A stretch of DNA of 64,000 nucleotides from Janibacter sp. HTCC2649 (GTDB taxonomy: Bacteria > Actinomycetota > Actinomycetes > Actinomycetales > Dermatophilaceae), in assembly GCF_000152705.1 (NCBI RefSeq), contig NZ_CH672413.1:186001-250000 (forward strand). Direction: 5' to 3'. A model generated the notes under the pieces. That model was given only the letters and a program-made list of their open reading frames with translations, did no database searches and had not been told where the DNA came from. This document shows, in pieces, positions 1 through 64,000 of the stretch; within the stretch, counting starts at the first letter, position 1, and each line of letters starts with the position of its first letter. The position numbers and the translations under genes were made by a program.

Positions 1-1
1 G

Positions 2-748
2 ACCGACACCATTGCCTCCGGCGCCCTACCCCTGGCCGTCCTCGTGGCGGCACTGGCCGGACTGGTGTCGTTCGCGTCACCGTGCGTGCTGCCCCTGGTG
101 CCCGGGTTCCTGGGCTACGTCACCGGGCTGAGCGAGACCGCGCTGGAGCAGCGCTCACGCGGCCGGATGGTGCTCGGGGCGGTGTTGTTCGTGCTCGGTT
201 TCGCTGCGGTGTTCGTCCTTGGATCGATCTTCATTGCCAGCCTGGGACGGGTCCTGATTGAGCAGCGGGTCCTGCTCATGCGGGTCGGTGGTGTGTTCAT
301 CATCGTCATGGGTCTGGTCTTCCTCGGGGCGGGCGCGCGTGCCGGCTCCCAACGTCAGTTCGGTCCCACCTGGCGACCGCGCACTGGACTCCTCGGCGCA
401 CCCTTGGTCGGGGCCATCTTCGGACTGGGCTGGGCGCCATGCACCGGCCCCACCCTGGCCGCAGTGTTGACCCTGTCAGCCTCGACCACGAACCCGAGCA
501 CAGGACGGGCCGTCGCACTCGCTACGGCATACGCCCTCGGTCTGGGGCTGCCGTTCATCCTCGCGGCGGCCGGGATCGAACGCTTCGGACGGGTCACCGG
601 CTGGGTGCGTGAGCACCACCGCCTCATTCAGTGCCTGGGCGGAGGGATGCTGATCGTGGTCGGGTTGCTGCTCCTGACCGGCGTCTGGGAAGACCTCACC
701 CGTTGGCTGCAGGCCGAACTCGTGTCCGGCTTCACGACGCCGATCTGA
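2..748 (+). CDS. ccdA: Cytochrome c biogenesis / thiol-disulfide transport protein CcdA (5' end cut by window)
   Basis: Polytopic membrane protein of the DsbD/CcdA family, which carries reducing electrons across the membrane to extracytoplasmic thiol proteins. The reading frame is open to the first base of the window and already reads CcdA-like sequence (TIASGALPLAVLVAALAGL) before the GTG at 44, so the real start lies upstream. The paired cysteine motifs of the family are present: SFASPCVLPLVPG near the N terminus and GLGWAPCTGPTLAAV in the second half. About six hydrophobic segments are visible. It may serve the thiol chemistry of the disulfide genes found elsewhere in the island. A 90-bp piece of a second ccdA lies at 23315-23403. 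Confidence 0.9.
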   Translation, partial: TDTIASGALPLAVLVAALAGLVSFASPCVLPLVPGFLGYVTGLSETALEQRSRGRMVLGAVLFVLGFAAVFVLGSIFIASLGRVLIEQRVLLMRVGGVFIIVMGLVFLGAGARAGSQRQFGPTWRPRTGLLGAPLVGAIFGLGWAPCTGPTLAAVLTLSASTTNPSTGRAVALATAYALGLGLPFILAAAGIERFGRVTGWVREHHRLIQCLGGGMLIVVGLLLLTGVWEDLTRWLQAELVSGFTTPI

Positions 749-864
749 AGGTCGTCGTTAGCGGTCATGGGTTCCTCCATGCCTGCGACTGGATGACTCA
801 GTCGCCCCTGGAAGGGACCCCCACCATCGCGACCAACCGTCCATAAATGGCGCTGTCAGCGGAT
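749..864. other. Short intergenic region, nothing recognised
   Basis: Between the ccdA stop and the cmtR-type promoter. No open frame with family resemblance and no clear terminator was seen. Confidence 0.5.
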
Positions 865-899
865 TTGGACGATCAATCCGAGCCCGCTATCATCGGGCT
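865..899 (+). promoter_or_regulatory. Leaderless promoter and operator of the CmtR-type repressor
   Basis: A -35 TTGGAC (865-870) is followed after exactly 17 bp by a -10 TATCAT (888-893), which ends 6 nt before the ATG at 900, so the mRNA should begin at or next to the start codon. The perfect dyad AGCCCG (881-886) / CGGGCT (894-899) brackets the -10, a position expected for an autorepressor operator. No Shine-Dalgarno sequence precedes the ATG. Confidence 0.75.
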
Positions 900-1277
900 A
901 TGGCAATGACAACGACCTCAGCAGACCCGGCCCTTCGGCGTGGGGCGGCCTTGTTCCACGGTCTCGCGGATCGCAACCGGTTGGCGATCGTGCGGCAACT
1001 CGCACACGGCGAGCGGCGGGTGGTGGACCTCACCAAGGCCCTCGATCTGGCCCAAGGCACGGTGTCTGGGCACCTGGCCTGCCTGCGTGACTGCGGCCTC
1101 GTCGTCGGCCGCCCCGAGGGCCGACAGATGTTCTACTCGATCGCCCACCCCGAGCTGATGGATCTGCTCGGCGCGGCAGAGAAGCTGCTTGCCCTCACCG
1201 GCGAGGCAGTCGACCTGTGCCCCACGTACGGCCCCGTCGAAACCTCCCCCGCCACGACGCAGGACGGAGCGCTGTGA
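900..1277 (+). CDS. CmtR-type ArsR/SmtB family metal-sensing repressor
   Basis: Winged-helix repressor of 125 aa that would release DNA on binding Cd(II) or Pb(II). The recognition-helix region HLACLRDCGLVV has the Cys-x3-Cys pair found in mycobacterial CmtR, and a third cysteine lies near the C terminus (DLCPTYG), matching the three-cysteine CmtR site rather than the CadC or SmtB sites. The ATG at 900 is chosen because a -10 hexamer lies 6 nt upstream; the ATG at 906 is the alternative. The stop overlaps the GTG start of the downstream ATPase by 4 bp, so it probably controls that exporter and itself. Confidence 0.85.
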   Translation: MAMTTTSADPALRRGAALFHGLADRNRLAIVRQLAHGERRVVDLTKALDLAQGTVSGHLACLRDCGLVVGRPEGRQMFYSIAHPELMDLLGAAEKLLALTGEAVDLCPTYGPVETSPATTQDGAL

Positions 1278-3244
1278 CGGACGCGTGCGGTTGCGGCCCC
1301 GACGAACCCCGCAACGAGCACGGCGAACCGGAGGAACACGAGCCCGAACGGTTGTGGGAAGTCAGCGAACTGCGGTTTGCCGCCCTTGCCGGACTCTTCC
1401 TGATCGCCGGATACGCAGCTCATCTCACCGAGGCCCCGGGGCCCGTGGTGACTGGGCTGAACGCGATCGCTCTGGCGTTGGGTGCCTGGACCTTCGTGCC
1501 CGGCACGTTGAGGCGGCTGGCCAAGGGCAAGATTGGGGTGGGCACTCTCATGACGATCGCCGCCGTGGGCGCGGTCATCCTCGGTGAGGTTGCGGAGGCC
1601 GCCATGTTGGCCTTCCTCTACTCCATCAGCGAGGGCCTAGAGGAGTACGCGGTGGCACGCACCCGCCGCGGTCTGCGCGCGCTGCTGTCCCTGGTTCCGG
1701 CCGAGGCCACCATTCTGCGCGACGGATCCCAGGTCACCGTGGCCCCTGCAGACCTCATCGTGGGTGACCTGCTCCTGGTCCGACCAGGCGAACGAGTCGC
1801 CACTGACGGTGTGATCCGCACCGGCCGCACAGCCCTTGACGTCTCTGCTCTCACCGGCGAGTCAGTGCCTGTCGAGGCCACCGTTGGAGACTCCGTGTAC
1901 GCGGGCTCCATCAACGGCAACGGTGTGCTCGAGGTCGAGGTCAGCACCACTGCTGAGGACAACTCCCTGGCCCGGATCGTCAACATTGTCGAGGCCGAGC
2001 AGTCCCGCAAGGGCAATGCCCAGCGACTGGCCGACCGCATCGCCAAGCCTCTAGTGCCCGGGATCATGGTCCTCGCAGCGCTCATCGCCCTTACCGGCAG
2101 CCTGCTCGGCGACCCTGCGACCTGGATCGAACGCGCTCTGGTCGTCCTGGTCGCCGCCTCACCGTGTGCGCTGGCGATCTCAGTGCCAGTCACCGTGGTC
2201 GCTGCCATTGGCGCGGCCAGCCGCATCGGCGCCCTGGTCAAGGGAGGCGCAGCCCTGGAGGCGCTGGGTCGGATCCGCACCGTCGCTCTCGACAAGACCG
2301 GCACACTGACCCGTAACCAACCCGCTGTGGTTGAGGTCGTCACCGCTCCCGGCCAGACCCGCGCGCAGGTCCTCAATGTCGCAGCCGCTCTGGAGTCGCG
2401 CAGCGAGCACCCGTTGGCCCGAGCCATCCTCGACGCCGTGCCCGAGCACCGCGACGCCGACGGCGTCGAGGCTGTTACCGGTGCGGGACTCACGGGCACC
2501 ATCGACGGGCTGGCGGCCCGCCTGGGCCGACCCGGCTGGATCCCCGCAGGCGAGCTTGCCGAGCCTGTCGCCACCATGCAGCGGGCCGGAGCCACCGCGG
2601 TCCTCGTCGAGATCGACGCAGTCGTGATCGGCGCGGTGGCGGTGCGCGACGACCTACGCCCCGAAGCCGCCGAGGTCGTCGCTCGTCTCCAAGCCAGTGG
2701 CTACCGCGTGGCCATGCTCACCGGCGACAACGAGCGCACAGCTGCTGCCCTGGCCGCCCAGGCCGGCATCAGCGATGTCCATGCCGACCTCCGGCCCGAG
2801 GACAAGTCGGACATCATTCGTGGGCTCCGTGAGAACGCCCCCACCGCAATGGTTGGCGATGGCGTCAACGACGCCCCAGCCCTGGCCACAGCCGATGTCG
2901 GTATTGCCATGGGTGCGATGGGTAGCGACGTGGCCATTGAGACCGCCGACGTCGCCCTCATGGGTGAGGACCTGCGTCACTTGCCGCACACCCTGACCCA
3001 CGCACGACGTGCCAGGTCGATCATGCTTCAGAACGTGGGCTTGTCCCTGGGCCTGATCGCCATCCTGATTCCGCTGGCAGCCTTCGGCGTGCTTGGGCTG
3101 GCAGCCGTGGTGTTGGTCCACGAGGTCGCCGAAATCTTCGTGATCGGCAACGGCGTGCGCGCCGGCCGCGTTCGACCGCTTCCCCCCGCGCCGGCGGCCA
3201 CACCAAAAGCGGCCATCCCCTCGGTGGACGCCATAGGTAGATGA
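1274..3244 (+). CDS. Heavy-metal P1B-type ATPase, SPC class (cadmium/cobalt-type exporter)
   Basis: Metal-exporting P-type ATPase of 656 aa. The start is the GTG at 1274, which overlaps the repressor stop (GTGA) and gives an N terminus with a CxC (DACGCGP). The membrane metal site reads SPC (residues 296-298) instead of CPC. The phosphorylation motif DKTGT starts at D340, TGES and GDGVNDAPAL are present, and the last helix region has HEVAEI at about residue 616. There is no HMA domain at the N terminus. Coupling to a CmtR-type regulator and to cadD suggests Cd(II), perhaps also Co(II) or Zn(II); the metal is inferred. A longer ORF starts upstream at 1217 but would overlap the repressor by 61 bp. 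Confidence 0.88.
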   Translation: MTDACGCGPDEPRNEHGEPEEHEPERLWEVSELRFAALAGLFLIAGYAAHLTEAPGPVVTGLNAIALALGAWTFVPGTLRRLAKGKIGVGTLMTIAAVGAVILGEVAEAAMLAFLYSISEGLEEYAVARTRRGLRALLSLVPAEATILRDGSQVTVAPADLIVGDLLLVRPGERVATDGVIRTGRTALDVSALTGESVPVEATVGDSVYAGSINGNGVLEVEVSTTAEDNSLARIVNIVEAEQSRKGNAQRLADRIAKPLVPGIMVLAALIALTGSLLGDPATWIERALVVLVAASPCALAISVPVTVVAAIGAASRIGALVKGGAALEALGRIRTVALDKTGTLTRNQPAVVEVVTAPGQTRAQVLNVAAALESRSEHPLARAILDAVPEHRDADGVEAVTGAGLTGTIDGLAARLGRPGWIPAGELAEPVATMQRAGATAVLVEIDAVVIGAVAVRDDLRPEAAEVVARLQASGYRVAMLTGDNERTAAALAAQAGISDVHADLRPEDKSDIIRGLRENAPTAMVGDGVNDAPALATADVGIAMGAMGSDVAIETADVALMGEDLRHLPHTLTHARRARSIMLQNVGLSLGLIAILIPLAAFGVLGLAAVVLVHEVAEIFVIGNGVRAGRVRPLPPAPAATPKAAIPSVDAIGR

Positions 3245-3266
3245 GCCGCGGGATGTCGGGGAGACA

Positions 3267-3425
3267 TCGGGTACGGGTCGTATCGCAGTCTTGCTCGTAG
3301 CGGCGATCGTTGCCGCGATCGATCTGACTGCCAAGACGGTATCCGAAGTTCGGTCGGCCAACTCGCCGGTCGATCTCGGGCTGGTTCAACTGCGGCTGGC
3401 CCACGATGCGATGCCGCCCGTGTAG
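3267..3425 (+). pseudogene. Remnant of signal peptidase II (lspA-like), N-terminal part only
   Basis: The sequence directly after the ATPase encodes, without ATG or GTG start, a helix followed by SPVDLGLVQLRLAHD, which resembles the first transmembrane helix and following conserved strand of lipoprotein signal peptidase. In intact LspA an asparagine-proline-glycine segment follows; here the frame instead runs into MPPV and a TAG. The remaining two thirds of the gene are absent. In several Gram-positive cadmium operons lspA sits next to the Cd ATPase (known context), which supports the reading. Alternative: a chance resemblance. Confidence 0.55.
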
Positions 3426-3489
3426 CACCAGCGGCTGCAAACCCTCTGAGATTCAACGCGACGAACAAACGTCGAAACCGAAGGAAGGC

Positions 3490-4086
3490 ATGAACGTGAT
3501 CACTTCCGCGGTCCAGGCCGTCGGCCTGTTCCTGGTCACCAACATCGACGACATCATCGTCTTGTCCCTGTTCTTCGCCCGCGGAGCAGGGCAGCCACGG
3601 ACGACCTCCAAGATCGTCGCTGGGCAGTACCTCGGCTTCGGTGGCATCCTCCTCGCCTCCCTCGCCGTGACGTTCGGCGCCGGGCTGTTCCTTCCCGACG
3701 GCGCCATTCCCTACTTCGGCCTCATCCCGTTGGCGCTCGGTGGGCACGCTGCGTGGCAGGTCTGGAGCAACGGGGATGACGACAACGACGGTGTCGCGCA
3801 GAAGCCCATCAGCGCCCTCACCGTGGCCGCAGTGACCTTCGCCAACGGGGGTGACAACATCGGGGTCTACGTGCCGGTTTTCCTCGCGGTCGGCACGGGA
3901 GCCATCGTCGCCTACTGCGTCGTGTTCCTATGCCTGGTCCTCGTTCTCATCCTCGTGGCGAAGTTCGTCGCCACCCGCAAACCGATCGCCGAAGTGCTCG
4001 AGCGTTGGGAGCACATCCTGTTCCCTCTGGTCCTCATCGTGCTGGGACTGGTCATCTTGATCGAAGGCGGCGCGTTCGGTCTGTGA
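3490..4086 (+). CDS. cadD: CadD-family cadmium resistance transporter
   Basis: Integral membrane protein of 198 aa, the usual length for the CadD family of small cadmium exporters. The N terminus VGLFLVTNIDDIIVLSLFFARG and the later TFANGGDNIGVYVPVF carry the paired acidic/asparagine motifs of the family, and five to six hydrophobic segments are visible. The start is the ATG at 3490, preceded by AAGGAAGG at 3481-3488; upstream in-frame codons from 3406 have no ribosome binding site. It follows the ATPase and the lspA remnant on the same strand and probably belongs to the same Cd(II) module. Confidence 0.88.
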   Translation: MNVITSAVQAVGLFLVTNIDDIIVLSLFFARGAGQPRTTSKIVAGQYLGFGGILLASLAVTFGAGLFLPDGAIPYFGLIPLALGGHAAWQVWSNGDDDNDGVAQKPISALTVAAVTFANGGDNIGVYVPVFLAVGTGAIVAYCVVFLCLVLVLILVAKFVATRKPIAEVLERWEHILFPLVLIVLGLVILIEGGAFGL

Positions 4087-4237
4087 CCATCGACCGGGCA
4101 TGAACTCCACACCTCCGGAGCGCGTGATTGCGATACCTGGCACTGGGTCGGGCGCCCCGCACTTTACGGAGCCGAGGCATGAAACTGGCGACCCGGGCAG
4201 CCTTGAGGAAGGGCGTTGCGGGATCGGCAGGGGCCGG

Positions 4238-5062
4238 TCAGCTCGTCGGCGTCAGAACGCCAGCGCCAATGAGCACCAACAGGCCCACCCCAGCGACGAT
4301 GCGGTACGCCACGAATGGGGTGAACCGGTGGGTGGCGATGTAGCGCAGGAACCAGGCGATCACCGCGTACCCGACAGCGAACGCGACCAGGGTGGCCAAG
4401 AGGGTCGGCCCCCACGGCGCCGTGGGGCCTTGCCCGATCCTGCGTAGCTCCAGCGCCCCGGACGCCAGCACGGCAGGGACGGCCAGCAGAAACGCATATC
4501 TGGCGGCCGCCGGCCGGGTGTAGCCCAGCATCAGGCCGGCGCTGATGGTGCCACCGGAGCGGGACACCCCAGGCACCAAGGCCATCGCTTGCGCGAACCC
4601 CAATGCCACTGCGTGGCGCGCGGTCAGGGCTTCCAGCGGGCGCCGGTTGGCGGCCACCCGATCGGCGATGCCGAGCACGACACCGAACACGATGAGGGTG
4701 ACCGCGACCAGACGCAGGTCCCGAAGGGCAGTCTCAATCTGGCCCTGGAACACGAGCCCGAGCACCGCAATGGGCACCGTACCGACGATGACGTACCAGC
4801 CGAGCCGAGCCTCCGGGTGCGCGCGCAACTCTGGCGTCCGAAGTGACCGCGACCAGGCACGCACAATGCTGGCGATGTCGCGGCGGAAGTACAAAAGCAC
4901 CGCCGCCTCGGTGCCCAGCTGGGTGACCGCCGTGAAGGCTGCCCCTGGGTCGGGCCACCCAACCAGTGCTGCCACCACCCGCAGATGCGCGGAGGAGGAG
5001 ATGGGCAAGAACTCGGTGAGTCCCTGCACCAGACCCAGGACCAGGGCAGCCAGCCAGGTCAT
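4238..5062 (-). CDS. uppP: Undecaprenyl-diphosphatase UppP (BacA)
   Basis: Membrane enzyme of 274 aa that removes phosphate from undecaprenyl diphosphate and so recycles the cell-wall lipid carrier; extra copies give bacitracin tolerance (family knowledge). The two catalytic motifs are intact: GLTEFLPISSSAH at residues 15-26 and PGVSRSGGTISAG. Eight or so hydrophobic segments are present and the length is normal. The ATG at 5062 is chosen because the protein then begins MTWLAALVLGLVQG, as UppP proteins do. It is convergent with cadD. Since every bacterium needs a core uppP, this is likely an accessory copy carried by the island. Confidence 0.9.
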   Translation of the reverse strand: MTWLAALVLGLVQGLTEFLPISSSAHLRVVAALVGWPDPGAAFTAVTQLGTEAAVLLYFRRDIASIVRAWSRSLRTPELRAHPEARLGWYVIVGTVPIAVLGLVFQGQIETALRDLRLVAVTLIVFGVVLGIADRVAANRRPLEALTARHAVALGFAQAMALVPGVSRSGGTISAGLMLGYTRPAAARYAFLLAVPAVLASGALELRRIGQGPTAPWGPTLLATLVAFAVGYAVIAWFLRYIATHRFTPFVAYRIVAGVGLLVLIGAGVLTPTS

Positions 5063-5459
5063 CGACCACCATCCGCACGGACCTTGAACCAACCAGGATC
5101 AACCTCGCGCGCTGTCATCGCCATAGCCGGATGATAGCCGCGAGGGACACAGTCGCTCAAACGGCACAGCCACCCACACGGAACTCCCGAGATTCCGACC
5201 CGAGCATGCTTGAGGCGAGGAACCAAGACCGCCGGTCGACGCCGCAATGCTGATTTCGGACCAGAGCCAAGGAGAGGGCACAAGACGCGCACTCCCCGTC
5301 ATCGCACCGACCTGCGCCTTCACGACGCGCGACCAGCTCCAAGCGCAGGAGTTCCCTCAACGGCGACCGCCGCGACTTCTCGACTACTTGCTGGACGAAA
5401 GTTGCCACCCATGGATGCCAAGCCGTGGCTAAGGAAGTCACTCACAGCGGTCAACTCGT
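5063..5459. other. Intergenic region, no gene supported
   Basis: Nearly 400 bp between the uppP start and the VKOR stop of cassette A. It should contain the uppP promoter. Short open frames on both strands show no family resemblance and no ribosome binding site. No repeat or strong terminator was recognised. Confidence 0.5.
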
Positions 5460-6080
5460 TCAGGAGACCAGCGTCTGCCAGTAGTCCCAGAACTGGATGG
5501 TGATGAGGGCAGCGATGGCCACGAGCCACACGGTGACCACGGTGGGACCGTAGTGCGCGACGTCGCGTAGCCCCTTGGGCAGTCGCAGACGCCCCGATCT
5601 GGCGTTGTGGGTGGTGGTGGCGACGAATGCGGTGATGACGACGACCCAGACGATCATGCAGTAGGGGCACAGGGCGCCGATGCGGTACAGGCTCTGAAAG
5701 ATGAGCCAGTGGACGAACACGACCCCGAATGTCGTCCCTGCCTGGATGCCCCACCAGAACCATCCCGGCAACGCGGCCCGGGCCAGCAGGACCACACCAA
5801 TGGTCAGCAGGGCCGTGAACCCGGCGACGCCCAGGATCGGGTTGGGGAACCCGAAGACCTCGGCCTGATCGGTGCTCATGATCGAGCCGCAGGACAGCAC
5901 CGGGTTGATACTGCAGGACGGCACGTAGGTCGGGTCCGTCAGCAGGGCGATCTTCTCGACAAGCAGCACGAACGCCGCGACCAAGCCGATCAACCCGGTG
6001 ATCGTCAGCGCCCAGGCCGTGCCCCGCCCAACGTTCGCTGACGGCTCGTCCGGGGCGTTACTTGGTGTGGTCTCAGCCAT
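5460..6080 (-). CDS. VKOR-family membrane protein, cassette A
   Basis: Vitamin K epoxide reductase family protein of 206 aa, expected to reoxidise a DsbA-like partner and pass electrons to quinone. The outer-loop cysteines are C56 and C64 (SCSINPVLSCGSIM) and the active CxxC is CPYC at residues 138-141 within the fourth helix region. About five membrane segments are visible. The ATG at 6080 overlaps the DsbA stop by 8 bp, so translation is probably coupled. It is the last gene of the five-gene cassette A, and its partner is the adjacent DsbA-like protein. A close copy lies at 19349-19975. Confidence 0.9.
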   Translation of the reverse strand: MAETTPSNAPDEPSANVGRGTAWALTITGLIGLVAAFVLLVEKIALLTDPTYVPSCSINPVLSCGSIMSTDQAEVFGFPNPILGVAGFTALLTIGVVLLARAALPGWFWWGIQAGTTFGVVFVHWLIFQSLYRIGALCPYCMIVWVVVITAFVATTTHNARSGRLRLPKGLRDVAHYGPTVVTVWLVAIAALITIQFWDYWQTLVS

Positions 6081-6741
6081 TGAGGGCTGCGTCGATCTGG
6101 TCGCGGAAGTCCTGGACCGAGGAGGGCTGGAGCTTCTTGCCGTTGAGGAAGAACGTCGGTGTCCCCTCGACGCCGAGGTCGATCCCGTCCTTCCGGTCCC
6201 GCTCGACCCGGTCTGTGGTGGCCTTGGCCGCCACGGCCTTGTCGTACGCCGCCATGTCCAGCCCCAGCTCCTGGGCGAAGCCCCGGAACAGGGACGCCTT
6301 GGAGTCCTGCTGCTCACCCCACGTTTCCTGGGTGTCGTACATGCGCTTGTACATGTCCTCGAACTTGCCTTGCTGGGCCGCTGCTTCGACCGCGACGGCG
6401 GCGTTCATCGCGTTTGCGTGGCTGGGGATCGGGAAGTAGCGCACGACGAAGTCGACCTTGCCGGCATACGTGGTGCGCAGCTCCTCCACGACGGGGTATG
6501 CCGCCAGGCAGGACTCGCATTCGAAGTCCAGGAACTCGACAAGCACGACTTTGCCCGTGCCGGCCGCACCGAGACGGTGGCTGTCGTCGCGGACGAGTTT
6601 GCCCGTCCCCGCCTCCTTGGTGGTGGCGGCGTCGGCGGGGTCAGCGTCCTTGGGTGTGATGGCGACAGCGAGAGCCACGATGGCCGCGAACAGGGCCACG
6701 ACGACCGCCGAGACGATGGCGTTGCGCTTGACAGGCTTCAC
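6073..6741 (-). CDS. DsbA-like membrane-anchored thiol oxidoreductase, cassette A
   Basis: Thioredoxin-fold disulfide oxidase of 222 aa with an N-terminal membrane anchor (residues 8-28) and the active site CESC at residues 75-78 in the context EFLDFECESC. The cis-proline loop is GVEGTPTFF. It would introduce disulfides outside the membrane and be recycled by the VKOR encoded next. The start is a GTG at 6741 that overlaps the stop of the upstream transporter (GTGA). Its placement inside a metal-efflux operon suggests that metal stress and extracytoplasmic disulfide formation are co-regulated; this is inference. Confidence 0.9.
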   Translation of the reverse strand: MKPVKRNAIVSAVVVALFAAIVALAVAITPKDADPADAATTKEAGTGKLVRDDSHRLGAAGTGKVVLVEFLDFECESCLAAYPVVEELRTTYAGKVDFVVRYFPIPSHANAMNAAVAVEAAAQQGKFEDMYKRMYDTQETWGEQQDSKASLFRGFAQELGLDMAAYDKAVAAKATTDRVERDRKDGIDLGVEGTPTFFLNGKKLQPSSVQDFRDQIDAALNG

Positions 6742-7529
6742 AGGTTTTCAACTCCAAGCAGATGGGGTGGCACAGGTGCAGGGATCGTTGGGGCGAACGG
6801 GTGAGGGTCCGGTCGGGTTCCGTGACCGTCGCAGCAGCCGTCAGTGCAGGTACTCGAGGAACGGCTCGGGTCATCGGCGGAGGCGCCGACTGCGGACAGT
6901 GCCGCGCGGGCGCAACAGTCCTCGCCCTGCCAGTTCTCCCAACCCTCGCGGGCGGCGACGGCAGCGATGATGAGGGCCGCCACGGGGTCGGCCCAGGACC
7001 AGCCGAGGGTGGCGTTGAGGACCAGTCCGACGAGTAGGACCGCGGACAGATAGGTGCACAACAGGGTCTGGGTGCCGTCACCTTCGACTGCGCCCGACCC
7101 GAGCTCTTTGCCGGTGCGGCGCTGCCACAGGCTCAGGAACGGCATCACGGCCAGTGAGGCGATCGCCAGTCCGATGCCGACAGGGCTGCCTTCGGGCTCG
7201 GCTCCGGTGAGAAGAGCGTGCCCGGCCTCGACGGTGAGGTAGGCGGCCAGGGCGAAGAACGAGATCGCGATGAGCCGCTGAGACGTGCGGTCCCTGCTCT
7301 CGGGCATGGGGTGGCGGAACTGCCACAGGATCACCAGCCCGGAGGACACCTCCACGAGGGAGTCCAGACCGAACCCGACCAGCGCGGAGGAGCCGGCGAT
7401 GTTCCCGGCCGTGATCGCGATCACGGCTTCAACCGTGTTGTAGGTGACCGATACTGCGGCCAAGAGTTGGGCGCGGCGCATCAGGGTCGCTCGACGCTCG
7501 GGCGTGGCCAGGGTGGTCCAGGTGGTCAC
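6738..7529 (-). CDS. CDF-like cation transporter with Cys-rich C-terminal tail, cassette A
   Basis: Membrane protein of 263 aa related to the transmembrane domain of cation diffusion facilitators: GLDSLVEVSSG in an early helix and SWADPVAALIIAAVAAREGWENW near the end match the paired CDF metal-site helices. It lacks the usual cytoplasmic CDF domain and instead ends in a tail with DCC and CTDGCCDGHG. The GTG at 7529 is preceded by GGAGG and overlaps the upstream CDF stop by 4 bp. It may export the metal sensed by the operon repressor or work with the upstream CDF; the substrate is not clear from sequence. Confidence 0.85.
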   Translation of the reverse strand: MTTWTTLATPERRATLMRRAQLLAAVSVTYNTVEAVIAITAGNIAGSSALVGFGLDSLVEVSSGLVILWQFRHPMPESRDRTSQRLIAISFFALAAYLTVEAGHALLTGAEPEGSPVGIGLAIASLAVMPFLSLWQRRTGKELGSGAVEGDGTQTLLCTYLSAVLLVGLVLNATLGWSWADPVAALIIAAVAAREGWENWQGEDCCARAALSAVGASADDPSRSSSTCTDGCCDGHGTRPDPHPFAPTIPAPVPPHLLGVENL

Positions 7530-8425
7530 CAGGTGACCTCCTGGCAGCCGGTGTGGGTGTCGGGTTCGACCTGCAAGGTGGCGTGTTCGACGCCGAACTG
7601 GGTGCGCATGACCGTGCGGGCGGCGTCCAGGACGGCGTGGGCGTCCGCGTCCTCGCCGGTCATCAGGTGCGCGGTGGCCACGTTCATCCCGGAGGTCAGC
7701 GTCCACACGTGCAGGTCGTGAACGTTCGTGACGCCCGGGACCGCCGACAGGGCCTGCTCCACCTCGTCCGGCGCCATCCCAGCCGGGGCGTGCTGCCCCA
7801 GGACGGTGAGGACTTCGCGGCCCAGCATGATGGCGCGGACGGCGACGAAGACGGCGATCGCCAGCGCGATGCCGGTGTCCCACCACGCGTTGCCGGTGGC
7901 GCTCACCATGATCCCGGCCACGATCACACCGACGGATCCGACGGTGTCGGCCACGACCTCGAAGTAGGCACCCTTAACGTTGAGGCTGTCACTGGCACCA
8001 CCGCGCAGCAGCAGCAGCGCGATGAGGTTGACCACCAGCCCAACGCCGCCGACGATCAGCATCGGACCAGATGAGACCTCGGCCTCCCCGCCGATGCGGC
8101 CGATCGCCTCCACTGCGATGTAGACCGAGACCCCGAGCATGAGCAACACGGCAAGCCCAGAGGCGAACACCTCAGCCCGGTAGGAACCGAACGTTCGACG
8201 TCCCGTGCTGTCCGGCCGCGTGGCGATGCGAGTCGCCACCAGGGCCGCGCCCAGGGCGACCACATCGGCCGCCATGTGGCCCGCGTCGGAAAGCAACGCC
8301 AACGAACCAGAGAGCAGGCCCGCGACCAACTCAACGACGAAGTACCCCGCGATCAGAACGAACGCCAACTGCAATCGCCACCGGTGAGCCCCACCAGCGC
8401 TTCCGTGGCTGTGCCCACCGCTCAC
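7526..8425 (-). CDS. CDF family zinc/cadmium/cobalt exporter, cassette A
   Basis: Cation diffusion facilitator of 299 aa of the CzcD/ZitB type, exchanging metal for protons across the membrane. Six membrane helices and a cytoplasmic domain are visible. The metal-site motifs are LLSDAGHMAADVVAL (HxxxD) and FEVVADTVGSVGVIVAG, and the C-terminal domain contains VHDLHVWTLTSGMNVATAHL. The GTG at 8425 overlaps the repressor stop (GTGA). It is followed with a 4-bp overlap by the second CDF-like gene. The copy at 21863 is almost the same length and very similar. Confidence 0.93.
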   Translation of the reverse strand: MSGGHSHGSAGGAHRWRLQLAFVLIAGYFVVELVAGLLSGSLALLSDAGHMAADVVALGAALVATRIATRPDSTGRRTFGSYRAEVFASGLAVLLMLGVSVYIAVEAIGRIGGEAEVSSGPMLIVGGVGLVVNLIALLLLRGGASDSLNVKGAYFEVVADTVGSVGVIVAGIMVSATGNAWWDTGIALAIAVFVAVRAIMLGREVLTVLGQHAPAGMAPDEVEQALSAVPGVTNVHDLHVWTLTSGMNVATAHLMTGEDADAHAVLDAARTVMRTQFGVEHATLQVEPDTHTGCQEVTW

Positions 8426-8847
8426 CGGGACGCCTCCCCAACGTCGATCGTCCCTGCAGCGGCCGTGCCAGCCTCGTGGGCGATGTGCTCCCGGGTCAGG
8501 TCCAGCAGCATCCGCACATGCGCGTCCGCGAGCCGATAGAAAACCAGCCGGCCCTCCCTTCGTCCGGTCACCACGCCGGACGCGCGCAGCATCCGCAGGG
8601 ACTGAGACACCGTCGCCTCCTGAGTGCCGGTCGCCGCGGCGAGATCGCAGACACACAACTCGCCGGCCTCGAGGAGTGCGAACAACAACCGGGACCGGGT
8701 CTGGTCACCCAGAAGTTTGAACATGCTTGCGGCCCGAGCCAAGTCCTCAGTTGGCAACGTGGCGTCGAGCACCAACTGAACCTTGGCCGGGTGGACGCAT
8801 TGGACTGAGCAACCATCCAGACCAATTACCTTCTCATCTGATCGCAT
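8422..8847 (-). CDS. CadC-type ArsR/SmtB repressor, cassette A
   Basis: Winged-helix metal-sensing repressor of 141 aa. It has the ELCVCDL motif of the alpha-3 (CadC) site plus N-terminal cysteines (GLDGCSVQCVHPAKV), together matching the four-cysteine Cd(II)/Pb(II) site known from CadC. The recognition helix is ATVSQSLRMLRASGVV. The ATG at 8847 is chosen because a -10 TATCAT lies 6 nt upstream and a longer frame to 8889 would bury that promoter. It is the first gene of cassette A and its operator covers its own start codon. Confidence 0.9.
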   Translation of the reverse strand: MRSDEKVIGLDGCSVQCVHPAKVQLVLDATLPTEDLARAASMFKLLGDQTRSRLLFALLEAGELCVCDLAAATGTQEATVSQSLRMLRASGVVTGRREGRLVFYRLADAHVRMLLDLTREHIAHEAGTAAAGTIDVGEASR

Positions 8848-8859
8848 GCTCAGATGATA
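8834..8859 (-). promoter_or_regulatory. Leaderless promoter and operator of the cassette A repressor
   Basis: On the minus strand a -10 TATCAT (8859-8854) ends 6 nt before the ATG at 8847. The perfect dyad TCATCTGA (8834-8841) / TCAGATGA (8850-8857), with an 8-nt spacer, overlaps both the -10 and the start codon. Confidence 0.75.
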
Positions 8860-8992
8860 TGACAGCCACGGAACGATGGAGAACTGCAAGTCGCCGGCAG
8901 GCGGTTACGCCTACGAGCCCGCCATGGTCGCCGCGCAAGTCTGGGTCGTGGTGCAGAACCCAACGATCCTCCACTCGCAAGAGGGAACATGC

Positions 8993-9042
8993 GGGGCCAG
9001 ATCGGACCGTCACGGTGGGGCCAAATCACCTTGACATAGTCA
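8993..9042 (+). repeat. Solo IS21-type terminal repeat that truncates the MerA-like gene
   Basis: The segment has two GGGGCC boxes separated by ACCGTCAC and ends in TTGACATAGTCA. The same pattern ends the IS21-type element at 40411 and, inverted, lies at 32422. The tip supplies the TGA stop of the truncated reductase at 9040-9042. No transposase remains beside it. Confidence 0.7.
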
Positions 9043-10047
9043 CACGGTCTTGGCGGCCTTGCCCATGTTGGACGCGGCGACCTTGCCCTCGATGACGGCG
9101 ACCGGGGTCAGCGGCATCCCCGGGGTGTTGGCTGAGTCGCCGGCGGCGTACACGGCCGGGTTGGTGGTGCTCTGCAGGTGGGGGGCGACGCGTACGCCGT
9201 GCTCGTCCCAATCGACCCCGGCCGACTCCAGGTTCAGGCTGCTCAGATCGGGTGTCCGGCCGGCGCCGTGCACGATGAGGTCGAACTCCATGGTCTCGGT
9301 GTGGCCAGATCGTTCCACGGTGGCTTGGTAGCCGTTCTGGGACTTCTCGATTGCGGTGATGATGGTCGAGCGCAGCAGTTGGATCCCCGCCTCCGCGCCT
9401 CGGGCAATGAGGAGCTCGACGAGGTCCGGGTCGAACCCCTTGAGGGGGCGTGGGCCCCGGTCGATGACGGTCGGGGTGCTGCTCGCACGTGCCGCGATGT
9501 GGGCGAACTCGAAGGAGATGAAGCCGCCGCCGACGAACAAGATCCGCGGCGGGAGCGCCGTGAGGTCCAGGAAGTCGGTGCTTTCGACCATGAGCTGGTG
9601 GCCGGGGAAGTCCAGTGGGCGCGGGCGGGCTCCGGTCGCGATCAGGAAGTGGGTCGCCTGATAGTGGCTGCCGTCGATCTCGAGACTGTTCATGCCGGCG
9701 AATCGGGCGAGCCCGTGCAGGGTGTCGACGCCGTTGCCAGTGAGGCCGTCCTCCATGTTCTGCGGGACCGGGTCGGTGAAGCCGTGCTTGTGCTTCATCA
9801 GGTCGGCCCAGTTGATCACCAGGCCGTCGTCGTCGATGCCTTTGCCCCGCATCAGTCGGGCGCTGTCGATGATCTCGGCGCCGCGGCGCAGGATCTTCTT
9901 CGGGTCACACCCCCGGAGGGCGCACGTGCCGCCGTAAGGAAGTGCGTCGACGATGCCGACGCTCCAGCCCTGTGATGCGCACTTGTTGGCTGCAGCGACC
10001 CCGGCCATGCCGGCCCCGATCACAATGAGGTCGTAGGTGCGGCTCAT
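9040..10047 (-). pseudogene. MerA-like FAD/NAD(P) disulfide oxidoreductase, C-terminal domain lost to IS21-type tip
   Basis: Flavin-dependent pyridine nucleotide-disulfide oxidoreductase of 335 aa; family members have about 450 aa or more. The FAD motif VIGAGMAGVAAANK, the redox disulfide GGTCALRGCDPKK and the second nucleotide motif FVGGGFISFEFAH are intact, as is the FAD-contacting YAAGDS. The protein stops at AAKTV where the dimerisation domain should begin, and the stop codon is the first three bases of an IS21-type end. Active enzymes of this family need the dimerisation domain, so it is probably dead. The start ATG at 10047 overlaps the upstream thioredoxin-like gene by 4 bp. Confidence 0.85.
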
Positions 10048-10358
10048 CGCTTACCCTTCGGCGCCACGCCGAGCGCGGCCCGAAGCTGCTCCAGCGTGGG
10101 CGCCCCTGCCAAGCCGTCGGGAGTGCGGTAAACCCGGCACGAGATTCCGACCCCGGCGCCAGGTTCGGCGAAGGCATCCACTCCGTCGACCAAGATGCTG
10201 GGTGAGCCATGGAAGCCCAGCCGCTCGGCCTCCTCAAGAGTCTCGACACGGTGATGCCTCACGCTGACGTCGGCGTCGTCTGCGGCGATCGTGGCAAGGC
10301 GTTGATCGGCAATCTTCCAGTTCGGGCAGTCGTCGAAGTACAGCAACGTGATATCCAT
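10044..10358 (-). CDS. Small thioredoxin-fold protein next to the MerR/MerA-like locus
   Basis: Protein of 104 aa beginning MDITLLYFDDCPNWKIAD, a single-cysteine thioredoxin-fold start often found beside mercury or organomercurial genes in actinobacteria (context recalled from family knowledge). Downstream are HGSPSILVDGVDAFAEPG, which looks like the cis-proline region, and a lone cysteine (ISCRVYRT). The ATG at 10358 is divergent from the MerR gene and shares its control region. The stop overlaps the reductase start (ATGA). A redox or metal-handling role is likely; no reaction can be assigned. Confidence 0.75.
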   Translation of the reverse strand: MDITLLYFDDCPNWKIADQRLATIAADDADVSVRHHRVETLEEAERLGFHGSPSILVDGVDAFAEPGAGVGISCRVYRTPDGLAGAPTLEQLRAALGVAPKGKR

Positions 10359-10375
10359 GAGCACGACCGTAAACG

Positions 10376-10391
10376 TTGTACCGTGGTGCAA
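10376..10391. promoter_or_regulatory. MerR-type operator dyad between divergent genes
   Basis: TTGTACC (10376-10382) and GGTGCAA (10385-10391) form an inverted repeat with one mismatch and a 2-bp spacer, in the 55-bp gap between the divergent merR-type and thioredoxin-like starts. This is where a MerR-type activator would bind and bend the promoter. Confidence 0.6.
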
Positions 10392-10413
10392 TGTCAAGCT
10401 TGAAGGTGGCGCA

Positions 10414-10815
10414 GTGCTGATTGGAGAACTTGCCGAGGCGGTTGCCCTACCCACCCAAACCATTCGGTTCTATGAGCGCAAGGGCCTGCTGCCCGATCCC
10501 GAGCGCGGCGCCAATGGTTACCGGAACTACGACGGGTCCACGCTCACCCGGCTGTACTTCATTGGGGCTGCGCAGGCAGCGGGGCTCACGCTGGCCGAGA
10601 TCGGCAGCATCATCGAACTTCGAGACGACGGGACCGCGCCCTGCACGCACGTGGCAGGGCTCATCGAGAACAAGCTCTCCACCGTACGCGCACGGATCGC
10701 AACCCTCGTCGCCCTCGAAGCAGAGCTCGATGGGCTCGTCGAACGCAGTCATCGCCTCGATCCCGCTGACTGCTCGGACGGCGAGATCTGCCACATCCTC
10801 TCGGTGCCGCGCTAG
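10414..10815 (+). CDS. MerR-family heavy-metal (mercury-type) regulator
   Basis: Regulator of 133 aa with an N-terminal MerR helix-turn-helix (IGELAEAVALPTQTIRFYERKGLLPDP) and a dimerisation helix followed by a metal loop. Cysteines C77, C120 and C126 occupy positions close to C82, C117 and C126 of the Hg(II) sensor MerR, so a Hg(II)-type or Pb(II)-type thiol site is likely. The GTG at 10414 is preceded by GAAGGTGG and gives an N terminus of normal length; an upstream ATG frame would run into the operator. It is divergent from the thioredoxin-like and truncated reductase genes it probably controls. Confidence 0.85.
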   Translation: MLIGELAEAVALPTQTIRFYERKGLLPDPERGANGYRNYDGSTLTRLYFIGAAQAAGLTLAEIGSIIELRDDGTAPCTHVAGLIENKLSTVRARIATLVALEAELDGLVERSHRLDPADCSDGEICHILSVPR

Positions 10816-10967
10816 CAGGTCGCCGAGGGCTCGCAACGCCTGCTCCTGTGCCGACGCTGCCCGTGAGCCGCGTCTTTGTGGGTGCTGTGACGCGTAGCGA
10901 ATGGCTGATTCTCAGCTTGGAACCGGGGAACGCAGGGACCCGCGAGATGCATGCTGGTCCGCCGAGC

Positions 10968-13900
10968 TCATCGGTTCGCGCGGCGACTCGGTTGCATGGG
11001 GCGGTGCATGCTGGGTGGTTGTCTGCGACTCGGCAGGTCAGGCGCGGTCGGGCTGTCGTGAACCGGGTTGTCATGTGCAGGGGGCGGCAGGAGCCCAATG
11101 AGTCGATACCGCAGGTCTTGTGCGGGCTGATCGGAGAGGGGACGGCGATCCGCGGCGGCCCGGGTCACATGTGCCACGTCATGGTTATTGTCGGCCAGCG
11201 ACTGGAGGACGTATGCGAGTGCCGGCCAATCACTCTGGCTGCTGAGGCCGTGGTGGACCTCGTCGGCGAGGGAGGCCCAACGCCTCACGGGGTCTTGGGC
11301 GTGTGCTTGGAGGCGGGCTTGAATCGCCACGGATTCAGCTAGGCGTTCGCTCGCTACCTCCGCTGGGGCGCTGTTCCAACGGGTCGCGGCGGTCCGCAGG
11401 TCACCTGTGATGGTCTCGAGGGGGGTCATGGTGCGGCCGCAAACGGTGTTGGCCTGAGCGGCCCAGGATGTCGCTGGGCTAGCTGCGATGATGCTGGCTG
11501 CTGCCTGAACGGCGGCGTTGGCAGGCAGGTTGGCGAGCCGTTCGTCAATAAGCGTTGCGGCGAGGGGGCGGGCTCTGTCGAGTAGGTCGAGAAGGGCAGC
11601 CGGACCGTGGGTGTGGAACACGGACGCGGGGTCGGCCCCCTCGGGCATGTCGACGGCCAGCGGGTCTGCACCGTGTTGGGCGAGAAGCCAGAAGGCGCGT
11701 TCGGCGGCGATGCGACCAGCTAGGTCGGCGTCGGTGGCGACGACCGAGTGGGCGCTCAGCGTGGCGAGCTCTCGGGCCTGCTCATCGGTGAGGGCGGTTC
11801 CCAGTGGTGCGACGCCGACGTATCGGCCTTGACTGGTGAGGGTCACGGCGAGGGCGTCGAAAGGTCCTTCGACAAGCACTGGCACCGCACCCTTGTCGAG
11901 CAGCTCTGAGATGGCCCCGTACAGCTGCGCGCCTTTGTGGAAGACGACGGTGTCGGCGGTGTTGAGGTACTTCGGTCCGCACCGGTCGTCGTCGGTGAGC
12001 TTCGGGTGGCGGCGGGCGACAAACCCCAGGATCTGGTGCTCGTGAGTGATGGGGAGGATGGCGCGGTCGCGAAATCGGTCGATGATGGTTCCGGTGCGCG
12101 CGCGGATGGCGAGCCCGGTCTCGAGGAGCTCGTCGTTGGTGACGCCGCGTCCACCCAGATGATCCACCAAGGCAGTCCAGGATGCCGGGGCGTACCCCGC
12201 GGAGACGTGAGGACTCGTCCGCCACCCGGGAAGGCGGTCGTCTAGGTAGGCGCCGGCCCAACCGGTGTCCACGCGGGTGGCGTAGAAGTCCATGGCCATG
12301 GCGTTGACGAAGGCCAGACGTGCCGGGCCGGCGACGGCGTGGTCCCACGCCGCGGCCCGGTCGAGCATCCGCTGGATCTCCGCGTCGGTGGGTTCCAACA
12401 CGCCCATGGACTGCCGGTACAGGGCGGCGGCGGCGAGGTCGGTGGCGACATCATCCGCGACTGTGTCCTGGTCCGGACGTGTTTCTTCTCCTTGACTACC
12501 GGAGTTGAGTTGGGCCCACTGGTCTGGGGTGGGGGCCTCGACGAGGTGACTTTGGTCGGCGGGCCACCATGGCTCGGCATCCGCGGGCATCTCAGCATCG
12601 ATGTCCTCTGGTGGGGGCGGCGGGGTCTCGCCCTGGTCGAGGGACGTGGGCTGGTCGGTCAGGACGGACAGGCGCCACACCAGGGCTTGGCACTGGTCGA
12701 CGTCGACGGCCGGATCAATGGCGCGGGCCATGCCGATGACGCTTGCAAGAGCCTGACCTCGGGCGAGGGCGTGCTCGATGACGGTGACCAGCGACGGCCA
12801 CCACGGGCTGTCCTGTAGTTGTGCGGCGCGGTCGGGCCCGAGTGCGGTGCCGAGTCGGGCGGTCCAGGTGGGGGTGAGGTCGTGCCGGTCGTCGATCCGG
12901 GTGGCGACGGCGGGGGAGAGGTGGCGGCTGATCCGCCACCACAGTGCGGCGGCTACGTGGTCGTCGGGCAGGGCACTCTCGTGGGCGGCGGCTTGGAGGA
13001 GGTGGTGGGCGGCCAGGCCTGCGCGGGAGATCGCGGCGAGCCGCTCGGCCAGCACAGGGGTGAACGCGTCGCTGCGGACGGTGGGAGCGATCGCCTCGAG
13101 TAGCGGCCCCCACTCGGCCAGTGCGGGGGAGTGTCCGTCGGTAACGCGGGCGTCGAGGGTGTGCTGCCAGAGGGCAGCGGCCTTGGCCGGCTGCTTGGGG
13201 CCGGTGGGCCGGTGGTCCGTGCCGGGGACGCCGGTCGCGGCCCGCCAGACGGTGATGTCGGCCAAGGTGCGGGCGTCAAGGCGGCCGCGGCCTTGGCATG
13301 CCCAGACGGGGGGCGGCGCGGTGTGGGAACGGTCGTGGACCTGGGTAGCGAGGTCGGTGACGAGGTTCGCACGGGCGGCCAGGTAGGTGCCCCACGTTGG
13401 ATGGGTGCGCAGGGCGGCGGGGATCCCGGGCAGCCAGGGCAGCGGTCCGGGGCCGGCGTTGCCTAGGCCGGTGTCATCGAGGCGCCAGTCCAGGACGGCG
13501 GCGCGGTCGCCGGCAGTGTCGAGCTCGCGGGATCCCACGGCGGTCTGGAGGTGGGTGAGGGGGTCGCCGCCGTGAGCGCCCAGCAGGATCAGGCGGGCGC
13601 GCAGGGTCGGCCACGCCGGGTCGTCGGTGATGCCGTCCACGACCCGGTCTGCGCCCGCGTCAAGGCCCGCAATGGTGGACCGTCCGAGGTGGTGCTCGGC
13701 GGCGACGTGGAGCGCGTCGACGTATCGTGCGGTGGCGTCGGCGAGCCGGGTGGCGGGGTCGGCCTGCTCCCGCAGCATCGTGGATGCGGAGATGGGGGAG
13801 TTGTCGCGGGCGAGGATCCCCTGCAGCAGGTCGATGGCGGTTTGCGGGTGGAGGTTCTCGGGGCGGATGACGGCGTGGGGGTCGCCGTCGCCGACGACCT

Positions 13901-16718
13901 GCAGGTGGAGATGGTTGGCGTGTCGACCGCGGGTGAGCATCGTGTAGAGCTGCTGTCGGGACTCGGTGCCGGTGGCCAGGCCGTGCATGGTGTCGGCGGA
14001 GACGCCTTGGGCGCCGTGGACGGTGGTGGCGTAGCCAAGCTCGGTGGCGCCGGTCACGTACGTGCGGGGGAGGGTGATGACACGCCCGTGACGCGCATGC
14101 CGCACCCTCAGCGATCCGTCGACTCCTGCGGCGAGGACGGTCCACCGGTCCCCGTTCTTGACCCAGTCGGTGGCGCTGACCCGCAGCCGGCGCTCGTTGG
14201 TGCGGGTGATGACCTGCTCCCCGACGTAGGCGGTGTTCCCGTCCGCCAACCGCACCCCAGCCCCCGAGTTGGTGTTGTTCAGGCGGTGGGCTTGGGCGCG
14301 CTGGTTCAGCTCGGAGACCAGCTCGCGGGTGGGGGCGAGCATGATCGAGTCAAGGCCGTTGCCACGGTCACGAGCCCAGGCGGTGAACACGTCGTGGGTG
14401 ACCACGGCGAGGTCGCCGACGTGGATCCGGTCGCGGTCGAGGTAGAACCCGAGCGCCTCAGGGTGACCGTCGCGCAGCGCCAGGGAGGCGGCGCCTTCGG
14501 CGGGGTCGACGAACCGCATCAGCTCGCTCAGGTGCAGTGCTCCGTGGGTGGCGACGATGTCGCGCAGGACCCCGCCGGCGCCGATCGCGGCGAGCTGTTG
14601 GTCGTCCCCGATGAGCCGTACGGACCCGCCACGGCCGACCACGAAGTCGACCGCGGCGGCCAGGGACAGGGTGTCGGCCATGCCCGCTTCGTCAACCATC
14701 ACCAGCGTTCCTGCGCCTATGTTCTCGGCCCAGTCGGGCAGGTCGTGGTCGGCGATGGACCAGGTCAGCTTGGCCAGGGTGTCGGTGCCGGCGCCCAGCT
14801 GCTCACGCAGCACCGCGGCCGCAGCAGCGGACGGGGCGAGACCGATGACAGTCCCACCGTCCTCAGCCCATGCGGCCGCAAGAGCCTGCATGGCGGTTGT
14901 CTTCCCGGTCCCGGCGGGGGCGATCGCCAGCTGCAGTCGGGCCCCGGAGGTCGCCATCCCACGGACCAGCGCGGTCTGTCCGGCGTTGAGGGTGACCCTG
15001 TTCGCGGCCTGCTCCAGCAACGCGATCGCGACCGCGTCCTCGCCTGCTCTGCGACCGTCACAGCGACCCGCCGTCTCGACGAGGCGCTGCTCGGCGGCCA
15101 GGATCGCGGCGGCGGTGAACAGGGCCGACCCGGCCGCCTCATAGACGCTGGAGCCGTCGCGGCGGCGCAGCTCCTCGGGTTCGACGACATCGTCCTGGGG
15201 GCGGGTGATCCGCACTGAGCGGGCGGTGAGGACCTCCCCGACGAGCAGGTCCACCACCGCCTCCACCTGCTCGGGTGGAAGGTCCACTGCCCGGACCTCA
15301 CGCTGCGCCTCGGCGCGCACATGCCACACCTGCCACGTCGAACGCCCTCCCTGCAGGGTGTCGAGGATGGTGCTGGCGGTTGAGCGCACCCATGCCGCAT
15401 CCACCCCCGGGGTGGCAGGTGTGGTCGTGGAGGACAGGGCCGCGGTCACCATCGCGGTCACCGCGTCGGGGCCGCCGAGGACCACTTGGGCCTCTCGTGC
15501 CCAAGTGGTGCGTTGCTCGGTCAGGGTGCGCGGTTCGTGCTTGGCGTCACGGGTCTCCAGGGTGGCCTGCTGGGCCAGGTGGATGGACTCGATCACGGTC
15601 GGGGGGCGCCCGTGGTCGGACTGGAACGCGGTGGCGAGCTCGCTGCGGCGGGCCTGGATGGAGGCGCGCCGGGTGGACCAGCGCTCGTTCAGGCGCGGGT
15701 CGACACCGACGACCTCGCGGATAGGGCGCTTGCTGCGGTCGGTGCATGCCCGCTCGGTGAAAGTGAGCCCGAGCCGGGTCCGCAGGTGCTTCTCGATGGC
15801 GGTGTTGTAGGTCTCGGAGGCGGTGACGTTGGCCTTGAACAGCACCCGCCCGTCGATGGCCAGCCACTTCCCGGCCAGGGTTTGCACCTTGTTGGCGACG
15901 GCGACGTGGGTGTGTAGGTCGGGATCCCCGGAGCGGGAGTCGCGATGGGTGAACGCGGTAGCGACAAAACCGGTGACGTCGACCTGCCGCACCCCGCGCG
16001 CGCCCTCGCGGGTGTAGAGGGCGTGCTTCTCGATGAACGCCAGCGCGTCGCCGACCGCCTCGTGGTGGGCCAGCTCGATCTGGGCGGCGACCTCGCGGGG
16101 GGCGACCGCCCACAGGGTGCTGATGCTCTTCACCGGGGAGAAGGTCAGGTCGTAGCCGGCTACCGCGGTGGTGCGCTGGCGGGAACGCTTGGCGATGGTC
16201 GCCGCCACCTCGCGGGCGTCGGCTGGGGGGCGGTTGTGCTCGGCAGTGAAGAACTCCACGGCGACCTGGGTGCGGATCTGGGCCCGTTCGTCCACGGTGA
16301 GCGGGTAGTCGCGGGGGTGGCCTTGGCTTGCGGCGAGCTCCTCCAGACGTTGGGCGACCTCGAGCCGGAACACGCTGACGTCGCCGGCGTGCACCCGGTA
16401 CGGCGCGCCCAGCCGGGCAACGCCCTGGTAGTCCTTCTCGGTCAGACCGGGGCCTGCCAGGCGGGCTTGCCGCTTCGCGGCCAGCGGGTGGTGACCGGAC
16501 CCGAACAGCAGCTGCATCTGCTCCGCGGTGACCTCGTCCCCGACCGCGAGGCCATCGATCCCGACCAGCCCCGACCCGACCCACCGCCCCGGCGCTTCGC
16601 CCTTCTCCGCGTAGTAGGTGGCCAAGCCAGGACGGGCGCCCTCGGTGCGGTCATGGGCAGCCACCTGACGGGTCAGGTAGTCATACCCCGACCCCGCCGT
16701 CAGCTTGTGAAGGCTCAT
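10968..16718 (-). CDS. MobF-family conjugative relaxase-helicase fused to a primase/TOPRIM region
   Basis: Protein of 1916 aa. The N-terminal TrwC/TraA relaxase domain (about 1-450) has candidate catalytic tyrosines at Y12/Y14 and the histidine motif H258, H269, H271 (DPDLHTHVAVANK). A RecD-like helicase follows, with Walker A PAGTGKTTAMQAL near residue 600 and VMVDEAGM after it. The C-terminal part (about 1420-1800) resembles DnaG: RCGPKYLNTADTVVFHKG followed by the TOPRIM signature VLVEGPFDALAV near 1611 and ATDADLAGR near 1657. The ATG at 16718 gives the canonical MSLHKLTAGSGYDYL start. It would nick oriT, unwind DNA and possibly prime synthesis in the recipient. No coupling protein or T4SS gene is nearby. 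Confidence 0.9.
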   Translation of the reverse strand: MSLHKLTAGSGYDYLTRQVAAHDRTEGARPGLATYYAEKGEAPGRWVGSGLVGIDGLAVGDEVTAEQMQLLFGSGHHPLAAKRQARLAGPGLTEKDYQGVARLGAPYRVHAGDVSVFRLEVAQRLEELAASQGHPRDYPLTVDERAQIRTQVAVEFFTAEHNRPPADAREVAATIAKRSRQRTTAVAGYDLTFSPVKSISTLWAVAPREVAAQIELAHHEAVGDALAFIEKHALYTREGARGVRQVDVTGFVATAFTHRDSRSGDPDLHTHVAVANKVQTLAGKWLAIDGRVLFKANVTASETYNTAIEKHLRTRLGLTFTERACTDRSKRPIREVVGVDPRLNERWSTRRASIQARRSELATAFQSDHGRPPTVIESIHLAQQATLETRDAKHEPRTLTEQRTTWAREAQVVLGGPDAVTAMVTAALSSTTTPATPGVDAAWVRSTASTILDTLQGGRSTWQVWHVRAEAQREVRAVDLPPEQVEAVVDLLVGEVLTARSVRITRPQDDVVEPEELRRRDGSSVYEAAGSALFTAAAILAAEQRLVETAGRCDGRRAGEDAVAIALLEQAANRVTLNAGQTALVRGMATSGARLQLAIAPAGTGKTTAMQALAAAWAEDGGTVIGLAPSAAAAAVLREQLGAGTDTLAKLTWSIADHDLPDWAENIGAGTLVMVDEAGMADTLSLAAAVDFVVGRGGSVRLIGDDQQLAAIGAGGVLRDIVATHGALHLSELMRFVDPAEGAASLALRDGHPEALGFYLDRDRIHVGDLAVVTHDVFTAWARDRGNGLDSIMLAPTRELVSELNQRAQAHRLNNTNSGAGVRLADGNTAYVGEQVITRTNERRLRVSATDWVKNGDRWTVLAAGVDGSLRVRHARHGRVITLPRTYVTGATELGYATTVHGAQGVSADTMHGLATGTESRQQLYTMLTRGRHANHLHLQVVGDGDPHAVIRPENLHPQTAIDLLQGILARDNSPISASTMLREQADPATRLADATARYVDALHVAAEHHLGRSTIAGLDAGADRVVDGITDDPAWPTLRARLILLGAHGGDPLTHLQTAVGSRELDTAGDRAAVLDWRLDDTGLGNAGPGPLPWLPGIPAALRTHPTWGTYLAARANLVTDLATQVHDRSHTAPPPVWACQGRGRLDARTLADITVWRAATGVPGTDHRPTGPKQPAKAAALWQHTLDARVTDGHSPALAEWGPLLEAIAPTVRSDAFTPVLAERLAAISRAGLAAHHLLQAAAHESALPDDHVAAALWWRISRHLSPAVATRIDDRHDLTPTWTARLGTALGPDRAAQLQDSPWWPSLVTVIEHALARGQALASVIGMARAIDPAVDVDQCQALVWRLSVLTDQPTSLDQGETPPPPPEDIDAEMPADAEPWWPADQSHLVEAPTPDQWAQLNSGSQGEETRPDQDTVADDVATDLAAAALYRQSMGVLEPTDAEIQRMLDRAAAWDHAVAGPARLAFVNAMAMDFYATRVDTGWAGAYLDDRLPGWRTSPHVSAGYAPASWTALVDHLGGRGVTNDELLETGLAIRARTGTIIDRFRDRAILPITHEHQILGFVARRHPKLTDDDRCGPKYLNTADTVVFHKGAQLYGAISELLDKGAVPVLVEGPFDALAVTLTSQGRYVGVAPLGTALTDEQARELATLSAHSVVATDADLAGRIAAERAFWLLAQHGADPLAVDMPEGADPASVFHTHGPAALLDLLDRARPLAATLIDERLANLPANAAVQAAASIIAASPATSWAAQANTVCGRTMTPLETITGDLRTAATRWNSAPAEVASERLAESVAIQARLQAHAQDPVRRWASLADEVHHGLSSQSDWPALAYVLQSLADNNHDVAHVTRAAADRRPLSDQPAQDLRYRLIGLLPPPAHDNPVHDSPTAPDLPSRRQPPSMHRPMQPSRRANR

Positions 16719-16974
16719 CGTCACACCCACCAAAGCCACCGACCGCCCTGTAGTGGACAGGTAGCTGAAACTGAAACGACCGGGGGTGCATGAGGTGTGT
16801 AGGACATGAGATTGACGGTTTTGGGGGAGGGACGTGACGGCTGGGGGCGTCACGGGGGTAGTTCGCGGTCGGTGGGGTGGGACGGTACTTCGACGTGACA
16901 GGTGATGGGTGTCCACAAGTGGGCGGGTCGGTGGCTTTGGGAGGTGCCGGCGATCAGCAAAGGGGAGCAGGGCA
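16719..16974. other. Candidate oriT / divergent control region of the relaxase locus
   Basis: The 256-bp gap between the divergent relaxase and the first accessory gene contains two perfect inverted repeats: CCTGT (16747-16751) / ACAGG (16757-16761) and CGTGACG (16833-16839) / CGTCACG (16848-16854), with a G-rich stretch between. MobF origins normally lie beside the relaxase gene and have such hairpins next to nic. No nic site can be named from sequence alone. Confidence 0.5.
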
Positions 16975-17301
16975 GTGAACTCGAACCAGGGGAAGCAGGC
17001 CAGGCGGCAGGCGGCGCGTCGCGCGGCGGCAGAGGCTCAGGCGGGCTTGATGCGCCAGCGGCTCGAGCGCGACCGAAGGTGCGCCGCCTTGGGCGTGCAG
17101 GTGCTGTCCGCGTTGCGGGAACGCGACGACGTCGTGGCGCGGTTCGAGCGCCAGGCCGGCAATGCCCTGCGTGCGTTGGTCGTGGACGAGGGGGTGGGCG
17201 CGGCTGAGGCGGCGCAATGGTGCGCCGGGTCGGTGACCACCCGGGAGGCCGCCCGACTGCGCCGCCTCGCGCAGGCCGCCACCGATGCCGGCGAGCAGTG
17301 A
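16975..17301 (+). CDS. Small basic helical protein beside the relaxase (possible relaxosome accessory)
   Basis: Protein of 108 aa, rich in Arg, Ala and Gln, with a basic N terminus (NQGKQARRQAARRAAAEAQ) and a predicted long amphipathic helix, then an acidic-alanine rich end. The GTG at 16975 is preceded by AGGGGAG. It is the first gene reading away from the candidate oriT and divergent from the relaxase. Small DNA-binding accessory proteins commonly sit here in conjugative loci, so such a role is plausible, but no family was recognised. Confidence 0.65.
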   Translation: MNSNQGKQARRQAARRAAAEAQAGLMRQRLERDRRCAALGVQVLSALRERDDVVARFERQAGNALRALVVDEGVGAAEAAQWCAGSVTTREAARLRRLAQAATDAGEQ

Positions 17302-17435
17302 TCGACGTGCAGGTGGGCGCAGTTCGTGCACAACCACGTGCCGGGGCGTGCGCCGTCCACACATCGACGCAGCCCCTGCGATTCCGTGCGCAGCCGCGCG
17401 CATCGTGAAGGAAACGAACCCGTGAAGGAGAGGCC

Positions 17436-17780
17436 ATGAACCCCACACGCCCCACCGCAGGCCCCGACGGCGTGGAGACGCTTCAGCGCGTCGCCCGGTC
17501 CCTGATCACCGCAGAGGTCCGCGCCGTCGACCTGCCCGGGACCGACGCTGACCAGTGCGACTTCGCGGTGTGTGCGGCGTTGCTGACCTCGCAGGCGCTG
17601 CGGCTGCTGCCAGCGGGGGTCAGCGTCGACGACGTCCCCGCGCCGGCCGAGCGCGACCCGCTGGCACTGCTGCGCAGCGCGGAGCAGCTGATCCGCGCGC
17701 ACCCGATCGAGGACCTGCCGCCCGGAACCACGGCCCTGGTGACCGACCTACGTGACCTGATCGTCCGGTCCACGCCATGA
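17436..17780 (+). CDS. Hypothetical protein of the relaxase locus
   Basis: Protein of 114 aa, acidic, with no membrane segment. The ATG at 17436 follows AAGGAGAG at a good distance. The sequence reads as a helical domain (ETLQRVARSLITAEVRAVDL) with a later ERDPLALLRSAEQLIRAHPIEDLPPG segment; no family is recognised. Its stop overlaps the start of the next gene (ATGA), so the two are probably translated together and may form a complex. Confidence 0.65.
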   Translation: MNPTRPTAGPDGVETLQRVARSLITAEVRAVDLPGTDADQCDFAVCAALLTSQALRLLPAGVSVDDVPAPAERDPLALLRSAEQLIRAHPIEDLPPGTTALVTDLRDLIVRSTP

Positions 17781-19210
17781 CCGGCCGCGACCACCGCAGC
17801 GTCGGAGAGCTCCTCCTGGACGCCGAGCACACCGCCCGCGACGTCCTCATCGACCTCAGCGACCTGAACGCCGCCGCGATGCTGCGCACCTGGCCCGAGG
17901 TCGTGCAAACGGCGGCGTCCCTGTGGTCAGTCCTACCCACACCGTCAGTGACCCTGACCGCGAGCTCCTCAGCCACCGACCCGATGGCGCGGGTGGCGGC
18001 AATGACCGCGGTCCTGCACCGCGGCAGTCGCAGCGGCCGGTGGCCCGGCCCCGGACCCACTGAGCCCCGGCTGCAAAGCATCGCGGACAGCTTCGCCCGG
18101 GCAGCTGAGCTCGTCGACCGACACGGTGCACCCCACTCGGGCAACCCCGCCGTGCGCGCCGACGCCGATGCCGCCCGCACCCGAATCATCCACACCCTGT
18201 ACCTCACCGCACACGGTGTGCGGCTCGCAGTCCTCGAGTACGTGCGCTCAATTGAGGCCACCCTGAGCCCCCGAAGCAGGATCACCGCGCCAGGCGGCCT
18301 CAGCGTCCCCCGATCCTTCCTGAATCGCCTGGACGCGGTGGAGCAGGTCGCAGGCGCCTACGTCACCCGCACGTACCCCGTCGCCCTGGCCGGTGAACAC
18401 CGCCAGGCCCCGCTCGGCTCACGGGTCGCGACCGCCCTGGCCGCGTGGGACGTGCACGCCCACCGTGCCATCGCCGCGCACCCCACCGCAGGCCACCTGC
18501 GCCTGGTCGCCCGAACCCAGGAGCTGGTCCTAGGGCACGCCGCGGTGCTCCTGTCCGCCGCCGCGCACACCGGTGCCATCGACAAGTTCCAGTACGCCAC
18601 CCGGCTCGAGCAGCCCCTGGATTCGGCTCGGGCCGCATGGGCGGCCAGCGGCCGATCCTGGGCCCAGCTCGCCGCCCACGGCGCCCGCCCTGACCTGCCC
18701 GCCCTGACCGGGGCGGCCGCCGAGGCCCGGGCCGCCCTGCGTGAGATCACCGTTGACGGCTCAAGCACGGCCGCCCGTGACGTGATCGTCGCCCGCATCG
18801 ACCTGACCGCCGCAGCGCGAACCTTGGCGACGGTGCTGTCCTCGTCCACCGACTTGGCCCACCTGATCCACGATGTCGCCACCGACCCGGCCGTGACCTT
18901 CCCTGCCCGGGCCGTCAACGCCGCCGCGATCGCTGCGAGCACCACCCCCAGAGGTGGCGTTGTTCCAGGCAGCGGCGACGCCGCCCATGTCGGGATCAAG
19001 GACCTGACCTCGAACCGGGAGATCCCTCTCACCCCGGTGGTTCGCGACCGAGAGGCCCACCGCGCCGAACAGTTGATCACCGCCAACCAGGCCGCCGCGC
19101 ACGCCGGGGTATGGCTGCCGAGGCCGACCATGTCCACGTCATCGCCCAAGGTCAGGATCCCTGCGTCTGGATTGAGGCTCCCGCAGCCGGTGCGTGCACG
19201 GTCACGATGA
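17777..19210 (+). CDS. Hypothetical alanine-rich helical protein of the relaxase locus
   Basis: Protein of 477 aa, almost wholly helical and Ala/Arg/Leu rich, with no signal peptide or membrane segment and no catalytic motif that I recognise. The start ATG at 17777 overlaps the previous stop by 4 bp. It ends with a basic, Pro/Ser-rich tail (VRIPASGLRLPQPVRARSR). Position, strand and coupling tie it to the relaxase accessory genes; a structural, DNA-binding or mobilisation role can only be guessed. It is convergent with cassette B. Confidence 0.65.
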   Translation: MTGRDHRSVGELLLDAEHTARDVLIDLSDLNAAAMLRTWPEVVQTAASLWSVLPTPSVTLTASSSATDPMARVAAMTAVLHRGSRSGRWPGPGPTEPRLQSIADSFARAAELVDRHGAPHSGNPAVRADADAARTRIIHTLYLTAHGVRLAVLEYVRSIEATLSPRSRITAPGGLSVPRSFLNRLDAVEQVAGAYVTRTYPVALAGEHRQAPLGSRVATALAAWDVHAHRAIAAHPTAGHLRLVARTQELVLGHAAVLLSAAAHTGAIDKFQYATRLEQPLDSARAAWAASGRSWAQLAAHGARPDLPALTGAAAEARAALREITVDGSSTAARDVIVARIDLTAAARTLATVLSSSTDLAHLIHDVATDPAVTFPARAVNAAAIAASTTPRGGVVPGSGDAAHVGIKDLTSNREIPLTPVVRDREAHRAEQLITANQAAAHAGVWLPRPTMSTSSPKVRIPASGLRLPQPVRARSR

Positions 19211-19348
19211 GACGGACCGGCATGGCCTCCGGTCATCCCGGCCGCGGCCTGAACGCGGTGGGAATCCCCGATCGCGGGACGGGGCATTCGGGCCGGCACG
19301 ACCATGCGGCCGAGCCACCGGTAGACGGTCCACGGAGCGCCCGTCCGA

Positions 19349-19975
19349 TCACCTGCGCAGCGTGACCCAATAGTCCCAGAACTGGACCAGGATGAGTCCG
19401 GCGATGAGCACGAGCCATACGGTGACCACGCTGGGGGCATAGGACCCGATGTCTTTGGTTGGCGGTGGAAGTGGGAGCCGGCCGCTCGTGGCGTTCTGGG
19501 CGGTTGCCGCGACGAACGCGGCGATGACTGCGATCCACACGACCATGCAGTAGGGGCACAGCGCCTCGATGCGGTAGAGGCTTTGGAAGATGAGCCAATG
19601 CACGAACACGACCCCGAAGGTCGTCCCGGCTTGAATGCCCCACCAGAACCACCCTGGCAACGTCGCCCGGGTTAGTAGGACCACGCCGATGGTCAGGAGG
19701 GCGGTGAACCCTGCGACGCCGAGGATGGGGTTGGGGAAGCCGAAGGCTGCGGCTTGTTCGGTGTTCATGACCGAGCCGCAGGACAGTACCGGGTTGATGC
19801 TGCACGAGGGCACGTAGGCCGGGTCCTTGAGCAGAGCGATCTTCTCCACCAGCAGGGTGAACGCTGCGGCCAGTCCGACGAGCCCGGTGATCGTGAACGC
19901 CCATGCTGTGCCCCGTCCCGCTTGGCTTACTGCCTCTGCCCGAACGGGCGGTGGGGCCTGCATGGTCTCAGCCAT
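19349..19975 (-). CDS. VKOR-family membrane protein, cassette B
   Basis: Second copy of the VKOR protein, 208 aa, with SCSINPVLSCGSVM in the first loop and the CPYC active site (ALCPYCMVVW). It differs from the cassette A copy mainly at the N terminus (MAETMQAPPPVRAEAV) and in the loop before the last helix. The ATG at 19975 overlaps the DsbA stop by 8 bp, the same overlap as in cassette A. Its partner is the DsbA-like protein encoded just upstream. Confidence 0.9.
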   Translation of the reverse strand: MAETMQAPPPVRAEAVSQAGRGTAWAFTITGLVGLAAAFTLLVEKIALLKDPAYVPSCSINPVLSCGSVMNTEQAAAFGFPNPILGVAGFTALLTIGVVLLTRATLPGWFWWGIQAGTTFGVVFVHWLIFQSLYRIEALCPYCMVVWIAVIAAFVAATAQNATSGRLPLPPPTKDIGSYAPSVVTVWLVLIAGLILVQFWDYWVTLRR

Positions 19976-20654
19976 TAAGGGCGGCTTCGATCTTGTCGCG
20001 GAAGTCCTGCGTCGACGTCGGTTCGAGTTTCTTGCCGTTCAGGAAGAAGGTGGGTGTTCCCTGCACGCCGAGGTCGAGACCGTCCTGCCGGTCCCGCTCC
20101 ACCCTCTCCAGAGTCGCCTTGTCGGCAACGGCCTTGTCGTAGGCAGCCATGTCGAGACCCAGTTCCTGCGCGAAGCCGCGGAACACCGAGGCCTTGGACT
20201 CCCGCTGCTCACCCCAGGCGGCCTGAGTTTCGTACATGCGCTTGTACATCTCCTCGAACTTGTCTTGCTGGGCTGCGGCTTCGACGGCGACAGCGGAGTT
20301 GACCGCGTTGGCGTGGCTGTCAATGGGGAAGTAGCGCACGACGAAGTCGACCTTGCCTGCGTACGTGGCCCGCAGCTCCTCCACGACGGGGAACGCGGCA
20401 CGGCACGACTCGCACTCGAAGTCCAGGAACTCGACGAGGACGACTTCGCCTGTTCCTGCAGCTCCGAGACGGTGGCTGTCGTCGCGGACGAGTTTCCCGG
20501 TCGCCGTCCCGGTCGCGGCATCGGCAGGGTCGGCGGGGTCGGCGGTTTTGGCGCCCAGAGTCAGCGCAGCAGTGACGAGCGCGACGAAGGTCGCGACGAC
20601 GAGTGACGAGACGATGACATTGCGTTTCACGGCGTTGGTCTTCGGGGCTTGCAT
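19968..20654 (-). CDS. DsbA-like membrane-anchored thiol oxidoreductase, cassette B
   Basis: Thioredoxin-fold disulfide oxidase of 228 aa with an N-terminal anchor (about 12-34), active site CESC at residues 81-84 and cis-proline loop GVQGTPTFF. The anchor region is the most divergent part relative to cassette A; the catalytic domain is nearly the same. Unlike cassette A, it has its own ribosome binding site (GGAGATG) and follows an 88-nt gap after the DUF3703 gene rather than a start-stop overlap. Confidence 0.9.
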   Translation of the reverse strand: MQAPKTNAVKRNVIVSSLVVATFVALVTAALTLGAKTADPADPADAATGTATGKLVRDDSHRLGAAGTGEVVLVEFLDFECESCRAAFPVVEELRATYAGKVDFVVRYFPIDSHANAVNSAVAVEAAAQQDKFEEMYKRMYETQAAWGEQRESKASVFRGFAQELGLDMAAYDKAVADKATLERVERDRQDGLDLGVQGTPTFFLNGKKLEPTSTQDFRDKIEAALNG

Positions 20655-20742
20655 GGGTCACATCTCCAAGGCAGGGGAAGGGCTCGCTCGGCGAACGGGT
20701 GAGGGCTAGGTCAGGTTCCGGTTGAAGTCACGGCGGCTTGGT

Positions 20743-21090
20743 TCAGCGGTCAGCGAGGATCTCAGCGAGGTCCGTGGGGAGGGGCATCGGCGCCATCAGT
20801 GGAACGGTCGCACGGCCGGTGTTGCCCTCGGGGTAGCGCCCGAGGGCCGATCCAGGAGCGGCGACCAGGAGCCGGACGAACTGACCGATCGTTTCTCGCC
20901 GGTCACGGTCCCTCCACGCCGCGCGAAGCATGACGCCGTGCGCCTGCGTGTGCGGCCAGGGCCATGGCTGGGAGAGGATGTGGGCCCGCTCCAGCGCCGC
21001 CCAACGCTGCTCGCTCGTCGCCGACCTCCGCGCCTTGCGTAGTTCCGCCTCGAACGCCGTCCGCACGGCGGCGGGCATCCGGCGGCTCAT
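20743..21090 (-). CDS. DUF3703 family protein, inserted in cassette B
   Basis: Cytoplasmic protein of 115 aa with the DUF3703 pattern: an N-terminal MSRRMPAAVRTAFEAEL helix, WAALERAHILSQPWPWPHTQAHGVML and the C-terminal GRYPEGNTGRATV...PMPLPTDLAEIL. The family is common beside heavy-metal transporters, but its function is unknown to me; the conserved His/Trp cluster (WPWPHTQAH) might bind metal. The start overlaps the stop of the upstream CDF-like gene by 4 bp. Cassette A lacks this gene. Confidence 0.8.
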   Translation of the reverse strand: MSRRMPAAVRTAFEAELRKARRSATSEQRWAALERAHILSQPWPWPHTQAHGVMLRAAWRDRDRRETIGQFVRLLVAAPGSALGRYPEGNTGRATVPLMAPMPLPTDLAEILADR

Positions 21091-21866
21091 TGCCGATCCT
21101 CGCCCCGGGAGAGCGTCACCGGCGCAGGTTCGCGCTCCGCTTTGGTCCGTTCGCCGCCTTCAGACGGTGCCGAGGCGCAACACGCGTCGTCGGCGCAACC
21201 GGTGGCACCGGCGGAGCCCTCCCTCACGGCGGAGAGGGCCGCGGGGGTGCAGCAGTCGTCCCCCTGCCAGTTCTCCCAACCCTCGCGGGCGGCGACTGCG
21301 GCGATGATCAAGGCTGCTACCGGGTCGGCCCAGGTCCAGCCGAGGGACGCGTTGAGCACCAGACCGATCAGGAGCACTGCGGACAGGTAGGTGCACAGCA
21401 GGGTCTGGGTGCCGTCACCTTCGACGGCTCCGGAGCCGAGCTCGCGACCGGTCCGTCGCTGCCACACGCTCAGAAACGGCATGACGGCGAGAGAGGCGAT
21501 CGCCAAGCCGATGCCGATGGGGCTGCTGTCCGGCTGGGCTCCGGTGAGCAAGGCGTGCCCGGCCTCGACGGTGAGGTAGGCGGCCAGGGCGAAGAACGAG
21601 ATCGCGATGAGGCGTTGAGAGGTGCGTTCTCTGCTTTCGGGCATGGGGTGCCGGAACTGCCACAGGATCACCAGCCCGGAGGACACCTCGACGAGGGAGT
21701 CCAGGCCGAACCCGACGAGTGCGGAGGATCCGGCAATGTTCCCGGCCGTGATCGCGATGACGGCCTCGACCGTGTTGTAGGCGACGGATGCGCCAGCGAG
21801 TAGTTGCGCGCGGCGCATCAGAGTCGTCCGGCGGGCGGGCGTTGCCAGGGTGGTCCATGTGGTCAC
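21087..21866 (-). CDS. CDF-like cation transporter with Cys-rich C-terminal tail, cassette B
   Basis: Copy of the cassette A protein, 259 aa, with the same membrane core (GFGLDSLVEVSSG, TWADPVAALIIAAVAAREGWENW). The C-terminal tail is different in length but keeps a DDCC and a GCADDACC motif, so cysteine richness is conserved while the rest of the tail is not. The GTG at 21866 overlaps the upstream CDF stop (GTGA). It probably acts in the same metal-efflux step as the CDF encoded before it. Confidence 0.85.
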   Translation of the reverse strand: MTTWTTLATPARRTTLMRRAQLLAGASVAYNTVEAVIAITAGNIAGSSALVGFGLDSLVEVSSGLVILWQFRHPMPESRERTSQRLIAISFFALAAYLTVEAGHALLTGAQPDSSPIGIGLAIASLAVMPFLSVWQRRTGRELGSGAVEGDGTQTLLCTYLSAVLLIGLVLNASLGWTWADPVAALIIAAVAAREGWENWQGDDCCTPAALSAVREGSAGATGCADDACCASAPSEGGERTKAEREPAPVTLSRGEDRQ

Positions 21867-22756
21867 CAGGTGACCTCCTTGCATCCGGTGTGAGTGTCGG
21901 GTTCAACCTGGAGGGTGGCGTGCTCGACGGCGAACCTGGTCCGCATGACCGTCCGGGCGCTGTCCAGGACGGCGTGTGCGTCGGCGTTGGTGTCGGTCAT
22001 GAGGTGTGCTGTGGCGACGTTCATTCCGGATGTGAGGGTCCACACGTGGAGGTCGTGGACGTTGGTGACCCCAGGAACGGCCGCAAGCGCGTGCTCGACA
22101 TCATCCGGGGCCATGTCTGCTGGGGCGTGTTGGCCGAGCACATTCAGGACTTCGCGGCCCAACATGACGGCACGCACAGCGACGAAGACCGCGATGGCCA
22201 GGGCGATGCCGGTGTCCCACCACGCGTTACCGGTGGCAGCCACCATGACCCCGGCGACAATGACGCCGATCGAGCCGACGGTGTCAGCGACCACCTCCAG
22301 GTAGGCGCCCTTGACGTTGAGGCTCTCGCTGGCTCCTCCGCGAAGCAAGAAGAGCGCGATGAGGTTGACCACCAGTCCGATGGCGCCCACGATCAGCATT
22401 GGTCCGGAGGCGATCTCGGCGTCGTCGCCGATGCGTCCGATGGCCTCGACGGTGATGTAGACCCAAACGCCGAGCATCAGCAGGACGGCCAGCCCGGACG
22501 CGAAAACTTCGGCGCGGTACGAGCCAAACGTTCTCCGGCCGGTGCTGTCCGGGCGCGTCGCGATGCGAGTCGCCACCAAGGCTGCACCCAAGGCTACGAC
22601 ATCAGCGGCCATGTGCCCGGCGTCGGACAGCAACGCCAAGGAGCCCGAGATCAACCCTGCAGCGAGCTCGACGACGAAGTAGCCCGCGACGAGGACGAAC
22701 GCCAGGCGCAACCGCCACCTGTGCGCTCCAGCTGCGTGCCCGTGACCGCCACTCAT
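21863..22756 (-). CDS. CDF family zinc/cadmium/cobalt exporter, cassette B
   Basis: Cation diffusion facilitator of 297 aa with a short His-containing N terminus (MSGGHGHAAGAHRW), HxxxD motif LLSDAGHMAADVVAL, second motif LEVVADTVGSIGVIVAG, and the cytoplasmic domain motif VHDLHVWTLTSGMNVATAHL. It starts with an ATG at 22756 that overlaps the repressor stop by 4 bp. It is nearly the same protein as the cassette A CDF, differing by scattered conservative substitutions. Confidence 0.93.
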   Translation of the reverse strand: MSGGHGHAAGAHRWRLRLAFVLVAGYFVVELAAGLISGSLALLSDAGHMAADVVALGAALVATRIATRPDSTGRRTFGSYRAEVFASGLAVLLMLGVWVYITVEAIGRIGDDAEIASGPMLIVGAIGLVVNLIALFLLRGGASESLNVKGAYLEVVADTVGSIGVIVAGVMVAATGNAWWDTGIALAIAVFVAVRAVMLGREVLNVLGQHAPADMAPDDVEHALAAVPGVTNVHDLHVWTLTSGMNVATAHLMTDTNADAHAVLDSARTVMRTRFAVEHATLQVEPDTHTGCKEVTW

Positions 22757-23178
22757 GTGCGCACGTCGGCCGGGACGGCGGCAAGGCCGCGGGCGCCGTC
22801 GACGTCATGGGCGATGTGCTCACGGGTCAGGTCGAGCAACATCCGCACATGGGCGTCCGCGAGCCGGTAGAAGACGAGGCGTCCCTGCCTGCGGCCTGTG
22901 ACGACACCGGACGCGCGCAGCATCCGAAGGGACTGGGACACCGTTGCCTCTTGGGTGCCTGTCGCGGCGGCCAGATCGCACACGCACAGTTCGCCCGCCT
23001 CCAGAAGGGCGAACAACAGTCGCGCGCGAGTCGGGTCACCGAGCAGCTTGAACATGGCAGCCGCGCGGTTCAAGTCGTCCATCAGCAGCGTGGCGTCCAG
23101 CACGAGTTGCACCTTCTCCGGGTGGACGCACTGCACCGAACAGCCATCCAGTCCAATTATGGGGTCATCTGAGCGCAT
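22753..23178 (-). CDS. CadC-type ArsR/SmtB repressor, cassette B
   Basis: Repressor of 141 aa with the same cysteine set as its cassette A copy: GLDGCSVQCVHPEKV at the N terminus and ELCVCDL in the alpha-3 region. The helix-turn-helix ATVSQSLRMLRASGVV is unchanged, so the two repressors probably bind each other's operators. The C-terminal tail after HIAHD differs. The ATG at 23178 has a -10 hexamer 6 nt upstream. Confidence 0.9.
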   Translation of the reverse strand: MRSDDPIIGLDGCSVQCVHPEKVQLVLDATLLMDDLNRAAAMFKLLGDPTRARLLFALLEAGELCVCDLAAATGTQEATVSQSLRMLRASGVVTGRRQGRLVFYRLADAHVRMLLDLTREHIAHDVDGARGLAAVPADVRT

Positions 23179-23190
23179 GATCAGATGTTA
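23166..23190 (-). promoter_or_regulatory. Leaderless promoter and operator of the cassette B repressor
   Basis: A -10 TAACAT (minus strand, 23190-23185) ends 6 nt before the ATG at 23178. The dyad CATCTGA (23166-23172) / TCAGATG (23181-23187) with an 8-nt spacer spans the start codon, as in cassette A. Confidence 0.72.
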
Positions 23191-23314
23191 GACCCGATCT
23201 CCCCCCGCGCCAAAATGGCGTCAGATCGGCATCTGGAACCCCGACACGAGCTCTGCTTGGAGCCATCGTGTGAGCGCCTCCCACAGTCCCGTGAGCAAGA
23301 GAAGGCCAACGAGA

Positions 23315-23403
23315 ATGAGCTGGGGTTCATGGTCGAGGCCGAGAGGGTCATGACCGCAGCAAGCGTCGGGCCGGTGCACGGCGCCCAGTCGAGCCCGAAA
23401 ACA
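23315..23403 (-). pseudogene. 90-bp remnant of a second ccdA
   Basis: The minus strand encodes VFGLDWAPCTGPTLAAVMTL followed by SASTMNPSS, which matches residues around the second cysteine motif of the CcdA at the left edge of the window almost residue for residue. Nothing of ccdA precedes or follows it. It lies just upstream of the cassette B repressor, so a ccdA-linked cassette may have been deleted or recombined here. Confidence 0.75.
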
Positions 23404-23414
23404 GAGACGCGCAT

Positions 23415-23436
23415 CTTCAGCGAACCTTCACGGGAA
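23415..23436 (+). promoter_or_regulatory. Predicted response-regulator box upstream of small secreted peptide
   Basis: CTTCAGCGAAC is followed directly by CTTCACGGGAA, a direct repeat of CTTCA in an 11-bp phase. The same phase and orientation recur before four other copper genes in the island. The downstream gene is the secreted peptide at 23609. Confidence 0.6.
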
Positions 23437-23608
23437 ATGCGACTGTGCAACGCGGGTCCGGCGAGGAGGGTTGTGTCATCGAACCCGACACCAAGCGTCA
23501 CCCATTGTGGGTACGACGAACCTTGTATCAAGGGTCAGCGCTTCCGGACCTCTCCGGAAACGCGGTGGCAACCAGCCACGAAACATCCACGACAAGAAGG
23601 AACGTCAC

Positions 23609-23821
23609 ATGACGCGCTTCGCACTGAGACTTGCTTCCGCAACAGCATCCGTTGCCCTCGGGGTGGTTCTGGCATCCACCTCGGCATCGGCCGCACCTTC
23701 TGACGCCGCCACGTACGGCCAGCATGTTCGAGAATGCGCCCAGTCCATGGGCTTCGACCAGACCCACAACCCCGGCATGCACCGTGGCAGCTCGATGTGG
23801 GACCCCTCCCACACCTGCTGA
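23609..23821 (+). CDS. Small secreted peptide, possible copper-induced
   Basis: Peptide of 70 aa with a clear signal peptide (MTRFALRLASATASVALGVVLASTSASA, cleavage likely after ASA) and a mature part of about 42 residues: it contains HVRECAQSMGFDQTHNPGMHRGSSMWDPSHTC, with two cysteines, four histidines and three methionines. The ATG at 23609 follows AGAAGG. A response-regulator-type direct repeat lies 170 bp upstream and no other gene intervenes. The ligands suggest metal binding outside the cell; no family was recognised. Confidence 0.7.
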   Translation: MTRFALRLASATASVALGVVLASTSASAAPSDAATYGQHVRECAQSMGFDQTHNPGMHRGSSMWDPSHTC

Positions 23822-24025
23822 CGCCCAGACACCACGAGCCGACGGTGCCGTCGCACCGTCGGCTCATGGTCGGCGCCCGCTCCCCGAAGGCGGCGGGCGA
23901 TGAACGCGGTCGGGTCGCCCGAAGATCCAGGCCGCGACGACCTGATCGTGCTCCGTCGGCCAGCACGCGTAGGAACGGCCAGACCAGGTAGCCAAGCAGG
24001 AGGTGCTGGAGCTGTTCGTCCAGTC

Positions 24026-26314
24026 CTAGCGTGTGGGACTGAAGCGGCGCAGTCGCAGGCTGTTGCTGACCACGAACACGGAGCTGAACGCCATGGCAGC
24101 GCCGGCGATCAGCGGGTTGAGCAGGCCCAACGCCGCGAGAGGCAAGGCGGCCACGTTGTAGGCGAAGGCCCAGAACAGGTTGCCCTTGATCGTGCGCAGG
24201 GTGGCGCGTGCGAGCCTGATGGCGTCAGGCGCGGCCCGTAGGTCACCGCTGACCAAGGTGAGGTCCGAGGCCTCGATGGCGACGTCAGTGCCGGTCCCCA
24301 TCGCGAGTCCGAGGTCGGCTTGGGCGAGCGCGGCGGCGTCGTTCACCCCGTCGCCGACCATGGCGACCACGGCGCCTGCGTCCTGTAGGCGCTTGACGAC
24401 GTCGACCTTGTCGGCAGGGAGAACTTCGGCGATCACGTCGTCGTGATCGATGCCGACCTGCGTCGCAACTGCTCGCGCCGCCTTGGCGTTGTCACCGGTC
24501 ACGAGGATGGGGCGCAGTCCGAGGTGGCGGAGCTCGGCGATCGCCTGGGCGGAGGTGTCCTTGATGGTGTCGGAGACGACGATGACGGCGCGTACGCGGC
24601 CGTCCCAGGCGACCCACACCGGGGTGCGACCTTCATTCTCCGCTGTCTCAGCGAACGCCTCCAGCTCGCCCGGAACGTGCAGCGACCACTCGTCAGCCAG
24701 CCATGACCGTCGGCCCACCATGGCCGCGTGAGCACTGACGGTGCCGGAGACTCCGTTGCCCCCATGGTTGGTGAAGTCCTCCACCGGAGCGAAGTCGATC
24801 CCGGCGTCACTGGCGTGCCTGGCGATGGCGCGAGCGATGGGGTGCTCGGAAGCGTCCTCCAACGGACCGGCGATCGACAGGACCGTCGCGAGGTCCTCGT
24901 CGGCGGCTGGGTGAACTGCGGCGACGCCCATGTGCCCGGTGGTGACCGTGCCCGTCTTGTCGAGGACGATCGTGTCGACACGACGGGTCGACTCGAGGAT
25001 CTGGGGCCCCTTGATGAGGATGCCGAGCTGGGCGCCGCGACCGGTTCCGACGAGGAGTGCCGTAGGGGTTGCGAGGCCGAGGGCGCATGGGCAAGCAATG
25101 ATGAGCACCGCTACTGCCGCGGTGAAGGCTGCCGTGGCTGAGCTGCCCGTGATGAGCCACGCCGCGAGGGTGAGCAGCGACAGCCCGATGACGATCGGCA
25201 CGAACACGGCAGACACGCGGTCAGCGAGGCGTTGGACCTCGGCCTTGCCGTTCTGGGCGTCCTCCACGAGCCGTGCCATCTGGGCCAGCTGGGTGTCCGA
25301 GCCGACGCGTGTGGCGCGTACGACGAGTCGGCCGCCGGCGTTCACGGTGGCGCCGACCACGGGATCTCCCGGGCCTGCCTCGACGGGAACGGACTCACCG
25401 GTCAGCATGGAGGCGTCGACGGCGGACCTGCCGGACTCGACCTTGCCGTCGGTGGCGATCTTCTCGCCCGGGCGGACGACGAAACGGTCGCCAACGCTCA
25501 GCTGCGCGACCGGCATACGGACTTCGGTGGGTCCGGAGGGACCGTCGCGCAATACGGCGACGTCCTTGGCGCCCATGTCGAGCAGTGCGCGAAGTGCGGC
25601 GCCGGAGGTGCGCTTCGCACGGGCCTCGAAGTAGCGGCCGGCCACGATGAAGGTGGTGACCGCCGCCGCGACCTCGAGGTAGATGTGCGGCTCGGTTGCA
25701 CCGTCGGACCGGCTGGGCAGTAGGTCGAAGGGCATTCGCATGCCGGTCATCCCTGCGTGGGTGAAGAACAGTGCCCACAGGGACCACAGCCATGCGGCGC
25801 CGACGCCGACGGAAATCAGCGTGTCCATGGTCGCGGCGCGGTGGCGGAGGTTCGTCCAGGCTGCCCGGTGGAACGGCAGCGCGCCCCAGACGACGACGGG
25901 GGATGCGAGTGTCAGGGAGAGCCACTGCCAGTTGTCGAACTGCAGGGCCGGGATCATCGACATCAGTAGCACGGGGATAGTCAGGACCGCCGAGACGGTG
26001 AGGCGCTGTCGCCACGCGGCGGCCTCCTCGTCCTTGGTGCGCTGTGCGGCGTCCTCGACGGGTTGGCCCTGAACCGGCGGGGTGGGGAGGGCAGCGGTGT
26101 ATCCGGTGGCCTGGACGGTCGCGACCAGATCGTCAGGCTCCACGTCGGTCGTGAAGTGGACCTTCGCCTTCTCTGTCGCATAGTTCACGCTGGCGTTGAC
26201 GCCCGGCATCTTGTTGAGCTTCTTCTCGATGCGGGCCGCGCACGAGGCACAGGTCATGCCGCCGATCACGAGCTCGACCTGCCGGTCGTGCTGCTGAACG
26301 TCGTGCGTGCTCAT
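24026..26314 (-). CDS. copA: Copper-exporting P1B-type ATPase CopA
   Basis: Cu(I)-exporting ATPase of 762 aa. One N-terminal HMA domain has GMTCASC (C22, C25). The membrane site is CPC near residue 405 ([15 protein letters not shown]), the phosphorylation motif DKTGTVT near 450, SEHPIA and [26 protein letters not shown] follow, and the later helices carry the YN and MAFSS residues typical of Cu(I) pumps. The ATG at 26314 follows GGAAGGA; an in-frame ATG at 26347 lacks a good site. It is the last gene of csoR-copZ-copA. Confidence 0.95.
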
Positions 26315-26356
26315 GGTGCTGTCCTTCCCCGGGCCCGGCTGGGCCACACTGTGTCG

Positions 26357-26692
26357 TTACTCGCGGGCGAGGTGGTAGTCGCCGGCCTCGTCGAGGGCCG
26401 CAGCGACCTGCTCGTCCGTGAGAGGGGTCGTGGCGTCCACCGTCACGGTGGAGGAGCCACCGGCGACGAGGTCGACATCGACGTCGGTGACGCCGGGGAG
26501 GTCCTTCAGCTCGCTGGTGACCGCGGACACGCAGTGGCCGCAGGTCATGCCGGTGACGGCAAAGGTCTGGGTGTTCATGGTGGTCTCCCTGCTTGAAGGG
26601 GCGTTGTCGGGTGCGGACGACGTCCCGCCGCAGCACGCGCAGCCGTTCGACTGCGCCAGCGGCAGGGACATGTCAGGAGTGTTTTGCGACAT
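26357..26692 (-). CDS. copZ: HMA-domain copper chaperone (CopZ-like) with Cys-rich N-terminal extension
   Basis: Copper chaperone of 111 aa. The HMA domain has VTGMTCGHCVSAV with the Cu(I)-binding CxxC. The first 37 residues add a SNGCACCGG motif, giving three more thiols. An internal ATG at 26578 with a better ribosome binding site (GGGAGA) would give a 73-aa chaperone without the extension, so both forms may be made. It lies between csoR and copA and would deliver Cu(I) to the pump or the sensor. Confidence 0.85.
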   Translation of the reverse strand: MSQNTPDMSLPLAQSNGCACCGGTSSAPDNAPSSRETTMNTQTFAVTGMTCGHCVSAVTSELKDLPGVTDVDVDLVAGGSSTVTVDATTPLTDEQVAAALDEAGDYHLARE

Positions 26693-26721
26693 CGGGTTTC
26701 GCTTTCTGTATGGGCGTTGGG

Positions 26722-27030
26722 CTACGAGCGGACGAGTCGCGCTATCGCGGCAGAGGCCTCGTCGATCTGGCGGTCGAGGTCTGACGTGGTCCCTGCCGCT
26801 GCATGGGATATGCAGTGGCGAAGGTGGTCGTCCAGAAGGCCGAGGGCTACTGCTTTAAGCGCTTTGGTGGCCGCGGAGACCTGGGTGAGGATGTCGATAC
26901 AGTAGGTATCGGACTCCACCATCTTCTGCAGGCCGCGGACCTGACCCTCGATCCGCCGCAGCCGCCGCAACTGGTCGTCCTTGCTGTCGATGTAGCCCGG
27001 CACGACCCGGGCTGGACTCTTCTCGCTCAT
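26722..27030 (-). CDS. csoR: CsoR-type copper-sensing repressor
   Basis: Four-helix repressor of 102 aa. C44, H69 and C73 (DTYCIDILTQ and LLDDHLRHC) align with C36, H61 and C65 of the Mycobacterium tuberculosis CsoR Cu(I) site at a constant offset of eight. The ATG at 27030 has GGAGG five bases upstream. A CsoR-like dyad lies at 27061-27077 just before the gene, so it should repress the csoR-copZ-copA operon until Cu(I) binds. Confidence 0.93.
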   Translation of the reverse strand: MSEKSPARVVPGYIDSKDDQLRRLRRIEGQVRGLQKMVESDTYCIDILTQVSAATKALKAVALGLLDDHLRHCISHAAAGTTSDLDRQIDEASAAIARLVRS

Positions 27031-27057
27031 ACGCTCCTCCACCATGTCGACAGGTCC

Positions 27058-27077
27058 AACATACCCTCCAGGGGTAA
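27058..27077 (-). promoter_or_regulatory. CsoR operator with overlapping -10
   Basis: ATACCC-N5-GGGTAA (27061-27077) matches the perfect ATACCC-N5-GGGTAT at 42355 in all but one base. On the minus strand TATGTT (27063-27058) could be the -10 for csoR, so bound CsoR would block the promoter. Confidence 0.75.
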
Positions 27078-27319
27078 TATTCCGAGAGGTGCTGTGGGTG
27101 GGATTTCGCTCTTGCGTCGCGGTCGCGGGATAGCGGCCCGCATCACCGTCGTTGCTTCAAGGTCGGCGGAGCAGGGCGTGCATGTGCGGATCTTGCCCCA
27201 GTGGTGCGCCGAGCTGCTGAGACAGCTGCGGTCGGCGATCGGCGTGCTTTGGTCACGTGGCTCCTCGCCGTGTCGTGTAGCGCTCAGTCTGGTGAGGGCA
27301 ACCGAGGAGTTCGTCGGAG

Positions 27320-27341
27320 GTCCTATGAAGTTTCAGTGAAG
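27320..27341 (-). promoter_or_regulatory. Predicted response-regulator box upstream of csoR-copZ-copA
   Basis: Read on the minus strand, CTTCACTGAAA is followed directly by CTTCATAGGAC, the 11-bp-phase CTTCA repeat. It points toward csoR about 290 bp away with no gene in between, which would give copA both CsoR and two-component control. Confidence 0.55.
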
Positions 27342-27374
27342 CCCACACAGGTGTGCCGCGGCCGGCCCACCTGG

Positions 27375-28505
27375 CTACGCCCGGTCGAGGGGAAGTCGGA
27401 GTGTGAACTCGGCTCCGCCGCCGGGGCCAGGGCTGGAGGCGGACAGGCCTCCACCATGGGCTTCGACGAGCGCCTTGCTGATGGTCAGGCCGATACCGCT
27501 ACCACCGCGCACGCGGCTGCGGGCCGGGTCGGCGCGGTAGAACCGTTCGAAGACGTGGACCAGATGGTGGGCGTCGATGCCTTCGCCGTTGTCGGTCACG
27601 GTGATCTCGACCCAGTCGGGGTCGGGCTTGCGTACCGCGACTCGAACCCGTCCGCCGGGAGGCGTGTGCTGGAGCGCGTTATCGAGCAAGTTGGCGAGCA
27701 CCTGGGCCATACGGTCCGGGTCGACCAGGACGGTGCCCGTAGGCCGGGTGTCCACGTCGAGGGCGATCTGTTTTACGTCGTACGCGTTGTGTGCAGCCGC
27801 TGTTGCCGACTCGACCAGGGTGGTCGTGTCCGTGGGCACCGGTCGGAGGTCGAGCCCGCCTTCCTCCGCACGGGCGACGGCCGTGATGTCCTCGGCCAGT
27901 CGCTGGAGGCGTGTCGTGTTGCCGTGCAACACCTCAAGAGTGGCGTGGTCGAGACTGCGTATGCCGTCCTCGATCGCCTCCAAGTGGGCCTCGATGCTCC
28001 CCAGCGGGGTGCGCATCTCGTGCGCGAGGTCGGCCAGCAGGCGACGACGGGTGGTTTCTACGTCTCCGAGGCGCTGTGCGAGGTCGTTGATGGTGGTGGC
28101 GAGCTGGTCGAACTCAGCGCCTAGACCGGGGCTCGGGACCTGTGACTGGTAGTTCCCGCCAGCGATCCTGGAGGCGGAGTGGGCGACGGCGGCCGTGGAG
28201 CGCTGCACGCGCCGGGTGAAGAATGCCGTCACCCCGAGGGCGAGGAGAACGGAGGCGGTCAGTGCGACGCCCAGCGAGATGAGCAGGGCAGACCCGAACG
28301 CCTCCTCAACGTGGGCGGCCTCGCTGGGGGAGTGACCGACTCCGGCCTGTTGCAGGTGGTCATGGAAGATGCTTGGCCCGACGACGGATGCGACAAGCCA
28401 CGAGGTCACGGCGCAGGCGACCAGCACGAGGGTCTGCGCGATGAGCAAGCGCGGCGCCAAGCCGGCCCGGCCGAACCCCCGTGCCTCCCTCCGAGTTCGT
28501 GTCAT
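27375..28505 (-). CDS. Sensor histidine kinase of a copper-type two-component system
   Basis: Membrane histidine kinase of 376 aa. Two transmembrane segments (about 19-42 and 72-96) bracket a short outside loop holding IFHDHLQQAGVGHSPSEAAH, with four histidines suited to metal sensing. HAMP follows, then the H-box ADLAHEMRTPLGS with H162, N-box NLLDNALQHTPPGG, and G-boxes DNGEGID and GGSGIGLTISKAL. The start overlaps the regulator stop by 4 bp. The nearby copA, multicopper oxidase and repeated CTTCA boxes suggest Cu sensing. Confidence 0.88.
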   Translation of the reverse strand: MTRTRREARGFGRAGLAPRLLIAQTLVLVACAVTSWLVASVVGPSIFHDHLQQAGVGHSPSEAAHVEEAFGSALLISLGVALTASVLLALGVTAFFTRRVQRSTAAVAHSASRIAGGNYQSQVPSPGLGAEFDQLATTINDLAQRLGDVETTRRRLLADLAHEMRTPLGSIEAHLEAIEDGIRSLDHATLEVLHGNTTRLQRLAEDITAVARAEEGGLDLRPVPTDTTTLVESATAAAHNAYDVKQIALDVDTRPTGTVLVDPDRMAQVLANLLDNALQHTPPGGRVRVAVRKPDPDWVEITVTDNGEGIDAHHLVHVFERFYRADPARSRVRGGSGIGLTISKALVEAHGGGLSASSPGPGGGAEFTLRLPLDRA

Positions 28506-29245
28506 TCTCCCGTCCCCATTCGGTACCCAATGCCACGCACCGTCCGGATGAAGCGGGCGGCTCCAGCGTCGTCGCCGAGCTTGCGCCGCAGATGGCCGAT
28601 GTGAACGTCAACCAAATGGTCGTCGCCCACCCACGTCCCGCCCCACACCTGGTCGATGAGCTGTCGTCGGCTGAAGGCCATCCCAGGTCGCTCTGACAGG
28701 ACGGCGAGCACGTCGAACTCGGTCCGGGTCAACGACACCGGCTGATCGTCGAGCCAGACGTCGCGTCCGATGGGATCGATGGCCAGTGTCCCGAACCTGC
28801 GCAAGGTAGGGCCGTGATTCGCGCCGTCGATGGGGCGAGGACGGCGCTGCATCGCTCGAAGTCGTGCCACGAGCTCGCGCGGGCTGAACGGCTTGGTCAT
28901 GTAGTCGTCTGCGCCGACTGACAGCCCGATCAGGGTGTCGAGCTCGTCCGCCCGTGCGGTCAGCATGACCACGTAGGCGTCGGAGAAGGTGCGCAGCTGA
29001 CGGCACACCTCGATCCCGTCCTGACCCGGCAGTCCGAGGTCGAGCACCACCACGTCGGGGTCGAACCCGCGAGCCGCCTGCACGGCTGCCACGCCGTCAT
29101 GGCTCAGGCGGACCTCGTAACCCTCGTGTTCCAGGTAGTTGCCGATGAGGGTCGCCATGGGCAGGTCATCCTCGACGACCAGCGCCCGGACGCCGCGCGA
29201 CGGTGTTCGGGGGCCAAGTTTCCCGCTTGCCGTGTCGTGGACCAT
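28502..29245 (-). CDS. OmpR/PhoB-family response regulator (copper-type)
   Basis: Response regulator of 247 aa. The receiver has the acidic pair E25/D26/D27, the phosphoacceptor D69 (VVVLDLGLPG), T96 and K118. The C-terminal winged helix reads RDVWLDDQPVSLTRTEFDVLAVL through GDDHLVDVHIGHLRRKL and RTVRGIGYRM. It precedes the kinase with a 4-bp overlap. OmpR-type regulators bind direct repeats in a 10-11 bp phase, which fits the six CTTCA boxes in the island; one lies just upstream of this gene's start and may also autoregulate it. Confidence 0.92.
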   Translation of the reverse strand: MVHDTASGKLGPRTPSRGVRALVVEDDLPMATLIGNYLEHEGYEVRLSHDGVAAVQAARGFDPDVVVLDLGLPGQDGIEVCRQLRTFSDAYVVMLTARADELDTLIGLSVGADDYMTKPFSPRELVARLRAMQRRPRPIDGANHGPTLRRFGTLAIDPIGRDVWLDDQPVSLTRTEFDVLAVLSERPGMAFSRRQLIDQVWGGTWVGDDHLVDVHIGHLRRKLGDDAGAARFIRTVRGIGYRMGTGE

Positions 29246-29305
29246 CAGCCCATCGTGCAGGACGCGATCGCCCGGACCCGACCGGACTCCTCAGCCTGAG
29301 CGCTT

Positions 29306-29327
29306 CTTCAGCGAACCTTCACAGAAC
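29306..29327 (+). promoter_or_regulatory. Predicted response-regulator box for SHOCT/multicopper oxidase genes
   Basis: CTTCAGCGAAC followed directly by CTTCACAGAAC: nine of eleven positions agree between the two halves. It lies in the gap between the divergent regulator and SHOCT genes. Confidence 0.7.
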
Positions 29328-29391
29328 CGCAGCCGCGTGAACCGGGTCGCTGTTCGACAGTGGGGCATCGAGAACGAAGGAGCTGAGGACA

Positions 29392-29634
29392 ATGATGTGG
29401 AACGACGGCATGGGTTGGACGGGATGGCTGTTGATGAGCCTGACGGCCATCGCCTTCTGGGCACTGGTGGTTGTTGCTGTCGTGGCCCTTTTCAGGGGTA
29501 CCCGCAGTGATCCCCAACAGGTCCGGGACGGGAGCGACGAAGCCCGTCGCATCCTCGACCAGCGCTTCGCGCGCGGTGAGATCGACACCGACGAGTACCG
29601 CGCCCGCCAGGTCGTGCTGCGCTCGACGCACTGA
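29392..29634 (+). CDS. SHOCT-domain small membrane protein
   Basis: Protein of 80 aa with one transmembrane segment (about 10-34, after MMWNDGMGWTGW) and a C-terminal SHOCT motif (SDEARRILDQRFARGEIDTDEYRARQVVL). SHOCT proteins are small oligomerising membrane proteins often found in copper loci; their role is not established. AAGGAG precedes the ATG at 29392. It is the first gene after the response-regulator box and is followed 42 bp later by the multicopper oxidase. Confidence 0.85.
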   Translation: MMWNDGMGWTGWLLMSLTAIAFWALVVVAVVALFRGTRSDPQQVRDGSDEARRILDQRFARGEIDTDEYRARQVVLRSTH

Positions 29635-29675
29635 GACCACCGTCCGACGAAGCCACCCCTGAGGAGGCGCGGAGC

Positions 29676-31172
29676 ATGCCCGCCATCAGCAGACGTACCG
29701 TCCTGCTCGGCTCCGCTGGCGGACTGCTGACTGTCGGTGGCCTGGCAGCGTGCAGCACGTCCTCCGGGACAGCGGTCACCTCCTCGTCCAGGGCCGTCGA
29801 GACAGCCGAGCGGGGGCGGCGGGCGGCGGGCCAGCGCACCGTCACTGCGCGTCTGGCCCCGCGCCAGGCAACGTTGGACCTGGGCGGTCCCGTGGTGCGC
29901 AGCTGGGCCTATGGGGACGGTGTGCCCGGTCCGCTGCTGCGGGCCACGGCGGGGGACAGGGTGGTGGTCACGGTCGACAACGCCCTTCCCGAATCGACCA
30001 GCGTGCACTGGCATGGCGTGGCGCTGCGTAACGACATGGATGGTGTACCCGGGATGACCCAGAACCCCATAGGGGCCAACAAGCAGTTCACCTATGACTT
30101 CACCGTTCCTGACCCGGGCACGTACTTCTACCACCCGCACTCGGGAGTGCAGCTCGACCGAGGGTTGTACGGCGTACTGGTGGTGGATGACCCGGCCGAG
30201 CCCGGCGCCTATGACGCGGAATGGATCGTCGTCCTCGACGACTGGGTGGACGGCACCGGACAGACACCCGACGACGTGCTCGCCGCACTGCGGAAGGGCG
30301 GCGCGGGCGCGGGCGGTATGGACCACGGCTCCATGGGCGGGATGCCGATGGGAGGCCTGGGCGGGGACATGCAGTCACCGCTTATCGGTGGCGCCGGTGA
30401 TGTCGCCTACCCCCACTACCTCATCAACGGACGGGTACCTGCCTCTCCCGTCACCTTGAGTGCGAAGCCCGGCCAGCGCGTGCGGATCCGCATGATCAAC
30501 GCGGCGTCGGACACTGCCTTCCGGGTCGCGGTCGGTGGACATCGCCTGACAGTGACGCACAGCGACGGCTTCCCTGTGGCCACGACCGAGACGGACGCGT
30601 TGCTGGTCGGGATGGGCGAGCGCTTCGACGTCCTCGTGACTCTGGGCGATGGGACCTTTCCGCTGGTCGCATCCGCCGAGGGAAAATCCGGCCAAGGGAT
30701 GGCCCTGGTTCGCACAGCGGGCGGTGAAGCCCCCTCTCCCAACGTGAAGCCCACCGAGCTGCGCAAGCACGTCGTTCTCGGCACTCAACTGCGCGCCGCA
30801 CCCCAGGTCGCCCTGCGCTCCCGACAGGTCGATCGCAAGCACGACCTGGTCCTGGGCGGGTCAATGAGGAACTACCGGTGGACCATCAACGGAAAGACCT
30901 TCGACGACGCAGACCCGCTCGGGGTCCGGCAAGGCGAGCGGGTCAGGCTGCGGTTGCGAAACATGTCGATGATGTTTCACCCCATGCATGTCCACGGCCA
31001 CACCTTCGGACTCCGCGAGACAGGGGCACGCAAGGACACCGTGATCGTCCGGCCCATGGCGGCCGTCGAGGTCGACCTCGACGCTGACAACCCCGGGCAG
31101 TGGGCGACCCACTGCCACAACATCTACCACGCCGAGGCCGGCATGATGACGACCCTGTCCTACCGTGGCTGA
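29676..31172 (+). CDS. Multicopper oxidase (CueO/CopA-like), Tat-exported lipoprotein
   Basis: Periplasm-side cuprous oxidase of 498 aa that would convert Cu(I) to less permeable Cu(II). The N terminus has the twin-arginine start SRRTVLLGSAGG and a lipobox LAAC at about residue 26. All four copper motifs are intact: HWHG at 111-114, YHPH at 152-155, HPMHVHGH from 435, and HCHNIYHAEAGM from 479. A Met/His-rich insert (MDHGSMGGMPMGGLGGDM) near residue 215 resembles the extra copper-binding segment of CueO. It shares an operon with the SHOCT gene and the next membrane protein. Confidence 0.93.
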   Translation: MPAISRRTVLLGSAGGLLTVGGLAACSTSSGTAVTSSSRAVETAERGRRAAGQRTVTARLAPRQATLDLGGPVVRSWAYGDGVPGPLLRATAGDRVVVTVDNALPESTSVHWHGVALRNDMDGVPGMTQNPIGANKQFTYDFTVPDPGTYFYHPHSGVQLDRGLYGVLVVDDPAEPGAYDAEWIVVLDDWVDGTGQTPDDVLAALRKGGAGAGGMDHGSMGGMPMGGLGGDMQSPLIGGAGDVAYPHYLINGRVPASPVTLSAKPGQRVRIRMINAASDTAFRVAVGGHRLTVTHSDGFPVATTETDALLVGMGERFDVLVTLGDGTFPLVASAEGKSGQGMALVRTAGGEAPSPNVKPTELRKHVVLGTQLRAAPQVALRSRQVDRKHDLVLGGSMRNYRWTINGKTFDDADPLGVRQGERVRLRLRNMSMMFHPMHVHGHTFGLRETGARKDTVIVRPMAAVEVDLDADNPGQWATHCHNIYHAEAGMMTTLSYRG

Positions 31173-31539
31173 CCGGAAGCCCAGCCGCCTGGCAGCCGTC
31201 CGGGATGCCACCGGCACCGTCATCGGTTCCGTTCTCGGGCTCATCCCTCACGTCCTGCACCACGTCGGTCTGATCGCGGGTACCGCGTTCCTGACCGGAG
31301 CGGGCGGTAACGCGGCGCTCTACCTCGTAGGCCTGCTCCTGTCGATCCCGATGCTCAGGCGCATCCACCGCAGGTTCGGGTCGTGGCGTGCACCGGCGAT
31401 CGCGATCGCCGTCTTCACAGCCATGTTCCTCGTCTCGGCTCTTGTTGTAGGGCCCGCCATCAGCGCCGACAGCGCCCCGACCGATGCGCCGAGCCCTGGC
31501 CCAACGCCAACGGTGCAGCACACCGAGCACCACACGTAA
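31165..31539 (+). CDS. Small integral membrane protein downstream of multicopper oxidase
   Basis: Protein of 124 aa starting at a GTG that overlaps the oxidase by 8 bp. Three hydrophobic segments are visible and histidines sit in LIPHVLHHVG and in the final VQHTEHHT, which suggests metal contact. No family was recognised. The C-terminal half occurs again as a decayed copy at 41800-41953, so the protein was part of a duplicated copper block. Confidence 0.75.
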   Translation: MADRKPSRLAAVRDATGTVIGSVLGLIPHVLHHVGLIAGTAFLTGAGGNAALYLVGLLLSIPMLRRIHRRFGSWRAPAIAIAVFTAMFLVSALVVGPAISADSAPTDAPSPGPTPTVQHTEHHT

Positions 31540-31542
31540 AGC

Positions 31543-31564
31543 CTTCAGCAAACCTTCACCAAGG
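31543..31564 (+). promoter_or_regulatory. Predicted response-regulator box for the DUF2892 gene pair
   Basis: CTTCAGCAAAC followed directly by CTTCACCAAGG, 60 bp before the start of the DUF2892 gene. It begins only 4 bp after the previous stop codon. Confidence 0.65.
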
Positions 31565-31623
31565 GCCCGCGGCTACCTCTACTTCGGTGGACCACGGTGG
31601 AGATGGAAGAAGGGAAGGACAAC

Positions 31624-31872
31624 ATGGGCATCGAAAGACCCTCCGTGAACATCACCCCCGCTGAACGCATCGCCAGAATCGTCGTTGGCGCAGCAGCCGT
31701 ACTTGCGGCTGTCTTGCTCCTCCAGGACGCCGGCTCCGGCCTCGCGGTGATCCTTAAGGCCCTGCTGGGCCTCGCCGGGCTCGACCTCGTGGTTACCGGC
31801 GCGACTGGCCACTGCCCGCTGTACAAGAAGCTGGGGCACGTCCCAGCATCACTGAAAGGACGACCGTCATGA
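31624..31872 (+). CDS. DUF2892 family (YgaP-like) membrane protein
   Basis: Protein of 82 aa with the DUF2892 pattern: a short N terminus (SVNITPAERIARIVVGAAAVL), two membrane segments and the TGHCPLYKKLG signature near the end. The family often accompanies rhodanese or metal genes and its role is unknown. GGGAAGGA precedes the ATG at 31624; an earlier in-frame ATG at 31597 lacks a site. The stop overlaps the next start (ATGA). Confidence 0.82.
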   Translation: MGIERPSVNITPAERIARIVVGAAAVLAAVLLLQDAGSGLAVILKALLGLAGLDLVVTGATGHCPLYKKLGHVPASLKGRPS

Positions 31873-32165
31873 GCACCACACCGAACGGCGACCGCCCGCT
31901 GGTTCACTGGCATGACGAGACGTCCACGGCGGCAAGGACAACTGAGCAGATGCCTGACCATCCCGAGGACCGACGCTCGGAAGAACCTCACGGTCATGGT
32001 CGCGGTCACGGTCTCATGATGCTGCTGTGCTGCGTTCCCATGCTGCTGATCGTCTTTGCGCTCGTGGCTACCGGCGCTGCGGGCACGGGCGCCATCGCCT
32101 ACGCACTCCTGTGCACGGCCATGATGGCCGCGATGATGTTCTTGATGCCAGGCCATCGGCACTGA
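31869..32165 (+). CDS. His-rich small membrane protein of copper block
   Basis: Protein of 98 aa with a polar, histidine-rich first half (HWHDETS, PHGHGRGHG) and a hydrophobic second half (LMMLLCCVPMLLIVFALVATG, then YALLCTAMMAAMMFLMPGHRH) rich in Met and Cys. The composition suggests Cu binding at the membrane. No family assigned. It is coupled to the DUF2892 gene by a 4-bp overlap. A decayed homologue lies at 42188-42346. Confidence 0.72.
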   Translation: MSTTPNGDRPLVHWHDETSTAARTTEQMPDHPEDRRSEEPHGHGRGHGLMMLLCCVPMLLIVFALVATGAAGTGAIAYALLCTAMMAAMMFLMPGHRH

Positions 32166-32174
32166 TCGGAACAG

Positions 32175-32191
32175 ATACCCCCAGGGGGCAG
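32175..32191 (+). promoter_or_regulatory. Degenerate CsoR-like dyad (orphan)
   Basis: ATACCC-N5-GGGCAG has the same spacing as the two CsoR sites but two mismatches in the right arm. In the duplicate block the matching position precedes a P1B ATPase; here the next 400 bp hold no gene, so the site probably lost its target. Confidence 0.5.
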
Positions 32192-32421
32192 GCTGCCTCC
32201 CTGCCGACAACGCGCATCTGAACACCCCTAAGCGCCTGCAGCCCCTACCTGGAGGTTTCAGCGCGGCTGGACAGTCGGGTAGTAAGTGACCCAGTTCCGT
32301 GGGGTAGTGGTTTTCGTCCGAACCCTGATCCAACGTTGAGGAAATCGACGTCGTTCATCTGAGGCTCGTGGCGCAGGGTGCGGAGATAGCGGATCACGGT
32401 GCGCCCGCGAGCCGCCGCCCA
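32192..32421. other. Gene-free stretch before IS21-type tip
   Basis: No supported gene. A minus-strand open frame (32245-32499) has no start context and reads through the IS tip, so it is not called. Probably debris left after an insertion or deletion downstream of the CsoR-like dyad. Confidence 0.5.
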
Positions 32422-32470
32422 GACTATGTCAACCTCAGTTGGCCCCGCTGTGACGTCCCCATTTGGCCCC
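32422..32470 (-). repeat. Solo IS21-type terminal repeat, opposite orientation
   Basis: Read on the minus strand it has two GGGGCCAA boxes separated by GTCAC and ends in TTGACATAGTC, the same tip as at 9042. The IS body would lie to the right, but only this end remains. Confidence 0.65.
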
Positions 32471-32577
32471 ACTGATGGCCGGGCTCGTCGCCCGCTCACG
32501 GGGAGCCGTGGGGTTGTGAGGTCACGCAGAAAGTGCGTAGCTGCTCAGACGTGAAGAAAACTCTCTCCTCCTTGCTT

Positions 32578-32601
32578 TAGAATCTGCGTATGAGTGCAGA
32601 T
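32578..32601 (+). promoter_or_regulatory. Leaderless promoter and operator of third ArsR-type repressor
   Basis: A -10 TAGAAT (32578-32583) ends 6 nt before the ATG at 32590. The perfect dyad ATCTGC (32582-32587) / GCAGAT (32596-32601) with an 8-nt spacer spans the start codon. Confidence 0.7.
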
Positions 32602-32961
32602 GCGCGAGTGGCTTCCCTGCCGAGCGAGCAGGTGGAGTTGGCCGTCGAGGTCTTCCGAATGCTCTCCGACGGCACGCGGATCAGGGTGCTATGGGCTCTG
32701 CTTGAGGCTGAGTTGTCGGTCAACGAGCTCGCTGAGGCTGCGGGCAAGCCTGCACCGGCGGTCTCCCAGCATCTGGCGAAGCTGCGCATGGCACGGCTGG
32801 TGAGGACGCGACGCGACGGCAACCAGGTCTTCTACCGTTTGGAGAACGACCACGTGGCCAACCTCGTGCGGGACGCGGTCCACAACGCCGAACACGCGAG
32901 CGACGGTGTGCCCAGCCACCATCGGGGAGCGGCAACCGAGATGCGCGAGGCCGCCCGATGA
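32590..32961 (+). CDS. ArsR/SmtB-family zinc/nickel-type repressor
   Basis: Winged-helix repressor of 123 aa without the cysteine sites of the other three ArsR proteins. The C-terminal helix reads NDHVANLVRDAVHNAEH, which resembles the alpha-5 Zn(II)/Ni(II) site of SmtB/CzrA/NmtR, although two canonical positions appear changed (Asn where Asp and His are usual). The recognition helix is APAVSQHLAKLRMARLV. The stop overlaps the start of the following CDF gene by 4 bp, so it should control Zn(II), Co(II) or Ni(II) export. Confidence 0.87.
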   Translation: MSADARVASLPSEQVELAVEVFRMLSDGTRIRVLWALLEAELSVNELAEAAGKPAPAVSQHLAKLRMARLVRTRRDGNQVFYRLENDHVANLVRDAVHNAEHASDGVPSHHRGAATEMREAAR

Positions 32962-33971
32962 CTGCCTCGCACGACCACGACCACGACCACAACCACGACC
33001 ACGATGCCGGGTGGTGGGGTCGGATCCGGCATGCTGCGGCCCCGCACTCACACGATGCCGCGGACTCCATCGATTCCGCGCTGGCTTCGAGTGAGCGTGG
33101 GATCCGGGCCGTGAAGATCAGCCTCGTCGGGCTGATGGTGACGGCTGTCCTCCAGGTGGTTGTGGTGACCTTCACCGGTTCGGTTGCGCTGCTTGCCGAC
33201 ACGATCCACAACTTCTCGGATGCACTGACCGCGCTCCCGCTCTGGTTCGCGTTCGTCCTTGGTCGTCGCGCCGCCACAAAGCGGTACACCTACGGGTACG
33301 GACGAGCCGAGGACTTGGCCGGTCTGTTCGTCGTCGCGATGATCGCCCTGTCGGCGGTCCTCGCTGGTTGGCAGGCGATCAGCAGGCTCGCGGACCCGTC
33401 ACCGATCAGCCATCTCGGTTGGGTCGCGGTCGCGGGCTTCATCGGCTTCTTGGGGAACGAAGCAGTCGCCCTATACCGCATTCGCGAAGGCAAGGCCATC
33501 GGCTCGGCCGCCCTCGTGGCCGACGGACATCACGCCCGCACCGACGGCCTCACCTCACTCGCGGTACTCGTGGGTGCAGGTGGTGTCGCGATCGGCTGGG
33601 ACTGGGCGGATCCCGTCATCGGCTTGGTCATCACGGCGGCGATCTTGCTGGTCCTGCGCACCGCCGCCCGGGACGTGTTCCGCCGACTCATGGACGGTGT
33701 CGAACCCGAACTCGTCGACGCCGCCGAGCAGGCGTTGTCCCAAGTCGAGGGCGTGCGAGGGGTTCGTCGTGTCCGGATGCGGTGGATCGGTCACGAGATC
33801 CACGCCGACGCCGACCTCGCGGTGGACCCGCACGCCAGCCTCGGGCAGGCCCACGACATCGCCCACCGCGCCGAAGACGATCTCGTGCGCGCCGTTCCCA
33901 AGCTCGCCGCTGCGGTCGTCCATGCCTATCCCGAACACGCGAAGGCGACCCACGTGGAGGCCGCTGACTGA
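32958..33971 (+). CDS. CDF family cation efflux protein with His-rich N terminus
   Basis: Cation diffusion facilitator of 337 aa. The N terminus is a run of alternating His and Asp (residues 5-17) that may buffer metal. Membrane motifs are LLADTIHNFSDALTALP and GHHARTDGLTSLAVLVG, and a cytoplasmic domain with VRRVRMRWIGHEIHADADLAVD follows. It differs clearly from the CDFs of cassettes A and B. Substrate probably Zn(II), Co(II) or Ni(II), based on the coupled repressor. Confidence 0.92.
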   Translation: MTASHDHDHDHNHDHDAGWWGRIRHAAAPHSHDAADSIDSALASSERGIRAVKISLVGLMVTAVLQVVVVTFTGSVALLADTIHNFSDALTALPLWFAFVLGRRAATKRYTYGYGRAEDLAGLFVVAMIALSAVLAGWQAISRLADPSPISHLGWVAVAGFIGFLGNEAVALYRIREGKAIGSAALVADGHHARTDGLTSLAVLVGAGGVAIGWDWADPVIGLVITAAILLVLRTAARDVFRRLMDGVEPELVDAAEQALSQVEGVRGVRRVRMRWIGHEIHADADLAVDPHASLGQAHDIAHRAEDDLVRAVPKLAAAVVHAYPEHAKATHVEAAD

Positions 33972-34026
33972 GGTCGGGCCAAGGAGTGTGTTAGCGACCT
34001 CTTGAGCACCTCCTCGATCAAGGAAC

Positions 34027-35676
34027 TCAGTTGGAGACGGCCACCCCTGCGGAGCGTCGGGTGTCGGCGACTCCGGTAACCGCTCGCGCTTCCCAGTCGA
34101 TGGCCAGGGCCTGCACCGATCCCCAGGAGGCCCGGTAGGACTTCGGCATGACCTTGGTGCGGTAGCCCAGTTTCTGCAAGGCGGCGACATGCCGGTTGGA
34201 CTCGAGCCGCATGAGCCCGTTGTCGAGTTTGAACCTGGGTGCCGGGACAGCCTGGTCGAGGTTTTGGCCCAGCAGCACCCACTGCAGGACCACGGACGCG
34301 GTGGTGTTGGGGATCTGGCTGCCTCCGGGTGCCCCGATGACCAGGGCCGGCCGGCCGGTGCTGTCCAGGACCATGGAGGGGGAGCTCCAAGTGACGGACC
34401 GTCGACCGGGCTGCGGACGGTTGGCTGTCGTGTTGCCGATGAGGTCGAAGCGGCCCAGCTGGTCGTTGAGGAAGAAGCCGCCTGTGTAGGTCTGCGATCC
34501 CCAGTAACTGGTGATGGTGTTGGTCATCGAGACGGCCATGCCTTCGGCGTCGATGACCGAGATGTGTGTGGTGTTGGGGTCACCGGTGTTGTCGGGCCCG
34601 GTCCGGGCGCGCGGTTCACGTTTCAGGCTCGCCGCCAGGGCTGCGTTGCGGGCGCGGTCCGTGATGTCCTCGAGGGGGACGTCGACGAAGTCGGGATCCC
34701 CGAACCAGCGGTGGACCGAGCGCTCCGCCACCTGCCAGCCGCGCGACTGCATATCGATGAACTCGGCAGAGTCCGGGGCCACCTTCCCGACTCCGAGGGC
34801 TTCGGCAATCTGTGCCATCTGGATGATCGCCCCACCCGGTAGCGCCGGCGCACCGGAGAGGAACGTGTAGTCGCCCAAGGCGCCGCTGGCGGGCGTGGAG
34901 TGCTGGATCTCGTAGGCCTTGAGCGACGCGGCATCAAGGCCCGGCACCTTGGCGAGCTGGGCAGTGAGCGGCCCGCTGTAGAACGCTTGTGCGCCCTCGG
35001 CGGCCAGGAGGCGCATCGTCTTTGCCAGCTCTTTCTGGATGAGGATGTCGCCACGGCGCAGGACGGTGCCGTCCTTGCGGTGGAAGTGCTCCAGATCGCG
35101 AACGACCCGTCGCCCGAGCGCCGTGGCCAAGGTGTCGGCGAAGTACCCCGAGACCGGTCCACCCTCCTCAGCGATGGCGATCGCCGGTTCCAGTAGGTCG
35201 GCCCATTTCTGAGTGCCGTAGCGGGAGTGCAGGTCGGCCATGCCTGCCACGAATCCCGGTGTCCCGACGCCACTTGCCGGCACCTTCCCGGAGCGTGCCA
35301 CGACCTCGCGGTAGTCGTGGTTGGCGCGCTGGTCACCACGCACGACGATGCTGACCCCTCCGCCGCCTATTCCTGAGGAGGCGGGTTGCATGACGGCGTC
35401 GGCGAACGCGGCGGCGATCGCGGCATCGACGGCGTTCCCACCGTTTGTGAGGACGGCCATGGCCGCGTCGGTGGCCAACGGGTGACCGGTGTTTGCCCCG
35501 AAGGCCCCAAGGGCTGGAGGGCGCGGTGAGGGCGGCGCAGATGTAGTCGTTGTTGAGGCGGTGGGTGTCGCGTTGGGTTCGCCGCCGGAGCATCCCGCGG
35601 CGAGCAGGGTCGTTCCGAGCAGGCCGCTGAGGGCTTGGCGGCGGGTCGGTGGGCGGGTGTTGCTGTTCTTGTTCAC
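34027..35676 (-). CDS. ggt: Gamma-glutamyltransferase, predicted Tat lipoprotein
   Basis: N-terminal nucleophile hydrolase of 549 aa that cleaves the gamma-glutamyl bond of glutathione-like compounds. The leader has twin arginines (PTRRQALSGLLG) and a lipobox LLAAGC, so it is placed outside the membrane as a lipoprotein. The large-subunit motif PASSGIGGGGVSIVVR and the nucleophile region NTTHISVIDAEG (Thr near residue 368) are present, as is YTGGFFLND. The GTG at 35676 follows GAGGAA and overlaps the DUF418 stop. Many actinobacteria lack glutathione, so another gamma-glutamyl substrate is possible. Confidence 0.9.
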   Translation of the reverse strand: MNKNSNTRPPTRRQALSGLLGTTLLAAGCSGGEPNATPTASTTTTSAPPSPRPPALGAFGANTGHPLATDAAMAVLTNGGNAVDAAIAAAFADAVMQPASSGIGGGGVSIVVRGDQRANHDYREVVARSGKVPASGVGTPGFVAGMADLHSRYGTQKWADLLEPAIAIAEEGGPVSGYFADTLATALGRRVVRDLEHFHRKDGTVLRRGDILIQKELAKTMRLLAAEGAQAFYSGPLTAQLAKVPGLDAASLKAYEIQHSTPASGALGDYTFLSGAPALPGGAIIQMAQIAEALGVGKVAPDSAEFIDMQSRGWQVAERSVHRWFGDPDFVDVPLEDITDRARNAALAASLKREPRARTGPDNTGDPNTTHISVIDAEGMAVSMTNTITSYWGSQTYTGGFFLNDQLGRFDLIGNTTANRPQPGRRSVTWSSPSMVLDSTGRPALVIGAPGGSQIPNTTASVVLQWVLLGQNLDQAVPAPRFKLDNGLMRLESNRHVAALQKLGYRTKVMPKSYRASWGSVQALAIDWEARAVTGVADTRRSAGVAVSN

Positions 35677-36758
35677 GATGTTCCTCGAGAGATCTTGGTG
35701 AGCCACGAGGCGCGCAGCACTCGTTCCAGCGGGCCCACACCCCAGCGGCGCACCCAAAGGGTCGCTGCCGCAGTGAACGCCAGGACCAGCGCAACGGTGA
35801 CGGGCACTCCTACGACGCGGGATTCGATGCGGCCGCCCATGGCGGCGATGACGAAGAAGTGGGTGACGTACAGGGTGAAGGCGAGCTGGCCGGCATATGC
35901 CAAAGGAAGAACCCACCGGCGGATCGTGGGCCAGAACCACAAGGTGGCGCCGATGACGAAGGCGGCGCTGCCGATGCTGCTCACCAACCAGAGCGGCATC
36001 TGGCCGTGAGCGGCGCCAGTCAAGAGGCGATGCCAGCCGTAGTCCGCCTCCGACCCCAGGAGGAGGGTTGAGACTTGGCTGGCCACGAAGCCCAGGGCTG
36101 CAGCGGTCGCCCCGGTCAGCATGAGCCGCTTCTGGACGTGCCGGTCCCGCAGGTCGTGGCGGCCCAACCACATGCCGGCCAGGAAGGGAACGACCCAGAC
36201 GAGGAGGGGGTAGGCGCCGGAGAGGAACAGTGAATGGATCACGGTGCTCGGGGATTCCCCTAGCGTGGGCATCCGCGTCTTGTGCTCGCCCGGGATCTGG
36301 TGGCCCTGCACCACCACCGGACCCACGATCAGCATCAGCACTGTCACCGCAGCCAGCGCGCGGTCGGAGAACCGGCGCCACCACAGCGCCCCGAGGAACA
36401 GCAGCCCGTACGTGGGCAGGATGACGCTGACCGCTGGAGTCAGGATCTGTAGGGCGAGACCGCCGACCAAGAAGATCAGCGCACGCCAGATCAGCACGGG
36501 CCAGCGGCGGGTGTGCTCGCGTCGGGAACCGAAGAACAAGGTCATGCCAAGGCCGGCAAGAAGGACGAACAAGATGGAGGCGCGCCCGAAGGGCAACGTC
36601 CACAGCTTGTTGAACCAGCCGTCGGAGCGGACCGTCCCGAGGTTGATCATCATCATGCCGATGAGCGCCACGCCTCGAGCAGCGTCGATGGCTTCCAGAC
36701 GCCCGGCACGCGGGGGGCGGGTGACCGGAGGGTGGGGCGAGGGGTGCGTGTCAGTCAT
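35673..36758 (-). CDS. DUF418/DUF1624-type polytopic membrane protein
   Basis: Membrane protein of 361 aa with about ten helices. The N-terminal RLEAIDAARGVALIGMMMINL motif is typical of the DUF418/heparan N-acetyltransferase-like group, which is thought to modify cell-surface compounds. The C-terminal ends GQLAFTLYVTHFFV and RRWGVGPLERVLRA fit DUF418. The stop overlaps the gamma-glutamyltransferase start by 4 bp, so the pair is an operon. No substrate can be named. Confidence 0.85.
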   Translation of the reverse strand: MTDTHPSPHPPVTRPPRAGRLEAIDAARGVALIGMMMINLGTVRSDGWFNKLWTLPFGRASILFVLLAGLGMTLFFGSRREHTRRWPVLIWRALIFLVGGLALQILTPAVSVILPTYGLLFLGALWWRRFSDRALAAVTVLMLIVGPVVVQGHQIPGEHKTRMPTLGESPSTVIHSLFLSGAYPLLVWVVPFLAGMWLGRHDLRDRHVQKRLMLTGATAAALGFVASQVSTLLLGSEADYGWHRLLTGAAHGQMPLWLVSSIGSAAFVIGATLWFWPTIRRWVLPLAYAGQLAFTLYVTHFFVIAAMGGRIESRVVGVPVTVALVLAFTAAATLWVRRWGVGPLERVLRASWLTKISRGTS

Positions 36759-36794
36759 GAGGGTGCTCCGATGACGTGGTGTGTTCGTTGGGCG

Positions 36795-37184
36795 TTAGCC
36801 GCGAACGCTGTCGAGCCAGGTGGTTGTGAAGGAGGTGAGCGCCTTGGTGTCGACGGCGCCGCAGGTGAGGGTCTTCTCTTCGGTCACGGCCATCACGGCG
36901 CTCTTCTGGTTCGACACCGGGCCTGCGACGGTGACGCCGCCGGGAACCTCGGTGATCACCGCGCGCAGTGCGTCCAGGTCGGCGGCAGAGATGTCCGGGC
37001 GGTAGAGAAACGCGACGTGACCATCGGCCAGACCGTGCCCCATGTCCGCCAAGGGCGCCTTCTCTCCGGGCTCGAAGAACTGCTTCTGGGCGTGGTCAAG
37101 CCATCGAGACGCGCAGGTCCGCGCAGAAATGGCAGGCCGGCGCAGGTAGCGACGAGATCCGCGGGGCAGCGGACTCAGGTGCAA
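36795..37184 (-). pseudogene. C-terminal fragment of a DUF3105-like protein
   Basis: The frame encodes ADMGHGLADGHVAFLYRPDISAADLDALRAV and ends TKALTSFTTTWLDSVRG, reminiscent of the DUF3105 domain (conserved His before a strand ending in YRPD). The only in-frame start is a TTG at 37184 with no ribosome binding site, and the first 30 residues look random, so an N-terminal membrane anchor has probably been lost. An internal ATG start near MGHGLADGH would give an even smaller piece. Family assignment is tentative. Confidence 0.4.
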
Positions 37185-37193
37185 GGGAGGTGT

Positions 37194-37571
37194 CTACGTC
37201 CTATGGACGGATAATTGCTCCGGTGAACCGGCAAGCCGAAGGCGACCCAGCCACAGATATGGAGTCAGGACGGGCGGGGCAAGGCGACGCACCAGCGACC
37301 GCAGACCCGCCCACGCCGCGAGGACGGGTTCCAACATCTTGCGAACAGCGCCGACCGCGACACGGCGCGTGGTGCGGACCTGCGTGCTCTCGTCCATCGC
37401 CTGAGGCGTGGGCGCGCTCGGCGAGTGATGGTGACCCGGGGTGGCTGCCCCCGCCACCGAGTGAGTCGTGGCGTGTGCACCGGCGGCGAACCCCAATGTC
37501 GCGCCGGTGGCGCACACGAGGACGATGAGCAGGCGCACCACGCGCCTGTACAGATCCTCGGCTACAACCAT
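37194..37571 (-). CDS. Small secreted or membrane-anchored hypothetical protein
   Basis: Protein of 125 aa with a signal-like N terminus (RRVVRLLIVLVCATGATLGFAAGAHA) and a short His patch (PGHHHSPSAP) in the mature part. The C-terminal half is basic. No family was recognised. It lies upstream of, and in the same direction as, the DUF3105-like fragment and the DUF418/Ggt pair. Confidence 0.5.
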   Translation of the reverse strand: MVVAEDLYRRVVRLLIVLVCATGATLGFAAGAHATTHSVAGAATPGHHHSPSAPTPQAMDESTQVRTTRRVAVGAVRKMLEPVLAAWAGLRSLVRRLAPPVLTPYLWLGRLRLAGSPEQLSVHRT

Positions 37572-37769
37572 GCAGCGAATCTTAGGCGAACCTGCGCGGA
37601 GCTCTGTGGGGGCTTGCCGCCGCCGGGCACCCCAAGGGGCGTCCGTTGACGAGCCAAGGTCACGTCAGCACGGGGTCCGCGTCGTCAAAAGGTCAAAGTC
37701 GTAGAGCTGCGCTGCCCAGGTGCCCAGAGTTTCCCCGTCCGGACAAGCCAGGCGCGAGGGCCGTAGCCT

Positions 37770-38590
37770 TCAGCTCCCGGCTTGGGCTCGGCTGTGGGCG
37801 AGGCGGTAGGAGTGGGTGCCGCTTTCGATGATGGTTCCGTTGTAGGTGAGCCGATCAACGATCGCGGCGCACAGGCGTGGGTCGGTGAAGGTGTCGGTCC
37901 ACCCGGAGAACGACTGGTTGGAGGCGATCGCGATGGAGTTCTTTTCCTCGCGTTCGGTGAGGACCTGGAAGAGGAGCTCGGCGCCGCGGCGGTCGAGTTC
38001 CATGTAGCCGAGCTCGTCGATCATCAGAAGGTCGACGCGGCCGTAGCGGGCGATGGTCTTGGCGAGCTGTTTGTCGTCGGCGGCCTCGACGAGTTCGTTC
38101 ACGAGCTTGGTGGCCAGGGGGTGTAGCGGACCCGGTACCCCTGTTCGGCTGCCGCCGTGCCGAGGGCGATGAGTAGGTGGGACTTGCCGGTGCCGGAGTC
38201 CCCGATCAGACACAACGGGTCGCCGCGCCGGATCCAGTCACCCTTGGCGAGGTCGTGCACAGTCGCGGGGTTGACGGCGGTGTTGGCGTCGAAGTCGAAG
38301 TCCCCGAGCCACTTGTCCCTGGGGAACCCGGCCGCCTTGACGCGGCGCACGGAGGAGCGGCGGTCGCGGTCATCGACCTCAGCCAGGAGCAGCTCGGCCA
38401 GGAACCCTTGGTAGGTCAACTGCTCCTTCTTCGCTACTGCCAAGGCCTCGTCGACCAGTGCCCGGATCGTGGGCAGGCGAAGCCGACGGCAGGCTTGATC
38501 GACCGCAGCGATCGCGGCTTCTTCGGTCATGCCGCGCCGACGACGCAACGTCGGACTGACCGGGGTGGCCACTGGTGTCGGGTTCATCAA
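37770..38590 (-). pseudogene. istB: IstB-type ATPase of IS21, frameshifted
   Basis: AAA+ transposition helper. The first part (38590 to about 38122) ends with Walker A IGDSGTGKSHLL, followed by EQGYRVRYT; the second part, in another frame, continues LATKLVNELVEAADD and has Walker B LLMIDELGYM and ASNQSFSGWTDTF. The join falls at a run of five G (plus strand 38117-38121), where two extra bases, or a loss of one, break the frame. Without the repair the protein stops just after Walker A. Confidence 0.88.
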
Positions 38591-40271
38591 CTGGTACTCG
38601 CTTTCACATCATCGACTCGTGGGGTGGTGGCGCCTCGTCGTGGGAGCAGCTCGTCATAGGCCGCCACGGACGGGACCGGGCGAGTGTCGGTCGGCGGGCC
38701 GGCGATCACTGCGGCCGGGTCGGTCAGGCGGCGTTGAGTGAGACTTACAACGCGTTGCTCGCGCGCATCACCTCGAGCAACGTGATGACGGTCAGAAATG
38801 GCTCCACCCACGGATGTGGTGTCGTGGGTGTGACGGCGGGCTTCGACCGCGACGACGTCCGCTGACACCGCACCGACGGTCAAAGCAGCGGTGATCCCGG
38901 CGATGACTTGTTCGTGCGTGAGGGAGCGGTGGAGCAGTAGGACGTCGACGAGCTCGCGGGTGCCATCGACGTCGCCGTTGACCTTGCGCGAGGCCGCCCA
39001 GAACGCTTCATGTGCCGCGGTGAAGACACCGGCTGCACGGGCCTGCACCAAGGCGGTCGACCCGGGCAAGGCTCCGGGTTTGAACCGCAATACCTCTAGG
39101 TAGTGATCCAGGACGACCCGGCTCGTGCCCCGCGTCACGCAGCGTGAGTGCACCGCCACCACGGCCCGGCCTTCGAAGACGATCACCTCGGTCGCGCGGA
39201 GGGAGACGCGGACGCGGCGGCCGATCAGGTGCGCTGGGACGGAGTACTTCACCATCCGCACGCTGATCATCGAGGACCTGTCGACGCGCGGGTTGAGCAC
39301 CAGTCCGGGTTCGAACACCTCGGTCGGCAGCAGTCGCAGGAGTGGTTGTTCGGCGGTGAAGTCGTGCCTGATCGTGTGGAGGTGTCCGCTGATGCGCCGG
39401 TCCTCGTCGTCGGCTTCCCACGTTTTGATCTGCTCGTTGAGCTGATCGAGGGAGTCGACCTCGGGCATGGGGACCAGGTGGTTGCGGCGGAACCAACCGA
39501 CCGCACCTTCGACGCCACCCTTCTCGTGGGCGCCCCTCGATCCCGGACTGGCAGTAGAACGCGTCGAAGCCGTAATGCGACCGGAACAGCACCCACCGGT
39601 CGTTCTCGTCCCTGGCCCGGCCGGGGCCGTGGACGACGGCAGTAACCGCGGAGGTGAGGTTGTCGTACTTGATGTGCTTCGTGGGGATCCCACCGATCGC
39701 GTCGAACGCCTCGATGTGCCCCTGGAGGAACGCTTCCTGCGCCTGGGTCGGGTACACCCGGTGGATCGCCTTCCCCGAGTGAGAGAGCCACAGCACGAAC
39801 ATGTAGCACTTGGTCCTCACCCCGCCCAAGGACAACCCAAACCTCACCGAAGTCGACCTCGGCCTCCTCACCCGGGCCGTGCTGCTGGGCGATGAACGCC
39901 TCAACCCGACGGCCACCCTCAAGGTCAACCTGCGCCCGCCGCACCCGCACGTAGTCCCGCACCATCGAATACGACAGCCCGGTCGCGCCGTGTTCGTCGA
40001 CCAGACGGGCCCGGATCCGGGTCGCGGTGTGTCGCTGCTTCCGCGGTGCGTCCAAGTCAGCGCGCAGCATCCCGTCGATGACGTCCTTGAACGGGTCCAA
40101 CCGCGGCGACGACCTCGTGGGTGCTTTCCGAGGCGGTGGCTCAGCTACTGCCAGCGCTTGACGGACGGTGCGCCGGTGCACCCCATGACGGCGTGCCAAC
40201 TCGCGGATCGAGACCTCCTCGACCCGCGCGTCCCGACGTATCGCAGCGAACAACTCCACACGTGATCCCAT
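38587..40271 (-). pseudogene. istA: IstA-type transposase of IS21, two frameshifts
   Basis: DDE transposase. Segment one (from 40271) has the helix-turn-helix VSIRELARRHGVHRRTVRQAL and reaches EVDFGEVW. Segment two continues GGVRTKCYMFVLWLSHSGKA and runs to YDNL, the second catalytic aspartate region. Segment three begins GAHEKGGVEGAVGWFRRN with the catalytic glutamate. Frame breaks lie near 39820-39827 and 39533-39536, each looking like one extra base in a short C run. The C terminus is intact. Confidence 0.88.
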
Positions 40272-40316
40272 CCCAACCCCGATCCCTCGAGTGCTCTGAT
40301 GAGAGCAAGGCTGAGG

Positions 40317-40411
40317 TGGGGCCAGATCAAACCGTCACAACCACCCCGGCGCGTCGCCAGTGGGGCCTGATCAGACCGTCACGGTGGGGCCAAAACAACC
40401 TGTCAGAGTCA
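40317..40411 (+). repeat. IS21-type terminal repeat (istA side)
   Basis: Contains GGGGCCAGATCAAACCGTCAC, then GGGGCCTGATCAGACCGTCA, then GGGGCCAAAACAACC, and ends GTCAGAGTCA at 40411. Multiple internal transposase-binding repeats are typical of IS21 ends. Confidence 0.75.
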
Positions 40412-40466
40412 CCGCCCATCGAAAGCGACCCGGAGCCCCTCATGAGCAACGCAGCGTTCACGGCAC

Positions 40467-41624
40467 ATGGCACATGGCACACCGGCGGGCCGTATCGCGC
40501 GAAGTTATTGGAGCTGGCGCCTTGTCGTTCCTCTGGTGGCAGCGGCCGGAATGGCTGTGGGCGTGCTTGTCGTCTTCGTTGGGAGCGGAGACCGCGAGCC
40601 GATGGCGGGGTCCTCCGGAGTCAGCGGCGTTGCGTCGGCCCACCTGGGGATGGTCGCGGGGACGGTGTGGGTCGCGAACGAGGACGGTGCGAGCCTGAGC
40701 GCCATTGACACGGCCAGCAACACAGTGGCTACGACGGTCGAAGGCGTGAAGGGGCCGCATAACGTGCAGGTTTCGCCGAACGGCAAGAGTCTCTGGGCGG
40801 TCAGTGGTCATGATTCGCTTGCGGTGATGTTCGACGCATCGTCCCTGCAACTTCATGGTGTTGCGGCAACCGGCGGGGCGCCCGCGCACGTCGTCCTCAC
40901 CCCCGACGGCCGAACGACCTACACGACCAACGGCGCCGACAGCACCGTGACAGCAATCGACTCCGTGACGATGGCCCCTATGGCGGAGATTCCGGTGGGG
41001 GCCGGGCCGCACGGGTTGCGTCCCAGCCGTGTGGTCGTCGCGAACGTCGCAGGGAGCACCCTCACTTTCATGGACACCGCGAGCAACACCAAGGTCGCGG
41101 ACGTCGAGGTCGGAAAGGCGCCGGTCCAGGTGGCCTTCTCGCCGGATGGCGCTTTCGTTTATACGTCGGTCAGCGGCGAGGGCGCCGTGGTGAAGGTCGA
41201 TGTCGCGACCCTCAGGGTGCTGGGCCGGGTGGCTGTGGGGGATGGGCCGATCCAGACCTTCGCGACTGCGGATGACCGGTACCTCTTGGTTGCCAATCAA
41301 GGGCGAGAGGACCGGCCAGGCACGACGGTGTCGGTCATCGACACCAAGACGTTTACGGTGGTCCGAACGGTGGAGACCGGTCAAGGCGCCCACGGGATCG
41401 TCGTGGACCCCACGAGCCGGCACGCCTACATCACGAACCTGTACGGCGACGATGTCGCCGTCATCGACCTCGGGGAACTGCGCGTGGTGGCTCGCATCCC
41501 TATGGGGGATAAGCCGAACGGAATCAGCTTCTCGTCGGTCACCGTGCCCGCCCAGGAGGCAGTCATGCGCGACGTGCCTGCCCCACATGGCGGAGCCGAG
41601 CCGAACGCGCACATGGCTCACTAA
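40467..41624 (+). CDS. YVTN-type beta-propeller protein, membrane anchored
   Basis: Protein of 385 aa with an N-terminal anchor (SWRLVVPLVAAAGMAVGVLVVFVG) and about seven propeller repeats of the YVTN/YncE kind, such as ANEDGASLSAIDTASNTV, QVSPNGKSLWAV and VTNLYGDD-like strands. YncE-type proteins bind DNA or metals in other bacteria; here the role is unknown. It ends in a His/Met-rich tail (HGGAEPNAHMAH), which fits its copper-gene surroundings. The start is only 56 bp from the IS21 tip, so the native promoter may have been replaced. Confidence 0.8.
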   Translation: MAHGTPAGRIARSYWSWRLVVPLVAAAGMAVGVLVVFVGSGDREPMAGSSGVSGVASAHLGMVAGTVWVANEDGASLSAIDTASNTVATTVEGVKGPHNVQVSPNGKSLWAVSGHDSLAVMFDASSLQLHGVAATGGAPAHVVLTPDGRTTYTTNGADSTVTAIDSVTMAPMAEIPVGAGPHGLRPSRVVVANVAGSTLTFMDTASNTKVADVEVGKAPVQVAFSPDGAFVYTSVSGEGAVVKVDVATLRVLGRVAVGDGPIQTFATADDRYLLVANQGREDRPGTTVSVIDTKTFTVVRTVETGQGAHGIVVDPTSRHAYITNLYGDDVAVIDLGELRVVARIPMGDKPNGISFSSVTVPAQEAVMRDVPAPHGGAEPNAHMAH

Positions 41625-41639
41625 TTGAGCGGAGTGGAT

Positions 41640-42346
41640 GAGCATGAGGGTCTCACTTGTCTCCAATGTTCTTTCTCGGCGCCAGGAGCTCCGGCGGCGC
41701 GAGTCATGGATCCGCCGCGGGCTGCTGGTCCACCATCAGCGATCGCCGGGTCCGCTCCGAGCTTCCCTTCCAAGCCGTCGCCGTAGGTTTCCGGGAGTGG
41801 GGTGCACCGGCCATCGCGATAGCCGTCTTCACAAACATCTTCCGCAATTCGGCTCTTGTCATGGGGCCAGCCGTCAGGGCAGACGGCGCCCCGACAGATG
41901 CGCCGAGCCCTGGCGCAACCTCAACGGTGCAGCACGCCGAGCACCACGCGTAGAGCCTTCAGCAAACCTTCATGGTGGCCCTCCTGCTACCTCCACTTCG
42001 GTGGATCACGGTGGACATGGAAAGAAGGGAAGGACGATATGGACATTGAAGGACCTTCTGGGAACCCCACCCCAGACCGCGCCCGGGCCAGTGGCAGGAC
42101 GACACACCTACGAAGACGACATCCAATTTTCTGATTGGCGGTCCTGACGGCCAGCCGGCAGGCAAGTCCCACAGTGATGACGAGGGCCACGCTCAGATGC
42201 TTCTGGCTTGCTCCATGCTGATGCTGTTCATCGCGTTTGCGCTCGTGGGAACAGGTGTGTGGAGCTCGGCTGCCATCGCGTATGCGCTCTTGGGCGTGGG
42301 TTTGATGGCCGCGGTGCTGCTGCCCGTGCCCTGGCGCCGGTACTAA
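41640..42346 (+). pseudogene. Decayed duplicate of the 31.4-32.2 kb copper block
   Basis: From about 41795 the DNA follows 31380-32165 closely. It holds in order: the last third of the 124-aa membrane protein (to 41953), a response-regulator box, a DUF2892 start (ATG 42039, MDIEGPSGNPTPD) that soon shifts frame and ends at 42134, and the C-terminal half of the His-rich membrane protein (42188-42346, LMLFIAFALVGTG to WRRY). None of the three genes is complete. The block leads directly into a CsoR site and the CPD-type ATPase. Confidence 0.75.
41957..41978 (+). promoter_or_regulatory. Response-regulator box in decayed block, second half degenerate
   Basis: CTTCAGCAAAC is followed by CTTCATGGTGG. 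The first half is identical to the box at 31543; the second keeps only CTTCA. Confidence 0.5.
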
Positions 42347-42354
42347 CCTGAGAA

Positions 42355-42371
42355 ATACCCTGTGGGGGTAT
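42355..42371 (+). promoter_or_regulatory. CsoR operator upstream of the CPD-type ATPase
   Basis: ATACCC-N5-GGGTAT, a perfect 6-bp dyad with the spacing seen before csoR. It lies 52 bp upstream of the chosen ATPase start and overlaps the longer ORF start at 42370, which argues against that longer start. Confidence 0.8.
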
Positions 42372-42423
42372 GCTGTTGTCGTGCATGACGTTAGTTCGAG
42401 CCGACCTACGGAGATGCGTTGTC

Positions 42424-44886
42424 ATGAGTCAGAGGACCGTCCTACAGCTGGGGGGCCTGCACTGGGCCACCTCCGCTCGCGCCATCGAGTCCACGCTGAC
42501 TCGTCGGCACGGCGTTGAGGCCGTCGAGGCCAACGCCGCGAACCAGACCGCCACCGTGACCTACGACCCCGGGGTCACGTCAGTGTCGGAGCTCGCGGGG
42601 TGGGTTCGCGACTGCGGCTATCACTGCTCGGGTCGGTCGGTGCCGGACCACCTTTGCGAGCCGATGGGGGAGCCTGCAACGGGCCACGCGGCCCTCCGGA
42701 ACGGTCATGGCTCCACGGCGCTCCACGAAGACGCTGCGGTGGTCGACAGCCACGAGGCTCACGCCCGGCATGCCCTGCCCGCAGATGGTGGGCCCAGCAC
42801 TCACTCGTCGCACGAGATGATGGGCCACGGTGGGCACGCCGGGATGTCGATGGCTGACATGGCCCGAGACATGCGCAACCGGTTCCTTGTCGCCCTGGTG
42901 CTCACCGCCGGGATCACGTTGTGGTCGCCCATGGGTCGGGACATGCTCGGCTTCGAGGCGCCGACTCCGTTCGGGCTGCGCGACGACGTGTTCGCCCTGC
43001 TCCTCAGCCTGCCGGTCGTCTTCTACTCCGCATGGATCTTCTTCGACGGTGCCTGGCGGGCGCTGCGCAACCGCACGCTCGACATGATGGTGCTGGTCGC
43101 CGTGGCCGTCAGCGCGGGCTGGCTCTACAGCGTCGGCGTCACCGTCACGGGCGGCGGCGAGGTCTTCTACGAGGCCGCCGCGATGCTGACCACGTTCGTG
43201 CTGCTCGGGCACTGGTTCGAGATGCGTGCGCGCGGGGGTGCCAACGACGCGATCCGCGCCCTCCTGGACCTGGCACCGCCCCGGGCCATCGTCCTTCGCG
43301 GCGGCGAGGAGGTGGAGATCCCCACCGCCGACGTGGTCGTGGGCGACCTCGTGCTCATCCGACCCGGCAGCAAGGTGCCCGTGGACGGCATCGTCGAGGA
43401 CGGCATCTCCGAGATCGACGAGTCGATGGTCACCGGCGAGAGCATGCCCGTGGGCAAGACACCCGGCTCCGAGGTGATCGGCGCCTCGATCAACACCACG
43501 GGCACGCTCCGGGTCCGGGCCACCAAGGTCGGCTCCGACACGGCGCTCGCACAGATCGTCCACCTGGTGCAGGAGGCCCAGAACTCCAAGGCCCCCGGAC
43601 AGCGGCTCGCCGACCGCGCCGCGTTGTGGCTCGTCCTCGTCGCGCTCATCGGCGGCGTCGGGACCTTCCTCGTGTGGCTGGCTGTCGGCGCCAGCGTGCA
43701 GGTCGCCCTTCTCTTCGCCATCACGGTCGTGGTCATCACCTGCCCCGACGCCCTCGGCCTGGCCACCCCGACCGCGATCATGGTCGGGACCGGGCTGGGC
43801 GCCCGACGCGGAGTGCTGTTCAAGACCGCCACCGCGCTGGAGTCCGCTGCCCGCATCGACACCGTCGTCCTCGACAAGACCGGCACCCTCACCAAGGGCG
43901 AGCCCGAGGTCACCGACGTCGTGGTCGCCGACGGCACGGACGAGGACGAGCTGCTGCGCCTGGTCAGCGCCGTCGAGCGCGAGTCCGAGCACCCCCTCGC
44001 CGGCGCCATCGTCGCGTATGCCGTGCAGCGCGGCATCTCTCCGCCCGTCACCTCGGGCTTCCGCAACGTCCCCGGACACGGGGCCGTGGCAGACGTCGAC
44101 GGTCACCGCGTCGTCGTGGGCAACCGCAAGCTCATGGTGCAGGAGGGCATCGACGTCGGCCCACTGCTCGCTCGTCGCGAGGAGCTCGCGGCCAGTGGGC
44201 GCACCGCGGTGCTCGTCGGCGTGGACGGGCGCGGAGCCGGAGTCATCGCCCTGGCCGACGCGGTCCGCGAGACCTCCGAGCAGGCCATCCGTGAGCTGCA
44301 CGAGCTCGGCACCGAGGTCGTCATGCTCAGTGGCGACAACCAGGCCACGGCCGAACGCATCGCCCGCCAGCTCGGGATCGACACGGTGATCGCCGAGGTG
44401 CTCCCGGGTGACAAGGCCGCGAAGGTCGCCGAGCTGCAGGCACAGGGCAGGAGGGTCGCGATGGTGGGCGACGGCGTCAACGACGCACCTGCCCTGGCCC
44501 AGGCGGACCTCGGCATCGCGATCGGGGCCGGCACGGACGTCGCCATCGAGACGGCCGACCTCGTGCTCATGCGTTCGGACCCGCTGGACGTGCCGATCGC
44601 GCTGCGAGTCGGCCGGGGGACGCTGCGCAAGATGCGCCAGAACCTCGGGTGGGCCGTCGGCTACAACGTTATCGCGCTGCCCATCGCGGCCGGAGTCTTC
44701 GAACCCTCACTGGGCCTCGTGCTGCGGCCCGAGGCCGCAGCCCTGTCGATGTCCGGGTCTAGTGTCATCGTCGCCGTCAACGCCCTGATGCTCAAGCGGC
44801 TCCGGCTCCCCGCCCCACCACAGACAGTCGAGGGCACCAAGCCCACGCAACGTGCAGCCGAACCCGCAGCGCACCGCGGCGGCTGA
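42424..44886 (+). CDS. P1B-type ATPase with CPD membrane motif and degenerate HMA domain
   Basis: Metal-transporting P-type ATPase of 820 aa. The N-terminal domain has the HMA fold pattern (VLQLGGLHWATSARAIESTL to GYHC) but no CxxC in the metal loop. A His/Met-rich linker follows (SSHEMMGHGGHAGMSMADMARDM). The membrane motif is CPD at residues 440-442 ([16 protein letters not shown]), not CPC or CPH. Phosphorylation D484 (DKTGTLTKGE), SEHPLA and GDGVNDAPAL are intact, and the last helices have YNVIALPIAAG and MSGSSVIVAVNA. The His-rich linker and CsoR site suggest copper or silver. Confidence 0.9.
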   Translation: MSQRTVLQLGGLHWATSARAIESTLTRRHGVEAVEANAANQTATVTYDPGVTSVSELAGWVRDCGYHCSGRSVPDHLCEPMGEPATGHAALRNGHGSTALHEDAAVVDSHEAHARHALPADGGPSTHSSHEMMGHGGHAGMSMADMARDMRNRFLVALVLTAGITLWSPMGRDMLGFEAPTPFGLRDDVFALLLSLPVVFYSAWIFFDGAWRALRNRTLDMMVLVAVAVSAGWLYSVGVTVTGGGEVFYEAAAMLTTFVLLGHWFEMRARGGANDAIRALLDLAPPRAIVLRGGEEVEIPTADVVVGDLVLIRPGSKVPVDGIVEDGISEIDESMVTGESMPVGKTPGSEVIGASINTTGTLRVRATKVGSDTALAQIVHLVQEAQNSKAPGQRLADRAALWLVLVALIGGVGTFLVWLAVGASVQVALLFAITVVVITCPDALGLATPTAIMVGTGLGARRGVLFKTATALESAARIDTVVLDKTGTLTKGEPEVTDVVVADGTDEDELLRLVSAVERESEHPLAGAIVAYAVQRGISPPVTSGFRNVPGHGAVADVDGHRVVVGNRKLMVQEGIDVGPLLARREELAASGRTAVLVGVDGRGAGVIALADAVRETSEQAIRELHELGTEVVMLSGDNQATAERIARQLGIDTVIAEVLPGDKAAKVAELQAQGRRVAMVGDGVNDAPALAQADLGIAIGAGTDVAIETADLVLMRSDPLDVPIALRVGRGTLRKMRQNLGWAVGYNVIALPIAAGVFEPSLGLVLRPEAAALSMSGSSVIVAVNALMLKRLRLPAPPQTVEGTKPTQRAAEPAAHRGG

Positions 44887-44936
44887 CGCGAATCCCGACC
44901 AGTCGCCATAGGGCCGATCAGCCGGTTCAAGCCCAT

Positions 44937-44958
44937 CTTCATCAAACCTTCAGCAAAT
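44937..44958 (+). promoter_or_regulatory. Predicted response-regulator box for the DUF305 operon
   Basis: CTTCATCAAAC followed directly by CTTCAGCAAAT, the best-matched pair of the six boxes (nine of eleven positions). The DUF305 gene starts 116 bp downstream. Confidence 0.7.
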
Positions 44959-45073
44959 CCAGATCAGAGGCCCATCGTCGCGCCGCATGCTGGACACCGG
45001 CCCGCACCCGACTTCCCCTTCGCCCGGGTGCGCGCCACCACGATCGAAGACGCAACTCAAGGAGCAAACTCTC

Positions 45074-45667
45074 GTGCACCTCAACAAGCGCTACCCCATC
45101 CTTGCCGGGCTCGGCATCACGGCCGTCCTCACGCTCAGCGCCTGCGGAACCGACGAAGCCGGGTCCGCGGCGCCCGGTGGCATGGGCTCCATGTCGTCGA
45201 GCGCGTCCGAGAACGCTTACGCAGGCCAGAAGGACGACGTCGAGTTCGCGCAGATGATGATCCCGCACCACCAGCAGGCCGTGGAGATGGCCGACATGGC
45301 CCTCGAGGGCGCGTCCTCACCCGAGGTCACCGCGCTGGCGCAGCAGATCAAGGCCGCCCAGGACCCGGAGATCGCGACGATGACCGGCTGGCTCAAGGAG
45401 TGGAAGGCGCCCATGTCCGCGGACGGGGGCCACGGCGGTCACGACGGCGGGATGATGTCCGATGGAGACATGAAGGAACTGTCGGCAGCAAATGGTGCCG
45501 CCTTCGACGAGATGTGGCTCACCATGATGATCCAGCACCACGAGGGTGCTGTCGACATGGCGCAGGACGTTCTCAAGACGACCAGCAACCCAGAGGTCAA
45601 GGAGATGGCCCAGGCGATCGTCGATGGGCAGAACAAGGAAATCGCCACGATGAAGGCCCTCCTCTAA
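45074..45667 (+). CDS. DUF305 lipoprotein (copper-associated)
   Basis: Exported lipoprotein of 197 aa with lipobox LTLSACG. Two DUF305 repeats are visible, each with the metal-site motif: EFAQMMIPHHQQAVEMADMAL and MWLTMMIQHHEGAVDMAQDVL. A His/Gly/Met-rich loop (GGHGGHDGGMMSDGDM) joins them. DUF305 proteins are ferritin-like helical bundles common in copper loci. The GTG at 45074 follows AAGGAG at 45058; an earlier frame from 44987 has no site and lies inside the control region. Confidence 0.88.
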   Translation: MHLNKRYPILAGLGITAVLTLSACGTDEAGSAAPGGMGSMSSSASENAYAGQKDDVEFAQMMIPHHQQAVEMADMALEGASSPEVTALAQQIKAAQDPEIATMTGWLKEWKAPMSADGGHGGHDGGMMSDGDMKELSAANGAAFDEMWLTMMIQHHEGAVDMAQDVLKTTSNPEVKEMAQAIVDGQNKEIATMKALL

Positions 45668-45713
45668 CAGTCGGCTAGCACACCATCCGACCTCCTTCGC
45701 CCGAAAGGCTTCA

Positions 45714-46586
45714 ATGCACCGCTCGGCATCTCACGGAATCCGCGCGATAGTCGCGCTGGGGATCACGCTGACATTGCTGGCTGGGTGTTCGGCGAACGCC
45801 GATGACAACGCAGCCCAAGCGCCCACCGTCTCAAGCGCCGTCGCCAGCGCAACACTGCCGTCGGCGCACGTCCACGGGGTTGGCCGAGACCCTGCAGACG
45901 GTGCCCTGCTGCTGGCGACGCACGAAGGCCTCTTCCGGTACGGCCCCGACGGCCCCACGAGGGTCGGCCCGATCGTCGACCTCATGGGGTTCACCATTGC
46001 CGGTCCGGGCCATTACTACGCCTCAGGCCACCCCAACATGGTCCGCGAGCTTCCTCAGCCTATGGGCCTCCTCGAGAGCACGGACAGCGGCAAGACCTGG
46101 ACGGTCCTCTCACGGGGCGGACAGTCGGACTTCCACACCCTCACGCAAGCCGGCGACACCCTCATCGCGTTCGACGGACAGCTCCGACGGACGAGTGACC
46201 ACCGAACGTGGTCAACTGGCGCCCTCCCCGGAGAGCCGCGAACGCTCTCCTCCGACCCGGAGGGCAAGACCGTTCTCGCGACCACCCAGACCGGGCTGAT
46301 GGCGTCCAAGGACCAAGGAGTCACATGGGCGCCGATCGCAGGTGCACCGCCGCTGCTGCAGGTCGCATGGGGTGACGCACGAACGGTCGCGGGCGTCACC
46401 CCCGACGGGGCAGTAGCGATGAGCGTCGATGGTGCTCAGACATGGCGATTGACCGGCGCAAGCGTCCCTCCTCCGCAAGCCATGAGCGCCAGCGTGACGA
46501 AGGCAGGCCTGGAGGTCCTCGTTGTGACCGAACAGGACGTGCTCAGCTCAAAGGACGGAACGCGGTTCACCACCATCAGCAAATGA
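45714..46586 (+). CDS. F510_1955-type beta-propeller lipoprotein
   Basis: Lipoprotein of 290 aa (lipobox LLAGCS) with BNR/sialidase-like repeats: STDSGKTWTVLS, SKDQGVTWAPI and SVDGAQTWRL. The SAHVHGVGRDPADGALLLATHEGLFR opening is typical of the F510_1955 family, which is annotated as a glycosyl hydrolase-like propeller and often follows DUF305 in copper operons. It starts 46 bp after the DUF305 stop with CGAAAGG upstream. No catalytic role is shown. Confidence 0.82.
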   Translation: MHRSASHGIRAIVALGITLTLLAGCSANADDNAAQAPTVSSAVASATLPSAHVHGVGRDPADGALLLATHEGLFRYGPDGPTRVGPIVDLMGFTIAGPGHYYASGHPNMVRELPQPMGLLESTDSGKTWTVLSRGGQSDFHTLTQAGDTLIAFDGQLRRTSDHRTWSTGALPGEPRTLSSDPEGKTVLATTQTGLMASKDQGVTWAPIAGAPPLLQVAWGDARTVAGVTPDGAVAMSVDGAQTWRLTGASVPPPQAMSASVTKAGLEVLVVTEQDVLSSKDGTRFTTISK

Positions 46587-46673
46587 GGTGGATCGCTACC
46601 GCGAGTACCGGGGAGGCGACTCGCCGGCGTCGTACGTCTGCTCAGCCTTCCGACCCTGAACAATCACTTTTGT

Positions 46674-47096
46674 TTGCCCGGCGTGTGCCAGCGCGCTCCA
46701 TGCTTGCTCAGGACCCACGTCTCAGACGGGACGCAGCCGAACAGGCGACAATGGCCCGGCAATCGGGTGGCAGAAGCACCGCCGCCGCCGAGCAGGTCCG
46801 AGACCGCGGATACCGGAATCGATCCCGAGCTCATCGCGATCGATGGCAGCGGCGGGGTCCATGACGGCCAAGGGGGAGCGGACCGGTGGCCGTGGAGCCG
46901 TCGCTGGATTCATTACGTCGTCCCACGGATCAGCGCCGACATGGAATCGCTCATGCTCGACAACCGTACGGTCTTGGTGCCTTGGCACGGCCAGGTCATC
47001 CTCGCTTCGACCAAGCGACGGTCACCTCGAGTGATCGTCCACGGCAAGCATGGGGCCATGCTCGGCGAGGTGCGCCCATTCGAACAGAGGCGGTGA
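46674..47096 (+). CDS. Doubtful hypothetical protein or fragment
   Basis: Open frame of 140 aa whose second half (WSRRWIHYVVPRISADMESLMLDNRTVLVPWHGQVILAS) looks more protein-like than the first. There is no ribosome binding site at the ATG and no family resemblance. It could be the end of a gene cut by recombination. The rest of the 46587-47132 interval holds nothing I can support. Confidence 0.25.
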   Translation: MPGVCQRAPCLLRTHVSDGTQPNRRQWPGNRVAEAPPPPSRSETADTGIDPELIAIDGSGGVHDGQGGADRWPWSRRWIHYVVPRISADMESLMLDNRTVLVPWHGQVILASTKRRSPRVIVHGKHGAMLGEVRPFEQRR

Positions 47097-47132
47097 ACCC
47101 GTCGCCGCCGTCAAGGAAAGCAAGCGCGGACC

Positions 47133-47268
47133 GCGGCAAAGTCGGACGAGCGTAGCCGTCCTCCACGCGGCAAAGTCGGACGAGCGTAGCCGTCCTCCAC
47201 GCGGCAAAGTCGGACGAGCGTAGCCGTCCTCCACGCGGCAAAGTCGGACGAGCGTAGCCGTCCTGCAC
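47133..47268. repeat. Four tandem copies of a 34-bp repeat
   Basis: Units start at 47133, 47167, 47201 and 47235; the first three are identical and the fourth has one substitution near its end, followed by the start of a fifth. Each unit contains GGACG-N8-CGTCC, a small hairpin. The array lies after a gene-poor stretch and 20 bp before the stop of the convergent hypothetical gene. Confidence 0.9.
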
Positions 47269-47287
47269 GCGGCATGTCCGGTAGTCC

Positions 47288-47704
47288 TCATTCGGCGCGC
47301 TTGCGCCGGCGCCGTTCCTGATCGAGGTCCAGACCGAACGCTTCTATTGACACTCGGCGTGACTCCTCAATGCCCAGCCACACCAACAGGTAGGTCCGAG
47401 CGTCGTCATCCTGGATCGGCCACACAGGCCACTCGCCGCGCTGCAAGCGTTCGACAGCGTCCCCGATGTCGGACAAGAACGTATCGTCGAACTCGCCGTC
47501 GATGTACGACCAGACTTCTAGCGTCATTTTCGGATGGGACATGTTCTTCCACCACAAATGACCAGTCTGCTGCGCATAGGGCTCAGCGAACACCAGCACG
47601 TGTCCGACGCGCCCTTCGCCGATGGCGAGCACTTCCGCCACACGGAAGTCGAAGTCTTGCGCCGGGTGTGGCGACACAGGAGGGAACTGAGGCTTCCAAG
47701 GCAT
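47288..47704 (-). CDS. Hypothetical cytoplasmic protein
   Basis: Protein of 138 aa, acidic and Trp-rich (GHLWWKNMSHPKMTLEVWSYIDGEFDD), ending in a basic run (RRRRKRAE). No family is recognised. The ATG at 47704 is chosen for a normal N terminus (MPWKPQFPPVSPHPAQDF); a GTG six codons earlier is possible. A perfect GGGGGAA/TTCCCCC palindrome lies exactly over this start and might affect translation. Confidence 0.55.
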   Translation of the reverse strand: MPWKPQFPPVSPHPAQDFDFRVAEVLAIGEGRVGHVLVFAEPYAQQTGHLWWKNMSHPKMTLEVWSYIDGEFDDTFLSDIGDAVERLQRGEWPVWPIQDDDARTYLLVWLGIEESRRVSIEAFGLDLDQERRRRKRAE

Positions 47705-47766
47705 GGGGGAATCTTCCCCCACGAGCGGACCGGCCGATCTGGGGCAGATCCGGAAATTGCCTGGCC

Positions 47767-48141
47767 CTAGAGGTGCGGTAGTTCCGCGCCGCCGCGCCGT
47801 TCAGCTCGGCGAAACCGCCAGCGAAAGATCGAGAGGATTGCCACGGGCCAAGCCAATAGCGCTGGAAGCCACAGCCACCACCGCAACCCTGCCTCCTCTG
47901 CGGCAATCGATATGGCGACCATCCCGAATACTCCGAGGGCCCGCCATGCACGCCCTTCAAAGAATCCGCGGGAGGTTCGCGGACGTGCCCGAAGTTGGCG
48001 GGCGTACTCGTTGGGACCCAGCGCCTCCCACACCTCGCGGGCCAACGCGATGACCTCCGCGTCATCCTGGGCGCCAGTCCGCATCACCAGCGACTCCCAG
48101 ACTGGATACGTCTGATCTGCAGGCTCGTGTTCCAACTGCAC
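47767..48141 (-). CDS. Hypothetical membrane protein
   Basis: Protein of 124 aa with a soluble N-terminal half (VWESLVMRTGAQDDAEVIALAREVWEALGPNEYARQ) and two hydrophobic segments in the second half (LGVFGMVAISIAAEE and WWLWLPALLAWPVAILSIF). It ends in a basic tail. No family recognised. It lies 62 bp upstream of the other hypothetical gene on the same strand and may be cotranscribed with it. Confidence 0.5.
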   Translation of the reverse strand: MQLEHEPADQTYPVWESLVMRTGAQDDAEVIALAREVWEALGPNEYARQLRARPRTSRGFFEGRAWRALGVFGMVAISIAAEEAGLRWWLWLPALLAWPVAILSIFRWRFRRAERRGGAELPHL

Positions 48142-48404
48142 CAGCGAACGTGCTCCGCCAGGGTCGTGGAGCGCGAGGATGACGTCCGCGAGAGCGCGAT
48201 ATCATCGCGCCACCTCGGCGTCACTGAATCCATTGAGCCGGGGAGGACTGCCCGCCAAGGCGACCGGGCGGCCATGCGCGAGAGCCGATGCAATCAATAC
48301 GTGTGAGGGCTCGGGAATCTCCCACGGGAACTGAGCAGCAACCATCGGCACCCGCGCACACTACTGTGCCGGTCGATCAGCTCTCGACGATTTGACCGCG
48401 ACTA
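48142..48404. other. Intergenic, no gene supported
   Basis: Between the hypothetical membrane protein and the left repeat of the IS110-type element. Short frames only. Confidence 0.5.
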
Positions 48405-49849
48405 GGTTTACCGGACATCGGCTACTTGTTTCATTGACGGCATGGCCGGGATCTGACGAGGCTCGGTCTAGGCGTTCGGGGTTGTCGCTCTCATTTCGGC
48501 TGCTCACCTCGGTGTGGCTCTCATTTGGCCTGCGCATCCCCGGACGTCGCCAGAGCGGGAGAGGCTCAAGAGGGGTTTGCCCTAGCTCGAAGTAGCGTTG
48601 CCCTCCCAGCTCGACCACCCATCAGGTTCGAGTTCGGAGGACACCATGGACACGGCATCGCGAGTCGTCATCGGGATGGACCCACACAAACGCTCAGTCA
48701 CGATCGAAGTCATGACCAAGGACGAAACCATCGTCGGGACAGGGCGCTTCGCCACCGACCGTGACGGCCATGCCGCGATGCGCCGCTACGTCCAGGCGTG
48801 GCCTGACCGCGTCTGGGCGATCGAGGGATGCCAGGGCATCGGTCGGCACGTGGCCAACCGGCTCCTGGCCGAAGGCGAGCAGGTCGTTGACGTTCCACCG
48901 AAGCTGTCCGCTCGGGCGCGGGTGTTCGCTACCGGGCAGGGCCGCAAGACTGACGCCACCGACGCGCACTCGGTCGCGTTGGTCGGCACGCGGATGAGCG
49001 GCTTGCGACCTGTCGTCGACAACGAGGACCTGGCGGTGCTGCGGATCTTGGTCGACCGGCGCAGGTCGTTGGGCGAGGAGCACACCCGCAAGATGTCGCA
49101 GGTCCACCACCTGCTGCTCGAGTTGATCCCCGGCGGCGCGAAGAAGGACCTGTCCGCCGCCCAGGCCAAGAAGCTGCTCGCGACCGTCCGCCCGCGCGAT
49201 GCCGCCGGCAAAACGCGGCGTCGGGTCGCGGCTGAGCTGATCGCCGACCTCGAGCGGATCTATCAGCGCAAGAAGGCCGCGAACAAAGAGCTGACAGCCT
49301 TGGTCGCTGCGACCAGCACCACGCTCATGGCCCTGAACGGGATCGGCCCTTCCGGAGCCGCACGGCTGCTCGTCGAGGTCGGTGACATCACCCGGTTCCC
49401 GGACAAGAACCACTTCGGCTCATGGACCGGCACCGCACCCATCGACGCATCCTCGGGCGACAACGTCCGTCACCGGCTGTCCCGCGGGGGCAACCGTCAG
49501 ATCAACCGGGTGCTGCACATCATGGCCACCGTCCAGCTGCGCAACCCCACCGAGGGCCGCGACTACTTCGACCGCAGCAAAGCCCGCGGCAAGACCTCGA
49601 ACGAGTCCATGCGGCTGCTCAAACGGCGCCTGTCCGACATCGTGTACCGGACCATGGTCAACGACGCCGCCCGACACATTGGGACGGGCCCGGGAGGGCA
49701 ACGGGGCGACGACTCTGACTCCAGCGCGGCCGGCTCACAGCCCCACACCAACTCTTCGGACAAGCCACTTCCCGGACCCGCCACCACCGATCCTAGAACC
49801 CCGTTCCCGGCCGCCTCTTGACACAGAGGGGAGCCAGATCCGGTAAACC
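48405..49849 (+). mobile_element. IS110-family (IS1111-type) insertion sequence
   Basis: The transposase gene is flanked by a perfect 11-bp inverted repeat: GGTTTACCGGA at 48405-48415 and TCCGGTAAACC at 49839-49849. Such short subterminal inverted repeats mark the IS1111 group of IS110; the true ends may lie a few bases outside. The 230-bp left untranslated part could encode the guide RNA (bridge RNA) described for IS110 elements. Confidence 0.8.
48646..49821 (+). CDS. IS110-family DEDD transposase
   Basis: Transposase of 391 aa. The RuvC-like N-terminal domain begins VVIGMDPHKRSVTIEV with the first aspartate at residue 11 and continues to IEGCQGIGRHVA and DATDAHSVAL. The C-terminal transposase-20 domain has LMALNGIGPSGAARLLVEVGDITRFPDKNHFGSWTGTAP and the serine region. 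GGAGG precedes the ATG at 48646. The frame is intact, so the element may be active. Confidence 0.93.
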   Translation: MDTASRVVIGMDPHKRSVTIEVMTKDETIVGTGRFATDRDGHAAMRRYVQAWPDRVWAIEGCQGIGRHVANRLLAEGEQVVDVPPKLSARARVFATGQGRKTDATDAHSVALVGTRMSGLRPVVDNEDLAVLRILVDRRRSLGEEHTRKMSQVHHLLLELIPGGAKKDLSAAQAKKLLATVRPRDAAGKTRRRVAAELIADLERIYQRKKAANKELTALVAATSTTLMALNGIGPSGAARLLVEVGDITRFPDKNHFGSWTGTAPIDASSGDNVRHRLSRGGNRQINRVLHIMATVQLRNPTEGRDYFDRSKARGKTSNESMRLLKRRLSDIVYRTMVNDAARHIGTGPGGQRGDDSDSSAAGSQPHTNSSDKPLPGPATTDPRTPFPAAS

Positions 49850-50035
49850 AAACCAGCAACGATGGGGAGGCTGCGACCGAACATCCGTGACGAGCCGCGC
49901 CCCGGACTTGGATCTGGGGCATATCTAGTCGTACGGCGTCGCTGGGTGACCACATCGGCTCGGTTCCGCGCTTTAGGTCGACATCGATGTTGTCGTCGGC
50001 AGTAGGTGGCTGGCGCTGGACGAAGGAGATCCACA
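49850..50035. other. Intergenic region upstream of excisionase-like gene
   Basis: No gene supported. It should hold the promoter of the excisionase-like gene; no clear hexamers were identified. Confidence 0.45.
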
Positions 50036-50266
50036 GTGAGCACTACCCCACCCCACGCTATCCAGCGTGCATCTACTCACGCCGACGACGAGCTACTGAC
50101 TTTGCAGGAAGTCGCCGCTATGGTCCGGGTACCGGTCGCAACCTTGCGCTACTGGCGCCACCTCGGAACAGGGCCGCGTAGCTTCAGGATCGGACGGTGC
50201 GTTCGCTACTGGCGCACGGAGGTCGCCTCGTGGCTTGATAACCAGTCTTCAGAAGCGGTGGACTAG
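50036..50266 (+). CDS. Excisionase-like helix-turn-helix protein (MerR/AlpA fold)
   Basis: DNA-binding protein of 76 aa with the domain ELLTLQEVAAMVRVPVATLRYWRHLGTGPRSFRIGRCVRYW, typical of Xis/AlpA-type small proteins that accompany tyrosine integrases. The GTG at 50036 follows AAGGAG at a good distance. It lies about 290 bp upstream of the integrase on the same strand and probably favours excision of the island. Confidence 0.87.
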   Translation: MSTTPPHAIQRASTHADDELLTLQEVAAMVRVPVATLRYWRHLGTGPRSFRIGRCVRYWRTEVASWLDNQSSEAVD

Positions 50267-50275
50267 GGGAGTAGT

Positions 50276-50293
50276 GGCGGCGCGAAGGCCGCC
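50276..50293 (+). terminator. GC hairpin after excisionase-like gene
   Basis: GGCGGC-N6-GCCGCC, a perfect 6-bp stem starting 10 bp after the stop codon. There is no T run, so it is at best a weak or Rho-assisted terminator. Confidence 0.35.
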
Positions 50294-50559
50294 GGCTAGC
50301 GCGCTGGTCCCGACCTTGGCTCGACAGACCCATGCGACCTGGATGCGTGTTGCCCCGCGGACTGGACAAGGGGGATAGTCGGGGGGCGAGGTCGTTGAGA
50401 CTCAGACCGCTGCCGTGGGCGTCATGTGCGTCGGCCCGCTGGCCGTCGAGTGACGGTGGGTAGGTGCGATGCCTCGGCCCTTCAATGCAGCACATCCCCG
50501 ATGATCTCGATCCCGGGCAGACCGCCAATCAGCCGCTTGGCATCAGAAGGACTGTGACG

Positions 50560-51630
50560 ATGGCCAATATCGAGAAGCGACCTGACGGGGTCTGGCGCGC
50601 GCGGTACTACGACGCCGCTGGTCGCCAGCACGCTCGTCATTTCAGGCGCAAGGTCGATGCCAAGAGCTGGATCGACGAGGTGACGGCCTCCATCGTGACG
50701 GGCAACTACGTGGACCCGAAGGTGGCGCGTACCACCGTGTCTGACTGGTGCGACTCCTGGCTCGTCGGGTACGGCACCCGACGGAAGTCCACGGTCCGGC
50801 AGGCTGCCGTGCACGTGAAGGTAATCAAGGCGGACTTCGGTTCCACTCCGCTCTCCGCGGTGAAACCGTCGGACGTGAAGGCTTGGACGGTGACGCTGGG
50901 GGAGCGGTATGCGCCCTCGACGACGTACGCGATGTACCGCAGGTTCGCTCAGATCATGAGCGATGCCGTGCACGACGGGATCCTTCAGAAGTCACCGTGC
51001 TCAAGGCGCACCTCGCCCCCGCAGGCGAGGCAGCGGCCACATGTCGCGACGACGGAACAGGTGTGGGCTCTCCACGATGTCATGCCTGCGCACCTACGCG
51101 TGGCCATTCTGCTCGGGGCGTTTGTCGGTCTGCGGGTGTCCGAGGCGGCGGCGCTGCGTGTGCAGGACGTGGACTACATGCGAGGCGTCGTGACTCCGCA
51201 GATTCAGTACCCGGACGTGCCCCTGAAGTCCGAGATGAGCATGACGGCCGTGCCAATGCCTTCGGAGCTGGCCCTCCTGCTATCGGCGAACCATGCCATG
51301 TACGGCGGCACCACGGTCGTCACCGCCGAGGACGGACGGGCGACAACCCCGTACGCGATCGAGCGGGCGATCCGGGCGAAGAGGGGGCAGGTCCCCGGGC
51401 TCCCGGAGGGCTTCCGGTTCCACGACCTGCGGCACTACCTCGCGTCGCTGTTGATCGCCTCCGGGCTCGACGTCAAGGTGGTCCAGACCAGGCTCCGCCA
51501 TGCCACAGCCACCACGACGCTCAACACCTACGGCCACCTGTGGCCGGACGCGGACGAGTCCTCACGAGCCGCCGTGGCAGTGGCGCTGAATGCTCGTGAG
51601 GACTCGTCAAGGACTGCGGCAGGAGTCTAG
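50560..51630 (+). CDS. Tyrosine recombinase (integrase) of the island
   Basis: Site-specific recombinase of 356 aa. An N-terminal Arm-binding-like region (MANIEKRPDGVWRARYYDAAGRQHARHF) is followed by a SAM-like core and the catalytic domain with R192 (GLRVSEAA), H288 and R291 (HDLRHYLAS), H314 (RLRHATATT) and nucleophile Y324 (LNTYGHLW). All catalytic residues are present. The ATG at 50560 (or the GTG at 50554) follows AGAAGG. The gene ends 21 bp from the glnA stop codon, so the attachment site is expected at this junction. Confidence 0.93.
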   Translation: MANIEKRPDGVWRARYYDAAGRQHARHFRRKVDAKSWIDEVTASIVTGNYVDPKVARTTVSDWCDSWLVGYGTRRKSTVRQAAVHVKVIKADFGSTPLSAVKPSDVKAWTVTLGERYAPSTTYAMYRRFAQIMSDAVHDGILQKSPCSRRTSPPQARQRPHVATTEQVWALHDVMPAHLRVAILLGAFVGLRVSEAAALRVQDVDYMRGVVTPQIQYPDVPLKSEMSMTAVPMPSELALLLSANHAMYGGTTVVTAEDGRATTPYAIERAIRAKRGQVPGLPEGFRFHDLRHYLASLLIASGLDVKVVQTRLRHATATTTLNTYGHLWPDADESSRAAVAVALNAREDSSRTAAGV

Positions 51631-51651
51631 GCCTCTGACCTGCGGTTTTGC

Positions 51652-53076
51652 TCAGATGTCGAAGTACATCTCGAACTCGTGCGGGTGCGGGCGGAAGCGG
51701 ATCGGGTCGACCTCGTTCTTGGTCTTCCACTCGATCCAGGTGTCGATCAGGTCCTGCGTGAAGACGTCGCCCTCGAGCAGGAACTCGTGGTCGGCCTGCA
51801 GTGCCTCGAGCACGGCCGGGAGTGAACCCGGAACCTGCTCGATGGCGTCGTGCTCCTCCGGGGGGAGCTCGTACAGGTCCTTGTCGACCGGCTCCGGGGG
51901 CTCGATGCGGTTCTTGATTCCGTCGAGGCCGGCCATGAGCTGTGCGGCGAACGCGAGGTACGGGTTGCTCGACGGGTCGGGGATGCGGAACTCGATGCGC
52001 TTGGCCTTGGGCGAGTCGCCGGCGATCGGGATACGCACACATGCGGAGCGGTTGCGCGCCGAGTAGACCAGGTTGACCGGAGCCTCGTAGCCCGGGACGA
52101 GGCGGTGGTAGGAGTTCACCGTCGGGTTCGTGAACGCGAGCACCGCGGGGGCGTGCTTGAGCAGGCCACCGATGTACCAGCGCGCGAGGTCCGAGAGACC
52201 GCCGTAGCCGCGCTCGTCATAGAAGAGCGGCTCGCCGTCCTTCCAGAGCGACTGGTGCGTGTGCATGCCCGAGCCGTTGTCACCGAAGATCGGCTTCGGC
52301 ATGAAGGTCGCGGTCTTGCCGATGCCCCACACCGTGTTCTTGACGACGTACTTGAACTTCATCATGTCGTCGCCGGAGGCGAGGAGCGTGTCGAAGCGGT
52401 AGTTGATCTCCTGCTGACCAGCGGTGCCGACCTCGTGGTGGCTGCGCTCGACGTTGATGCCGACCTTCTCGAGGTTCAGGCAGATGTTGTCGCGGATGTC
52501 AGCGAAGTGGTCGACCGGCGGGACGGGGAAGTAGCCGCCCTTGTAGCGGGTCTTGTAGCCCTTGTTGCCACCCTCCTCGACGCGGCCCGTGTTCCAGGCG
52601 GCCTCGATGGAGTCGACGTAGTAGTAGGACGCGTTGGCCTTGGTCTCGAAGCGCACGTCGTCGAAGACGTAGAACTCGGCCTCGGCACCGAAGTACGCGG
52701 TGTCGGCGATGCCGGTGGACTTGAGGTAGGCCTCGGCCTTGGCCGCGATGTTGCGCGGGTCGCGGCTGTAGGGCTCGTCCGTGAACGGGTCGACGATCGA
52801 GAAGTTCATGATGAGCGTCTTGTGCTCACGGAACGGGTCGAGGAACGCCGAGCTCACGTCGGGGATGAGCTTCATGTCGGACTCGTGGATGGCCTGGAAC
52901 CCGCGGATCGAGGATCCGTCGAACGCCTGGCCATTCTTGAAGAAGTCCTCGTCGACCGACTGGGCCGGCACATTGAAGTGCTGCATGACACCGGGCAGAT
53001 CGCAGAAACGGATGTCGACGAACTTGACGTCCTCGTCCTTGATGAACGACAGGACCTCGTCAGCAGAGCTGAACAA
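51652..53076 (-). CDS. glnA: Glutamine synthetase type I
   Basis: Dodecameric enzyme of 474 aa making glutamine from glutamate, ammonia and ATP. Family motifs [47 protein letters not shown] and NRSACVRIP are all present. The adenylylation tyrosine is in [11 protein letters not shown] (about residue 402), so GlnE control is likely. The start is a TTG at 53076 with AGGAGG six bases upstream; no ATG or GTG lies between that site and the conserved N terminus. The gene is complete, and it marks the first core gene after the island. Confidence 0.97.
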
Positions 53077-53235
53077 GTGGGGCCTCCTAGGCAAAGGGGA
53101 AGGTCGGGCGGCGCCCGGGCATGATCCAGACCCTATGTGGCAAGGGTTTCTCGTCCATGACCCGAATGTTTCACCGGTGTTACACCCTGCCAGAGGTCGC
53201 GGCGACCCGTCATGGGCGTCCGCAGTGAGAGCGAA

Positions 53236-53241
53236 TACAGT
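53236..53241 (+). promoter_or_regulatory. -10 of leaderless RDD gene
   Basis: TACAGT ends 6 nt before the GTG at 53248; there is no ribosome binding site. Confidence 0.6.
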
Positions 53242-53247
53242 CCTACG

Positions 53248-53664
53248 GTGAGCACGGAACGAACATCGGAGTATGCCGGTCAGCTCCTGGGCATGCCGGC
53301 TTCCGGTCCCGGGTCGATGGCTCCGCTGTGGCGGCGCGCCCTCGGATTGCTCGTGGACTGGTTCTCGGCACAGCTCATCGCGCACTTCGCTTTTGGCGCT
53401 GCCCTGGGGGCCGGGGGAGCGCAGGCCTTCGTGCCGCTCGGGGTCTTTGCCCTGATCAACGTCCTCAGCGTGACGGCGTTCGCTGCGACCCCGGGTCAGG
53501 CGCTCCTGGGTCTGCAGGTGCTGCAGGTGAGCCCGGGCTCGTTCCCGCTGCAGGTCGTCGTCCGGACCGCGCTGTTGTGCCTGTTCATCCCGGCGATCCT
53601 CAGCGATCGCAACGGTCGTGGCTTCCACGACGGCCTCGCCGGCACCGTCATCGTTCGCCGCTGA
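53248..53664 (+). CDS. RDD family membrane protein
   Basis: Membrane protein of 138 aa with the RDD pattern: [19 protein letters not shown] in the first helix, [19 protein letters not shown] in the middle and [19 protein letters not shown] at the end. RDD proteins are small membrane proteins of uncertain transport role. It is divergent from glnA, as in many actinobacteria. The GTG at 53248 is chosen because a -10 hexamer sits 6 nt before it. Confidence 0.87.
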
Positions 53665-53678
53665 CGCAGGTCCGACGG

Positions 53679-54326
53679 TCAGAGGGTGCGTGACCCCGTG
53701 GCGGCGGTGAAGCCGCCGAGGCCGATGTAGGTCAGGCCGATCGCGATCTTGCCCTTGGTCGACTTCTTGCCACGTCGAGCGCTGAGTCGCGTCGAGATCG
53801 TTCCGGCGAGCGCGCCGTAGCTCGCGTCGAAGACGAGACCGATCACGACGAACACCGCGCCGAGGACGAGGATCTGGCCGGTCATCGAGCCGCGGGCCGG
53901 GTCGAGGAACTGCGGGAAGAAGGCGAGGAAGAACAGCGCCACCTTGGGGTTGGCGATCCCGACGAGGTAGCCCTGACGCCAGCTCGTCCAGTCGCTCGGT
54001 CGAGCCGTGACGACCGGGGCCGCGACCGTCGTGGTTGCGCCGCGCGTGCGCAGCACCCCGATGCCGAGCCAGATGAGGTAGCCCGCTCCGACGTACCTGA
54101 CGACCGACAGCGCGATGGCCGACGTCGCCAGGACGGCGGTGAGTCCGAGAGCCGTGGCGACGACGAACGTCGCGGTCGCGGACTCGACACCGAGCGCCGA
54201 CATGACCCCAACCCGTCGACCACCGGCGACGCCCCGGGCCACGAGGAAGAGCATCGCGGGGCCGGGGAAGAGGATCAGGAGGAGAGACGCACCGGCGAAC
54301 GCGGCAACGGTGGTGGGGGACGGCAT
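53679..54326 (-). CDS. LysE/RhtB-family exporter
   Basis: Membrane exporter of 215 aa for amino acids or related compounds. The N terminus [32 protein letters not shown] and the later [21 protein letters not shown] are diagnostic. Six hydrophobic segments are visible. The ATG at 54326 follows a -10 hexamer by 7 nt, so the mRNA may be leaderless. It is convergent with the RDD gene. The substrate is not predictable. Confidence 0.9.
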
Positions 54327-54332
54327 ACGCCG
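54319..54332. repeat. 14-bp motif GACGGCATACGCCG, copy 1
   Basis: The same 14-mer recurs at 57701-57714 and 63108-63121, each time at a gene edge. This copy covers the LysE-type start codon. Confidence 0.6.
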
Positions 54333-54333
54333 C

Positions 54334-54339
54334 ACGTTA
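54334..54339 (-). promoter_or_regulatory. -10 of leaderless LysE-type gene
   Basis: TAACGT on the minus strand ends 7 nt before the ATG at 54326. Confidence 0.5.
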
Positions 54340-54385
54340 GACCTGACCAGCCACGCAGGGCCACGGCATTTCGGAAGGTGAGCGG

Positions 54386-55366
54386 TCAGTCGCCCAGCGC
54401 GAGCCGTGCCCAGACGAGGGCATGGTCGGTCCCGGGCACGACGGACATTCCGGCGTCCACGACGTTGCCGTGCCGGACGAGCACGTGGTCGAGCTGCACG
54501 AAGGCGGGTATGCCGCTTCCCTGCGGCCACGTGCGCACCCAGCCGGAGCCGGTGGCGCGCTGCGCGTCCACCATGCCTTCGGCGAGACGCCGGTATGCCG
54601 GGTGGGCCTGCGAGGCGTTGAAGTCACCTGCGAGGACCAGCGGGGTCTGCTCCGGTTGCTCGGACACCCAGTCGGCGGCCTGACCCAGCTGGCGGTGCCA
54701 CCCGCGCACGAGCTTCGCCGTCGGTGGGTAGGGGTGCATCGCCCGCACGACGTAGTCGCCGGTGGGCGCGTGCACCGTGGCGACAGGTTGGTCGAAGAGC
54801 CCGGGGACGTGCTCGGCCGAGACCTTCGTGAGGGAGTGTCGGCTGAGGATGACCGTGCCGTCGGCGCCGAGTTGTGGTGAGCCGACGCGGTGGGGAAGCA
54901 GTTCGGACGCCCCGGCCGCATCGATCGCGTCCGCGGTTTCGGGCGTCACCTCCGTGAGAACCAGCGTGTCCACGTCCAACGTGCGGATGCGGTCGACGAT
55001 CGCGCCGGGCTCGGCTCTGCCGAACTGGAGATTGCTCGCCGCGACGACCTCGTCGTTGCCAGAGGGCGCCACCGTGCTCTCACCCATCGCCGACGCGGTC
55101 AGGGTGAGAGGCACGAGAGCGACGACGAGCGCGGGCAGGGCCAGGCCGATCCGGCGACGCAGAAGCTCGGCGAGCGACAGGGCCCACACGACGGCGGCCA
55201 CGCCAACGATCGGAAAGGCGGCTTGCAGGACCGGGAGGCGCCAACGGCTGGTGTCGACCCAGCGGGTCGCAAGCGCAGCGGCGAGCAGGACAGTGGGAAG
55301 GAGACAGAGACCTGCAACACCGATCCGGCGACCGCGAGACGTGGCGGGGCGGTCGGCAGTGGGCAC
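54386..55366 (-). CDS. Endonuclease/exonuclease/phosphatase-family membrane protein
   Basis: Protein of 326 aa with three N-terminal membrane helices and a DNase I-like domain outside: SNLQFGRAEPGAIVDRIRTLDVDTLVLTEVT gives the catalytic Asn/Glu start, PLVLAGDFNASQAHPAYR the central Asp-x-Asn, and VQLDHVLVRHGN the terminal Asp-His. The fold acts on phosphodiesters or phosphoinositol-type substrates; none can be named here. The GTG at 55366 lies 5 nt after the DUF4191 stop, so the pair is an operon. Confidence 0.87.
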   Translation of the reverse strand: MPTADRPATSRGRRIGVAGLCLLPTVLLAAALATRWVDTSRWRLPVLQAAFPIVGVAAVVWALSLAELLRRRIGLALPALVVALVPLTLTASAMGESTVAPSGNDEVVAASNLQFGRAEPGAIVDRIRTLDVDTLVLTEVTPETADAIDAAGASELLPHRVGSPQLGADGTVILSRHSLTKVSAEHVPGLFDQPVATVHAPTGDYVVRAMHPYPPTAKLVRGWHRQLGQAADWVSEQPEQTPLVLAGDFNASQAHPAYRRLAEGMVDAQRATGSGWVRTWPQGSGIPAFVQLDHVLVRHGNVVDAGMSVVPGTDHALVWARLALGD

Positions 55367-55371
55367 GCGGC

Positions 55372-56103
55372 CTACTTGCCCTTCATCGCCTTGCGGTCGA
55401 CGCGGGCGCGGGTGGGGTCCATGCCGGCCGGCACACCGGTGCGCAGACCGCCGAGGGACTTGAGGCGCTTGTTGACGACCGAGGCCTCGTCCTTGGTGAG
55501 GACCGGGCGCAGACGCGTGAGCTTGGAGCTGATCTTGCTCACCTTGACCTCGTCGTCACCGTCGCCGATGACCCAGAGGTGGACCGGCACGCCGGGGGCG
55601 ACCCGGTTGACCTTCTTCTCCTCGGCCTTGAGGAGCTTGAGGGCGCGCTGCTTGGGGCCCTCGCCGATGAGGACGATGCCGGGGCGACCCAACGCGCGGA
55701 AGACCATGGCGGCTCCGGAGAGGTCGCTGGCCTTGGCGGCGCGGTTGGCGTCGACGGCCACCGGCTCGGTCGAGGCGTACCAGCCACGCTTGCCGATGCT
55801 CTGCAGGGCAGCGCCGGCCGCGCCGGGCTGGCCCTCGAGCGCGCCGTACATCGCCTTGTTGCCGCGGCGGTTCATGACGAAGACCGCTGCGAGCAGGGCT
55901 GCGGGAATCGCGATGATGACGAGGTACCAGCGCCAGATGCCGCCGAGAAGGAAGCCGATCCCCACGATCACCGCGAAGGTGATGAGGGCAGCCAGCAGCA
56001 TGGCCCAGCCGATCTTGGCGTCGAGCTGCTTGATGGCCTTGTAGGCCTGACGGATCTCGGCGAACCGGCCCGGCTTCTTCTCTTCGGTGGTCTCTTTGGC
56101 CAC
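55372..56103 (-). CDS. DUF4191 family membrane protein
   Basis: Protein of 243 aa with two membrane segments (about 29-74) and a soluble C-terminal domain (RALGRPGIVLIGEGPKQRALKLLKAEEKKVNRV and later VNKRLKSLGGLRTGVPAGMDPTRARVDRKAMKGK). DUF4191 lies next to lipA in many actinobacteria; its role is unknown. The GTG at 56103 has AGGAG about ten bases upstream. Confidence 0.88.
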   Translation of the reverse strand: MAKETTEEKKPGRFAEIRQAYKAIKQLDAKIGWAMLLAALITFAVIVGIGFLLGGIWRWYLVIIAIPAALLAAVFVMNRRGNKAMYGALEGQPGAAGAALQSIGKRGWYASTEPVAVDANRAAKASDLSGAAMVFRALGRPGIVLIGEGPKQRALKLLKAEEKKVNRVAPGVPVHLWVIGDGDDEVKVSKISSKLTRLRPVLTKDEASVVNKRLKSLGGLRTGVPAGMDPTRARVDRKAMKGK

Positions 56104-56158
56104 GAGGTGCGTGCTCCTGCGTTGTCGGATGGCGCCGTGCGACGCCCTGATGCTCAGA

Positions 56159-57184
56159 TCAGGATACGGCTCGTGCGGAGCGCGCCACCAAGGACGCTGC
56201 TTCCTGACGGGCCGGGTCACCGGCAGCCTGCTCGAGGTGGGACAGGTGCTCGGGGATCGGGCGGCCCCACTTCTTCATCGCGGTGGCCCACAGGCGGCCG
56301 GCGCGGTAGGACGAGCGCACGAGCGGCCCGGCCATGACGCCCTTGAAGCCCATGTCCTCGGCGACGTTGCTCCAGTGGACGAACTCCTCGGGCTTGACCC
56401 ACCGGTCGATCGGGTGGTGCAGCTTCGAGGGGCGGAGGTACTGGGTGATCGTGAGGATGTCGCAACCGGCGTCGTGGAGGTCCGCGATCGCCTCTTCGAC
56501 CTCGTGGTCCTCCTCGCCCATCCCGAGGATGAGGTTGGACTTCGTCACGAGCTCGGCCTCGCGGGCCATCGACAGGACCCTGAGCGACTTCTCGTAGGTG
56601 AAGGCCGGACGGATCTGCCGGAAGATGCGCGGCACGGTCTCGAGGTTGTGGGCGAACACCTCGGGGCGGGCGTCAAAGACCTGGCTCACGAGCTCGGGCT
56701 TGGCACCGAAGTCGGGCGGGAGGATCTCGACACCGGTGTTGGGGTTGAGGGCGTGGATCTGACGGATCGTCTCGGCGTAGAGGCCGGCGGCACCGTCGGG
56801 CTGGTCGTCACGGGCGACACCGGTGACGGTCGAGTAGCGCAGACCCATCTGCTGCACGGACTCGGCGACACGGCGCGGCTCGTCCAGGTCGAGGAAGGTG
56901 GGGCGACCCGTGGCGATGTCGCAGAAGTCGCAGCGGCGGGTGCAGACGTCACCGCCGATGAGGAAGGTGGCTTCCTTGTCTTCCCAGCACTCGAAGATGT
57001 TGGGACAGCTGGCTTCCTGGCAGACGGTGTGCAAACCCTCTTTTTTCACCATCGAGTGGAGCTGGGTGTACTCCGGCCCCATCTTGGCGGTGGTGCGGAT
57101 CCACTCGGGCTTGCGCTCGATGGGGGTCTCGGCGTTGCGGGCCTCGACGCGCAGAAGACGACGTCCTTCGGGTGCGACAGTCAC
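56159..57184 (-). CDS. lipA: Lipoyl synthase
   Basis: Radical SAM enzyme of 341 aa that inserts two sulfurs into protein-bound octanoyl groups. The radical SAM cluster is CTRRCDFC (C81, C85, C88) and the auxiliary cluster C55, C60, C66 ([13 protein letters not shown]). The C-terminal SSYRAG motif is present in [11 protein letters not shown]. The GTG at 57184 lies 7 nt after a -10 hexamer. Together with lipB it makes the lipoyl cofactor for pyruvate and 2-oxoglutarate dehydrogenases. Confidence 0.97.
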
Positions 57185-57191
57185 ACGGACA

Positions 57192-57197
57192 AGCGTA
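57192..57197 (-). promoter_or_regulatory. -10 of leaderless lipA
   Basis: TACGCT on the minus strand ends 7 nt before the GTG at 57184. Confidence 0.55.
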
Positions 57198-57292
57198 CGC
57201 CCGGGTGTGCCACACCCCACATTCGCCCTCGCCGCGTCGCTCTCCGTCACGCACCCAGGGAACCGAGCGGCCGCCGTCGGCGTCAGAGGCAC

Positions 57293-57694
57293 ATGAGACG
57301 ACTCATCGTGGTGGGGACGGTCGCGCTCCTGACGGGGTGCGGCTCATCGGTTGCCTCACCTCGGCCGGCGACGTCGTCGCAGACACCGACGGCCGAGATC
57401 AGCTGTGGCGAGGTCGAGCTGGGGCAGGGCGAGGTGCTGGAGGTGGGCGGTGCCAAGGAACGCGCCTGCTTCGAGGGCGCCCTGCGCGAGGGACGAGCCG
57501 CGACCCTGGCCGTCTCCCAGCCCACCATCGAGGGCGATCCGATCGTCACGACCTGGCGGCTCGCCACCGATCGAACGCTCACGGGCGACATCGACTCGAG
57601 CAAGGACCGGTTCGGCAACCAGGCGCACACCCTCGTCTCGTGCGGGCGCATCACCCAGCTGCCGGACCCGTTGAGGTGCGCCCAGAGCGGGTGA
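57293..57694 (+). CDS. Small lipoprotein of unknown function
   Basis: Lipoprotein of 133 aa with signal [16 protein letters not shown] and the lipobox cysteine at residue 16. The mature part has three further cysteines ([24 protein letters not shown]) that could form disulfides, and a predicted beta-rich fold. No family recognised. It is divergent from lipA and convergent with lipB. Confidence 0.75.
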
Positions 57695-57700
57695 CGAGCG

Positions 57701-57714
57701 GACGGCATACGCCG
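57701..57714. repeat. 14-bp motif GACGGCATACGCCG, copy 2
   Basis: Lies between the lipoprotein stop and the lipB stop. CGGC and GCCG form the arms of a short palindrome around ATAC. Confidence 0.6.
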
Positions 57715-57732
57715 CCGTCGTTGCAGTGAAAC

Positions 57733-58365
57733 TCAGCCCAGGATGTCGGTGAGGTGCTTCTCGGCGTATGGAAGGAGATCCTGGACCGTCACGGTCCGCC
57801 CGGCCTCGCGGCTGATCGACGAGACGCCGGCGTCGGCGATGCCACAGGCGACGATGTTGTCCGCCCAGGTCAGGTCGGCGTCGCAGTTGAGGGCAAAGCC
57901 GTGCATGGTCGTGCGCTTGCTGACGCGCACACCGATGGCGCCGAGCTTGCGGTCGGGACCGCGGTCGTCGGCGAGCACCCAGACACCGCTGCGACCGTCG
58001 ACGCGCACCGTCTCGACCCCGAACTCGCGGGTCATCCGCATCATCGCGTCCTCGAGCCGGCGCACGTGCGCCACGACGTCGATGGGTACCTCCTGGAGCG
58101 CCACGATCGGGTAGCCGACGAGCTGCCCCGGACCGTGCCACGTGATGAGGCCGCCGCGGTCGACGTCGACGACAGGAGTGCCGTCGAACGGCCGCTGTTC
58201 GGGCTGGGTGCGCTTGCCGGCGGTGTAGACGGCGGCGTGCTCGAGCAGCAACGTCGTGTTGGGCTCGCGCCCCTCGGCCACCGCGGCGTGCACCTCTCGC
58301 TGGCGCTCCCACCCGTCGTTGTAGTCGACGAAGTCAGGCGCAAAACCCAGGTGCACAAAACGCAT
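57733..58365 (-). CDS. lipB: Lipoyl(octanoyl) transferase
   Basis: Octanoyltransferase of 210 aa that moves octanoyl from acyl carrier protein to lipoyl domains. The catalytic residues are C161 ([12 protein letters not shown]) and K140 ([11 protein letters not shown]), and the signature [17 protein letters not shown] is intact. The ATG at 58365 has a -10 hexamer 6 nt upstream, so the mRNA is probably leaderless. It acts just before LipA in the same pathway. Confidence 0.97.
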
Positions 58366-58371
58366 GAACCC

Positions 58372-58377
58372 ACGGTA
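58372..58377 (-). promoter_or_regulatory. -10 of leaderless lipB
   Basis: TACCGT on the minus strand ends 6 nt before the ATG at 58365. Confidence 0.55.
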
Positions 58378-58413
58378 TGCCGTGAGCGCACCTTGCGCTG
58401 CACCGCACCGACG

Positions 58414-58419
58414 TAGGCT
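58414..58419 (+). promoter_or_regulatory. -10 of leaderless MMPL gene
   Basis: TAGGCT ends 6 nt before the ATG at 58426. Confidence 0.55.
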
Positions 58420-58425
58420 CCCGAC

Positions 58426-60651
58426 ATGACGAGCCGCGAGCGCGCGACCACGGTGGGCCGACCTCGGCGGATCCTCCTCGGAGCCCTCGCCGTCATCGTC
58501 GTCTGGTTGGCGATCGGGGCGGTGGGTGGACCCGCGACGGGGAAGCTTTCCGAGGTCCAGAAGAACGACAACGCGTCGTTCCTGCCGGCCGATGCCGAGT
58601 CGACCGCAGTGCTCAGGGCCGTGAGCCGGTTCAGCGACGAGGAGGAGATCCCACTCATCGTCGTCGCCGAGCGTCGCGACGGCGCCGAGCTCGGTGAGCG
58701 GGACGGCTTTGCGCTCCTGCAGCTGGTCCGCGAGCTGCCGGGCATCCCGCTGCCCGGCTCGGACAGGACGCTGGCCGACTACCTCGGCGAGGGGTCGCAG
58801 ATCGTCCCCGTTCCTGCGCAGGACAGGCGGGCGGCGCTCGTCATCATCCCGCTCAAGGAGAGCGCGGCATCTGACGTCATCGACGGCGAGACACCCATCG
58901 TGGCTGCGGCAGAGGAGGTGCGGGTCAAGGCACGGGTGATGCTGGGCGCGGCGGGGATGACGACCCATGTCGGCGGACCCGGTGGCCTCATCGCCGACTT
59001 CTCTGCCGCGTTCGCGGGGATCGACGGTGTCCTGTTGCTCGTCGCGCTCTGCGTCGTCCTCGTCATCCTGCTCGTCGTCTATCGCAGCCCGATCCTCCCG
59101 ATCGCGGTCCTGCTCAGTGCGGTGTTCGGCCTGTCGCTGGCGGTGCTCGTCATTCGCCCGCTCGCGGAGAACGGCACCATCGAGCTGTCCGGTCAGTCGC
59201 AGGGGATCATGTTCATCCTCGTCGTCGGGGGAGCGACCGACTACGCCCTGCTGCTCGTGAGCCGGTTCCGCGAGGAGCTGCACGAGCACGAGAGCACCTG
59301 GGTCGCGTTGCGCCGGGCCTGGCGGGGTTCGGTCGAGCCGATCGCAGCCTCCGCCGCGACCGTCATCCTCGGGCTGCTCTGCCTCATGCTCGCCTCGCTC
59401 CAGAACACTGCGGGGCTCGGGCCGGTGGGCGCGTTCGGTATCGCTGGTGCGTTGCTCGCGTCGCTGACGTTCTTGCCTGCCGTGCTGTTGCTCTTCGGGC
59501 GAAAGGCGTTCTGGCCGTTTGCTCCTCGCGTCGACCACGCTCATGCCGAGGACGTCGTGGGCACGCGCTCGCTGTGGGGACGGGTGTCCGGTCTCGTGGG
59601 ACGGCATCCTCGACGGACGTGGGTGATCACCCTCGTGGCGCTGATCGCGGCGGCCGCGTTCGCGCCTTCGTTCAAGGCGGACGGGGTGACCATCAAGGAC
59701 ACCTTCCTCGTGGCGACGGACTCGGTCGATGCGCAGGGCGCGATCGAGCGGCACTTCGCTGCTGGGTCGGGCAGCCCCGTCCAGGTCGTCGTACCTGCCG
59801 ACCGTGCGGAGGCGGTTCGCAGCGCAATGGACGATGACCCCGGCATCGAGTCGGCCTACGTCGGGCTGGCGCCACCGGTCCCGGGGCAGCCGGCGCCCGA
59901 GGCCACGCCGGTGGACGGGCTCCAGCTCGTGCAGGGAACTGCGACCGGGGCGGCCGACAGCACGGGTGCTGAGGAGACCGTGCGCAGGCTCCGGGCCTCG
60001 TTGGACGACGTCAGCCCCGACGCCCTCGTCGGCGGTCAGGCGGCGATCAACCTCGACGTGCTCGAGGCCAGTGGTCGTGACCTGCGGGTCATCGTGCCCG
60101 CGATCCTTCTCGTCATCTTCCTCGTGCTGTGCCTGCTCCTGCGGTCGCTGGTCGCGCCGCTGCTCCTCGTCACGGCCAACGTCATCTCGTTCGCCGCGAC
60201 GATCGGGGTGTCGGCCCTGGTCTTCGACCATGTCCTGGGTTTCGGCGGGAGCGACCCGGCGATCCCGCTCTACGGGTTCGTCTTCCTCGTCGCTCTCGGG
60301 ATCGACTACTCGATCTTCCTCATGACCCGCGTGCGGGAGGAGTCCGCACATCGCGGGACGCGGCCCGGCATCCTCGTGGGACTCGCGGTCACCGGTGGCG
60401 TCATCACGAGCGCCGGCATCGTTCTCGCCGCGACCTTCTCGTCCCTGACGGTCCTGCCCCTGGTCTTCCTCGTGCAGGTGGCGTTCATCGTGGCCTTCGG
60501 CGTCATCCTCGACACGTTCGTCGTCCGAAGTCTCTTGGTCCCGGCTCTGGCCCACGACCTCGGGCCGCGGGTGTGGTGGCCCGCGCGCTTGCCCGGTGAT
60601 CGCGCGACCGAGGCGGAAATGCTCGCGAGGAGTGACGGTCCCTCGCACTAG
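58426..60651 (+). CDS. MMPL/RND-family membrane transporter
   Basis: Membrane protein of 741 aa with two RND-like halves. The membrane signature [18 protein letters not shown] in the first half and [18 protein letters not shown] in the second carry the Asp-Tyr pairs for proton transfer. Two large outside loops follow the first helix and the seventh. MMPL proteins export lipids or siderophores in actinobacteria; no substrate is evident. It is divergent from lipB and stands alone. Confidence 0.92.
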
Positions 60652-60654
60652 GGT
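60649..60654 (+). promoter_or_regulatory. -10 of leaderless Gfo/Idh/MocA gene
   Basis: TAGGGT overlaps the stop codon of the MMPL gene and ends 7 nt before the ATG at 60662. Confidence 0.55.
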
Positions 60655-60661
60655 TCACGCC

Positions 60662-61723
60662 ATGGTGAGAGTCGGACTGGCAGGTTACGCATCGGCAGGG
60701 CGCGGGATCCACGCGCCGATCATCCGCGAGGCCGGCCTCGAGCTCGCCGCCGTGGCGACGTCGAATCCGGATCGTCGAGCCGAGGTGGCGCAGGACTTTC
60801 CCGATGCGCTCGTCGTCGACGACCTGGACGCGCTGCTGGCCGTCGAGGGTCTCGACGTCATTGTGCTGGCGACACCGAGCGGCAGCCACCTCGAGCACGC
60901 CCTCAAGGTCATCGAGGCCGGCATCGCCTGCGTCGTCGACAAGCCCCTGGCTGTCACCGCCGACGACTGCCTGACCGTCGTCGATGCCGCCTCGCACGCA
61001 GGTGTGCCGCTCACGGTCTTCCACAACCGACGCTACGACCCGTCGCACACCACCTTGGCCACCGTCGTCGCGGATCGACTTGCGGGAGAGCCGTTTCGGT
61101 GCGAGCTGCGTTGGGAACGTTGGCGCCCCGTGCCCAAGGACCGCTGGCGCGAGAACGCCTCTGCGGCCGAGGGCGGCGGCATCATGCTCGACCTGCATGC
61201 GCACCTCATCGACTCTGCGGTGCAGCTCTTCGGCCCCGTTCTCACCGTGTTCGCCACCGTCCAGTCCCACACCACTCCCGCCGAGGACGACGCCTTCCTC
61301 GTATGCCGTCACGAGTCCGGCGTCGTGAGTCACCTCGGTGCCACCTCGGTCTCGGGCGCAGCGGGTCCGCGCGTTCGTCTCCTCGGGAGCGACGCGGCAT
61401 ACATTCAGAACGAGTTCGAGGGTGAACCGAACGTCTACGCGGACCTCGCCGACGCCGACGCAGACCACTGCGGTTGGCTCATGCGCGCGCTGGAACGTGA
61501 GGCGGTGCCCACGACGCCGGCGAGCCAGGTCGACTTCTATCGCGCGGTTGGCTCCGCCCTGTCGGCGCCGGACCCGCAGGCAGCCATGCCGGTCGACCCG
61601 CGCGATGCCATCCACACCCTGGCCGTCATCGACGCCGCGAGGGCGAGCGCCGAGGGCGAGCGGGTCGTCGAGGTCATCACACCCGGGCTGCGTCCCGGTC
61701 ACACCGACGAAGGGGACTCCTGA
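60662..61723 (+). CDS. Gfo/Idh/MocA-family oxidoreductase
   Basis: NAD(P)-dependent oxidoreductase of 353 aa. The N-terminal Rossmann motif is VRVGLAGYASAGRGIHAPII, and the family EKP-type motif reads VVDKPLAVTADDC with the catalytic lysine in DKP. The middle has GGGIMLDLHAHLIDSAVQLFG with the conserved D-x3-H. Members oxidise or reduce sugars and inositols; the substrate is unknown. The start at 60662 is chosen over one at 60596 because it fits both the fold and a -10. Confidence 0.92.
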   Translation: MVRVGLAGYASAGRGIHAPIIREAGLELAAVATSNPDRRAEVAQDFPDALVVDDLDALLAVEGLDVIVLATPSGSHLEHALKVIEAGIACVVDKPLAVTADDCLTVVDAASHAGVPLTVFHNRRYDPSHTTLATVVADRLAGEPFRCELRWERWRPVPKDRWRENASAAEGGGIMLDLHAHLIDSAVQLFGPVLTVFATVQSHTTPAEDDAFLVCRHESGVVSHLGATSVSGAAGPRVRLLGSDAAYIQNEFEGEPNVYADLADADADHCGWLMRALEREAVPTTPASQVDFYRAVGSALSAPDPQAAMPVDPRDAIHTLAVIDAARASAEGERVVEVITPGLRPGHTDEGDS

Positions 61724-61724
61724 C

Positions 61725-62321
61725 ATGACCGACGACCACAAGGCCATCCTCAAGCGCTATCTGGGTCGTTCCCGCGAGGCGGTGCTCTGGAAGCTCGAAG
61801 GACTGTCGGAGCACGACCTCCGCCGCCCGCTGACGCCCACCGGCACCAACCTGCTCGGCGTCGTCAAGCACCTCGCAGGCGTCGAGGCGGGCTACTTCGG
61901 TGACTGTCTGGGCCGGCCTGTCCCGGACATGCCGCCGTGGTACGCCGAAATGATGGCCGACACCCTCGAGGACAACGGCGACATGTGGGCGACGGCGCAG
62001 GAGTCCAGGGACTCGATCATCGACCTCTATCGCCGGGTCGCGGCCCACGCCGACGCGGTCATCGAGGAGCTCGACCTCGACGACACGGGTTCCGTGCCGT
62101 GGTGGGGTGAGAGCGGCACGGCCGTGTCGCTGCAGTGGTTCCTGGTGCACATGATCGCCGAGACCAACCGGCATGCCGGCCACCTCGACGTCGTCCGCGA
62201 GCTCGTCGACGGAGCGGCCGGGATGCGACCCGAATCCACCAACATGCCCTCCGACGACGAGGACTACTGGGAGAGCCACCGGGCTCGGCTTCAGGAGACC
62301 GCAGACCAGTTCACGGGCTGA
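61725..62321 (+). CDS. DinB-family (DUF664) putative metal-dependent enzyme
   Basis: Four-helix bundle protein of 198 aa. The metal-site histidines are in GVVKHLAGVEAGYFGD and MIAETNRHAGHLDVVREL, as in the DinB/mycothiol-dependent group. The family includes mycothiol S-transferases, which would fit an actinobacterium, but no substrate motif proves it. It begins one base after the stop of the oxidoreductase and is probably cotranscribed with it. Confidence 0.88.
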   Translation: MTDDHKAILKRYLGRSREAVLWKLEGLSEHDLRRPLTPTGTNLLGVVKHLAGVEAGYFGDCLGRPVPDMPPWYAEMMADTLEDNGDMWATAQESRDSIIDLYRRVAAHADAVIEELDLDDTGSVPWWGESGTAVSLQWFLVHMIAETNRHAGHLDVVRELVDGAAGMRPESTNMPSDDEDYWESHRARLQETADQFTG

Positions 62322-62336
62322 TTCTTCGCGAGAGGC

Positions 62337-63071
62337 TCAGGGGTTGACGAGGCGGCGCGGTTCGAGGCGCTCCTCGACCGCCGTGTCGCCCTCACGCGTG
62401 ACGATGTAGGCGCCCTTGTTGTCGCGCTCCGAGACCGCCTCGACGAGCTCGGTGCCGTGATAGACGAGGCCGACGCCGTCGTCGGTGCAGTGGGTCGTGG
62501 GCAGGGTGCCGTTGGCGACGAGCTCGTGGACGAGCGGTCGGCGGCGGGCCTCGGAGTCGTAGTGCACGCCGTTGCCGTAGGGGAGGAGTGCCAGTCCGTT
62601 GGTGACGGCGCGCAGCTCGGGTCCGAACGAGTCCGTCGTCCCACCGAGGTACCAGCAGATGGATCCGGCGGAGACGCCGGAGAGGACGACCCCGGCCTCC
62701 CACGCGGCGCGCATCGCGGGCGCGAGGTCGTGGACCTGCCAGACGGCCAGGAGGTTGGCAACCGAGCCACCATTGACCCAGACGACGTCCTGGTCGAGGA
62801 GCAACCCGGGCACGTCGTCGTGGTTCGGCATCGGGAAGAGGTCGAGGGTGGTGATCTCGAATCCGGCCACGCGTCCGGCCTGGTGCAGGTGGTCGTTGAG
62901 GTAGCGCTGGTCACCCATGGCCGTGCCGACGACCGTGACCTTGGGGCGCCGGCCCGTGACGCCGGACAGCTCGACGGCGTGGTGGACGAGGGCATCGAAC
63001 TCGAGGAACGTGCGGCTGGAGGGGCGGTAGCCACCCGAGGTGGCAAGGATCGTCGGCTGGTCGGCAGGCAT
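62337..63071 (-). CDS. pepE: Peptidase E-like serine dipeptidase (family S51)
   Basis: Serine peptidase of 244 aa. The nucleophile elbow is GVSAGSICWYLGG with S134; VWVNGGSVANLLAVW precedes it and the family histidine region is YHGTELVEAV. PepE-like enzymes cleave N-terminal Asp-X dipeptides or cyanophycin fragments; which applies here is not clear. The ATG at 63071 has a -10 hexamer 7 nt upstream. It is convergent with the DinB gene. Confidence 0.87.
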   Translation of the reverse strand: MPADQPTILATSGGYRPSSRTFLEFDALVHHAVELSGVTGRRPKVTVVGTAMGDQRYLNDHLHQAGRVAGFEITTLDLFPMPNHDDVPGLLLDQDVVWVNGGSVANLLAVWQVHDLAPAMRAAWEAGVVLSGVSAGSICWYLGGTTDSFGPELRAVTNGLALLPYGNGVHYDSEARRRPLVHELVANGTLPTTHCTDDGVGLVYHGTELVEAVSERDNKGAYIVTREGDTAVEERLEPRRLVNP

Positions 63072-63078
63072 GGATTCG

Positions 63079-63084
63079 ACCCTA
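63079..63084 (-). promoter_or_regulatory. -10 of leaderless peptidase E-like gene
   Basis: TAGGGT on the minus strand ends 7 nt before the ATG at 63071. Confidence 0.55.
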
Positions 63085-63107
63085 GCCGGACAGCGCGAAG
63101 GGAGCCG

Positions 63108-63121
63108 GACGGCATACGCCG
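63108..63121. repeat. 14-bp motif GACGGCATACGCCG, copy 3
   Basis: Lies upstream of the peptidase E-like promoter, in the divergent gap before the ABC transporter gene. Confidence 0.6.
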
Positions 63122-63216
63122 TCTTCGCCGAAGGCACCTGACGCCTGACATTTGTCATGGGCCGGTCGTGACAACCGTGTGAGGGCGCGAGGCACGTCGC
63201 CCGTGAGGCTCGATGC

Positions 63217-64000
<784 letters not shown>

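Follow-up and report, generated by a model that had tools for sequence, protein, structure and literature searches.

The window analysed here, a stretch of 64,000 nucleotides of Janibacter sp. HTCC2649 (contig NZ_CH672413.1, positions 186,001 to 250,000), contains six paired 11-mers of the form CTTCA-N6-CTTCA, which, with a probability of about 0.9 and judging from sequence, are the operators plus promoters of a copper regulon under the two-component system CopRS encoded at 27375-29245. What is new here is the nearly fixed spacing between each box and a predicted -10 element. That this CopR binds the boxes in response to copper, and where transcription starts, we infer from the comparisons below.

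The copper island and its six boxes

A preliminary description had placed the boxes at 23415 (+), 27341-27320 (minus), 29306 (+), 31543 (+), 41957 (+) and 44937 (+), each facing a copper-type gene or the remnant of one; positions, strands and orientations were all confirmed. Box 1 (23415..23436, +) lies upstream of a gene for a secreted peptide of 70 amino acids (23609..23821, +; ATG at 23609), for which no Pfam match was found and whose conserved C-terminal half has His, Met and Cys; the same pairing occurs in a related locus (L157). Box 2 (27320..27341, minus) precedes csoR for a metal-sensitive repressor (26722..27045, minus; likely start 27030 after GGAGGAG, by our own reading; PF02583, Trns_repr_metal, 3.6e-29), the gene for a copZ-like HMA protein (26357..26692, minus), and copA for a Cu-type P-type ATPase with HMA domain (24026..26347, minus). 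The sensor kinase gene copS (27375..28505, minus; HAMP, HisKA and HATPase_c domains; extracytoplasmic loop FHDH...HVEEAF) adjoins copR (28502..29245, minus), which encodes an OmpR/PhoB-type response regulator with receiver (Response_reg, 1.2e-26) and winged-helix (Trans_reg_C, 2.5e-26) domains. Box 3 (29306..29327, +) lies between copR and a divergent operon (29392-31172) for a SHOCT-like small protein (29392..29634, +; Pfam match under its cut-off, same place in relatives) and a multicopper oxidase (29676..31172, +); the gene for TM124, a membrane-type protein of 124 amino acids without Pfam match, follows (31165..31539, +).

Box 4 (31543..31564, +) precedes genes for a YgaP-like/DUF2892 membrane protein (31624..31872, +; our own start, ATG 31624, in place of 31597) and for TM98, a His-rich membrane-type protein of 98 amino acids without Pfam match (31869..32165, +). 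Box 5 (41957..41978, +) and box 4 belong to a duplicated segment of 293 bp, the copies being 82% identical, and the independent sites therefore number five, not six. The DUF2892-type gene after box 5 is decayed, and remnants of DUF2892 and TM98 precede a gene for a copB-type P-type ATPase with HMA domain (42424..44886, +; own start ATG 42424); since two relatives (L156 and L163) have the order box-DUF2892-TM98-copB, this ATPase gene is probably the living target of box 5. Box 6 (44937..44958, +) stands before genes for a DUF305 protein with a lipoprotein-like N-terminus (45074..45667, +; own start GTG 45074, GGAG at 45061) and for a protein that resembles annotated F510_1955 family glycosylhydrolases (45714..46586, +; no Pfam match), the latter also downstream of DUF305 in several relatives. 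Neither an Rfam search at gathering threshold nor a tRNA search gave a match in the window.

The earlier statement that four of the pairs are well matched was generous: counted by eye, the two 11-mers agree at 9/11 positions in 29306 and 44937, 8/11 in 31543, and 7/11 in 27341 and equally in 23415, which had been ranked as weaker; 41957 is indeed the worst (5/11). The six exact CTTCA-N6-CTTCA sites compare with a mean of 0.02 in shuffled windows (0/100 shuffles reached six). With mismatches allowed the window holds no further site at one mismatch and 18 at two; the 24 sites counted in all are about as many as chance predicts. Genome-wide, eight exact sites occur, six in the window and two outside, versus two for the pattern read backwards. 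Whether numerous unrelated genes would score as well, the question raised at the outset, was examined genome-wide by consensus with mismatches, the full matrix being run over the window: a strict consensus has five exact matches in the genome, all in the window (box 27341 is two bases off), and outside the window two sites with one mismatch and eight with two (backward control, three). The matrix, whose training set includes five of the six window boxes, scored the boxes at 23 to 38 bits and the next-best window site at 10.8; in upstream DNA of 66 distant homologues scanned as a control (two further ones were dropped for too little upstream DNA) the best score was 13.1 and none exceeded 14.

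The own-genome sites outside the window that were inspected number 11, namely the ten strict sites with mismatches and the loose-exact site 2773876; no recognised copper gene was seen by eye, without profile search, among the frames nearby. A hexamer NANNNT at offset 50-52 (see below) is present at 3/11 of them and at 2/8 of those with two mismatches; the off-island site 2986005, within a long reading frame, combines an exact loose box with NANNNT at offset 50.

Spacing between the box and the predicted -10 element

All six window boxes are followed by a -10-like NANNNT whose offset is constant to within one base: GAGGGT (23466-23471; predicted start ~23478), CAGACT (27291-27286; ~27279), GACAGT (29356-29361; ~29368), CACGGT (31593-31598; ~31605), CACGGT (42007-42012; ~42019) and CATGCT (44986-44991; ~44998). 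An alignment was built from the window together with 10 named-record loci and 38 further ones, with a pattern in which the eighth position of the box had to be a purine; sites too close to locus ends were removed, L198 and L199 (boxes from genomes without CopR) were left out, and an 80% identity filter reduced 97 sites to 79, window box 41957 being removed as a duplicate. NANNNT occurs at 51 +/-1 in 67 of these 79 boxes, with a mean of 4.5 and a maximum of 9 at other offsets; little else is conserved beyond the box and the -10 position, and a third in-phase half-site, searched for in the alignment, was not found. Among boxes outside the alignment (35 stretches, 34 distinct boxes), NANNNT is present at 25/27 from CopR-bearing genomes versus 1/7 from CopR-lacking ones, the seven comprising five from the class search and two near-identical family ones (G022, G069); one class match (G431:C60), which lies near the end of its contig, is not part of this set. 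Degenerate boxes outside the alignment have the hexamer in 6/9 cases. Given this shared offset, a complete CopR promoter is probably present at each box.

For copR itself, with a -10-like CACGAT at 29257-29252, the mRNA is probably leaderless and has its predicted start at 29245; the leaderless signature was found at 20/20 copR genes versus 16/88 other annotated starts. Read in reverse, box 3 is a TGAAG-N6-TGAAG repeat (29306-29327) that fits a place ~60-80 bp before the copR start, and it would also serve copRS, at -82 to -61 of the leaderless mRNA.

The csoR-copZ-copA operon has a second candidate control element. CsoR operators share the palindromic consensus TACCC...GGGTA, and by its match to this consensus we take TACCCCTGGAGGGTA (27062..27076, minus) to be a CsoR-type operator; it overlaps TATGTT (27058-27063), the -10-like element of another promoter that is closer to csoR. 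The operator pattern matches six of seven aligned csoR upstream regions, L167 being a near match. The operon would receive two inputs, a far-upstream CopR promoter and a CsoR-repressed promoter adjoining csoR.

It is unlikely, yet deserves some weight, that part of the boxes is dead, i.e. that 41957 and 27341 are relics and csoR-copZ-copA is under CsoR alone. The halves of 41957 agree in CTTCA alone, its second half is weak and its gene is decayed; 27341 sits 275 bp from csoR with an atypical core and its two departures from the strict consensus, the corresponding place before csoR has one CTTCA mismatch each in L157 and in L164, and the csoR-proximal promoter is the one overlapped by the CsoR-type operator. 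In both cases, however, the -10 has stayed at offset 51; L164 has 41957 unaltered, and L156 and L163 have exact boxes upstream of csoR.

In the favoured mechanism, copper outside the cytoplasm would be sensed by CopS, perhaps via its histidine motif, and CopS would phosphorylate CopR; a CopR dimer would bind in head-to-tail fashion to the pair of CTTCA half-sites and recruit RNA polymerase to a -10 at fixed distance (hexamer ~50 bp past the first base of the box), and these promoters would work without a recognisable -35. Switched on would be the secreted peptide, csoR-copZ-copA, SHOCT-multicopper oxidase and the DUF2892 pair, further the copB ATPase (box 41957), and DUF305 together with the gene that follows it. 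More tentatively, CopR repeat, ~28 bp and a -10 without -35 may form a portable actinomycete copper-promoter cassette read by CopR alone, which would be added unchanged before new copper genes, kept in places where the first gene is lost to decay, and reversed at the longer distance for the leaderless copR; stacked over the CsoR operator on csoR-copZ-copA, it might form a gate needing external and internal copper, as bound CsoR could block transcripts from the CopR promoter.

Co-occurrence of the box with CopR

The proposal that the 28502-29245 regulator controls the boxes gains support from genome comparisons, in which the strict box tracks a close CopR homologue across 149 genomes of the family and 296 of the class (six genomes in both samples). 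In the family, 60 strict matches were obtained (backward control, 0), in 23/74 genomes with CopR versus 2/75 without; in the class, 16/38 versus 5/258 genomes had the strict box. Fisher p values, own genome counted, are 1.6e-6 for the family, where the strict consensus was chosen after the matches were known and the test was not blind, and 2.8e-12 for the class, where it was blind. The strict box is absent from 51 of the 74 family genomes with CopR, and of the 21 genomes in the class sample that have a strict box, 5 are without CopR at the threshold used. For the loose box, matches and control matches number 77 and 9 in the 21 genomes whose CopR is closest, 78 and 37 in 53 genomes with a weaker CopR, and 72 and 64 in the 75 without.

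Strict boxes span 15 of the 53 genera in the family sample, and 50/55 of those outside the own genome have an island-gene homologue nearby (in this comparison, as in that of gene order in relatives, the secreted-peptide reference began 33 bases before the ATG, and the first residue of reference proteins was set to M). Of the 16 copR homologues that lack an exact box upstream, seven (L019, L020, L178, L023, L166, L027, L028) also had no degenerate box in 350 bases. The sensor-loop motif FH.H...H.E.A is common to the CopS of the window, of pLEW279b and of C. marinum, and is missing from the homologues L019, L020, L021 and L178; the corynebacterial plasmid boxes also sit beside copR.

That another OmpR/PhoP-type regulator, e.g. 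the phosphate regulator PhoP, binds the boxes and CopR is a bystander is very improbable. The architecture class is shared, and MtrA, RegX3 and PhoP are among the nearest solved structures by sequence; however, each of seven examined genomes without a close CopR encodes 4 to 10 further homologues (1e-40), and strict boxes are still as rare as noted above in genomes of that kind. The boxes stand among copper-island genes, not phosphate genes, their presence tracks CopR, and the CopR homologue of C. glutamicum binds the box (PMC3140484). That the repeats are non-regulatory leftovers of a duplicated or mobile segment has next to no likelihood, since the alignment conserves little besides box and -10 position, even though boxes 4 and 5 share a duplicated segment and the island is common to different genera at 90-92% identity.

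Comparison with known systems

In the PHO box of Streptomyces PhoP, which an OmpR-type dimer reads, GTTCA units recur directly with an 11-bp period (GTTCA-N6-GTTCA). The window boxes resemble it in their 11-bp direct-repeat units, but have CTTCA and copper genes where the PHO box has GTTCA and phosphate genes.

The closest counterpart is CopRS of C. glutamicum, whose TGAAG repeat had been cited in the preliminary description; this box does exist and has experimental support (TGAAGATTTgaTGAAGATTT; PMC3140484). According to that report, CopR binds TGAAGATTTgaTGAAGATTT in gel shift, phosphorylation enhances the binding, the box confers CopRS- and copper-dependent activation in both directions and lies at -59 to -78 from the copR start, and the copR transcript start could not be mapped (PMC3140484). 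The reverse complement of TGAAGATTTgaTGAAGATTT has the CTTCA-N6-CTTCA frame, in the same place relative to copR as the window box. Both systems combine response regulator and sensor kinase with a divergent multicopper oxidase operon, whereas one box is reported there for the genome versus six in this island (PMC3140484). The gene before the oxidase is cg3286 in C. glutamicum (CueP-type in the C. marinum copy) versus the SHOCT-like protein here, a forward -10 at this spacing is missing at the corynebacterial copR box and present at the window boxes, and csoR-copZ-copA would, unlike in C. glutamicum, join the CopR regulon. A ~9-kDa unproven frame between copR and cg3286 was considered as a SHOCT-like protein and dropped, because no SHOCT-like frame was found in the matching gap of pLEW279b and C. 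marinum (blastp 1e-4; translations by eye). In C. glutamicum the distance from the box to the cg3286 start is long.

No earlier account of this regulon outside C. glutamicum was found in the open-access literature, which is weak evidence. One gel-shift-proven site in C. glutamicum would extend to a multi-promoter regulon, and the promoter rule, box plus near-fixed -10, would make CopR targets readable from sequence; a leaderless mRNA is a possible reason why the C. glutamicum copR start escaped mapping. Small proteins as yet unstudied would find a place in the copper response: the secreted peptide, the SHOCT-like protein, those with DUF2892 and DUF305, and the 98- and 124-aa membrane-type proteins.

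With CsoR of M. tuberculosis and relatives the island shares the palindromic TACCC...GGGTA at the promoter, but its csoR operon also carries an upstream CopR box, so that external and internal copper could both act. How sensing of external copper by CopRS relates to that of internal copper by CsoR becomes directly testable. As in those species, where CsoR is a copper repressor (PMC3140484), csoR adjoins the gene for a copper ATPase. E. coli CusRS is similar in two-component copper sensing and in a shared divergent promoter, and has a single target region versus the six boxes here (PMC3140484).

Distribution of the proposed CopR box

The gene at 28502-29245 encodes a response regulator with receiver and winged-helix domains and lies next to a gene for a HAMP histidine kinase. 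The six paired 11-mers that the preliminary description placed under the control of this regulator are present at 23415, 27341-27320 (minus strand; box 2), 29306, 31543, 41957 and 44937. Six exact matches to CTTCA-N6-CTTCA (loose box) were found in the window, compared to 0.02 expected from shuffles, and eight in the whole genome (4,235,068 bases); the two outside the window, at 2773876 and 2986005, are both located within long reading frames, whose translations, read by eye, appeared DUF58-like and glycosyl-hydrolase-like, respectively. Exact matches to the longer consensus CTTCANCRAAYCTTCA (strict box) in the genome were limited to five of the six boxes, with box 2 two mismatches away; the genome-wide scan suggested in the preliminary description was run as a mismatch-tolerant consensus search, and yielded 16 matches at up to two mismatches, compared to 3 for the pattern read backwards (backward control).

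The presence of the box follows that of the CopR regulator across genomes. For the loose box, the 21 family genomes whose CopR is closest gave 77 matches (9 backward), the 53 with a weaker CopR gave 78 (37 backward), and the 75 lacking CopR gave 72 (64 backward). The strict box occurred 60 times in 25 of the 149 family genomes (backward control, 0), and CopR was present in 23 of these 25; in the class sample, the strict box was found in 21 of 296 genomes (backward control, one match), and 16 of those 21 are among the 38 genomes with CopR. These co-occurrences support the proposed link between the 28502-29245 regulator and the sites (Fisher p of 1.6e-6 for the family and 2.8e-12 for the class, ignoring kinship of the genomes, counting the own genome in, and with six genomes common to both samples). 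CopR orthology was defined by E-value cut-offs and most genomes were sampled; the best 18 (family) or 9 (class) first-look candidates per genome were scored, hence CopR absences are approximate.

Boxes in named records comprise those of Nocardioides, Actinotalea, Kineosporia, a Nanopelagicales and an Actinomycetes bin, and Rhodococcus and Corynebacterium plasmids. An exact upstream box was missing from 16 copR homologues; nine of these had a degenerate box (>14 bits) and seven had none, and no box score above 13.1 was found at the matching upstream place of 66 distant homologues. Two Mycolicibacterium loci (L019, L020) encode CopR homologues of 67-68% identity, with no exact box across the 20-kb loci and no degenerate box within 350 bases upstream; these homologues may recognize different DNA or distant targets.

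The family-sample search gave 55 strict boxes outside the own genome, 50 of which have a homologue of a copper-island protein, most commonly SHOCT/copR or DUF305, with its aligned start no more than 1.2 kb away (one with an ArsR homologue only, one with a YNCE-type homologue only). The other five were located at a contig end, beside the end of copS, 0.8 kb away from a cation-efflux gene, and in genomes without CopR (two). Back-to-back pairs of strict boxes in opposite directions, about 20 bp apart and each with its own -10, were also observed (L242, L243, L245-L248; G149:C9:76397-76448, G292:C6 and C108).

Proposed promoter architecture and the copR start

Alignment of 79 non-redundant boxes gave the consensus [A/T]TCTTCA[G/T]C[G/A]AA[C/T]CTTCAT, with no third repeat and no recognizable -35 consensus; two additional columns stood out as conserved, 52 (A) and 56 (T) counting from the first C. 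From general knowledge of bacterial promoters, we interpret these as positions two and six of a -10 hexamer, and the box would thus span about -62 to -41. The hexamer pattern NANNNT was found at offset 51 +/-1 from the box start in 67 of the 79 boxes (other offsets: mean 4.5, maximum 9). All six window boxes have it (offset 51 in four, 50 in one, 52 in one). Outside the alignment, it accompanied six of the nine degenerate boxes, and 25 of 27 later-fetched strict boxes from CopR-bearing genomes compared to one of seven from genomes without CopR.

In all of 20 non-redundant loci, chosen for a box between copR and a divergent gene, NANNNT ends 5-7 nt upstream of a candidate copR start codon (6 nt in 14 loci, 7 in five, 5 in one). 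In 15 loci this codon is the first candidate, and in the other five it is the second; a purine-rich ribosome site was absent upstream in 19 of 20 by pattern search. The same signature was found at 16 of 88 other annotated starts of five plasmid loci, for which one start per gene was examined, compared to up to four for copR. A leaderless copR mRNA would be the simplest reading.

Predicted targets within the copper island

Upstream of csoR, TACCCCTGGAGGGTA at 27062-27076 overlaps a -10-like TATGTT and resembles a CsoR-type operator, the pattern of which was found in six of seven aligned csoR upstream regions (window counted); box 2 lies farther upstream. At the same place, relatives carry an exact box (L156, L163) or one with a single CTTCA mismatch (L157, L164). 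The csoR-copZ-copA genes thus have two putative copper inputs, and CsoR might block read-through from the CopR promoter or act independently.

The decayed DUF2892 copy described for box 41957 is confirmed as an interrupted duplicate (31368-31658 and 41781-42073, 82% identical), with no difference between the copies in the box core (16 bases) or the -10 hexamer; the probable target of the box, however, is reassigned to copB, because the order at this position in L156 and L163 is box, DUF2892, TM98 (98-aa His-rich membrane-type protein), copB, because L164 has a single open frame after the same box, which begins like DUF2892 and ends like TM98, and because the window's DUF2892/TM98 stretch is interrupted.

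Window regions 23992-32421 and 40406-46685 are contiguous in L164 (another genus of the family; 90-92% identity), hence the intervening 8 kb (32422-40405; ArsR, cation efflux, IS21-type istA/istB) represent an insertion in the window or a loss in L164. The secreted peptide (23609-23821) has no Pfam match; its C-terminal half, GQHV..C.Q(S/T)MGFD..NPGMH.G.S.W.P...C, recurs in conserved form at five further places, spread over four genomes, possibly as a new copper-binding peptide family. A 34-bp tandem repeat (47132-47274; 4.2 copies, 99% matches) lies just beyond the island, and an IS110-family transposase gene (48598-49818) near its end.

Comparison with CopRS of Corynebacterium glutamicum

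The C. glutamicum CopRS box given in the preliminary description is real: according to PMC3140484, CopR binds TGAAGATTTgaTGAAGATTT (opposite strand, CTTCA-TCAAAT-CTTCA) at -59 to -78 relative to the copR start, binding is lost when the repeat is mutated, and activity of the two divergent promoters depends on CopRS and copper. The authors report having tried different methods without being able to determine the copR start. Plasmid pLEW279b, whose cop region PMC3140484 gives as 97% similar to the C. glutamicum one, and a C. marinum plasmid carry the identical core beside copR; pLEW279b copR also has the leaderless signature, at the start codon that matches the distances in that paper, and RefSeq annotates a longer copR (start 688). 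A second CopR-type box on pLEW279b (L153:6267-6288; TAGGGT at offset 51) is located 102 bp upstream of an annotated four-helix bundle copper-binding protein, compared to the one CopR site reported for C. glutamicum in PMC3140484. The extracytoplasmic loop of CopS (27375-28505) contains FH.H(L/M)...H.E(E/Q)A(F/Y), which is common to corynebacterial CopS and found in some but not all homologues; its motif residues are candidate copper ligands.

A literature search, mostly without subscription journals, found no published description of a multi-site CopR regulon in actinomycetes. Window box 29306 has the same frame as the C. glutamicum box, at -61 to -82 of copR. Judged from sequence, the window system is a CopRS of the C. 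glutamicum type, in agreement with it in all structural features tested but the single box, which we do not count as defining; the regulon size and wiring differ, with six boxes, csoR-copZ-copA included, and a box-associated -10.
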